Source of the DNA: a virus
IMG/VR virus record: IMGVR_UViG_3300020171_000090
Coordinates: 1-32,846 of that record
Strand: one strand, 5' to 3'
Length of the DNA stretch: 32,846 nucleotides
Shown here: positions 1 through 32,846 of the stretch, in pieces
Layout: every line of letters begins with the position of its first letter
Numbering within the stretch: the stretch's first letter is position 1
Position numbers and translations under genes: made by a program
The notes under the pieces: model-generated
The model's database searches: none
Told to the model about the DNA's origin: nothing
What the model saw: the letters and a program-made list of their open reading frames with translations, nothing else

Positions 1-3
1 ATG

Positions 4-12
4 TGCTATACT
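4..12 (+). promoter_or_regulatory. extended -10 promoter element, leader of the early plus-strand genes
   Basis: TG-C-TATACT is an extended -10 motif (TG at 4-5, hexamer at 7-12). A -35 box would fall outside the window. Transcription would begin near A19 and run through the hairpin at 80-131. The same hexamer, TATACT, is used at 7730-7735 before another terminator-containing leader. AT-rich sequence makes chance matches likely, so this is tentative. Confidence 0.35.
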
Positions 13-18
13 GGTGTT

Positions 19-137
19 ATAAATAGTAATATATTTATATGAACAAATCATTATCACATTTTAAATTGTTGACAGCGAAGGTGTATCAATCGTTGGCTTA
101 TGTGATAATGAGCCAGTTCAGTTGATACGCCTTTTTT
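19..137 (+). ncRNA. structured leader with alternative pairing, upstream of the replication-initiator gene
   Basis: About 119 nt lie between the possible start point and a T-tract. CATTATCACAT (49-59) is the perfect complement of ATGTGATAATG (100-110), an 11-bp match. The second copy sits inside the terminator hairpin described separately, where it also forms the inner stem GGCTTAT/ATGAGCC. The RNA can therefore fold as a nested hairpin or as an interlocked (H-type) pseudoknot, the layout expected of an attenuator, antitermination site or regulatory RNA. I do not recognise a known riboswitch class. The pairing is seen directly; the function is inferred. Confidence 0.45.
80..137 (+). terminator. 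intrinsic terminator-like hairpin just before the initiator gene
   Basis: GGTGTATCAA (80-89) pairs with TTGATACGCC (122-131) over 10 bp with one G-T wobble, enclosing an inner 8-bp stem (94-101 with 108-115). Six T follow at 132-137. The next start codon is at 157, only 20 nt past the T-tract, so a terminator here either ends transcription from outside the window or controls read-through into the gene. Confidence 0.65.
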
Positions 138-156
138 GTTAGTAATTTTTAAATTT

Positions 157-807
157 ATGGCTCAAAAAAGAATGTTTGACAGGTCTATTATTGAAACTAC
201 TAAGTTTCTTGATATATCGTTGACAGCAAAAGCAATATATTTTCTTTTAGGAATGGAAGCCGATGATGAAGGTTTTGTTTCCGCAAAAAGAGTATTAAGA
301 TTATACGGAGGAGAAGTTGGTGATTTGAAAAATCTCATTGATGTCGGGCTGGTAATACCATTCGAAAGCGGAGTAGTTGTTATAACAGATTGGAACAAAA
401 ATAACTGGCTAGACAATCGTAGAATAAAAAATACTGAATATCAAGAAGAAAAATCAAAACTATGCTTAGATAATGGAAAATATGTCTTGCTTAGCAACCG
501 CTTAGCAACCGCTCAGCCAGAGGAGTATAGTATAGAACAGAATAGTATAGAACAGAATAGAAGAGAGAAGAATAAAAGTCGCTTTATCATTCCCTCTCTT
601 TCAGAAGTTTCTAATTATTGTTTAGAAAGAAATAATTCAGTTAATCCTCAAAGTTTTATTGACTTCTATGAAAGTAAAGGTTGGGTTATTGGAAAAAACA
701 AAATGAAAAATTGGCAGGCGGCGGTTAGAACTTGGGAAAGTAGAGATAACAATAAAACAAAATTAGTTGATTTATCAAGCGATAATCCGCATTGGAAATC
801 AAAATAA
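157..807 (+). CDS. phage replication initiator / replisome organizer-like protein
   Basis: A 216-residue protein. The N-terminal part resembles the winged-helix domain of phage replication proteins: an opening of the type MAQKRMFDRSIIETTKFLD, followed by a helix-rich segment rich in G-D/E-x-G-x-V and ending in a TDWxxNNW strand. The C-terminal end (GWVIGKNKMKNWQAAVRTWE) is the signature tail seen in DnaD/replisome-organizer-like phage proteins. Between them lies a polar linker whose DNA carries two sets of tandem repeats. I start it at ATG 157 because the TTG at 136 would add only seven residues with no ribosome-binding support. No clear Shine-Dalgarno precedes it. It heads the plus-strand cluster. 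The family assignment is by sequence feel, without a search. Confidence 0.6.
   Translation: MAQKRMFDRSIIETTKFLDISLTAKAIYFLLGMEADDEGFVSAKRVLRLYGGEVGDLKNLIDVGLVIPFESGVVVITDWNKNNWLDNRRIKNTEYQEEKSKLCLDNGKYVLLSNRLATAQPEEYSIEQNSIEQNRREKNKSRFIIPSLSEVSNYCLERNNSVNPQSFIDFYESKGWVIGKNKMKNWQAAVRTWESRDNNKTKLVDLSSDNPHWKSK
489..558 (+). repeat. iteron-like tandem repeats, candidate replication origin inside the initiator gene
   Basis: GCTTAGCAACC occurs twice in tandem (489-499, 500-510), followed by a partial third copy, GCTCAGCC (511-518). Then AGTATAGAACAGAAT occurs twice in tandem (529-543, 544-558). Both fall in the linker between the two domains of the initiator-like protein and encode short repeats such as SIEQN. 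Phage lambda and several other phages have origin iterons inside the initiator gene, so an origin is a reasonable inference. A simple low-complexity protein linker is the alternative. Confidence 0.4.
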
Positions 808-824
808 TAAACTAACATAAACTT

Positions 825-1370
825 ATGAAAAGTCTTTATTACAAAGGAGCGTTTAAAACAAAAATAGACGAAAAGGAAGAAGGTAGGATTTTAGACAGTT
901 CAGGACAATTTACTTTTAGAGGTGAAATGTTAAAGAAGTCTTTATGTGAAATTTTCAATGAAGAAAAAGGGGAAGAAGAAAAGATGATTATGCACGACGG
1001 GAAACTTATGCCTCGCTCGGAGTATATGAAATTATGGAATAAAGAACAGGGAGATTTAGCAAATCAAACTCCGTCCGAAAAAGCGTTTAGAAATTATAAA
1101 TGTAAATTCTGTTGGTATTATTTGCTTCAATACGGGTATTCCAGATTTTTAGGAACGGAAGACTGGAAACACGAAAGTCCGCACGACACTTTCAAAAGAT
1201 TTGATGATTTAATTTGGAAAGAAGAACCTGAAATAATGAGCCGATTAACCGAAGAAATGGAAAAGTATTTTACTGATAATCCAAAAGAGGCGTGGGTTGA
1301 TAAGCAATTCTTTTTGAAATTTCTGCCAAAGACTTCCTTTGATCCGATTATCCAAAGTATGCCAGTTTAA
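825..1370 (+). CDS. hypothetical protein, early region
   Basis: A 181-residue, charged, soluble protein that I do not recognise. It contains one CxxC-like pair (KCKFC, about residue 94), an aromatic stretch (WYYLLQYGYSRF) and many acidic residues in the second half. No membrane segment or signal peptide is apparent. It lies 17 nt after the initiator-like gene on the same strand, behind an A/T-rich leader (actaacataaactt) and without a Shine-Dalgarno sequence. Its position suggests an early function, perhaps linked to replication, but nothing in the sequence shows what it does. Confidence 0.75.
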   Translation: MKSLYYKGAFKTKIDEKEEGRILDSSGQFTFRGEMLKKSLCEIFNEEKGEEEKMIMHDGKLMPRSEYMKLWNKEQGDLANQTPSEKAFRNYKCKFCWYYLLQYGYSRFLGTEDWKHESPHDTFKRFDDLIWKEEPEIMSRLTEEMEKYFTDNPKEAWVDKQFFLKFLPKTSFDPIIQSMPV

Positions 1371-1585
1371 TCAATTTAATTTAAAGAAATGGGACAACAA
1401 TTAAATCTTAAATTTTATACCTGTATATTTGATAATTTTGAAATTCCTGAAAATGATGATTGGATTTTTGAAATGAAAAGAGAACAAGATAAAAAGTTTA
1501 GAGAAGATATAAAATGGATTTCTGATTTAATTGATAAATATTCTAACGAATAAATCATTAGCGTAAATAATCAATTTAATTTAAA
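1368..1585 (+). repeat. duplicated gene leader (18-nt direct repeat, 200 bp apart)
   Basis: TAATCAATTTAATTTAAA occurs at 1368-1385 and again at 1568-1585, in each case ending 3 nt before an ATG (1389 and 1589). The other plus-strand genes have related leaders: actaacataaactt before 825 and actaatataagatt before 1809. The repeats may be A/T-rich translation-initiation leaders that replace a Shine-Dalgarno sequence, or the trace of a duplicated gene cassette. Confidence 0.6.
1389..1553 (+). CDS. small hypothetical protein (54 aa)
   Basis: ATG at 1389 to TAA at 1551-1553 gives 54 residues, beginning MGQQLNLKFYTCIFDNFEIP and followed by a charged helical second half rich in D, E and K. It is too short for most automatic calls. 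It sits between two supported genes on the same strand, fills the gap well, and has the same 18-nt leader before its start as the next gene. That supports it being translated. I see no recognisable domain. Confidence 0.55.
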   Translation: MGQQLNLKFYTCIFDNFEIPENDDWIFEMKREQDKKFREDIKWISDLIDKYSNE

Positions 1586-1588
1586 ACG

Positions 1589-1774
1589 ATGAAAGCAGGA
1601 AAATATATAAATAAATTTCAATGCTCAATCTGCGGAAGCAGGAACACCGAACATACAGGAGATAATAAAAGGTTTGTTCGTTTTTGCCTTGATTGCGGAG
1701 GAATAGAAATTAAAGGAGCAACAATTAAAGGTGAAACTGTCAAGCAATTTAAAAAAAGGGCGATTATGAGTTAA
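1589..1774 (+). CDS. small zinc-ribbon protein
   Basis: A 61-residue protein with two CxxC knuckles: C12-x2-C15 and C33-x2-C36, separated by 17 residues, a typical zinc-ribbon spacing. The C-terminal half is basic (KGETVKQFKKRAIM), which would suit nucleic-acid binding. Such ribbons are common in phage early regions as small transcription or DNA-binding accessory proteins, but the exact role cannot be read from the sequence. It is preceded by the second copy of the duplicated leader. Confidence 0.7.
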   Translation: MKAGKYINKFQCSICGSRNTEHTGDNKRFVRFCLDCGGIEIKGATIKGETVKQFKKRAIMS

Positions 1775-1808
1775 AGACACTCGGAATTTAAATAACTAAT
1801 ATAAGATT

Positions 1809-1961
1809 ATGATAGAGATATTGCTTGTTTTGATTTTACTTGCTATTACTCACACTTTTACATTAGCGTTTTACGCTTTTGTTATCTTTTGTGTGATTGT
1901 TTGGATTATCAAAATACTATGCTGGATAGTTAATTTTATTTTTGATTTAATACCCGATTAG
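1809..1961 (+). CDS. small membrane protein (50 aa)
   Basis: ATG 1809 to TAG 1959-1961 gives 50 residues that are almost wholly hydrophobic: an N-terminal stretch MIEILLVLILLAITHTFTLA and a second stretch rich in F, V, I and W, ending in a short acidic tail. One long or two short membrane helices are likely. The leader before it resembles that of the gene at 825. The last 26 nt overlap, on the opposite strand, the 3' end of the large minus-strand gene ending at 1936. Small phage membrane proteins of this kind include holins and superinfection-exclusion proteins, but there is no direct evidence for either. Confidence 0.5.
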   Translation: MIEILLVLILLAITHTFTLAFYAFVIFCVIVWIIKILCWIVNFIFDLIPD

Positions 1962-4900
1962 CTTCCTTCCAGATGTCTGTTAGTTGGGATTTGGTTTTAA
2001 GTTGAGATATATTGTTTAGTTGATTTTTTGCTTCTGCATAATTTTGATTTTCAAGATTTTTTATGAATTTATTAACAGCTATTTCATCAAAAGTTCTATC
2101 TTTTATATTTTGACCTTTGGAGTTTTTATACATTATATCTAATATAGATTTCTTATTTACTTCAATCTTCGGAGTAACTTTTTCAACTCCTTTCCCAATG
2201 TCCTTTGCTATAATTTTAACTTTTTTAGGGTCAAAAATAAGTGTGTCAATATATTCTGATGGAGAATATTTCATTTTCTCGGCTACATTCTCACCTACTT
2301 CAGGCAATCTTTCTACTTTTATTCCTCCATATCCTTGCTTTTTTAGTTCTTTTATTCCTGTTTCAAAATCGTCAAATTTATCAAAAAATAATTCTTGAGC
2401 ATCTTTATTTTTGAATACCTTAAATTTAACATCAGGAGATATTTTAGTAACATAAACAGCCCCATCTTTAGCACCTGCATATTCTGCCCAAAACCTTGCA
2501 TTATATGGTGTATTTGTTAATGAAACTCCAACACCATCACCAAGCCCCCCAGCTCCTTCGCCAAATCCACTCTCTAAATTAGTAATATTTTTATTAGGAC
2601 TTCCGTGATAATACAAATCTTCATTCTTCCCAAAAACATCATCAAACTTTTCTACATTTTTATAAACAGGTGTTCCTTGTGCCTTCACAAACTCCTCCGC
2701 AGTCTTATATTTCTTTGCTTTTTGAATAAGAGAGGGCTTAACGAGTGGTTTAGATACTTTTTTAATAGGCAATATAGATTTTCTAATAACAGTTTCAAAT
2801 TGTCCCTCATAACCAAGAGGAGATTTTATAACTTCATATCCTTTGGTAATTTTATCAACCGCTTTTCTGATAATATCATCAGAACTTTTACTTGCCATTA
2901 AACGCAAATCTTCATAAACTCCCATTCCGGTTTTTTCTAACGGTGTTTTAGTTATCTTACTGACTTCGTTTAAAAATTTATCATCAGCTCCTTTTTTCGT
3001 CAGATCTAATGTTTTTAGTCCTTCTGGCGTTTGAAATTCTTTTATAAATTTTCCAGGATAACCTCCTTTTGTATTTGTGGCATAAATTCCTTCTCCAAAA
3101 TAATTTTTAACTGATGGTTTTCCGGCTTTTAAAACATTGCCAATTTTTACATCAGTATGATGAAATAACTTCTTTGCTTCCTGAATAAGAGAGGGTTTAG
3201 AAACTGGTTTGATATTTCCTGTTGCTGTTTTAGGGACAACTCCCTGCTTAAAAGACTTTATAGGCAAGACATTTTTAACTTGTTCCGCCGAACCTCCCCA
3301 ATTTTTAATAGCTGAAGAAATAGCGGGGTTATTCCGTAAATTAGTTGGCAACGCTTTTTTAACTATAGTCATCATTTCTTGAATTGAATTTGCTTTTGCA
3401 AAATCAAGTTTAGAGACAATTGCTCCTGCTTCTGGAGAAGTTCTTTCCACTTGCATTTTTAGATTATGTTTAAAAACTTCAGCAACTTTCTTTTTCATTT
3501 CGGGGTCTTTGATAATATCTTTAACAGACATACCCATTGGCATTTTTCTTAATGCCTTTTTTTCTGATTCAGTCAAAAGTTTATTAGTTCCTCCGAAGAT
3601 TCTTTGAGAAATTACATTTTTTTGTTCCAAAGATTTTTCCAAAGATTTCAATAGTTTTAAGTTTTTGTTTAATTTCAATTCTAAATCAATAGCATTCATA
3701 GTCTTATAGCCAGCTCCACGAGGAATACCAGCAGCCCTGATAAATCCACTTATAGAACCTCCTGTTAATGTGTCAATAGTGTTGAATATTTTTCTACCAG
3801 TAGCTGCACCGATTCCTCTTGGCTCAACTTTCTGTTTTAATTCATTTGCTTTTTTAGCAACATCTTCTGATAATTTTCTAACTCTTATCAAATTAGTCAT
3901 TTCTCTATCTATTGCTTCAAATTCTTTTCCTCCATATAATTTTCGAGCGACTTCTTTTACTCCTTTTCTTGTATTTTCGAAAGATTGAGCATTTACACTT
4001 GTCAATGCTTCTCCAGTTCTTTTACTGAAGGCCTTATTCCCAAATTCTTCTCCGTATGCTTTTGCTAAATCATTAAGATTATTAAGATTGAGTCCTTGAG
4101 TTTGTGCCTTGTTTCTTATTTGAGCCACTTTTTCAACCATAACAGGATCATTCGTTTTTTTATAAAGTTCATCTAATTGATTGAGAGCGTCATCAACATA
4201 ATTATGAGCAACTGTTTTACCACCGACCTTAACACTTGTTTGCAAATTATTCAATGGTATTGGATTTGGTTTTTTTGACAACAAATCATCAAGAGAACCT
4301 GCTAACATTCCTATCCTTTCGTCCGCTTTTTGAGCTAACTGGTTATAATTTTTAACTCCAGAAACGTCCAACTTTGAAAATGCTTTTTTCCCTTTAACAA
4401 TATCATCAGCACTTCCCTGCAGAATTTCTCCAACAACACCATTTATATCTTTTGCCGGTCTTATTAGTTTTTTCGCCACCTTAAGTCCAGTTCCCACTGC
4501 AGGAATTGCCGCTCCAATTAAAGCAGATGTTTTTGCTTCTTCTCCTACTTCTCCAGTTTGAACTGCTGTTATTCCTCCAAAGGTTGCCGCTTCTGTTGCC
4601 ATTCTAGCTAAAAGACCTCTACCTTTTCCAAATTTAGATATAGCTCCACTAGGAACTATAAATTCTCCTAATTGCTCAGCTCCAAAGCCAATAGCTTCGG
4701 CTGTCCCTTTTCTTTCAAGCATTCCAGTTTTATCAGCAATTTCTCTAACAGTTTTAAACTGTTCGGGAGATTTCTGTCCTGTTATTTTTTCAGCTAATGC
4801 TCTTCCCGCTTGTTGAGGAAGGCTTGCCATTCCTAACATAGAAGAAGCAACGCCTTTTTTTGCTCCTTGCGCAATGCCACCAAGAAAATCCGTAGCTCCT

Positions 4901-5199
4901 CCAGCAATACTTCCCAATATTCCAGAACTTCTATCAATAGTTACTTTTGGTTTTTCTGGTTGTTCAGTCTTAACAGGCACACTGGCAACTGTTGGCATTT
5001 TCCCGCTATATCCTTGCGACATAAAATTAACCAAATCCCTGTCGTTTTGAATTTTATCAACGGAATATCTTTGCCTTGATTTCTCTATTTTTGACGCAAA
5101 TTCAGGACTATTTTTAGATAATCCATTCAGAATATCGGTATCCGTATATCCTTGTTTTCTTTTCTCATCTACCCTTTGCCAAAAATTCGTTAAATCCAT
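1936..5199 (-). CDS. large internal virion/ejection protein with two ADP-ribosyltransferase-like modules
   Basis: A 1087-residue protein. Residues about 90-145 and 185-235 are glycine/alanine-rich and amphipathic, like membrane-active parts of ejected phage proteins. The middle is long and helical. Near 678 a module starts LFHHTD and has FGEGIYATN (about 701-709). Near 864 a second module starts YHGSPNKN and has GVGVSLTNTPYNARFWA. Both resemble the H-Y-(E) fold of ADP-ribosyltransferases as found in phage polyvalent proteins. Each is preceded by a near-identical linker, KPSLIQEAKK (668-677) and KPSLIQKAKK (821-830). It is the last gene of the structural operon, 4 nt after the CHAP protein gene. 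I infer delivery into the host with the DNA. Whether the modules are catalytic is unproven. Confidence 0.7.
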   Translation of the reverse strand: MDLTNFWQRVDEKRKQGYTDTDILNGLSKNSPEFASKIEKSRQRYSVDKIQNDRDLVNFMSQGYSGKMPTVASVPVKTEQPEKPKVTIDRSSGILGSIAGGATDFLGGIAQGAKKGVASSMLGMASLPQQAGRALAEKITGQKSPEQFKTVREIADKTGMLERKGTAEAIGFGAEQLGEFIVPSGAISKFGKGRGLLARMATEAATFGGITAVQTGEVGEEAKTSALIGAAIPAVGTGLKVAKKLIRPAKDINGVVGEILQGSADDIVKGKKAFSKLDVSGVKNYNQLAQKADERIGMLAGSLDDLLSKKPNPIPLNNLQTSVKVGGKTVAHNYVDDALNQLDELYKKTNDPVMVEKVAQIRNKAQTQGLNLNNLNDLAKAYGEEFGNKAFSKRTGEALTSVNAQSFENTRKGVKEVARKLYGGKEFEAIDREMTNLIRVRKLSEDVAKKANELKQKVEPRGIGAATGRKIFNTIDTLTGGSISGFIRAAGIPRGAGYKTMNAIDLELKLNKNLKLLKSLEKSLEQKNVISQRIFGGTNKLLTESEKKALRKMPMGMSVKDIIKDPEMKKKVAEVFKHNLKMQVERTSPEAGAIVSKLDFAKANSIQEMMTIVKKALPTNLRNNPAISSAIKNWGGSAEQVKNVLPIKSFKQGVVPKTATGNIKPVSKPSLIQEAKKLFHHTDVKIGNVLKAGKPSVKNYFGEGIYATNTKGGYPGKFIKEFQTPEGLKTLDLTKKGADDKFLNEVSKITKTPLEKTGMGVYEDLRLMASKSSDDIIRKAVDKITKGYEVIKSPLGYEGQFETVIRKSILPIKKVSKPLVKPSLIQKAKKYKTAEEFVKAQGTPVYKNVEKFDDVFGKNEDLYYHGSPNKNITNLESGFGEGAGGLGDGVGVSLTNTPYNARFWAEYAGAKDGAVYVTKISPDVKFKVFKNKDAQELFFDKFDDFETGIKELKKQGYGGIKVERLPEVGENVAEKMKYSPSEYIDTLIFDPKKVKIIAKDIGKGVEKVTPKIEVNKKSILDIMYKNSKGQNIKDRTFDEIAVNKFIKNLENQNYAEAKNQLNNISQLKTKSQLTDIWKEANRVLNQK
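2711..3210 (-). repeat. imperfect direct DNA repeat flanking the first ART-like module
   Basis: The segments 2711-2753 and 3170-3210 are closely similar, sharing the plus-strand core gaataagagaggg and flanking sequence. They encode the KPSLIQxAKK linkers before each ADP-ribosyltransferase-like module. This suggests the modules were joined by a duplication or recombination at the linker. Confidence 0.6.
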
Positions 5200-5203
5200 A
5201 ATT

Positions 5204-6817
5204 TTAAGCTAATTTATTTATGTAAGAGAACCCCGTCATTTTACTCACTGGGATTGTGTGAATTTTTATCTTTTCATCTAAAGACCAGTTAGAATCTTTG
5301 ACTGTCGCCACTCCGTCTTTGATAGACATTATAAACCCAGTATGTCCAGTGTTATTGTATGGCATTACAAATACCATTCCAGCCTGCGGAGTTTTGATTG
5401 ACTTATCCATCTTGGACATTTTAGAGGTATAACTATCTCCAACGCCTAAATTTGTTATTTTGTTCACGAACCTCCCGCATTGCCCTCCTTTTTCTCCGAC
5501 TGCCGTTCCTGCTATTGCGGCTTTATTCGTGTCGCCGCCAACGGAGTTAAAATCCCATAAATCCGTTGTTCCTCCTGTCGTTCCTCCCGAACTGCTCATT
5601 GCCTCTTTCCACCTGCTAATACTATCCTTAACCCGATTAAGATTTTTAATAAAATTATCCTTGCTTTGTCCAGTATCAAGTCCCGCTAATGCTGCTTCCA
5701 ACAATGCTAATTCTCTCTCAGACACTTGACCTAAAGCACCGCCGGTTTTAGACGCTTCTCTCATCGCTGTCAATTCCCCAAAGGCTATGTTTGCCTTTAA
5801 GGTATTCAAATCGTTTTCAAAGTTTCTAGCGTCTGTTGATGGTAATTTAGATAATAACGAACCAGCCCCGACTGTCCATCCGCTTACTCTTCCCATTAAA
5901 TCATCAACACTTTGTAAATTTCTGATCATACGCTCTTCTTGATAAGGAGATATTTCTCCCCCAGTTGTTTTTCCTAACCAGTCTTGATAAGTCCCAGGAG
6001 AACCTGCTAAAAGCCATTCTTGATAAGAAGCTGGCAATTTATCCGCGGTGGTTTCTTTTTGTTGAACTTCCATTTCTTTAATCGTTACGGCTTTTCTGGT
6101 TAAATATCCTTTTGGATAACCAGCTTCTTTTTCCAATTCCGCCAATGCTTTTTCATCCACTCCGGTAAATGCTTGCGAGCCATAAGTTGTAATAGCGTCT
6201 TGTATCATAGTTCTTGTGTTCTCTTGTTGTTTGACTTTCGAGTCTTCCATAGATTGCGCGTATTGCTTGGTGGCGGTAAGTATGTTTCCGAAACTATTCA
6301 TCTGTTCTTGGAATGTCTGTTGTCTGGCCTCCGCTCCCGCGATTGAAGGTTGTATAGCTTCCGCTTGTCCGCTTCGCATCGCTTCTTGCTGTGAAGGAGA
6401 AAAGCCGGCAGGACTTTCAGCTGAGATTTTTTGAGCTTGTTGCGTGCTTAAATCCAATTGCCTCTGTTGCAGAGGAGCAGTTCCCATACCTTGATATTCT
6501 TTGAGCATATCCATTAAAGCAGAATTGAATATTTGATAAGAGTTTTTCTTGGGAGCTTGGCTCAACGGACTTTCAGTTAAGGTTCTCGGTGCTTCTGTCT
6601 CTGTTGTAGTGAGCTGTTGAGGAGCTAATTGAGTATCTGGATATTCTTGTTGTCCGTGCCTATTCCACCAAGTATTTATATCCCATTGCTTATTGGCGCT
6701 TAAACCTCCCCCGACATCAGAGCCAAAGGTTCTATCTTCTCCCATCCAGTTTGGGAACTCCCTTTGCAAATCTGGACGAGATTTGTAAATGTCATAAAGA
6801 CTTCTTGTTGTAGCCAT
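5204..6817 (-). CDS. virion-associated ejection protein with C-terminal CHAP peptidoglycan hydrolase
   Basis: A 537-residue protein. The first ~300 residues are polar, glutamine-rich and mostly helical; the C-terminal ~100 residues form a CHAP amidase/endopeptidase domain. The catalytic cysteine is C447 in GGQCGRFVN, the histidine is H492 in NTGHTGFIM, and N510 in KDSNW sits where the third active-site residue is expected. In short-tailed phages such domains are carried by internal or tail proteins and open the cell wall locally during DNA entry. The gene lies between two other helical structural genes with 4-nt gaps, which suits that role better than a free endolysin. No signal peptide. The domain call is firm; virion location is inferred. 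Confidence 0.8.
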   Translation of the reverse strand: MATTRSLYDIYKSRPDLQREFPNWMGEDRTFGSDVGGGLSANKQWDINTWWNRHGQQEYPDTQLAPQQLTTTETEAPRTLTESPLSQAPKKNSYQIFNSALMDMLKEYQGMGTAPLQQRQLDLSTQQAQKISAESPAGFSPSQQEAMRSGQAEAIQPSIAGAEARQQTFQEQMNSFGNILTATKQYAQSMEDSKVKQQENTRTMIQDAITTYGSQAFTGVDEKALAELEKEAGYPKGYLTRKAVTIKEMEVQQKETTADKLPASYQEWLLAGSPGTYQDWLGKTTGGEISPYQEERMIRNLQSVDDLMGRVSGWTVGAGSLLSKLPSTDARNFENDLNTLKANIAFGELTAMREASKTGGALGQVSERELALLEAALAGLDTGQSKDNFIKNLNRVKDSISRWKEAMSSSGGTTGGTTDLWDFNSVGGDTNKAAIAGTAVGEKGGQCGRFVNKITNLGVGDSYTSKMSKMDKSIKTPQAGMVFVMPYNNTGHTGFIMSIKDGVATVKDSNWSLDEKIKIHTIPVSKMTGFSYINKLA

Positions 6818-6821
6818 AAAT

Positions 6822-7691
6822 TTATAAAGTTAATTTTCTTAATCTATTTTCTTCCGTTGTTCTCCAAGCCCCTTCTAATTGAGATTGTCTTTGCTGCTCT
6901 GCTGTTTTTTGTTCGTATTGCTTGCTTCCCACCAACCCCTGATAAACGCTATCGGATATATTATAAAAAGGTTTAGTGTCAAGACTTCTGCCAAACTTGC
7001 TAACTCCCGCCTGCACTTTTGGAGCGGCGCCATAAGAGTAAGCTGGCAGAGTTTCTCCGCCCCATTCACCTGCGAATTGTCTGGCTTGACTTCCCATTTG
7101 ATACTCCGCTAGTTTTCTGTTTTGGTTGATGGTTTCTTGGGTGGATTGAGCAAGTTCTTGTTCGCTTAATTGCCTGCCCCCCGATAAAGCCATTCCGCTC
7201 TCGGCGGCGCTAGTTCCTATGCCTCTTAATTCCCTTCCATATCCTCTTTCAAGTTGGGCTTCTTGCTGGGTTATTTCATCGGAAGTATAACCAGCAGTTC
7301 TTAAAAGTCCTTCTCTGGCGAGTTTCATTTGAGTGTCATAATAAGGACTGATTTCTTTTTGAGCCCGCGCGAGAAATTCAGCAGTCTGTTCTTCTGAAAT
7401 ATCAACTTGCGGATTAATGGTTTTTCCTTGTTGGATAAGTTTGTCTAAATATGATTGAGTTTGTTCTAAAAGCTGATTAAGAGCGTCGTTTCCAGTATCA
7501 ACTTTTGGAGCAACTGATGCGGGTGGAGTGGGAGTGGTCGGTGCTGACGAAGCAGGCGGTGTCAACACTGGCAATCCTTGCACTGTTCCAGCATAAGAAC
7601 CGCTCAAAACAGGAGCTGCTTGTTCTGGTGTTAAAACGCTTCCGATTTGAGCGTCATATACCTGTCCGTTTTTATTGTAATATCGTGCCAT
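6822..7691 (-). CDS. putative internal virion protein
   Basis: A 289-residue protein beginning MARYYNKNGQVYDA. A proline/threonine/alanine-rich stretch (about residues 47-65) is followed by a long helical region with many glutamines (about 70-210) and a polar tail. No catalytic motif is recognised. It is directly upstream of the CHAP-bearing protein and of the 1087-residue protein, and it resembles them in being glutamine-rich and helical, so I infer the first of three ejection/internal core proteins. It is the first minus-strand gene after the plus-strand HNH cassette. No Shine-Dalgarno; the leader is A/T-rich. Confidence 0.6.
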   Translation of the reverse strand: MARYYNKNGQVYDAQIGSVLTPEQAAPVLSGSYAGTVQGLPVLTPPASSAPTTPTPPASVAPKVDTGNDALNQLLEQTQSYLDKLIQQGKTINPQVDISEEQTAEFLARAQKEISPYYDTQMKLAREGLLRTAGYTSDEITQQEAQLERGYGRELRGIGTSAAESGMALSGGRQLSEQELAQSTQETINQNRKLAEYQMGSQARQFAGEWGGETLPAYSYGAAPKVQAGVSKFGRSLDTKPFYNISDSVYQGLVGSKQYEQKTAEQQRQSQLEGAWRTTEENRLRKLTL

Positions 7692-7707
7692 AGTTTTAAA
7701 TTAGCTA

Positions 7708-7735
7708 TTTACAAATTATTTAAATGTGTTATACT
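7708..7735 (+). promoter_or_regulatory. sigma70-type promoter of the free-standing HNH cassette
   Basis: TTTACA (7708-7713), a 16-nt spacer, then TATACT (7730-7735). Predicted start is near 7742, right at the 5' edge of the pairing segments. It is placed correctly to drive the isolated plus-strand gene at 7835 in a region otherwise transcribed leftwards. Confidence 0.6.
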
Positions 7736-7741
7736 TATTTT

Positions 7742-7816
7742 AGATTGATTGCACCAATCAAACATTTTTCATACAAACCCGTGGATAAAGGTGCAATCTT
7801 TTGAAGCGGGTTTTTT
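7742..7816 (+). ncRNA. pseudoknot-like leader RNA before the HNH gene
   Basis: Two interlocked perfect stems are visible. GATTGCACC (7747-7755) pairs with GGTGCAATC (7790-7798), and AAACCCG (7775-7781) pairs with CGGGTTT (7807-7813). Their order (first arm 1, first arm 2, second arm 1, second arm 2) is that of an H-type pseudoknot. A mutually exclusive hairpin, TTGATTG-cac-CAATCAA (7745-7761), would free the 3' partner. The T-run reaches 7816. This looks like a small regulated leader or RNA. No known family is recognised. Confidence 0.5.
7775..7816 (+). terminator. possible intrinsic terminator or attenuator before the HNH gene
   Basis: The stem AAACCCG (7775-7781)/CGGGTTT (7807-7813) ends in a run of six T (7811-7816), 18 nt before the ATG at 7835. 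The loop is long (25 nt) and contains the 3' arm of the other pseudoknot stem, so termination could depend on which fold forms. Confidence 0.4.
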
Positions 7817-7834
7817 AATTATTAAGATAAAATT

Positions 7835-8203
7835 ATGCAACGAAGTTATATTAGAACAGAAGAACATAAAGAAAAAATGAGAAGAATAATAAAAGAAAAA
7901 TATAAAAATAATAATAAAATGGGCTTTCAAAAGGGACATAAACAGCTGAAAGGAAAAGATAGTCATTTATGGAAAGGAAATGACATCGGATATTTAATGA
8001 AACATTTAAGAATTATTGATTTAAAAGGAAAAGCATTAGAATATATTTGTATTGATTGTGGAAAGCAAGCAGAAGATTGGAGCAATAAAGACCATTTATA
8101 TTCAAATAATCTAGATGACTATATTCCAAGATGTAGAAAATGTCATTGTGAATATGATAAGGAATTTAATAATACAAAAAGAGGAAAAAGGAAGATCAAA
8201 TAA
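7835..8203 (+). CDS. free-standing HNH-type homing endonuclease
   Basis: A 122-residue protein. The N-terminal third (TEEHKEKMRRIIKEKY, then KGKDSHLWKG at 39-48) resembles a NUMOD3-type DNA-binding motif of homing endonucleases. The C-terminal half has the zinc-stabilised HNH core: C72-x2-C75, a W-x-N-K-D-H segment (82-87), DDYIPRC and C100-x2-C103-H104. It is the only plus-strand gene inside a 30-kb minus-strand block and has its own promoter-like element, the pattern of an inserted mobile endonuclease gene. It is related in type, though not closely in sequence, to the intron endonuclease at 18596-18991. I see no split host gene around it. Confidence 0.75.
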   Translation: MQRSYIRTEEHKEKMRRIIKEKYKNNNKMGFQKGHKQLKGKDSHLWKGNDIGYLMKHLRIIDLKGKALEYICIDCGKQAEDWSNKDHLYSNNLDDYIPRCRKCHCEYDKEFNNTKRGKRKIK

Positions 8204-8211
8204 ATATAGTT

Positions 8212-8277
8212 TTATATTATTCTCATTAAAATTAGTAATCCTAAAATAGTTATTATTGCTATTAGTTTTTTGAACAT
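8212..8277 (-). CDS. very small membrane peptide (21 aa), tentative
   Basis: ATG at 8277 to TAA at 8212 encodes 21 residues: two lysines and then a fully hydrophobic helix rich in I and L, ending in RII. It starts 13 nt after the tail-fibre stop, behind an A/T-rich leader like those of its neighbours, and ends just before the convergent HNH gene. A single membrane helix with a positive N-terminus is the usual shape of small phage membrane peptides. AT-rich DNA can produce such frames by chance, so confidence is low. Confidence 0.3.
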   Translation of the reverse strand: MFKKLIAIITILGLLILMRII

Positions 8278-8289
8278 TTTCAAAATTAT

Positions 8290-9933
8290 TTATGTATAAA
8301 AATAAATATTTTTGATTGTAATGTCTCCGGCACTTCCAGTATTTGCCAATAAAATATAACTTCCTGTCCAAGTGGCGCTAATTCCGAATTCACTTGCTCC
8401 ACTTGTTAGATTTCCATTATAAGAAGTTTTAAATCCATCAGCATCTCTATAAACAATTACAGTGCTTCTTATAGTATCTGCAACAGTTGTTAGATAGTCT
8501 ATTATTGCATATCTGGCACTGTTAGGAGCATAAATTCTATCATTTGAAATTGCTCCTCCTCCTACTATCATAGACATTAAAGAAATATTTTTATCTATTA
8601 GTATATTTTCATCTTGTATGTTTAAAATTGCGCTTGCGGATGAAGTTATTTTTCCTAGTCGTATAACCCTATTAAGATTTATAGTATTGGTTACATAAGT
8701 TCCTGCGGTTGAGTTTAAATAAAATCTTCCCGATATGGTAGAACCAAAGCTTGAATTTGTATATTGCCCTTGTGTTTGAATTTTTACTTGACTATCCGCG
8801 TCAGCTCCTTCGATGGTTATCCCTACTATACTTCTGCATAAAAGGGGGTCGCTACAATTAGCTTTATATAATTTACCATCACAGTCATTATCGGAATAAA
8901 TTCTTAATACTGGTCTATTCGCCGTATTACTTGCTTCAGAAGAATAAAAATGAACTCCAGCTCCAGCTCCTCCACCACTTATTTGAAAACCATAATTAGC
9001 CACATTTCCAGCTTTCCAATGTCTAACAAATTGAGTAATATCATAAACAATCCAAACTTCAGTAGAACCGCCAGAAGCTTTTACATATTCACAGCCAAAT
9101 TGTGTTTCTAGTTCAGTAGAAGTTGGAGCTACTGCTGATTTTGTGTCCCAAGTTATTGTGCTTTCATCCCAATCGGCAGTCGCTCTTACTATATTGATAT
9201 TAGTTGCACCTTTTATGGATTGAGTTTTTATTCTTAGTTCTGCTTTAATTATTGCTTCTGCCGCTGGAATAAGAGAAAAATCAAATTTAATATAAGACAA
9301 CCAAGTCTTACTGCTTCCGTCTTGCCCAGTCTCAAAAGTAGTATCACTTCCATAGTTGGTAGTTGGTGCTGCCTCATACACCTCTGCGTCGTGAGTGGCT
9401 ACATAATCAGAATAACTAGGTTTTAAACAAACAACCTTGTCAGTTGTTAATGTTTCTCCTGCTGTAAAAACTTCAATATATCTAAATCCAGTTGAATCTG
9501 CGTTTGCTCCATCAAATTTAAAATATTTGTTATTCGCGTTATCTCCTATAAAAAATTTAGCCAAGTCGCTGTCGCTGTCATCAAGCCCGAGTATAAAACC
9601 TTTATCCGCTGTCCAGTTTGTATAATCAAGTCCAGCTCCGCCAGAAATATAACAGTCGCCCGTTCCTGCAGTAATCCCGAGTGAAATCGCTTTGGAAGAA
9701 ATTATGCCAGCGGTAAGTTTTCCAACGCCCAATTCGTCAACATATTGTCCGTCAATAACCGAGCCTTCAAGCGTGGTAATTTGTCCTTGATATATATCAG
9801 GCATAATCCCAGGATTTGTTATATCAGTTTCAGCGTATCCGCCAATGTTTTGCGATATTGTTTTATTCAGATTTTTATCAAATCCATACGAATAAATGTC
9901 TGGACTATTCGGTGTTGGTTGTGGAATCTCCAT
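8290..9933 (-). CDS. tail fibre / receptor-binding protein with DNRLRE-type carbohydrate-binding module
   Basis: A 547-residue beta-rich protein. The N-terminal region has a fibre-shaft style run (LGVGKLTAGIISSKAISLG, about 68-86) and the phage-fibre motif GFILGLDDSDSDLAKFFIGD (about 112-131). Residues about 180-350 match a DNRLRE-type module (also classed CBM96): DAEVYEA, a WLSYIKFDFSLIP strand, ATADWDESTITWD, YDITQFVRHW and a closing FYSSEASNTANRPVLRIYS. Such modules bind polysaccharides. The C-terminal ~200 residues are beta-rich without a recognised fold. Its position between the nozzle and the ejection genes suits an adhesin. The start has a good Shine-Dalgarno-like GGAGAGGG, unlike most genes here. 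Confidence 0.7.
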   Translation of the reverse strand: MEIPQPTPNSPDIYSYGFDKNLNKTISQNIGGYAETDITNPGIMPDIYQGQITTLEGSVIDGQYVDELGVGKLTAGIISSKAISLGITAGTGDCYISGGAGLDYTNWTADKGFILGLDDSDSDLAKFFIGDNANNKYFKFDGANADSTGFRYIEVFTAGETLTTDKVVCLKPSYSDYVATHDAEVYEAAPTTNYGSDTTFETGQDGSSKTWLSYIKFDFSLIPAAEAIIKAELRIKTQSIKGATNINIVRATADWDESTITWDTKSAVAPTSTELETQFGCEYVKASGGSTEVWIVYDITQFVRHWKAGNVANYGFQISGGGAGAGVHFYSSEASNTANRPVLRIYSDNDCDGKLYKANCSDPLLCRSIVGITIEGADADSQVKIQTQGQYTNSSFGSTISGRFYLNSTAGTYVTNTINLNRVIRLGKITSSASAILNIQDENILIDKNISLMSMIVGGGAISNDRIYAPNSARYAIIDYLTTVADTIRSTVIVYRDADGFKTSYNGNLTSGASEFGISATWTGSYILLANTGSAGDITIKNIYFYT

Positions 9934-9934
9934 A

Positions 9935-11392
9935 TTACATTCCCTCTCCTTCGGTTATGTGAAGTCCGAGAAATACAAATGGCTCGGTTCTTCCCATACC
10001 AGTAAGCTTAAATCTTATTCTGTGAAATTTTATATTAGGTTTGTATTCGTTTAAAAATTTGGTAAGCTGTCCTATGTTCTTCCATTCTATCGTGTCGTCG
10101 GTTTGATACATAAGCATAGAGCTTTGAGCTTTTTCGCAAATAGTAAAAAGTTTTTTAATGTATTTCTCTGTCTCTATTCCCCACTCATACCATTTAGTGA
10201 TCACTCGGTATTTAATCGGCTCGCCTAAATCCGTATAACCGGAATTGACAGTCGCCACCACTCCGTTGTTAAGTCCGACTACGCGCGTAAGAGCTGAACC
10301 TGAATTATAATCGGAAGCGAATTTTATGTTATTGGCGTAAGAGTAAATCGTCCACAAGTCTGAGCTTTCAGTATATCTTGCCACCGTGTTAGTCCAAGTC
10401 GCTCCGTTAATAGTCAAATCTCCTAAACTCCAATAGATGTGGTCGTTGTCTTTCCAACTGACAATATTGTCAAATTGAGAGAATGGAATAGCGTCCACGA
10501 TATCGGAAATCGGTCTTGAAATCTCTGTCGGATAACCGCCGGTATATCTGTAAAAACCGCTGTCGTGATGAAAGTATAGCCCTTTTTTGCCTTCTATCAC
10601 GCTTTCGTTGCTTCTAGTGCCTATCTTAATCAACGGGTCGGGGTCAACAGATGAAGTCCTAAATCTATAAATGTAATTAGGCTTGAACACTAATAATTCA
10701 AGTGAATATCGTTTTAACCCGCTGATATTTTCGCCGTCGTTCGGGTTGATGTCCACCCAGTCGGTAGCAGGCGTCCAAGCGAAGTTTCCCGTAGAACTGA
10801 TGACATTTGAAAACCATAGACGAGAGCCAGTAATATTGTTGCCATTGGTATTTCCGCCAGCCAGATAAATTCTTGACTTGTAGTATTCCCCGTATTGAGG
10901 TTGAACCGAGCCAGCCACTTGGTCGGTAATCGCTTGCGGATTGATAGGGTTGCCAGTCGTAACCCAAGCGTCGTTTACGGTTAAGAATTGAACCGAAGAA
11001 TACATATTTGCCGCGTTGCCGAAGTTTAAAACGACTGTCCTTCCTCCCGCTTCTAAAAATCTAATCTTCGTGTTAGCCGTTCCTCCCGTCAAAGAAGAAG
11101 TCCACGCCCCGCCAGAAGGGAAAGCATAAACTCTTGCCGTGCCTCCCTGCGATATAACCGCCATCATTGAACCGTTTTGTGTGTTATGTATTCCCCACAC
11201 CGGATAACCTGTTTGAATGGTTGAACCCAGAGCAGTCATTCCCAGCCGTCCGGTAATAGCTCCTTTACGGTCAAAGGAAACATTTATCGCTTCCGTAGTC
11301 GCTCCGTCCGGAACTAAAACATCGTCAACTTCCGCCTGTCTTATACAGCCGTATATTCCTAATCCTCTTATTTGTTTGGGTGTAAATGCCAT
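9935..11392 (-). CDS. tail nozzle / stabilization protein (P22 gp10-like propeller)
   Basis: A 485-residue beta-rich protein. It opens MAFTPKQIRGLGIYGCIRQA and soon has DGATTEAINVSFDRKGAITG, a pattern typical of the large propeller proteins that form the nozzle in P22-like short-tailed phages. Repeated WGIHNTQNGSMM- and LYFHHDSGFYRYTGG-like blade motifs follow. There is no tail-tube protein nearby, which supports a short-tail assembly. The start codon shares one base with the stop of the adaptor gene upstream (TAATG), indicating translational coupling. The assignment to the gp10 group is from pattern only. Confidence 0.6.
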   Translation of the reverse strand: MAFTPKQIRGLGIYGCIRQAEVDDVLVPDGATTEAINVSFDRKGAITGRLGMTALGSTIQTGYPVWGIHNTQNGSMMAVISQGGTARVYAFPSGGAWTSSLTGGTANTKIRFLEAGGRTVVLNFGNAANMYSSVQFLTVNDAWVTTGNPINPQAITDQVAGSVQPQYGEYYKSRIYLAGGNTNGNNITGSRLWFSNVISSTGNFAWTPATDWVDINPNDGENISGLKRYSLELLVFKPNYIYRFRTSSVDPDPLIKIGTRSNESVIEGKKGLYFHHDSGFYRYTGGYPTEISRPISDIVDAIPFSQFDNIVSWKDNDHIYWSLGDLTINGATWTNTVARYTESSDLWTIYSYANNIKFASDYNSGSALTRVVGLNNGVVATVNSGYTDLGEPIKYRVITKWYEWGIETEKYIKKLFTICEKAQSSMLMYQTDDTIEWKNIGQLTKFLNEYKPNIKFHRIRFKLTGMGRTEPFVFLGLHITEGEGM

Positions 11393-12786
11393 TAGAAAGG
11401 AATTATTAAATGACTAATTTCCGGGCTTATTCTTATATCGCTTCCTGTTCTTTCATTGCCCAACGCCTGCTGTTTAACCATTTCCCATTTCATATAATCG
11501 TCGTCTTTCAAGTCAACCAATCCTTTTCTTTTTTTAATCTTCCACGCCAGAAAGTGAACAATGCCGTCTTGAATGTTATCTGGTTCGTCTAACTCATCAG
11601 CATCGCTATCTATTGTCTTTTTTGTTTGATAATAATCAGCCCAGATGTTTTGATTGACATAAGAAGTTTCTATCGGACAATTAAAATAAATATATGAAGT
11701 GCCGTCGGTGTCCATAAATACCGTAAATTTATTCGGTAGTCCTTGCGAAGCTCCCTGCCATATATCAACACCGGAAGTGTGAGCATAACTGCCAGCGGTT
11801 GATATTCTCAAAGTTCCTCCGCTTACTCCTTTAGCGGAATAAGCTATGACATCGCTTTCCAAATTCACCGAACCGCTATCAGCTAAATCCCTGACACTAT
11901 CAACATATAAATCTTGATGAGTAATAGCGTAAGTTTCTGCTAGTGTAGTATGAGCAACCCCTTGATAATCTTTATCGTATTCCTTCTTGTCGTAATAACT
12001 CATATTGTCTTGCGTTCCTATTCTCACGCCATAGACATTCTCAGCGGTGTATGGTTTTTGAACATCAGTCGGCAGTCCTACGCGATACATACCCGTTGAT
12101 ACATTGCCTATATCAGCGTTGAATTTACGCCTGTGAGGTCGTTTGCCTGTGGCGTTGTGGTATTCTCTTCTCGCTTCGCTTAAACATTCGTCAAGATATT
12201 CGTTGGTTATCAGTTCCGTGTCTATCTGTTCGTTGACGCTATCTAACGCTCTTTTTTTAATCTGATGGGCTGTGTTGTCGGCAAATCCGGCATAAGGTAT
12301 CGGGTCGGATACTATGGAAAAGGTTGAAGTCAAAGAATTCTTAAACTGCACAAACGCGTAGCCGGTGTTGTAATTCAAGTCCCTATATAGAGTCTCCAGT
12401 AAATCAACTTGCAGTCCAGCGGTGGCGATAGTCCCTTTTTCGCTTGTAAGTCCGCTTGAATGAGAGAGGGCGTATTGGTCAAAGTTTATAACATAAACTT
12501 TCGTGTCTTGAGGGTGGTCGTATAAGCAGGCGGTTTGAAAATAAATAGTCGTTCCGCTTGGAGCTGTGCCGTTGGAATTATAAACTATTTCAGACTTCTT
12601 TTGTCCAATTTCGCCAATTAAAAAAATATGCCCCGTTCCGCTTAATCCCATTATTGACTGGACGGACATATTAGAACCAGCCGATAAATCAGAAGACAAA
12701 TAAGTGTTCTTTTTGTCTTTGGTTATCGTTGTATTATTTGTGTAGAACTCAAATGTAAGAGTATCTCCCCTAAGATTTGGCTTCAT
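11392..12786 (-). CDS. head-tail adaptor/connector-like structural protein
   Basis: A 464-residue protein. The first ~165 residues are beta-rich, with segments such as GHIFLIGEIGQKKSEIVYN and DTKVYVINFDQYALS. A helical element follows (NEQIDTELITNEYLDECLSE, about 184-203, then ARREYHNATGKR) of the kind found in phage head-completion adaptors, then a beta-rich domain and a C-terminal helical tail. Order and neighbours (capsid genes upstream, nozzle downstream) fit a gp4-like adaptor. The N-terminal beta extension is longer than in classical adaptors. The start overlaps the small coiled-coil gene upstream by 17 nt. Confidence 0.5.
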   Translation of the reverse strand: MKPNLRGDTLTFEFYTNNTTITKDKKNTYLSSDLSAGSNMSVQSIMGLSGTGHIFLIGEIGQKKSEIVYNSNGTAPSGTTIYFQTACLYDHPQDTKVYVINFDQYALSHSSGLTSEKGTIATAGLQVDLLETLYRDLNYNTGYAFVQFKNSLTSTFSIVSDPIPYAGFADNTAHQIKKRALDSVNEQIDTELITNEYLDECLSEARREYHNATGKRPHRRKFNADIGNVSTGMYRVGLPTDVQKPYTAENVYGVRIGTQDNMSYYDKKEYDKDYQGVAHTTLAETYAITHQDLYVDSVRDLADSGSVNLESDVIAYSAKGVSGGTLRISTAGSYAHTSGVDIWQGASQGLPNKFTVFMDTDGTSYIYFNCPIETSYVNQNIWADYYQTKKTIDSDADELDEPDNIQDGIVHFLAWKIKKRKGLVDLKDDDYMKWEMVKQQALGNERTGSDIRISPEISHLIIPF

Positions 12787-12955
12787 CTGGTTTAGTGTTA
12801 GTTTTTAGTTCCTCTGCGGTTATAAACCTATGCTCTCCTTGAAGCCGTAAAAGCTCCTCTTGAAACTGTCTGGCTTGAAGATTAGCCGCGTCTAGTTGGT
12901 TTTTTACTTGATTAAACTTTTTCTCTACCTCTTGTTTTTGTTGTTTGTAGTTCAT
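12770..12955 (-). CDS. small coiled-coil protein
   Basis: A 61-residue protein, nearly all helix: KQEVEKKFNQVKNQLDAANL followed by QARQFQEELLRLQG shows heptad-like spacing of leucine, valine and phenylalanine over about 35 residues. It overlaps the start of the adaptor gene by 17 nt and starts 17 nt after the previous stop, so it belongs to the same operon. A virion or assembly accessory role is likely from position only. Confidence 0.65.
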   Translation of the reverse strand: MNYKQQKQEVEKKFNQVKNQLDAANLQARQFQEELLRLQGEHRFITAEELKTNTKPDEAKS

Positions 12956-12971
12956 TGTTTTGTATTAAAAA

Positions 12972-14144
12972 TTAAGTTATTCCCAATAAAGATAAACTAT
13001 TTATAGTATTTACAGAACCTCCTGCCGTATAGGTGGCGTAGATGGACAGTTTAATGTTGATATAAAGACCACCAATTGCATATGGGTTTGGCAATGTCGG
13101 CCAAGTTCCTGCTCCCCCTCTCCAACCACTGTTGGCTAATGTATCTCCAGCCATCAAAGGATAATCGCTTGTTTGCCATCCTATCCAATAATTTCCAGCA
13201 TTAAGAGATACACTACTTACTAAATCAACAGTTCTTAAATCATAGGTATTTTGAGCGGCTGTTAAAGCGGTACTTGCTGTTTGACCCCTTAGTGCTTGAC
13301 CCATAGGAGTTCCATTGGCAGAACCATCATCGTTATAAATAGCATATTTATAATTACCATCTATGCCTCTCGACTTAGTATATGCAGAAATAGAGGTTAC
13401 TGTTCCATTTTGAGAAAGATTAAATCTTCCACCAAGTTCTGGGGAACCTGCCGAAGAAATTTGCTTCTCCGTTGCTCCCTGTGTCGTAAACCCAAAAGTC
13501 AACCCTGCTGCGTGTCTGACTGGATAAACAGCTTTGTCTAAAAAGTCTTGAGGGATTTCAACCGATAAAATTCCATTTTCAATGAGCAAATTTCCCCAAA
13601 CTTTATTTCCTTTTGCGTCTATCATCTGCGGTCTAAATATATGCCCTATTTTTCCGCATTTATATTCTTTTTTTCCTACATAATTTGTCTTTGGTGTCTT
13701 GGCATATATAGCATACGAACCAATAACATTTTCAGGTCTTGACGCTCCCTCGTCCTTTTCTTTTTGAGTAAGTGCGGGCTGATGAAAGTAGGAAACATCT
13801 TTGTCAACAACCGAAAATTCTATTTTGTTTGTCTTCGGTTTCTTTTTTAAAACTATTTCAAACTCGCTTGCTCCTTCGGGGTGTTCTTTATTTTGTATTT
13901 GATAAAAATGACATTCTCTATTTCTTTTAATGTATTTTATTTTCTCTCTTTCGGTTTTTATCGTTGGCGTTTCTTTGTCGTCTTCTATCAATCTGATAGA
14001 CACATTGCATTCGTTTGACCACCTTTCAATCTTCATCTGCGGTTTAAAATCTATTTCTTTGTCATCTCCAATAACACAATTCAACTCATCTCTTTTATCA
14101 GTTTTTATTTCGTGCTTCCAATTTGTAGAATTTAATTTTTTCAT
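12972..14144 (-). CDS. phage minor structural protein, beta-sandwich C-terminus
   Basis: A 390-residue protein. The N-terminal half is charged, with a segment CGKIGHIFRPQMIDAKGNKV, then WGNLLIENGILSVEIPQDFL and DKAVYPVRHAAG (about 165-215), a pattern I associate with uncharacterised phage structural proteins. The C-terminal half looks like a jelly-roll or lectin-like beta-sandwich (AYTKSRGIDGNYKYAIYNDD, SLNAGNYWIGWQTSDYPLMA). It starts on the TAATG overlap with the upstream gene. Surface decoration or fibre attachment is plausible but not shown. Confidence 0.55.
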   Translation of the reverse strand: MKKLNSTNWKHEIKTDKRDELNCVIGDDKEIDFKPQMKIERWSNECNVSIRLIEDDKETPTIKTEREKIKYIKRNRECHFYQIQNKEHPEGASEFEIVLKKKPKTNKIEFSVVDKDVSYFHQPALTQKEKDEGASRPENVIGSYAIYAKTPKTNYVGKKEYKCGKIGHIFRPQMIDAKGNKVWGNLLIENGILSVEIPQDFLDKAVYPVRHAAGLTFGFTTQGATEKQISSAGSPELGGRFNLSQNGTVTSISAYTKSRGIDGNYKYAIYNDDGSANGTPMGQALRGQTASTALTAAQNTYDLRTVDLVSSVSLNAGNYWIGWQTSDYPLMAGDTLANSGWRGGAGTWPTLPNPYAIGGLYINIKLSIYATYTAGGSVNTINSLSLLGIT

Positions 14145-15130
14145 TATGCTGTCTCTCTAAAATAAGCTATTGAATAATGTATTAAAGAACCTGAATCGTT
14201 GACAATGCAAAGTGTCGCTCCACTTGGAGTAGCAAACAAATATCCTGGAGGAGATACTGCGAGATTAACTCCTGATATTCCTTGTGCGGGAGCTTGTAGC
14301 GCCGCTCTCCATAATTCTGTCGGAGCCGCTCCGCTTCCGTCAGTGAACTTAGGGACTATTTGAGTTTGCGCGGTAGTTGTTATTGAAAAAGCGTAGACTT
14401 TGGTCACCCTGCTTACTATTGGAGATACAAGTTGCACTCCGCTAGTTGATACTCCGCTAGTTGAACCACTTACTGAACCGCCAGCGGAAGCTACCGAAGC
14501 GGTATGAGAAACATTGACTATTCCCGCCACGCTTGAAACCTGAACAGTTCCATTAGCTATATCATATATCTTAAGGGCTCCTTCCGTATTCGCAAGTAAA
14601 GGAACTTTTACTGCTCCATACTTGCCTTCTGCTACAACATAGGGTTCGTCTGAAAACCTTACTCCCATTGTGCCATTGGTGCTTAATATATGAACGGCAA
14701 TTGAATTTGTAATTCCTGTTATTGATGGAGCATTAGAAATACTTACCGTGCCATTAGCCAAATCATAAACCTTTATCGCTCCATCGCTATTCATTTTTAA
14801 TGGACGAGTAGTCGTTCCGTCTTTTCCTGACGCTTTGATTGTCGGTTCGGATTGATCGAAATAAACCGCCATAGTTCCTGCAAAAGTTGCCGCTACCGAA
14901 GGCGTGGCTGGGCTAAAATATACAGCAACACTTCCACCTAGCCCTCCAACCTGAACATTGGTGCATAAATTCCCCAAATTATCGGTTCTTAAAATTCTTA
15001 AAGTAGTCGTCGGGTCTTTCGCGAACATACCAATTCCCGAAGGCGTAGCGTCAACATCGCCATCGGTATAAACTTCATTTTTTCTGTTGTCATCTTCATT
15101 GACGATGACAACTCGTTGTAGACTTTGCAT
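14144..15130 (-). CDS. structural protein with two internal beta repeats
   Basis: A 328-residue, serine/threonine/glycine-rich, beta-predicted protein. Residues about 85-131 and 153-198 are repeats of the form GTM-V-F--EP----GK-G----L--N--GA-K-YD-ANGTV, 68 residues apart, followed by an SGSTSGVSTSG linker and a C-terminal domain (about 233-328). No enzymatic motif. The repeated architecture suits a fibre or surface protein. Neighbours on both sides are structural, joined by a 2-nt gap and a 1-nt overlap. Confidence 0.6.
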   Translation of the reverse strand: MQSLQRVVIVNEDDNRKNEVYTDGDVDATPSGIGMFAKDPTTTLRILRTDNLGNLCTNVQVGGLGGSVAVYFSPATPSVAATFAGTMAVYFDQSEPTIKASGKDGTTTRPLKMNSDGAIKVYDLANGTVSISNAPSITGITNSIAVHILSTNGTMGVRFSDEPYVVAEGKYGAVKVPLLANTEGALKIYDIANGTVQVSSVAGIVNVSHTASVASAGGSVSGSTSGVSTSGVQLVSPIVSRVTKVYAFSITTTAQTQIVPKFTDGSGAAPTELWRAALQAPAQGISGVNLAVSPPGYLFATPSGATLCIVNDSGSLIHYSIAYFRETA

Positions 15131-15132
15131 AG

Positions 15133-15588
15133 TTATAGTTTTAGTTTATCTCTATAAGCTTTTAATTTTTGTTCTAATTTTCCTTTGTCGATTTCCACTT
15201 CATACTCTCTTGCTTCAATCGCGTTTTCTTTGTCGGATAGGTTTTTATTTCTGGTTTCTAAATCAGTTTTTAATAGTTCGCAGTTTTGAATATCATCTGA
15301 AAGTTTGAGTTGCTTCTGATAAAGTTCTTGCTGTTCATTTTTAAACGCTTTTTCTTTTTGGTCAAAATCAAAATTCCTTTTGTTAAAATCTTCTTGCAAT
15401 AGTTTCAAGTTCTTTTCTCTGCTTTCAATATCGGATATAACAGCTTTCAATTCATTATTTCTTTTTTCCAACGCCCAATTCTCCGTTCTCGCCTCTTCAA
15501 CTTGCTTTTTAATTTTTTCTAATGTTACAGCTTCTTTTTGCATATCAGCCAAATAAGAAGCCATAATATCTTTTTCTGTTGGTTTCAT
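15133..15588 (-). CDS. long coiled-coil protein
   Basis: A 151-residue protein, almost entirely an uninterrupted charged helix (repeated E, K, L and N from residue 15 to the end; for example VEEARTENWALEKRNNELKA and LLQEDFNKRNFDFDQKEKAF). Heptad spacing of leucines indicates a coiled coil of about 130 residues. It could be a fibre stalk, an assembly chaperone or a spacer. Position within the structural block is the only functional clue. Confidence 0.65.
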   Translation of the reverse strand: MKPTEKDIMASYLADMQKEAVTLEKIKKQVEEARTENWALEKRNNELKAVISDIESREKNLKLLQEDFNKRNFDFDQKEKAFKNEQQELYQKQLKLSDDIQNCELLKTDLETRNKNLSDKENAIEAREYEVEIDKGKLEQKLKAYRDKLKL

Positions 15589-15590
15589 AT

Positions 15591-15917
15591 TTAAAAATTA
15601 GGTTTAGCGGTTAAAACTTTGACATTGGCGTTTGAGCCGGAATTGTTGGTAATGTAGATATTTGACACTTCTATTACATTGTCCATCAGCATAGGCGACA
15701 TAGACGAGGTAATTGTAATACTGTTATTGCCTGTAGAGTTGAATTTTACGGTTATGGTTTGGTCGGTAATAACACGGCAATAATAAACAGCAGTCCCGAC
15801 TTTTGAAGTTGAACCGCCGAATAAGTTTGTTTGATTAGCGGCGACATCATAATCTGAAGTTCCCGTAGCGACGGCAAACTCCGCGTTATCATATCTCGCT
15901 GAAGGATATTTTGGCAA
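15591..15917 (-). CDS. small beta-rich structural protein
   Basis: A 108-residue protein with beta-strand-type sequence: AVYYCRVITDQTITVKFNST, SITITSSMSPMLM and VIEVSNIYITNNSGSNANVK. It has the look of a small capsid decoration or fibre-tip protein. The next gene, 15934-16287, is of similar size and style, so the pair may form one surface structure. No known family is recognised. Confidence 0.6.
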   Translation of the reverse strand: MPKYPSARYDNAEFAVATGTSDYDVAANQTNLFGGSTSKVGTAVYYCRVITDQTITVKFNSTGNNSITITSSMSPMLMDNVIEVSNIYITNNSGSNANVKVLTAKPNF

Positions 15918-15933
15918 AGTCGTAATTTAATAA

Positions 15934-16287
15934 TTAAAATTCAAAACCTCCAAGGTTTAAATAATTCCAGCTCCCGTTCGCTCCTGAAACAACTCCGACA
16001 ACTCCGTCTGGAATTTCATTGATTAAAGGAGTTTCAAAGCGATGTGAAACAGTAACAGAGCCAGTAACAATATGTTCTAACATTACATTGTTGGCGTATG
16101 TTTTATCGCCTCCGTTAAATGCCACTATTCTAATCGTTCCTGTCGCGGCGGGAGTGATAGCCAAATCAGTGATAGCAACCCTCTTACCGCTTGCAGGCGT
16201 CCAAATAATAGCGGTAGTGGCGGTGTCTATTCCCATTACGCATTTTCTCATCGGCGTCTGCGAGCTTCCGAAATAAGTTATGCTCAT
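15934..16287 (-). CDS. small beta-rich structural protein
   Basis: A 117-residue protein, beta-predicted, beginning MSITYFGSSQTPMRKC, with TTAIIWTPASGKRVAITDLA and TGTIRIVAFNGGDK strands and a glycine-rich end. Similar proteins occur near capsid genes in phages as head decoration or stabilising proteins. Here the gene lies downstream of the capsid and ~300-residue gene in the same operon. Function is inferred from position and fold style only. Confidence 0.55.
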   Translation of the reverse strand: MSITYFGSSQTPMRKCVMGIDTATTAIIWTPASGKRVAITDLAITPAATGTIRIVAFNGGDKTYANNVMLEHIVTGSVTVSHRFETPLINEIPDGVVGVVSGANGSWNYLNLGGFEF

Positions 16288-16296
16288 AATTGTAAA

Positions 16297-17226
16297 TTAA
16301 AATTTAATGCTTTTAAAGTTATAATCTTCCCTGCCTTTTGTCTTGATTATTCCTAGGCAATAAGGCGTGTCTTCTTTAGATAGTTTGCATTTTTCCACAT
16401 CCAAATTAAGAAGGTAATTGAGTAGAATTTTTTTAATTGTTTTGTCAAATCGCAAATATTCTATCATCCACTTGGTAAGCGTCCAGCTGTCTTTGACTTC
16501 TTGATGAACTTCTCTTTCGCTTACAACATCAAACATTCTTAACATTTCTTTTATAGGATTTTTCTTCAAGTTTTTCTTATCCAGTTCTCCGATACAGTCT
16601 TGAAACCTGTACCTGTAAGCGTTGTCAAATTCCAAGTGCATACAAAGTAGGTCTCTCATCTGTTCCCTTATTACTCCGTCTTTGAATTTTTCATTGTCGC
16701 TTGTAGGGATTGAAAACGCTCTGTAAATTTCCCTGACCGCTTGGCAATAGCATTTCGGCTTAACTCTAAATCTTTCAATGTGCCTCCAGCAAGAATAAAT
16801 CTCGGCTCGCGAATAAATCTTGAAGAACGGATAAGTGATAGCCATCATCGGGTATTTCTTCCAACCTTTAAAATGTTTCCAAATAATATGATAAAATCCG
16901 CTTTTAAATCCTTTGGTCATTTTTTTGACAAGGTCTAATCTCTCAACCAGCGTATGCAATGGAAACCCCTGATAAGGTTCGTCAAATCCTTCCATATAAG
17001 TCATTACTCCTCCTTGCGGGGGAAACTCCACCCTTTTGAGGTTATTTTTGGGTTGTCCTTGAATAACCTCTGATTTTGGGGGCGGAGTTTCCCTCATTTC
17101 TTCTTCTATCCATTGCATTTTCTGCATTTGCTCTATATAACTGTTATAACATTCCGCTTTGGTAATTAAATCTTGAACATTTATTGTTGCTTTTGTGTCC
17201 GAAGCAACGGGCATTATTTCAGACAT
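16297..17226 (-). CDS. hypothetical protein in the capsid-tail block
   Basis: A 309-residue, helical, basic and aromatic-rich protein that stands out from its beta-rich neighbours. After a variable N-terminus (KKSEVIQGQP-like, proline-rich to about residue 70), it has tryptophan- and tyrosine-rich helices (GFYHIIWKHFKGWKKY, IYSCWRHIERFRVKPKCYCQ) and a leucine-rich C-terminus. No catalytic motif is recognised. It may be a head-completion or DNA-contacting factor. Confidence 0.55.
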   Translation of the reverse strand: MSEIMPVASDTKATINVQDLITKAECYNSYIEQMQKMQWIEEEMRETPPPKSEVIQGQPKNNLKRVEFPPQGGVMTYMEGFDEPYQGFPLHTLVERLDLVKKMTKGFKSGFYHIIWKHFKGWKKYPMMAITYPFFKIYSRAEIYSCWRHIERFRVKPKCYCQAVREIYRAFSIPTSDNEKFKDGVIREQMRDLLCMHLEFDNAYRYRFQDCIGELDKKNLKKNPIKEMLRMFDVVSEREVHQEVKDSWTLTKWMIEYLRFDKTIKKILLNYLLNLDVEKCKLSKEDTPYCLGIIKTKGREDYNFKSIKF

Positions 17227-17242
17227 ATTTTAAGTTAATGAA

Positions 17243-17689
17243 TTAACGAACAATTGTATACGCGAGGATTAAGTCCTCATATATCGTGGTAGTAGCGGTA
17301 GGATTGACAAAAGTAAGATTTACTCCGCCATTCCCAGTTTTGCAGCCAATCAACACTCCAACTCCATTATTTGCGTGATCAGAAAGGGTTGTTGTTGTAA
17401 ATGTCTTTTGTATGGCGCAAACCATAGCATCTTCGGCTCTGACTCCTGATACCGTTACATTCGTAGCTCCTGTCTTAGCAGCCGCAATTGCCGGAAGATT
17501 TACAGTAAATGTTCCAGTAATTCCTATATTCCCGCTTTTATCTGGAAATACAATCGCTCTTGAAGCGTCTGGGCTTGCCTTGAAAGACAAGGTATGAGCA
17601 TACGCCCCTGCTTCTACTCTTATAAAGGCGGTGTTTTTAAAATTCACGCCTTTAAAGTTTGTATAATTCGCTCCGCCATAAGTAGCCAT
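17243..17689 (-). CDS. capsid-associated beta-rich protein
   Basis: A 148-residue alanine/threonine/glycine-rich protein: MATYGGANYTNFKGVNFKNT, then strands such as GTFTVNLPAIAAAK and NLTFVNPTATTTIYEDLILA. It is the first gene after the capsid gene and the structured RNA element. A Shine-Dalgarno-like AAGGAAA lies about 8 nt before the ATG, stronger than for most genes here, so it may be highly expressed. A decoration or minor capsid protein is likely. Confidence 0.55.
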   Translation of the reverse strand: MATYGGANYTNFKGVNFKNTAFIRVEAGAYAHTLSFKASPDASRAIVFPDKSGNIGITGTFTVNLPAIAAAKTGATNVTVSGVRAEDAMVCAIQKTFTTTTLSDHANNGVGVLIGCKTGNGGVNLTFVNPTATTTIYEDLILAYTIVR

Positions 17690-17727
17690 AAGTTTATTTC
17701 CTTTTTTGGAGAATTTTATGATTAAGG

Positions 17728-17816
17728 AGATGGCTCATCGGTTCTCCGGTTAGTCTTGCCCGTTCGACTTTCAGGCAGCCGACAAGAGCCATCTTCACAA
17801 ACATTAAACGGTTTGT
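17728..17816 (-). ncRNA. compact structured RNA element after the capsid stop codon
   Basis: In the 130-nt gap after the capsid gene the minus strand has a short hairpin ACAAAC/GTTTGT (17797-17802 with 17811-17816), then a 9-bp perfect stem AGATGGCTC/GAGCCATCT (17786-17794 with 17728-17736). Inside are further possible stems: GTC/GAC, GCCT/GGGC and CGG-agaa-CCG, giving a multi-branched fold. There is no T-tract, so it is not a simple terminator. It may set mRNA stability or the level of the genes downstream of the capsid gene, or be an unrecognised ncRNA. Confidence 0.5.
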
Positions 17817-17819
17817 TCG

Positions 17820-19409
17820 TTACGCGGCATTCGTGTTCTTTGAACCGAACCATCCGCGATAGTCGTTGAAGCCAATATCAAACTGTACTTCAGCCTTATA
17901 TTGGATTTCCGATGTCTTGAAAACAACATTCGGACCTTCAAGGGTAATCCCTTGACTTTCCTTATATTGTAATCCATACATATCGTTCTTCATTGAACTA
18001 TCAAACGCCCACCAATAAGAAGTATTGGTTGCTAACTGATGCAACGGAATAATCTTATAGGTTGGGATTCCAATTCCATCTCTATCCGCTGAACCAGGCA
18101 TAAATCCTTTATTCAACGCTCCAAGAATTTCCATCGCTCTCTGATGAACAGGATAACCCTTAGTTACGATAATCGTATTAGGGTTAATGTTCATCGGCTT
18201 GCCTTTTGGATTTTTGACTAACGCAGCTGTTCGCTGTAATGCTTTAAGCGCGTCATATTCAAAATCCATATTGACAGTCGTTCCATCGGTGATTCTGTTG
18301 CTGTTGTTGGTGCCTCCGTCTTCTCTTGTGTGAGAAGCGGAAATCAAAGCTAATCCATCTCCGCCGGTGCAGGGAACCATATAATTGCCATAAATATCTT
18401 CGGCAACATAAGTGGTTGAGTAACTGTTGTCTAATCTTTCAGCGCATCTCAATTCCCTCAAATCGGCGCAAGCCTTGCGAGCTTCGGAAGTTATACTTTC
18501 AAGTTTTCTTTTCTTTATCCCGAAATCAATTTTGTTACTACTCTTTTCAGAGCGGGTTAGTCATTTCTGCTAACCTCTGTATATTTCTATACAGTTCAGA
18601 CTATTCCTTCACCCATTAACTGGGGGCTGATTATAGTCGTTGAACCTTCTAATAATTTTCTCGTTTTTCCCCAAACGCCACGCTCTTTATCAAGTTTTAT
18701 GTGGCACGAATGGCATAAACGAGTATAATCGTTGATATTTCTTGTATATTTTCCGTCATCTCTTATATTTGCCCATTCATATCTTTTTCTATCCGTTCTC
18801 TCGCACATTGTGCAATATTTCTCATTTCCAAAATGAACAGTGAAATATCTATGTATTGCCCGATAACTGGCATTATCTCCTGTCCAATGCGATTTGTTTC
18901 CCTTAACAGCATTGGCAATATTCTCTCTCCATCTTTTAGAAAATGGAGGTCTCTTATATCCTTTTTTATGGAGATAAATACCTTTTGGCATATATTTATT
19001 ATTAGTTTGGCTGCAGATTTTCCGTTAGTGCTAAACTTTTCAGTTTTCGCCTCTTGGGAGTTTCCTGCAATTTACAACATTTATTGTAATAATTGCTTAT
19101 TACAGTGGCTATTCTTAACCACATCGCTTTTGTGAAATTGATAAGTATTCCGAAATTAACTTGCGTATAGGTCTTGTCGTAGCCTTGCACAGGACTTGCT
19201 GCCGTAACGGCGGCATTTTCAACTATCCTGCCAGCATATCCCAATCCGCTTAACGAACTGTCTTTCAGGTAGTAATCGCTTACTCCTGTTTCTACATTGT
19301 AGTATTGTTCAAATACTCTTGATTCTGCTTCGCTGCCTTTCAGCCAAATCTTGTCAATAGCTTTATCAATCAAATCGGAAGCGTCGCTTATATTTAGTGG
19401 TGTAGGCAT
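17820..19409 (-). CDS. major capsid protein, interrupted by a group I intron
   Basis: Exon 1 is 19118-19409 (97 codons plus one base), exon 2 is 17820-18526, joined across an intron at 18527-19117. The joined frame is 999 nt, 332 residues, with the junction codon T|AT (Tyr98): ...NFTKAMW-Y-FGIKKRKLESI... Exon 1 starts MPTPLNISDASDLIDKAIDK; exon 2 has an E-RLDNSYSTTYVAEDIYGNY-type region and a basic-aromatic end, YRGWFGSKNTNAA. Context (scaffold and decoration genes upstream) fits a HK97-type major capsid protein. Without splicing, exon 1 would run into intron codons and stop after 135 residues. The splice-site positions are predicted, not proven. Confidence 0.7.
18527..19117 (-). ncRNA. group I self-splicing intron in the capsid gene
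   Basis: All four core elements are visible on the minus strand. P is AATTGCAGGAAACTCC (19057-19072), Q is AATCTGCAGCC (19009-19019), R is GTTCAACGACTATA (18632-18645) and S ends AATAGTCTGAAC (18594-18605). P4 (TGCAG/CTGCA) and P7 (GACTAT/ATAGTC) pair perfectly. P1 is GTGGTT paired with AGCCAC, placing the conserved U-G pair at the end of exon 1. P2 is TGTAATA/TATTACA. Three 3' hairpins follow S: CTGTATA-gaaa-TATACAG, GGTTAG/CTAACC and CTCT-gaaa-AGAG. The intron ends in G at 18527. Length 591 nt, including the endonuclease gene. Confidence 0.85.
18596..18991 (-). CDS. intron-encoded HNH homing endonuclease
   Basis: A 131-residue protein with a basic N-terminus and an HNH zinc core: C60-x2-C63, KRYEWANI (69-76), NDYTRLC and C93-x2-C96-H97. 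It starts 18 nt after the Q element, so it occupies the P6 loop of the intron. Its C-terminal codons overlap the ribozyme: the R element lies in the GSTTII codons, and the stop TGA lies inside the S element. Such enzymes cut intron-less alleles and spread the intron. Translation probably comes from the unspliced capsid transcript. The start codon ATG at 18991 has an A/T-rich leader. Confidence 0.8.
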   Translation of the reverse strand: MPKGIYLHKKGYKRPPFSKRWRENIANAVKGNKSHWTGDNASYRAIHRYFTVHFGNEKYCTMCERTDRKRYEWANIRDDGKYTRNINDYTRLCHSCHIKLDKERGVWGKTRKLLEGSTTIISPQLMGEGIV

Positions 19410-19412
19410 ATT

Positions 19413-19889
19413 TTAAGCATAAGTTGTTTGGCTGGGGAAATAAGTTCCCTCAGTTGTGCGGAAATACCCAATGAGTTTTCCGCTACCAGAAGTAGAACCA
19501 ACCATAGAAACAGCTTTGAAGACAGCAGTTGAGGCATTTCCCGCGCCTAAATCGGTTGATGTATTTCTCACCAATAAAGCACCCGCATTAAGCTGATGTC
19601 TTAACCCGACTTGAGCGGTCAATACAGCGTCCGTGCAATCAGCTTCCCATAACTGTCCGGAAACGAAAGGAATAACTTTTACTTCTTTGTCAGAAGCTCC
19701 TTCCGCGTAATCCATACATACGCCAAAAATGGTAGTTGAAGTAGAAGCGGCAGCGCCAGCATTCACGCCAGCTCCGCCAGTTCTTGAAAATTCAACAACA
19801 CACCCAGGCCAGACAGTTCCGGAACATCTCATATTGACAGCGGCAACATCCACTACTAGTCCTTGACTATTCACTTGTCTAAAAGCCAT
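19413..19889 (-). CDS. capsid decoration / head-stabilising protein
   Basis: A 158-residue beta-rich protein, between scaffold and capsid genes. It begins MAFRQVNSQGLVVDVAAVNM and has alanine/glycine-rich strands (GAGVNAGAAASTSTTIFGV, KLIGYFRTTEGTYFPSQTTYA). Small beta-barrel proteins of this size directly before the capsid gene are typical phage decoration proteins. It ends 4 nt before the capsid start. No enzymatic motif. Confidence 0.6.
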   Translation of the reverse strand: MAFRQVNSQGLVVDVAAVNMRCSGTVWPGCVVEFSRTGGAGVNAGAAASTSTTIFGVCMDYAEGASDKEVKVIPFVSGQLWEADCTDAVLTAQVGLRHQLNAGALLVRNTSTDLGAGNASTAVFKAVSMVGSTSGSGKLIGYFRTTEGTYFPSQTTYA

Positions 19890-19898
19890 ATAATTAAG

Positions 19899-20660
19899 TT
19901 AGTTTTCTAATTCCTTGATTTCTTCTTCCGACCATCCCCCATCCTCATATGCTCTACGCAATTGAGGAGAGAGCCGTTTCCCAGAAGATGATTTTTGCAT
20001 TCCTCCTCCGCCTTTTTGAGCGGTTGCAATCCGCTTTTTGACAGTCTCGGAATTATTATCAACGGGTGGCGCTATACCCTTGTGGGCTTTTTCAAGAATT
20101 TGTCTTATAAGTTTGGGATTATCAGGCATTTTATAAAAAGATAATTCTCGTTGAAACGCATTCCAATTTATGTCATCAGAGTCGTTTTCTGGCTTATACT
20201 CGGGATATTTTTCAAGAAAATCTCCAAGAGCTTCGTTTTTAGCGTTCTCATAGACAATTTTCTTGCTTTCGTCCTTCGTAATATACCCCTTTGATTTAAG
20301 CACTCTATCAATGTTTTTAACATCTTCAGGGTTTAAATCATCAAGTTTGTCAGAAACTTCCATTATGACTTGTTCGGTTTCCGTTTCCCTTAAATTTCTT
20401 CTTTGCCCTCTTAACTCTTTAATTTCTTTCAAGAGTTTTTCTCTCTCGCTTAAAAGACCTTGCACTTGTTTAGCGTCTCCCGTATCTTCAACGACATCTT
20501 CTTCGGGAGTTGAAGTGTCGTCAGGTTTTTCTTCCGTTGGAAGTTCGGAAGGAGTTTCCGTCTCCTTCTCTTGCGGGATTTCCGCAGGAGTTTCTTTTAC
20601 TTCCATTTCGTCCCCGACTTCTGTTGTGAATTCGGGCTTTACACCGATAACATTTGGCAT
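19899..20660 (-). CDS. capsid scaffolding protein
   Basis: A 253-residue protein. The first ~65 residues are very acidic and low-complexity (repeats of E, P, T and D). A coiled-coil region (about 68-110: SEREKLLKEIKELRGQRRNL and on) and a helical middle follow. It ends in a basic glycine/serine stretch and a C-terminal helix, SPQLRRAYEDGGWSEEEIKE. An acidic, coiled-coil protein with a basic C-terminus just before the capsid genes is the standard scaffold pattern. A good Shine-Dalgarno, AGAAGGAAG, precedes the ATG at 20660, unlike most genes here. Confidence 0.7.
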   Translation of the reverse strand: MPNVIGVKPEFTTEVGDEMEVKETPAEIPQEKETETPSELPTEEKPDDTSTPEEDVVEDTGDAKQVQGLLSEREKLLKEIKELRGQRRNLRETETEQVIMEVSDKLDDLNPEDVKNIDRVLKSKGYITKDESKKIVYENAKNEALGDFLEKYPEYKPENDSDDINWNAFQRELSFYKMPDNPKLIRQILEKAHKGIAPPVDNNSETVKKRIATAQKGGGGMQKSSSGKRLSPQLRRAYEDGGWSEEEIKELEN

Positions 20661-20680
20661 ATTTTTTACTTCCTTCTTTT

Positions 20681-20740
20681 ACTTGCTTGAAGGGGCAAGT
20701 ATGTTAATAATTATTAGCTCATTTCTCTCCATTAGGAGAG
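20681..20740 (-). promoter_or_regulatory. tandem hairpins and palindrome upstream of the scaffold gene
   Basis: The 95-nt gap before the scaffold start holds CTCTCC-taat-GGAGAG (20725-20740), a perfect 12-nt palindrome TAATAATTATTA (20705-20716), and ACTTGC/GCAAGT (20681-20700). No T-tract follows. A control region for capsid-gene expression, an RNase processing site or an operator are all possible. No promoter pair with correct spacing was found. Confidence 0.4.
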
Positions 20741-20755
20741 TGTGAGACAACAATT

Positions 20756-21190
20756 TTATCTGTCATTAGTTATTAAAGATTTTGTTTCTGTTGAGAATGA
20801 ATTATAAACCAATTCCACCCAAGTTTTAACTCCGTTTGCTCCTTCAAAGTTTGGAATTAGCTTGGTTCTTTTATCAATCTTTATGAGTTCTTTGTCTTTG
20901 GGAGTTAGCGTGGAATACTTCTCGGGGACTACTATTGTGAATAAAAACCCCGCTGGCTGCCATTCTATTTCTATTCCAAATTGCTTATTGAGAGTAAAAT
21001 CTACCAATTCCCTGTATTCCGGAGGTACAGGGAACTTGCTATTTGCAAGTTCCGGAACTTGTGGCGGTTTAATCTCTGGCGGTTTTGGCTTTATAATTGT
21101 TTTCTTCAAATCCGCTACATCTATGGCTAATTCTTTAACAGCTTTTGCCATTTCTATTAAGTTTTTTTCTAATTCGCGATTTGTGGGCAT
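20756..21190 (-). CDS. hypothetical protein upstream of the scaffold gene
   Basis: A 144-residue protein. A short helical N-terminus (LEKNLIEMAKAVKELAIDVA) with heptad-like spacing is followed by a proline-rich linker (KPKPPEIKPPQVPEL) and a compact beta/alpha C-terminal region. No recognised domain. It lies between portal-associated small genes and the scaffold gene, so a head-assembly accessory role is likely by position only. Confidence 0.6.
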   Translation of the reverse strand: MPTNRELEKNLIEMAKAVKELAIDVADLKKTIIKPKPPEIKPPQVPELANSKFPVPPEYRELVDFTLNKQFGIEIEWQPAGFLFTIVVPEKYSTLTPKDKELIKIDKRTKLIPNFEGANGVKTWVELVYNSFSTETKSLITNDR

Positions 21191-21194
21191 ATTT

Positions 21195-21575
21195 TTAAAT
21201 TATTAAATTAGATTTTTTAACTTTCCCGATAACTTCTTCTTTTGTTTCAGGTAGGGAAATCTTGATTGGAAATGTTATACTCTCTCCTTTACGAATATCA
21301 TTTTTCGCTTTTACGCTCAAGACTGTTTCATACCATCTTACTTTTGTAAGTGTCTGCGGAATTAGTTTTTGTTGCTGTTCTGGCGTTCCTATCGCAAATA
21401 ATATCTGATGCAGTTCTTCTCTTTTGATATACGCTATTTGATTGTCTGGAAATGTGAATTTTAAAATCTTTCCTTCGTTTGTTTTTGTATCGTCTGGCTT
21501 CCAGTTCGCTTCTATCCAAAAATTATTCTTTCCATCTTTATCTATCATACGCCATTTTTCTGGTTGTTTTAGCAT
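21195..21575 (-). CDS. hypothetical protein
   Basis: A 126-residue soluble protein, beginning MLKQPEKWRMIDKDGKNNFW, with several charged strands and a lysine-rich end. No signal peptide or membrane helix and no motif that I recognise. It starts 3 nt after the stop of the predicted 26-residue peptide at 21579-21659 and ends 4 nt before the next gene, so it sits within the operon of capsid-assembly genes. Confidence 0.6.
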   Translation of the reverse strand: MLKQPEKWRMIDKDGKNNFWIEANWKPDDTKTNEGKILKFTFPDNQIAYIKREELHQILFAIGTPEQQQKLIPQTLTKVRWYETVLSVKAKNDIRKGESITFPIKISLPETKEEVIGKVKKSNLII

Positions 21576-21578
21576 AGT

Positions 21579-21659
21579 TTAAGCATTAAATATTATTCCG
21601 CTTCCGTCTGTTTTTGATGAACCTTCATCAATTATGTCTTGTAAAATAGGATAAGTCAT
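21579..21659 (-). CDS. very small peptide (26 aa) between overlapping genes, tentative
   Basis: ATG at 21659 overlaps the stop of the preceding gene (ATGA, 4 nt), and its TAA is 3 nt before the start at 21575. The peptide reads MTYPILQDIIDEGSSKTDGS plus six residues. It exactly fills an otherwise empty 80-nt gap in a tightly packed operon and shows the overlap used by several neighbouring genes, which supports translation. The length alone cannot exclude chance. Confidence 0.4.
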   Translation of the reverse strand: MTYPILQDIIDEGSSKTDGSGIIFNA

Positions 21660-21874
21660 TGTTGTATTGTTAGAAATATGTTATCTAATAACCGCTTAAT
21701 TCCTCTGATTTGACCTTCTTGCAGGGCAACCTCTTTGAATGTTTCTCCTGCCGTGTCTTTCAGCATATTCTCATTTCTTATATTAATAATAGTTTCTTCT
21801 GCAACAGATTTGATAGCTTCCCATTGCGGAGAGTTAACTAAACTTTGAAGTAATTGCTTTGTTTTTTGGGTCAT
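21656..21874 (-). CDS. small helical protein following the portal gene
   Basis: A 72-residue helical protein (SLVNSPQWEAIKSVAEETII; TFKEVALQEGQIRGIKRLLD). Its start overlaps the portal stop by 4 nt (ATGA), giving translational coupling and suggesting a stoichiometric link. Small helical proteins of this kind often follow portal genes in short-tailed phages. No specific function is recognised. Confidence 0.65.
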   Translation of the reverse strand: MTQKTKQLLQSLVNSPQWEAIKSVAEETIINIRNENMLKDTAGETFKEVALQEGQIRGIKRLLDNIFLTIQQ

Positions 21875-23877
21875 ATAATCAATGGTTTAACCATTTTGTT
21901 TATTATCTTGCCTCCTTGCGAAGTTGGATTGCTGGCAGGTAATGATGTTTGAGTAGTAAGCTTCTGTGCTTGTGTGCTTGGTTGTGCGTTTGGCTGTCCT
22001 TGTATAGGTTGACCATTCTCATCTAATTGCTGGGGAGCTGGGATTATCAAATCTTGATTTCCACCGCTAATCCATTCATCCGGTAGAATGTCTTTCGGGT
22101 CTTTGTCATAAAGTTTGCAGATGTTCTTTGCCACTTTGGAATAAATTTGAGGCGGTTGAGCCAACAAAGGAATGAGCATATTATACATTTCTAATTCCAA
22201 AGTCTTATCCAATTGCTTACTTGGAGTGAGCATTGATTGAGCTTTGATGAATATCATTCCGTCCCATCTCAAGTGCTTTGGTTTTATTCTGAAAAATTTA
22301 GTTTCTTTTGTCTGCGTTAAATTCTTTTTCTCATCTTCTTCTAAATTCAATGGAACTTCAGGATATACTTTTGCATTAAATACTTCCTGTCCATTCTCAT
22401 CAACATCTCTTTCGTATAATTCAGGGTCTGATTGAATGTCTTTCAAATAAGCTTCTATCAGTTCGGGGTCTGATATTGAATATACTTCTGGCTCGGAATA
22501 AATTAACTGATGAATGCAAACTGTTAAATATGCTTCTGTTTCTAAGGCATCGCAGATATTGTCTAATGGCGTTTTTAATCTCTTTAAGGCTGATTCTTTA
22601 TTCATAGCCGATTGATAAGCAGTCTTCTCGTCTGAATCTCCTTGAAGACTTTTTATGACTCCAGAAGCCTCTTCTATATCAGACTTAAACATTTCAATTC
22701 CTTTCCACGCCTCTGCTCCCGGACCTGGTATTTCTAACCAGCTTATATCTTTAGGATTAAGAGCTTGCTTTCCAACTCCAGGGCTTATGCTTATATCTCC
22801 TGTTTCGTTCAATGTATTAGTTCCTGAATAGAAAAACATTTTATAAATTGAAAGCGTCAACTGGTCAATCGTCATATTTCTAAATCTATCCAGCAAAGCT
22901 TGGTCGTATTTTATTGCTTCATATATTCCTATGCCATAAGGGCATTGAGTGTGTCTTAATAGCCAATAAGTCTGCCAAAGAGTTATTTTCTTCGCTCCAT
23001 TTATGTCTTCAATAGGTAGTTTGTCTAACAATATAGGAACTCCATTAGCTATAACGGCGAAAATGTCTTTTATCCTGTTCTCATAAAAATATACTTCCAC
23101 TAAGTCTTTCTCGATGTATTTCTTGGCATTCTGGTTGTTTCCCGCTACTTTTTCCGTTGTAATTCCTCCTATCTTTATTTTATCTATCAAATCACTACTG
23201 GCGAATTCCGTCTTCAACACATCTAGCGAATATACTTTACGCCAGCACCAGTCTCTTATTGAGAATTGATTGTTAGGCAAAGCCATATCATCAATCCAAA
23301 CATTCCAAGGATCTAAGTTCTCTCTGAAAGTGTCATCGTATTCTACTATATTATTGTTAGTTATCTTCAAAGGATAAGTCCTGCCTACCGCCCAACCGTA
23401 TTTTGCCAAATTAAAAACAAACAATTTAAGCTGTTGTTTGCTTTTAGCTATTTCCCAACTTCTTTGATATAGCTGAGATTGTAGTTCGCTTGTTGAGCTG
23501 TATTTCTTTGCTCCAGCGCTAAACACTCCTTCTGGGTTTCTGTCTATCAATATTGATACTGCCGTGTTTATCTTTATAAAAGGATTAGGAGATGATATGT
23601 CAGATTGCCAATCAGAACTTCCAAACTTAACTAATGAAGAAGCCCATCCCTTCTCTTCATCTTGAACTAACTTTCTTTTACCGGTAGTTCCAAGCCTATG
23701 CGGAGCATAGTCTTTATCAGCGTCAGACCATAAATTTTCTAACTCTATTCCATATTGCTCTTGCTTTCTATTCGCTTGCAAATCGGATATTCTTTGAATT
23801 ATAAAATCATAATTTTCTTTGTCTTTTTTCGACAAATCTTTTTCTGCATTGAAATCTTTTTTTGGTTTTGTTTCCAT
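21871..23877 (-). CDS. portal protein
   Basis: A 668-residue protein, in the size range of the larger short-tailed-phage portals. It has a charged N-terminus (KPKKDFNAEKDLSKKDKENY), a beta/alpha core with FGSSDWQSDISSPNPFIKIN, a central helix region (EEASGVIKSLQGDSDEKTAY, about 405-424, then QSAMNKESALKRL) characteristic of portal stem or clip helices, and a glutamine/proline-rich C-terminus. Context is decisive: large terminase upstream, scaffold and capsid downstream. A promoter and terminator-like hairpin directly precede its start, which is 7 nt past the T-tract. No Shine-Dalgarno is visible. Confidence 0.75.
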   Translation of the reverse strand: METKPKKDFNAEKDLSKKDKENYDFIIQRISDLQANRKQEQYGIELENLWSDADKDYAPHRLGTTGKRKLVQDEEKGWASSLVKFGSSDWQSDISSPNPFIKINTAVSILIDRNPEGVFSAGAKKYSSTSELQSQLYQRSWEIAKSKQQLKLFVFNLAKYGWAVGRTYPLKITNNNIVEYDDTFRENLDPWNVWIDDMALPNNQFSIRDWCWRKVYSLDVLKTEFASSDLIDKIKIGGITTEKVAGNNQNAKKYIEKDLVEVYFYENRIKDIFAVIANGVPILLDKLPIEDINGAKKITLWQTYWLLRHTQCPYGIGIYEAIKYDQALLDRFRNMTIDQLTLSIYKMFFYSGTNTLNETGDISISPGVGKQALNPKDISWLEIPGPGAEAWKGIEMFKSDIEEASGVIKSLQGDSDEKTAYQSAMNKESALKRLKTPLDNICDALETEAYLTVCIHQLIYSEPEVYSISDPELIEAYLKDIQSDPELYERDVDENGQEVFNAKVYPEVPLNLEEDEKKNLTQTKETKFFRIKPKHLRWDGMIFIKAQSMLTPSKQLDKTLELEMYNMLIPLLAQPPQIYSKVAKNICKLYDKDPKDILPDEWISGGNQDLIIPAPQQLDENGQPIQGQPNAQPSTQAQKLTTQTSLPASNPTSQGGKIINKMVKPLII

Positions 23878-23883
23878 AAGTTT

Positions 23884-23931
23884 AAAAAAAGACGGACAGA
23901 AGACTAGCCATAAGCTAATATTCTATCCGCC
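23884..23931 (-). terminator. intrinsic terminator directly before the portal gene
   Basis: On the minus strand GGCGGATAGAA (23921-23931) pairs with TTCTGTCCGTC (23891-23901) over 11 positions including two G-T pairs, with an inner TAGC/GCTA, followed by seven T (23884-23890). The portal ATG at 23877 lies just 7 nt beyond. With the upstream promoter it would make an RNA of about 90 nt, or a leader whose read-through controls the portal gene. TTATCC (23966-23971) near its 5' end can pair with GGATAG in the stem, a possible antiterminator. Confidence 0.65.
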
Positions 23932-23974
23932 GTGGGTCAGGGTTCTTTAAAACCTTCGCGTGGTGAGGATAACT
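23884..23974 (-). ncRNA. short promoter-to-terminator transcript (candidate small RNA or attenuated leader)
   Basis: From the predicted start at 23974 to the T-tract is about 91 nt. It contains a GGTT/AACC hairpin (23941-23954) and the terminator stem. It sits between the terminase and portal genes, the place where phage packaging RNAs are found in phi29-like phages, but I see no similarity to the phi29 pRNA. Function unknown. Confidence 0.4.
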
Positions 23975-23980
23975 AATTAA

Positions 23981-24008
23981 ATTATATGCGATATTTATTT
24001 TTTGTCAA
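23981..24008 (-). promoter_or_regulatory. consensus sigma70 promoter upstream of the portal gene
   Basis: On the minus strand TTGACA (24003-24008), a 16-nt spacer, then TATAAT (23981-23986). Both hexamers are perfect matches. The -35 box overlaps the last codons of the gene ending at 24005. Predicted start is near 23974. It drives the structured leader and, if read through, the portal and capsid operon. It is the strongest promoter I see in the window. Confidence 0.8.
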
Positions 24009-24229
24009 GTAAATGTTATTTGCTTTTCTCCTATCTGAATTTGAAAGCCAATCATCTTTTCAAACGGACAATTATTTTCTCGCCCTCTTCTGTACGTGTT
24101 AAGCTCTATCTTGATATTCTGCAATACTCCATCAGCATCACGATAGACAAAGGCACAGCCTCCTTTGAAATCAAATAGTCCGTGTCTTTTGAAAAGTTCC
24201 GCTTCTTCTTGGTCTTTATCGTTTAGCAT
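24005..24229 (-). CDS. hypothetical protein between terminase and portal
   Basis: A 74-residue protein beginning MLNDKDQEEAELFKRHGLFD, with a strand CAFVYRDADGVLQNIKIELN and a basic segment YRRGREN. No known domain. It begins 2 nt after the large-terminase stop, so it is in the same operon. A packaging accessory role is possible. Its 3' end contains the -35 box of the next promoter. Confidence 0.6.
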   Translation of the reverse strand: MLNDKDQEEAELFKRHGLFDFKGGCAFVYRDADGVLQNIKIELNTYRRGRENNCPFEKMIGFQIQIGEKQITFT

Positions 24230-24231
24230 TT

Positions 24232-25644
24232 TTATTTGTTAAAATAAAATTCATTGAAATTAAACTTCTTATGAGCTTTCATTTTCTTCTCAACGAGAGT
24301 TAATGGCTTGGCTGTTTTGCGTTCGTGCAGAGTTTGCAAGAGGTATCTTAAACTGTCTTGTGCGTGGTCTTCTCCATCTGTATCAACATCTTCTGTTCGA
24401 TGTTCATCGTGAACTAATGCGGGGAATGTTCTTATGGTGTTATAGCAAGTTTTGAATATTTGTAATTGAGGCCGTTCTCCTGCTAAGTATCTGTGAACTG
24501 TATTCCAACCGTCTACTCTTCTGTTGCTTGCGGGACTAAATGCTATTCCGTTATTAGCAAATACTTCTGCGATTGTTTCTGCTCCGCTCTTTCTGTCTGT
24601 AAATCCTGTATTGCTGAATATAGAAGGGTCTGCAACCGAATAGTGATAATTCTCTCCCGTGCTTAATCTTACTACTTCTCTTGCTATTTCGTCAGCGTTT
24701 AATTCTTTGACATATAATTCTCTGTAAACATAATCTCTTCCATCATAATCTATTGCGTGCCACAAACAACAGGCTGGGTTCTTTCTTCCGTGGTCATAAC
24801 TTCTGTATCTTTTCCAATCAATCGGTATCTCAAACGGTTCACAGGTGTGTAGCTTCTCGTCCCATTCATTAAAGTATTGTCCTTCAAATATATCCCAGTT
24901 TCCTTCTCTCCAAGCCTTTCCGAGATTTCCTGTCAAACTGTTGAGATAATCTATATATTCTTTATTCAAACAAGGATTATCTTTGTATGTGGCTGGGAAG
25001 AACTTTGTTTTAGTTTCTCTATTCTCTCTTTGAGGGACAACAAAGTGTTCTTTAATCCAACCGTGTCCTAATCCTCCTGGATTAAATGAAGCGTAAAGTC
25101 TTGGCTTCCAGTTCTGTTTTGAAGTTCTTAATGAACCTTTCAGTTTATCTATTTTTTCTTTTGTGATTTGATTTAATTCTTCCACCGCGATTACATCGTA
25201 TTCTATACCAACATATTTATCTATATCTTTGTCGTTTTCAAATCCGCCTAAAAGTATTCTTGAATGGTTCGGAAATCTTACCACTCCCGTTGAGATATTA
25301 TATTCGTGTTTTATTCTTCCTCTCAAGACAGTTCCGATTAAGTCTTCAAAACTCTCTCTGGCTGATTTTCCTGTTTGTCTTAAAAACAAGCATTTCAAAT
25401 TTGGCATTCTTTGACAGTCGTCCAACGCTACTTGAGAGAATACACTATGACTTTTGCCCGGTCCTCTTGCTCCGCCTACTCCAATATCAACTACTTGATT
25501 ATTGTCTATGTTTCTAGCTTCCGCGTGAAAATCTAATTGCCATTTAAAAGGAACATATTTTGCTTTGAGAAAGTTTTCCAGTTGGTCTCTTGGCACTCCC
25601 GCTTGCTTGGCGGAAGATATAAAAATGTCAATCTCTTTTTCCAT
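24232..25644 (-). CDS. terL: large terminase subunit (packaging ATPase-nuclease)
   Basis: 470 residues from ATG 25644; a TTG at 25674 would lengthen it by 10 but lacks support. The ATPase domain has Walker A GGARGPGKS (57-65) and Walker B VIAVEE (151-156, with catalytic E at the end), then a coupling-type segment YASFNPG. The C-terminal RNase H-like nuclease has YDHG with D284, VADPSIF (D339) and DHAQD (426-430) as likely metal ligands. It cuts concatemeric DNA and powers translocation through the portal. The start overlaps the small-terminase gene by 17 nt. It is placed between small terminase and portal, as expected. Confidence 0.93.
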   Translation of the reverse strand: MEKEIDIFISSAKQAGVPRDQLENFLKAKYVPFKWQLDFHAEARNIDNNQVVDIGVGGARGPGKSHSVFSQVALDDCQRMPNLKCLFLRQTGKSARESFEDLIGTVLRGRIKHEYNISTGVVRFPNHSRILLGGFENDKDIDKYVGIEYDVIAVEELNQITKEKIDKLKGSLRTSKQNWKPRLYASFNPGGLGHGWIKEHFVVPQRENRETKTKFFPATYKDNPCLNKEYIDYLNSLTGNLGKAWREGNWDIFEGQYFNEWDEKLHTCEPFEIPIDWKRYRSYDHGRKNPACCLWHAIDYDGRDYVYRELYVKELNADEIAREVVRLSTGENYHYSVADPSIFSNTGFTDRKSGAETIAEVFANNGIAFSPASNRRVDGWNTVHRYLAGERPQLQIFKTCYNTIRTFPALVHDEHRTEDVDTDGEDHAQDSLRYLLQTLHERKTAKPLTLVEKKMKAHKKFNFNEFYFNK

Positions 25645-25981
25645 AGAATTTTTTGATCGTTGCTTTAATATCAATTCCTATCTCTCCTGAATGCTCCATC
25701 TCTATTTTATCTGTTAGTTTGTTCTTTAACTTGTAAGCTAACTCTAATTCAGGTTTTCTGTTTTTTTTCTTTGCTTTTATATCATTATATAAAGCATTGT
25801 TAAGAAACTCATCAGTTAATCCTGCGTCATTCATAAGCTCTTGAAAGCCTTTGCTTTCTGTTAGCTTTGTTGGAGCTATCGCTGTATTTTCTGAATATCC
25901 GGCTCTGACCATAGCGTCTCCTTTCTTTCTACCGTTTTCTACTATCTCTTTGAAAGCTCTTTTTTGCATTTCTGTTGCCAT
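25628..25981 (-). CDS. terS: small terminase subunit
   Basis: A 117-residue helical protein. The N-terminus (QKRAFKEIVENGRKKGDAMV, then RAGYSENTAIAPTKLTESKG, about 6-45) has the helix-turn-helix-like repeat typical of small terminases of the Terminase_2 type. The rest is a helical oligomerisation region with a charged tail. It binds DNA and presents it to the large subunit. It lies one base after the FkbM gene stop and overlaps the large-terminase start, so it is translationally linked to both. Confidence 0.8.
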   Translation of the reverse strand: MATEMQKRAFKEIVENGRKKGDAMVRAGYSENTAIAPTKLTESKGFQELMNDAGLTDEFLNNALYNDIKAKKKNRKPELELAYKLKNKLTDKIEMEHSGEIGIDIKATIKKFYGKRD

Positions 25982-25982
25982 A

Positions 25983-26744
25983 TTATTTTTTTATGCATAA
26001 ATAATTCCAATAATTCTCGTCTAAGTCTCCGACTTTTTCAAGTGTGAAGTTTTTGTTTAAAATGTCCAATAGTTCCTGCGGATTATTTCCAGCGTCTTGC
26101 AGATACTTTGGATAGTATTCTATTATCATTTTAAGGTTTGGATTTTTTTCTATTGTCTTCTCCATTCCCTTTAAAACTTGTATTTCTGAACCGTCAACAT
26201 CTATTTTTATAAAATCCACTTTGGGAACATCTGCTAATAGAAAATCAAGAGACACACACTGAACTTCTGTGTTGGTTTCTTTTAAGAGAGCCGCTGAAAA
26301 CATTTCTTTTATTTCTTCTTTGTCCCAAGCGGCGCAACTGTATAAATTAACTATATTTTGCAGTCCATTGATAGAAATATTATCTAAAAAATAAGGGTGT
26401 TGCTGTTTGACTGGCTCTATGGCATAAACCTTTCCTTTCTCTCCGACTAGTTTGCCGAATAATACGCTGAAATATCCTATGCTTGCTCCGACATCAACGC
26501 AGACATCGCCTTCTTTTACCAAGTCTTTTACAAGCTGTGTTGTTTTTGGTTCGTATCCAGCTTTGCCGTGAGCCACGAAGTCTATCATTATTTCAGTCAT
26601 CTTGCCTTGTTCCCTGTCAATGTTTCGGCAGATTACAAACCTCATATTGTCTATGACATAAATTATATTTGCTTTTGTGTCATAAACAGGCATAGTTGAT
26701 TTGCTTTCTGAAACTAATGGGTCTGCGTTAAATTCTACTTTCAT
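25983..26744 (-). CDS. FkbM-family methyltransferase
   Basis: A 253-residue class I SAM methyltransferase of the FkbM type. Motif I is DVGASIGYFS (84-93), followed by the acidic end VYAIEPVKQQ (107-116) of strand 2 and DFIKIDVDGSEIQVLKGMEK (about 186-205), a hallmark of the family. Enzymes of this family O-methylate sugars and other small substrates in polysaccharide and natural-product pathways. It overlaps the upstream glycosyltransferase gene by 4 nt and is followed one base later by the small terminase, an unusual junction of glycan and packaging genes. Confidence 0.85.
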   Translation of the reverse strand: MKVEFNADPLVSESKSTMPVYDTKANIIYVIDNMRFVICRNIDREQGKMTEIMIDFVAHGKAGYEPKTTQLVKDLVKEGDVCVDVGASIGYFSVLFGKLVGEKGKVYAIEPVKQQHPYFLDNISINGLQNIVNLYSCAAWDKEEIKEMFSAALLKETNTEVQCVSLDFLLADVPKVDFIKIDVDGSEIQVLKGMEKTIEKNPNLKMIIEYYPKYLQDAGNNPQELLDILNKNFTLEKVGDLDENYWNYLCIKK

Positions 26745-27472
26745 ATAAATTCATTTAATTTATTATCTACCGCATTGCCTTTAAATCTATGCGTCCAAGT
26801 TGTTGAGGTATTTTGTCCGTGAATTACCACGCAGTATTTTCTATCGGATAAATAAACCGGTTTAAATATCTTTGTTGTGTCTTCGTGGCTCTTCCAACCT
26901 TTCATATATTCAGCGTGCTTTTTGCCGTCAAAGAATATATCTTTTGGAAAACAAATTGTATAAAATGGAGGGCAAGTATCCGGATTATATCCTGCCATTT
27001 CGTCTGTTTCGTGGTTGTAAATGTATCCATTCTGAAATATAAAAGCGGTTTTTTCTTTTGGTTTTTGGCTCATTATTTCTTCAAAGGCGTTCCAAGCAAA
27101 CATATCATCGCTGTCTAATCTTGTAAAGTAAATCCAATCAGCATTCTTGCATTCGTTTTCTAAAACTTTTAAACTGTCTAACCTTTCCGCTAATCTCCTG
27201 TTCTTTTCTGACTGCTCGCTAAATCTGTCATCGTAGTATAGTAATCCGCTGAATAAAGGATAGAAACTTAAATCGGAGCAGAAGTTTGCCATTATGGGAT
27301 TATATTCGTCTTCTTTTCTGAAACTCATCAGGTGTAAAAACTTTGTCGGTTGGTTTTCCAAACTTTCCTGCGTGTATTGTTTGAATATTCTTATTCTGTT
27401 TAACAGCCACTTGTTGTCGGGATTAAATCCTCCCAAGTCCGTGAAAGGAGTGTAGACAATATGTTTAATCAT
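26741..27472 (-). CDS. glycosyltransferase, rhamnosyltransferase-like
   Basis: A 243-residue protein with a metal-binding TRLDSDDMF motif (DSDD at 120-123) typical of GT-A glycosyltransferases, and an early tract (FLHLMSFRKEDEYN) like that of the putative rhamnosyltransferase family (PF11316). A C-terminal region with HGQNTSTTWTHRF is also of that type. It would transfer a sugar from a nucleotide donor. The start overlaps the preceding methyltransferase stop by 4 nt. The exact donor cannot be read from the sequence. Confidence 0.65.
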   Translation of the reverse strand: MIKHIVYTPFTDLGGFNPDNKWLLNRIRIFKQYTQESLENQPTKFLHLMSFRKEDEYNPIMANFCSDLSFYPLFSGLLYYDDRFSEQSEKNRRLAERLDSLKVLENECKNADWIYFTRLDSDDMFAWNAFEEIMSQKPKEKTAFIFQNGYIYNHETDEMAGYNPDTCPPFYTICFPKDIFFDGKKHAEYMKGWKSHEDTTKIFKPVYLSDRKYCVVIHGQNTSTTWTHRFKGNAVDNKLNEFI

Positions 27473-28002
27473 TCTTTTTTTACAAAGCCAATTATATAAG
27501 GAAAATGATATTTATATTCTGGAATTTGCTGACTTCGTAAGATTTCTATTTCATACCGACCATAAGGCTTCAACATTTCTATTATATCATTTTCAGAGAA
27601 ACTCCACAAGTGAATTTTATCAACCTCTCCTGCTTCTGTTTCGTTTAACGGAACTGATAAAGCAAATATTCCGCCGACCTTCAATACTCGCATAGATTCT
27701 TTGAGATATTTGATTGGATCATCTAAATGTTCTAACAGCTGTCCCATAACTACATAATCAAATGTGTTGTCTTTGTATTCTAATTTTTCAGGAACCCAAT
27801 CAATAGATTCAAATTCATAATTTCCTAACCCTAAATTATATGCTTCATTTCTTAAATGTTTGCCATAACTTCCCAAGTCTAAAAGTTTTCCGCCATTATA
27901 GTATTCAACTAATAACTTTAATCTCTTTCTGTCAAACCAATCAGGTTCTTTCTGGATATAACTATCTGGAGTGTTTTTATTTTCCTTTGCTAGTCGTTTC
28001 AT
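27469..28002 (-). CDS. class I SAM methyltransferase
   Basis: A 177-residue methyltransferase. Motif I is slightly degenerate, GKLLDLGSYG (38-47) instead of the usual GCGxG. YVVMGQLLEHLDDPIKYLKE (83-102) and LKVGGIFALSVP (107-118) are the standard second and third elements of small Methyltransf_11-type enzymes. Likely substrate is a sugar or lipid-linked glycan, from the neighbours. Joined to the genes on both sides by overlaps of 4 and 26 nt. Confidence 0.75.
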   Translation of the reverse strand: MKRLAKENKNTPDSYIQKEPDWFDRKRLKLLVEYYNGGKLLDLGSYGKHLRNEAYNLGLGNYEFESIDWVPEKLEYKDNTFDYVVMGQLLEHLDDPIKYLKESMRVLKVGGIFALSVPLNETEAGEVDKIHLWSFSENDIIEMLKPYGRYEIEILRSQQIPEYKYHFPYIIGFVKKE

Positions 28003-28159
28003 CTATAAAAATTAACTTTTTAATTTCAAATGTAGAGAATCTTCTTATTTTATGCAATTCTTTTGTTTTACAGTTATCACAATAATCAGGAAGCAAAATA
28101 GCTTGTTTCTTCCCACTTGTCGCATAATATCCTTCTATTTCCCATTTATTATTTTTCAT
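27977..28159 (-). CDS. small protein with a CxxC motif
   Basis: A 60-residue protein with CDNCKTKELHKIRRFS (from about residue 27), a CxxC knuckle and a basic stretch. The rest is mixed charged and hydrophobic. Its start overlaps the stop of the dehydrogenase-like gene by 11 nt, and its end overlaps the methyltransferase start by 26 nt. The first overlap supports it as a real gene. It could be a small accessory factor. No function is recognised. Confidence 0.5.
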   Translation of the reverse strand: MKNNKWEIEGYYATSGKKQAILLPDYCDNCKTKELHKIRRFSTFEIKKLIFIDETTSKGK

Positions 28160-28847
28160 TTAATTTTTTTATAAGTTTTGTAAAATCATTATCTAGAAAC
28201 TCGCAGTTAGGCAATACACAATGCCCTTTTATTTCCGTCATAATCGGTGTTAGCTCTGGCTTGCAGTATTCCGGATAACCCAGCAATTTATAACCTAAGT
28301 TATAATTTCTAATCCACAATGTCCACGCTTCAAAAGGCACATTATACTTTTTACATAACCGTTTTATTTCTTTGTAATATTCTATTTCTAATCCGTAATG
28401 GGTAGTGTCGCAAATTTTTAAAAGTTCTGTCGTTTCTTGATTGTCAAATAAATAGACTTTCATTCCAACTCGCCGGAAATAATCAGCGACTTCGCTTGCT
28501 TTCTCTCCGCTTAAATACTTAACAAAGGTAGTTAAGCTTTCTTCGAGATGAGGATGTATTCCGATAACAGGAGAATGTATAGCATTTAGTTTTCTGGAAG
28601 TCCCAATAGCAACAGTTGAATGGATTACGGTATATGTTGGTTTGTATTTGTCTTGATACTTTATTACCTCTTTTTCAAACTCTTTTGAATAAGAAAAACA
28701 AATGTGCATTATATCTATCTGCTCTTGAAATGTTCCTTTTATTATTCCTTCTTTTCCAACTATTGATGGAGTATAATCCCACAACACTTTTTCTAAACTT
28801 TTACCTATTTCTCCATATCCTATTATTAAGGTATTCTTTGTATTCAT
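28149..28847 (-). CDS. NAD(P)-binding nucleotide-sugar dehydrogenase-like protein
   Basis: A 232-residue protein. The N-terminus is a Rossmann dinucleotide-binding element, TLIIGYGEIGKSL (GxGxxG, about 6-18). HSTVAIGTSRKL (about 75-86) resembles the STVPPGTT-type segment of UDP-glucose/GDP-mannose dehydrogenases, and a helical middle (TTELLKICDTTHYGLEIEYY) resembles their dimerisation helix. At 232 residues it lacks the C-terminal UDP-binding domain of the full enzymes (about 420), so it may act on a different or smaller substrate. The assignment to the dehydrogenase group is moderate; the reaction is not established. Confidence 0.5.
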   Translation of the reverse strand: MNTKNTLIIGYGEIGKSLEKVLWDYTPSIVGKEGIIKGTFQEQIDIMHICFSYSKEFEKEVIKYQDKYKPTYTVIHSTVAIGTSRKLNAIHSPVIGIHPHLEESLTTFVKYLSGEKASEVADYFRRVGMKVYLFDNQETTELLKICDTTHYGLEIEYYKEIKRLCKKYNVPFEAWTLWIRNYNLGYKLLGYPEYCKPELTPIMTEIKGHCVLPNCEFLDNDFTKLIKKLNEK

Positions 28848-29548
28848 ATTTTTAACCAGTTAAAATTAGTTAACTTCTCTCTCCAATATTCCCTGTCGTT
28901 CATTCTTTCGTATGGTATTCTGCTTTCTATTATCTGCCCAAACAATATTCCTTTTGCCACTACTTCAGAAAATCCTTCAAAACTGTTAAGTCGGCAAGCT
29001 ATCTGGTAATTTCTGATTTCTTTGTCTAACTGCGCCTCTGAAACTTGACCGTGATAAATTATATTTTCTTCGTTTTTTCCGCTTATGCCATAGATATGAA
29101 ACTTATAATCCATCATTTTCGCCATTTCTTTTACTGTTTTTAATCCATACTCTTCTTCTCTTCCTTCGTGCATACATAGCCAGATATTTACCTCTCCGTC
29201 TGTTTTCATTGAATATGGATATTTTCTTATGTCCCCGGCGAAAGTAGGATATATTCCTGCTACTATTCCGAAATCAGATAGTTTCTCTTGTTCCACTTTA
29301 TTTTCACAGATATTTTTATATTTTAAAAAGATACTGCCATCTTTCAGATTTAAAATATCGCTCCCGCACCAGAATATCATCTTCTCTCCTTTGTGCTTTT
29401 TAAACGCTGTATAATCTCCTCCGTGATACATTCCAAAAAAGCAAACTGGTTTGTTTATATCTTGTGGATACTGGTATTCTTCAACAGGCCAGTTTTTTAA
29501 AATCTTGTCTTTAAAGTTTGATACGCTTGAAGAAATTCTTATTTTCAT
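28844..29548 (-). CDS. glycosyltransferase, GT-B / family 4-like
   Basis: A 234-residue protein. Near its C-terminus it has FEGFSEVVAKGILFGQIIES, which matches the donor-binding E-G-F-x-E-V-x-A-K-G motif of GT4-type retaining glycosyltransferases. Earlier parts (NIWLCMHEGREEEYGLKTVK, YKFHIYGISG, IIYHGQVSEAQL) are compatible with the second Rossmann domain of the same fold. It is shorter than full GT4 enzymes (about 350-400), the acceptor half being reduced. Overlaps of 4 nt link it to its neighbours. Confidence 0.65.
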   Translation of the reverse strand: MKIRISSSVSNFKDKILKNWPVEEYQYPQDINKPVCFFGMYHGGDYTAFKKHKGEKMIFWCGSDILNLKDGSIFLKYKNICENKVEQEKLSDFGIVAGIYPTFAGDIRKYPYSMKTDGEVNIWLCMHEGREEEYGLKTVKEMAKMMDYKFHIYGISGKNEENIIYHGQVSEAQLDKEIRNYQIACRLNSFEGFSEVVAKGILFGQIIESRIPYERMNDREYWREKLTNFNWLKI

Positions 29549-30096
29549 TTTGTGGCTATTATTATTTTACCGTATTTTTGCCAGTTCTTGTCTTCTGGCC
29601 AGATGACATCTTTCATTCTGACATTCCAATCCTTCAATCTTTCGGGATAATTTCTAATCCGATGACCGTCAAACTTATCTTCTTCCGCATACCATTCACA
29701 AAGTATTATCGCTTTATTAGCTATTCGTGATATTTTATGCATTACTCTCTCTATGTCTTCAACATACATCAAAGTAGCATCGCATAATACAACATCATAA
29801 TTTACATTCTTGTAACCTATGTCTTCTATACTTCCTGTCAAAAGAAAAGCATTGGGTAATTTCTTTATAGCAAATTCTATCGCTTCCTGATTGACATCTA
29901 TTCCAGCTAATTCAGTCTTAAACTTATTGTTTATATTATATAAATTCATACCGCAACCGCATCCAATTTCCAACACACTATTAAAAGGTTTTAATTTTTT
30001 CAACACATTTATTATCTGTTTGCGATGAGGATGTTTTAATGTTTTCCAATATTCATCCGTAAGATTGTTTATTTTTCTATTTTTCCAGTTATTCAT
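29545..30096 (-). CDS. class I SAM methyltransferase
   Basis: A 183-residue methyltransferase. Motif I is VLEIGCGCGMNLY (41-53), with AGIDVNQEAIEFA (64-76) as the acidic strand-2 end and YDVVLCDATLMYV (100-112) as the third element. It is distinct in sequence from the methyltransferase at 27469-28002. Likely target is a sugar or carrier in glycan assembly. Its start overlaps a small cysteine-rich frame by 8 nt, and its stop overlaps the next start by 4 nt (ATGA). Confidence 0.8.
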   Translation of the reverse strand: MNNWKNRKINNLTDEYWKTLKHPHRKQIINVLKKLKPFNSVLEIGCGCGMNLYNINNKFKTELAGIDVNQEAIEFAIKKLPNAFLLTGSIEDIGYKNVNYDVVLCDATLMYVEDIERVMHKISRIANKAIILCEWYAEEDKFDGHRIRNYPERLKDWNVRMKDVIWPEDKNWQKYGKIIIATK

Positions 30097-30208
30097 CTTT
30101 GTCGCTTAATTCGCACCCTCCACAATTTATACACTCATCGTATCCATAAGGGCATTCAAGACTTGATAATCCAGAATTTTCCTCGTTTAATTGCTCGTTG
30201 TTTTTCAT
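30089..30208 (-). CDS. small cysteine-rich protein (39 aa), tentative
   Basis: ATG 30208 to TAA 30089 encodes 39 residues with four cysteines: ECPYGYDECINCGGCELSD, the spacing C-x6-C-x2-C-x2-C of a small metal-binding site. It starts inside the last 53 nt of the dehydratase gene, in a different frame, and ends over the methyltransferase start by 8 nt. It would fill the only gap between those two genes. It could be a short regulator or metal chaperone, or a chance frame. Confidence 0.4.
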   Translation of the reverse strand: MKNNEQLNEENSGLSSLECPYGYDECINCGGCELSDKDE

Positions 30209-30983
30209 TGTTAGTCATTAAGTCTTCTGTTAAAGTTTCCCCTTCTCTTTTTCCTATTATCTTAATATCTCCTTTGATTTCCCCGATTATTCTTTTGGCT
30301 AGTTCGTAAATATTTATCTTTTTTCCCATATCAAGTATAACAATTTCACCAGCGTTGCCGATTTCGCTTGCCTTGATTACTAAATTTACGGCTTCTGGTA
30401 TAGTCATAAAATATCTTTCCATTCTTGTGTCTGTGATTGTCAAAGGCTCTTTAGCGTCTATCTGTCTTTGCCAAATAGGTATTAATGATCCGTTAGAACC
30501 CATCACATTCCCAAACCTAACTGAAACATACCCCGCATTTCTTGTCATTATCTCGGTTATTCTTTTAGTCGCTCCCATTATTGAATTTGAATTTACCGCC
30601 TTATCAGTTGATATATTTATAAACTTTTTCACTTTATGTTTTTTACAAGTCTTTATGATATTCAAAGTTCCTATAATATTAGTGTTGATAGCTTCTTCTG
30701 GGTGCCATTCATTCGGCGTAATGTGTTTTAGCGCGGCGGCGTGATAAACTATCTGCGGTTTAAAATTTTCAAACACTTCTTCTACTGTTCTGGCATTTCT
30801 GACATCTCCCATTCGACCTTTAATCTTGTATCCTTTTTGTTTTAGTTCTTCAAATAAATCAAAAAATGCTGTTTCATTAAAATCTAAAACAAATACTTGA
30901 TTGTCTTTAACAAGTTGTCTGGTGAGTTCCGAGCCTATTGATCCCGCGCCCCCTGTAATTGCTATCTTTTTGTCTCTTATCAT
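30156..30983 (-). CDS. nucleotide-sugar 4,6-dehydratase-like SDR (CapD/FlaA1 group)
   Basis: A 275-residue extended short-chain dehydrogenase of the Polysacc_synt_2 type. It has the NAD(P)-binding TGGAGSIGSEL (10-20), YHAAALKHITP (80-90), STDKAV (125-130) and MGATKR (136-141) with the catalytic K140. In this group a methionine takes the place of the classical tyrosine. Homologues convert UDP-N-acetylglucosamine or similar sugars to 4-keto-6-deoxy products, which the following aminotransferases act on, so it pairs naturally with the DegT gene upstream. It is shorter than classic members (about 330) at the C-terminus. Confidence 0.85.
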   Translation of the reverse strand: MIRDKKIAITGGAGSIGSELTRQLVKDNQVFVLDFNETAFFDLFEELKQKGYKIKGRMGDVRNARTVEEVFENFKPQIVYHAAALKHITPNEWHPEEAINTNIIGTLNIIKTCKKHKVKKFINISTDKAVNSNSIMGATKRITEIMTRNAGYVSVRFGNVMGSNGSLIPIWQRQIDAKEPLTITDTRMERYFMTIPEAVNLVIKASEIGNAGEIVILDMGKKINIYELAKRIIGEIKGDIKIIGKREGETLTEDLMTNNEKQRAIKRGKFWIIKS

Positions 30984-30998
30984 ATATCATATCTTTTA

Positions 30999-31012
30999 TT
31001 TATGATCATAAA
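30999..31012. promoter_or_regulatory. 14-nt perfect palindrome between DegT and dehydratase genes
   Basis: TTTATGATCATAAA is a perfect palindrome in the 40-nt gap between the two genes, one of the few gaps in the glycan cluster. It could be an operator or merely AT-rich sequence. Confidence 0.25.
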
Positions 31013-31023
31013 CTTATATTTTA

Positions 31024-32151
31024 CTAGTTAGCATAATTATTTACACATTTAATTATATAATTACACTCACTATTAGTTAACTCAGGATAAATTGGTAATC
31101 TTGCTTGTTTTTTAGCTAAATCTTCAGTTACGGGAAGAGAAAAGTGAAACAAGTTTAAGCCTTTCAAAAGATGATTTGGGATTAAGTCTCTGATAAGTAT
31201 TTCAATTCCATTATCGGCCATATAATCCCTGAATTTTACGGGGTCATCTACATTGATTATGTATTCCGAATAAACTTGTCCTTCATATTGTATTGGCTTT
31301 TCTATTTTGTCATTAACTATTCCATCGTTGTATAATTGAGCTATTGCGTATCTTTTAATCAATATGTCCGACAGATATTTCATCTTAACATTCAAAACCG
31401 CCGCTTGAATGTTATCTAATCTTGAGTTCCATCCCCAGTCCATAATTTCAGGTTGTTCTATTCCTAATCCGATTAGAGAGTTTTGGGTTATGTTCCAATG
31501 GTTTCTTAACAACAAAAGTCTTTCATAAAGATATTTATTATCGGTTACTATTGCTCCTGCGTCTCCATAACAGCCTAAAAGTTTAGGAGAAATAAAGCTA
31601 AAACACCCCGTATGTCCAAAACTACCAGCCATTTTGTTATTATAAGTAGCTCCAAGAGCTTGTGCGGCATCTTCAATTATAAATAAATTATGCTTCTCCG
31701 CAATTTTCATAATTTTTCCCATTTCGCAAATCTTTCCTGATAAATGAACTGGGATAATTGCTCTCGTTTTTGAAGTTATTGCCTTTTCTAATAAATCAAT
31801 GTCCATCAGTCCATCTTCTTTGACATCAACTAAAATCGGAGTAGCCCCGCAATGAACTATTACCTGAATAGTAGCAATGAAAGTATGCCCTACTGTTATT
31901 ACTTCATCACCAGCCTTTATTCCTAACGCTTTTAAGGATAAAAAAAGAGCGTCTGTTCCGCTGTTCACTCCGACAGCATACTTGACGCCTACATAATCCG
32001 CTAATGATTTTTCAAACTGTTTTACATCATCTCTTAAAATAAAATCCCCGTTAGATATACACCCTAAAACCGCTTTGTCTATTTCGTCCTTATGTTGAAC
32101 ATAAAAACGCTTATAAGAACTATTAATAAAATTTATTTTATATTCGGACAT
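31024..32151 (-). CDS. DegT/DnrJ/EryC1/StrS-family sugar aminotransferase
   Basis: A 375-residue PLP-dependent enzyme of normal family length. The cofactor region has GVNSGTDALF (61-70), VHLSGK (135-140) and IIEDAAQALGATY (158-170, with D161 and Q164). The catalytic lysine is K190 in SFISPKLLGCYGD. The C-terminal part shows PNHLLKGLNLFHFSLP and a KKQARLPIYPEL segment typical of the family. It would add an amino group to a keto-sugar made by the dehydratase or transketolase. Overlaps the transketolase C-subunit gene by 14 nt. Confidence 0.9.
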   Translation of the reverse strand: MSEYKINFINSSYKRFYVQHKDEIDKAVLGCISNGDFILRDDVKQFEKSLADYVGVKYAVGVNSGTDALFLSLKALGIKAGDEVITVGHTFIATIQVIVHCGATPILVDVKEDGLMDIDLLEKAITSKTRAIIPVHLSGKICEMGKIMKIAEKHNLFIIEDAAQALGATYNNKMAGSFGHTGCFSFISPKLLGCYGDAGAIVTDNKYLYERLLLLRNHWNITQNSLIGLGIEQPEIMDWGWNSRLDNIQAAVLNVKMKYLSDILIKRYAIAQLYNDGIVNDKIEKPIQYEGQVYSEYIINVDDPVKFRDYMADNGIEILIRDLIPNHLLKGLNLFHFSLPVTEDLAKKQARLPIYPELTNSECNYIIKCVNNYAN

Positions 32152-32602
32152 AAGCTGATTTTTTAAGTTTTAAAATTTTCCTTAGTTCTTTTTCATCTCT
32201 CGGCGCGAATGCTTTGATGTTAGGTAATTTTTCGAATAGATGTAAGTCCTCATCGTCTACAATATTATGACTGAATCCGAGAAACCCGCTCATCCCCACG
32301 CCAATCAATTTTACATTCATCTGATTGTAGCAAATATCGTCTCTTATCTGCTCTAAAACCCTATAAGTGATAAACGGAGCGGTAGAATAACAATAAGGAT
32401 GCTTGCCGCCGAACGCCAATCCCGCCGCTATGCCAACCATTGACTGCTCCATAATCCCGCAGTTGATAAATTGCCCTGGAAACTTGTCTCTGAATTCCTC
32501 AAAGAATGAATATCCTAAATCGCCTGTCAAAAACATTAAATCGCTGTCATCTTCGGCTAAATCGCATAGAATTTTAAAAAACGGTTTTCTTAAATCTGTC
32601 AT
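32138..32602 (-). CDS. transketolase C-terminal subunit, pyrimidine-binding domain only
   Basis: 154 residues from ATG 32602, which has a Shine-Dalgarno-like AAAGGA before it; an upstream start at 32638 is unlikely. It is the Pyr domain of a split transketolase: CGIMEQSMVGIAAGLAFGG (48-66) includes the catalytic glutamate E52, and the domain ends at LKLKKSAYVRI. Classic C-subunits (about 300 residues) continue with a third domain; here the gene stops at the domain border and runs into the DegT gene, so the third domain is missing. The enzyme needs the N-subunit encoded just upstream. Confidence 0.8.
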   Translation of the reverse strand: MTDLRKPFFKILCDLAEDDSDLMFLTGDLGYSFFEEFRDKFPGQFINCGIMEQSMVGIAAGLAFGGKHPYCYSTAPFITYRVLEQIRDDICYNQMNVKLIGVGMSGFLGFSHNIVDDEDLHLFEKLPNIKAFAPRDEKELRKILKLKKSAYVRI

Positions 32603-32846
32603 ATTGTTCCTTTGTGATATTACAATAATGGCTTTCAACTTTCCCTTCCATCTCTTTCCAGCCTTTCGCTTTTACCGTCTTACAAATTTTAATCGGGAAA
32701 AGTTTTTTAAGATAATTCAACGCTTCGTCTATATCGCAAATATCTTTTGTTTTTCCGCAAGCCTGACAGCCATTTTTATCAACATAAATTTTTAAGTTTT
32801 TAAGTTTATGTTGTCTTGCGAAAAGTATGCTTTCCCAAGTCGTGCC
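32574..32846 (-). CDS. transketolase N-terminal (thiamine-binding) subunit, 3' part
   Basis: The right edge of the window holds the last 91 codons (90 residues and TAA 32574-32576) of a gene that starts beyond it. The fragment begins GTTWESILFARQHKLKNLKI, has YVDKNGCQACGKTKDICD, and KTVKAKGWKEMEGKVESHY, matching the EGxxWE, VDxNGxQ and KTVKGKG...ENxxxWH elements of transketolase N-subunits. It overlaps the C-subunit gene by 29 nt in another frame, as usual for split transketolases. Together they move a two-carbon unit between sugars with thiamine diphosphate. Confidence 0.8.
   Translation of the reverse strand, partial: GTTWESILFARQHKLKNLKIYVDKNGCQACGKTKDICDIDEALNYLKKLFPIKICKTVKAKGWKEMEGKVESHYCNITKEQYDRFKKTVF

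Follow-up and report, generated by a model that had tools for sequence, protein, structure and literature searches.

Interleaved, competing helices in phage 5' leader RNAs: a candidate class of bistable leader

Introduction

The put antitermination RNAs of phage HK022 are structured RNAs that follow soon after a phage promoter. In the rep leaders of pT181 and pIP501, a terminator-like hairpin adjoins the start codon of the initiator and an upstream segment competes with it (PMC5703833). Hairpin leaders are also found at I-TevI, mobE and seg43 in the T4 group, where the hairpin of seg43(25) lies just 5' of the ribosome binding site (RBS) (PMC2988022). In the maturation-gene leader of MS2, a transient fold allows translation until the leader refolds, and the hok and aapA type I toxin mRNAs form metastable 5' hairpins during transcription, as backed by covariation (PMC6733600).

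Here we analysed a 32,846-nucleotide stretch of viral DNA (IMG/VR record IMGVR_UViG_3300020171_000090; hereafter, the window), in which two leaders, sites 1 and 2, carry the layout A-B5-A'-B3: the predicted transcript begins close to A, the loop of hairpin B (B5:B3) contains A', and the start codon comes next. As in pT181 and pIP501, a terminator-like hairpin and a competing upstream segment stand before a replication-initiator ATG; however, in those leaders the pre-emptor binds one terminator arm and the outcome depends on an antisense RNA, whereas pT181-type pairing with the 5' terminator arm was not found here and A pairs with A' in the loop. The T4-group homing endonuclease leaders resemble the present ones in having structured RNA right upstream of endonuclease genes that would limit or time expression, but they hide the RBS in early read-through transcripts, while here two competing helices follow a local putative promoter and genes other than endonucleases are preceded by them too. 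An early fold superseded by a stabler one, with timing that governs translation, would be shared with MS2; the phages here, in contrast, have double-stranded DNA, and the simple two-helix A-B-A'-B' arrangement occurs at unrelated genes with no cloverleaf. Metastable hairpins formed during transcription and supported by covariation would also recall hok and aapA; these, however, are not phage leaders but mRNAs for toxins, which pair over long distances (5'-3') and have an antisense RNA. Unlike the put RNAs, many of the elements include a terminator-like stem, with the start codon immediately after. No published description of the A-B-A'-B' architecture was found in the open-licence literature.

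Results

Sites 1 and 2 of the window

Table 1 Positions of the leader features and adjoining genes in the window
Feature	Position	Strand	Basis or remark
Site 1, putative -10-like sequences	7..41	+	consensus scoring; TATACT 7-12, TATATT ~30-35
Site 1, segment A, TCATTATCACAT	48..59	+	fully complementary to A' (12/12); p = 0.0006, conditional on the hairpin
Site 1, segment B5	60..98	+	RNA folding; outer stem core 80-89, inner stem ~94-98
Site 1, segment A', inside loop of hairpin B	100..111	+	complementarity to A
Site 1, segment B3 and T-tract	111..137	+	RNA folding; B3 core 122-131, T-tract 132-137
DnaD-like helicase loader / replisome organizer gene	157..807	+	ATG 157; phrog_8489, E 7.7e-41
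Site 2, putative promoter TTTACA-16-TATACT with TG	7708..7735	+	consensus match
Site 2, segment A, GATTGCACC	7747..7755	+	fully complementary to A' (9/9); p = 0.0066, conditional on the hairpin
Site 2, segment B5, AAACCCGT	7775..7782	+	RNA folding
Site 2, segment A', GGTGCAATC, inside loop of B	7790..7798	+	complementarity to A
Site 2, segment B3, GCGGGTTT, and T-tract	7806..7816	+	folding; T-tract 7811-7816
Small HNH-like gene, 122 aa, downstream of site 2	7835..8203	+	phrog_4160, E 1.1e-14
Site 3, terminator-like hairpin and T7, no A:A'	23884..23931	-	adjoins portal ATG (23877)
Site 3, promoter TTGACA-16-TATAAT, outside the element class	23981..24008	-	consensus match, 12/12

The hairpin of site 1 folded with z = -8.3, and the combined element reached -51.3 kcal/mol as compared with a best of -33.5 among six whole-window shuffles; weaker pairing extended beyond the T-tract to ~152 in RNA folding. 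The complementarity described in the initial annotation was confirmed, with a count of 12 of 12 (48-59 with 100-111) in place of 11 of 11. A full promoter is absent within the contig, at the edge of which consensus scoring detected only a weak -10-like sequence upstream of site 1. The gene that follows gave tblastn matches to Tuc2009 Rep and its relatives. A chance inverted repeat or an ordinary terminator was refuted for site 1 by the control hairpins, the covariation and the shuffled genomes given below, and site 1 is a genuine element of the same kind as site 2.

At site 2, the nine-of-nine pairing reported earlier held, and the leader shares its class with site 1 through the interleaved inverted repeats A-B5-A'-B3. 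The whole element scored -31.5, which lies inside the range of the top whole-window shuffle scores, so site 2 taken alone is suggestive only. Its linkers (L1 19, L2 7, L3 7) leave room for both stems at once. The gene downstream belongs to a family of unknown function, phrog_4160, and the HNH-type residues of its product were read from the sequence. In a scan of viral contigs, no relatives of this gene or of the terminase were found, and scans with the HNH proteins of two other loci (L203 and L106) revealed no close homologue with a comparable leader.

Promoter-like and terminator-like patterns were not enriched in the window, and single pattern matches therefore mean little. With Rfam 15 at the gathering threshold, the whole window gave 0 matches and 19 related loci gave two tRNAs and nothing else, while lax scans of sites 1, 2 and 3 returned chance-level matches only. 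Because Rfam and covariance models miss elements that keep only the order of two interleaved helices, phage genomes may contain an entire class of cis-regulators that such searches overlook.

Recurrence in other phages

At least a dozen sequence-unrelated counterparts were found in other phages. In a phage group that does not use Shine-Dalgarno (SD) initiation, the same layout stands directly before the replisome-organizer ATG in unrelated sequences, and blastn among the 28 elements detected two related pairs only. In a hairpin-first test, in which the hairpin was selected without reference to A and A was called at p < 0.05, A was found in 14 of 19 non-SD leaders, compared with 3.3% of 153 control hairpins (binomial 1.6e-17, slightly generous since L087 and L088 are related) and with 1 of 15 SD leaders. 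The element was mostly absent from Firmicute relatives of the replisome-organizer gene with SD.

The pair L087/L088 could be aligned; 22 of 22 base pairs were retained and seven had changed on both sides (two in A:A' and five in B), whereas slid controls gave 0-1. The A:A' helix was also retained between L010 and L266 (GTTGCGG/CCGCAAC and GTTGTGG/CCACAAC). Pairing conserved in related phages, as anticipated in the initial annotation, is thus borne out by the 14 leaders with A and by these compensatory changes, and the comparisons establish the architecture, its independent recurrence and the compensation in both helices.

The element was also seen upstream of HNH and NUMOD4-type HNH genes, a second replisome gene, a DUF1351-like gene and small ORFs. 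Sixteen elements preceded ATGs in 488 kb of the phage group, as against 0 in a shuffled copy and 0 in five reference phages (207 kb). In most cases the +1 predicted from consensus promoter matches, in AT-rich DNA, sits 0-29 nt upstream of A. Most non-SD copies have an L1 (A to B5) of 0-3 nt, an L3 of 0 and B stems of 14-30 bp; B5 and A' are spaced by 1-5 nt, A' and B3 usually by 0, and the distance from B to the ATG ranges over 0-54 nt. In SD-type leaders (L008, L010 and L266), L1 is 26-36.

Sites 1 and 2 and their counterparts may well form one class of 5' leader RNAs in phages, each located between the start codon of a gene and that gene's own promoter. A control principle common to unrelated genes, as proposed earlier, is supported by the recurrence and compensatory changes for sites 1 and 2 but not for site 3.

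Candidates of other kinds were disfavoured: an HDV-like or other nucleolytic ribozyme by the lack of an Rfam ribozyme match and by the short B5-A' and A'-B3 gaps, and the put-like cis RNA or stand-alone small RNA suggested in the initial annotation because only the pairing pattern is shared, Rfam gave no family match and several elements stop a few bases before the start codon.

Predicted folding order

When the RNA was folded as it grew, the A:A' form was the first minimum-energy fold in 18 of 19 leaders, and B took over 1-13 nt later; this predicted order is established for these leaders. The nested-path barrier was 14-26 kcal/mol. Trapping did occur with upstream structures of greater strength (-17 to -25), which weighs against a timer. 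The full A:A' and B helices would exclude each other in most copies, because A touches B5, 0-3 nt away, and A' touches B3; site 2 and the SD-type leaders could hold A:A' together with B as a pseudoknot or kissing complex, and exclusion is therefore not universal.

Discussion

A plausible account of these elements is that the bistable leader times translation, and often attenuates too, as a built-in timer or switch. During synthesis, the A:A' helix would come first, leaving the region upstream of the start codon open and the terminator, if a T-tract is present, unformed. After at least 10 nt of B3 had emerged from the polymerase, the far stronger B5:B3 hairpin would displace A:A', and in this mature form the region upstream of the start codon would be closed. 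We infer that A and B both occur in vivo, A as ON and B as OFF, with translation, termination or both as the output. Such a leader could allow the gene to be expressed only briefly, or only from a fixed fraction of transcripts, and a restricted output would fit proteins harmful in excess, such as a replication initiator or a DNA endonuclease. In the longest leaders (L201 and L295), B could not plausibly block ribosomes directly, because it lies up to 54 nt from the ATG. More tentatively, this may be a widespread and previously undescribed leader class, conserved only as the pattern A-B-A'-B' with both exclusive helices under selection, and serving as a folding timer that needs no protein; it would hold down the synthesis of early proteins, among them replication initiators and homing endonucleases, above all in hosts that lack SD initiation. 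The independent recurrences and compensatory changes offer an unusually clean test set for whether co-transcriptional folding itself is selected as a regulator, and the elements could be used as small ligand-free expression timers.

It is possible, though rather unlikely, that the leaders are purely transcription attenuators, in which B acts as an intrinsic terminator whose formation is sterically delayed by A:A' as the antiterminator, and read-through is set by a factor, an antisense RNA or the speed of RNA polymerase. Sites 1, 2 and 3 alike have a GC-rich hairpin and, after it, a T-tract in the interval from promoter to gene; a competing antiterminator helix A:A', conserved in relatives, is present at sites 1 and 2 and not at site 3. 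The putative promoters upstream of the elements and the control of the pT181 and pIP501 rep leaders by competing pairing (PMC5703833) also favour attenuation, as does a T-tract (5 or more T among 8 positions at the B3 end) in 17 of the 28 elements, both window sites included. However, the other 11 (clear cases being L102, L104, L295 and L203) keep both helices without it, so termination is not what unites the elements, and A' lies in the loop where pT181 uses a terminator arm. The attenuation proposed in the initial annotation would accordingly be only part of the function, and the bistable timer remains our preferred reading.

A static pseudoknot or kissing loop seems improbable; in this reading A:A' would be present together with a partially open B, and the resulting 5' structure, able to bind protein or resist RNase, would stabilise or mark the mRNA. 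The linkers of site 2 and the three SD-type leaders are long enough for coexistence and A is predicted to be close to the 5' end, but the short L1, the absent L3 and the long B stems of most non-SD copies argue against it on geometric grounds.

Very unlikely is a DNA-level element, an origin or recombination site beside a replication gene, with the RNA structure a mere by-product. In its favour, the reverse complement of the layout has the same form, the best-known case adjoins the replisome organizer, and an origin is annotated inside the Tuc2009 Rep gene; however, at other places in these genomes the element stands before HNH, DUF1351-like and small ORFs, always upstream of a start codon and usually downstream of a promoter-like sequence, with T-tracts on the coding strand.

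Ordinary terminators or chance inverted repeats deserve scarcely any credence for site 1 and its relatives, given the excess over control hairpins, the covariation and the zero pre-ATG detections in shuffled genomes, even though the score of site 2 by itself was equalled in whole-window shuffles; this reading suits site 3. The 6-nt pairing with one wobble listed there in the initial annotation is at chance level, as the best match was 3 nt for the loop (p = 1.0) and 5 nt for the whole hairpin (p = 0.7), and a terminator-like leader was absent from five loci with portal relatives of 54-60% identity. Of the three like modules proposed, sites 1 and 2 therefore share one architecture, while site 3 is a promoter with a terminator-like hairpin, lacks A:A', is not conserved and is no member of the class. 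The promoters proposed earlier were recovered at site 2 and, as a perfect match, at site 3, where the hairpin alone folded with z = -7.0.

Interleaved repeats before replisome-organizer genes

The gene behind site 1 (157–807) codes for a DnaD-like helicase loader (phrog_8489) whose kin include the replisome organizers of lactococcal and streptococcal phages, and scans of viral contigs and genome contigs yielded many relatives. Where these lacked a Shine-Dalgarno (SD) sequence, the bases just 5′ of the ATG were repeatedly arranged as A, B5, 1–5 nt, A′, B3 and ATG, where A pairs with A′ and B5 pairs with B3 to form hairpin B, the letters differing from leader to leader. Among 28 elements, blastn detected only two related pairs; the elements are therefore separate instances of a pattern and not one inherited sequence. 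The architecture also precedes HNH genes, a replisome gene of a second kind, a DUF1351-like gene and several small ORFs.

In the common form, A lies 0–3 nt from B5, B5 lies 1–5 nt from A′, A′ adjoins B3, and the B stems span 14–30 bp; because of these lengths and spacings the full A:A′ and B helices cannot coexist on geometric grounds. Predicted sigma-70 promoters, many with an extended −10 and all consensus matches only, place +1 at 0–29 nt 5′ of A in most elements. Of the 28 elements, 17 have a T-tract after B, and the distance from B to the ATG ranges from 0 to 54 nt.

Positions and examples of the interleaved elements and the flagged sites
Feature	Location	Strand	Details
Site 1 A	48-59	+	12/12 complement of A′
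Site 1 A′	100-111	+	in loop of long hairpin
Site 1 T-tract	132-137	+	end of long hairpin; gene ATG at 157
Site 2 A	7747-7755	+	9/9 complement of A′; gene ATG at 7835
Site 2 A′	7790-7798	+	A and A′ around AACCCG/CGGGTT stem
Site 3	before portal ATG at 23877	-	perfect promoter and strong hairpin with T7
HNH gene element	L106 3518-3610		gene identity read from sequence
NUMOD4-type HNH gene element	L203 3746-3797		gene identity read from sequence
Replisome gene (second kind) element	L061 2512-2597		MSGWIKLHRSLKGW...
DUF1351-like gene element	L151 4738-4823		gene identity read from sequence
Leader A/A′ example	L088		AACCTTGCG/CGCAAGGTT
Leader A/A′ example	L099		GTCTAGGAC/GTCCTAGAC
Leader A/A′ example	L098		GAGCGTGGG/CCCACGCTC
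Leader A/A′ example	L095		TCTCGCCCGA/TCGGGCGAGA
Leader A/A′ example	L167		TCCGTTCAA/TTGAACGGA
Leader A/A′ example	L104		GCCTTGCA/TGCAAGGC
Leader A/A′ example	L295		CCCTTGCA/TGCAAGGG

Frequency and covariation

Because a detector that seeks A:A′ is biased, in that the elements it picks tend to have A:A′, we made a second test in which the strongest leader hairpin was chosen without using A and a complement of its loop was then sought in a segment made up of the 40 upstream nt and the 7 nt at the base of the stem. A loop complement at p < 0.05 was found in 14/19 non-SD leaders; L168 and L178, which stem from Clostridia-type MAGs, were scored among the failures. For control hairpins taken from these genomes the figure was 5/153 (3.3%), and for SD leaders it was 1/15. 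The binomial p for the non-SD leaders, 1.6e-17, is somewhat generous because L087 and L088 are related. When whole contigs were scanned, strong pre-ATG elements outside genes numbered 16 in 488 kb from this group of phages, rumen-type phages had 3 in 121 kb, and none was found in a shuffled copy of the 488-kb set or in 207 kb of lambda, Tuc2009, Flavobacterium 11b, Bacteroides B124-14 and Brochothrix NF5.

The alignable leaders of L087 and L088 preserve 22/22 pairs of both helices; at seven of these, two in A:A′ and five in B, both partners have changed. Sliding the partner strand by 1–3 columns gave 0–1 double changes. A:A′ is also maintained between the SD-type leaders L010 and L266 (GTTGCGG/CCGCAAC vs GTTGTGG/CCACAAC), where A is located in the loop of a separate upstream hairpin and a kissing complex is therefore possible. 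In four SD-containing phages (L010, L012, L266 and L267) both A and A′ lie in hairpin loops, and their complementarity would give a kissing-loop complex beside the terminator. The strongest interleaved repeat observed apart from the leaders is at L226 15880–15952 (G014), where a 22-nt perfect inverted repeat is interleaved with a 10–11-nt one outside genes, with an ORF within 40 nt downstream.

The three flagged sites

The window, 32,846 bases long, is a complete, linear virus record from IMG/VR. The initial annotation had proposed that three modules, each made up of promoter, structured RNA, T-tract and start codon, follow one control principle, and that in each a 5′ segment is the complement of part of the terminator hairpin region. 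This complementarity was borne out at sites 1 and 2 but not at site 3, which leaves two of the three sites standing. The site 1 hairpin is far more stable than shuffles (z −8.3), and the combined element reaches −51.3 kcal/mol vs −33.5 for the best in six shuffled windows. At site 2, A:A′ pairing has p = 0.0066 conditional on the hairpin, and the total score of −31.5 is equalled by shuffled windows; despite this modest score we accept it as a probable member of the class, because like architecture precedes HNH genes elsewhere and the site 2 gene is HNH-like. At site 3, the 5′ part showed no significant pairing with the hairpin, and none of five portal relatives examined carried a similar leader.

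Promoter-like sequences, possibly a late promoter, lie directly 5′ of the portal gene in the window (23981–24008, minus strand) and in at least two relatives (L004, L006), although the site 3 hairpin is not conserved. Two relatives, L002 and L006, share a conserved short GGAGAACGCTAA(A)CTCC hairpin 5′ of the portal start.

Folding order and mechanism

When folding of the growing RNA was computed, A:A′ was the minimum-energy structure once A′ emerged in 18/19 leaders, and B displaced it after roughly ≥10 nt of B3 had emerged. The shared feature is not the T-tract; it is two competing helices 5′ of the start codon, the weaker predicted to form first. Nested-path barriers from the A:A′ form to the final form were 14–26 kcal/mol, and real barriers are lower because pseudoknotted routes and cellular helpers are ignored. 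In cells, hairpins of ≤9 bp above −15 kcal/mol swapped fast and upstream structures of −17 to −25 kcal/mol were trapped (PMC2817708); the leader energies span both ranges.

The simplest reading of the competing helices is a folding timer: in young RNA the A:A′ helix would leave translation open and, where a T-tract is present, the terminator unable to act, and in mature RNA hairpin B, with A′ in its loop, would close the leader. The MS2 maturation-gene leader and the metastable hairpins of hok/aapA act in this way (PMC6733600), and a further precedent is offered by the structured leaders that homing endonuclease genes carry in T4-type phages (PMC2988022). The chief alternative is plain attenuation, in which A:A′ would serve as the antiterminator, as in the rep genes of pT181/pIP501 (PMC5703833), but the competing segment there pairs with a stem arm, unlike A here.

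No Rfam family matched, and open-literature searches found no account of the A-B5-A′-B3 architecture. The leaders appear to work like known metastable leaders, and the recurrence of a sequence-free pattern across phages appears undescribed, a credible route to something larger.

Other features of the window

The major capsid gene is split at 18525–19120 (minus strand): the 332-aa capsid protein of L003 aligns to the window from 19409 down to about 19118 and then from 18524 down to 17823. The insert of ~600 nt contains an HNH gene (18596–18991) together with a below-threshold match to a group I intron (RF00028, 18579–18611, E 0.055), and probably represents an intron-borne homing endonuclease within the capsid gene, as is annotated for Tuc2009. 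Judging from translations only, the genes of a block at 26000–32700 (minus strand) look like enzymes acting on sugar nucleotides and glycans (aminotransferase, epimerase-like, methyltransferases, transketolase C-terminus-like), which a phage fragment of 33 kb would not usually carry.
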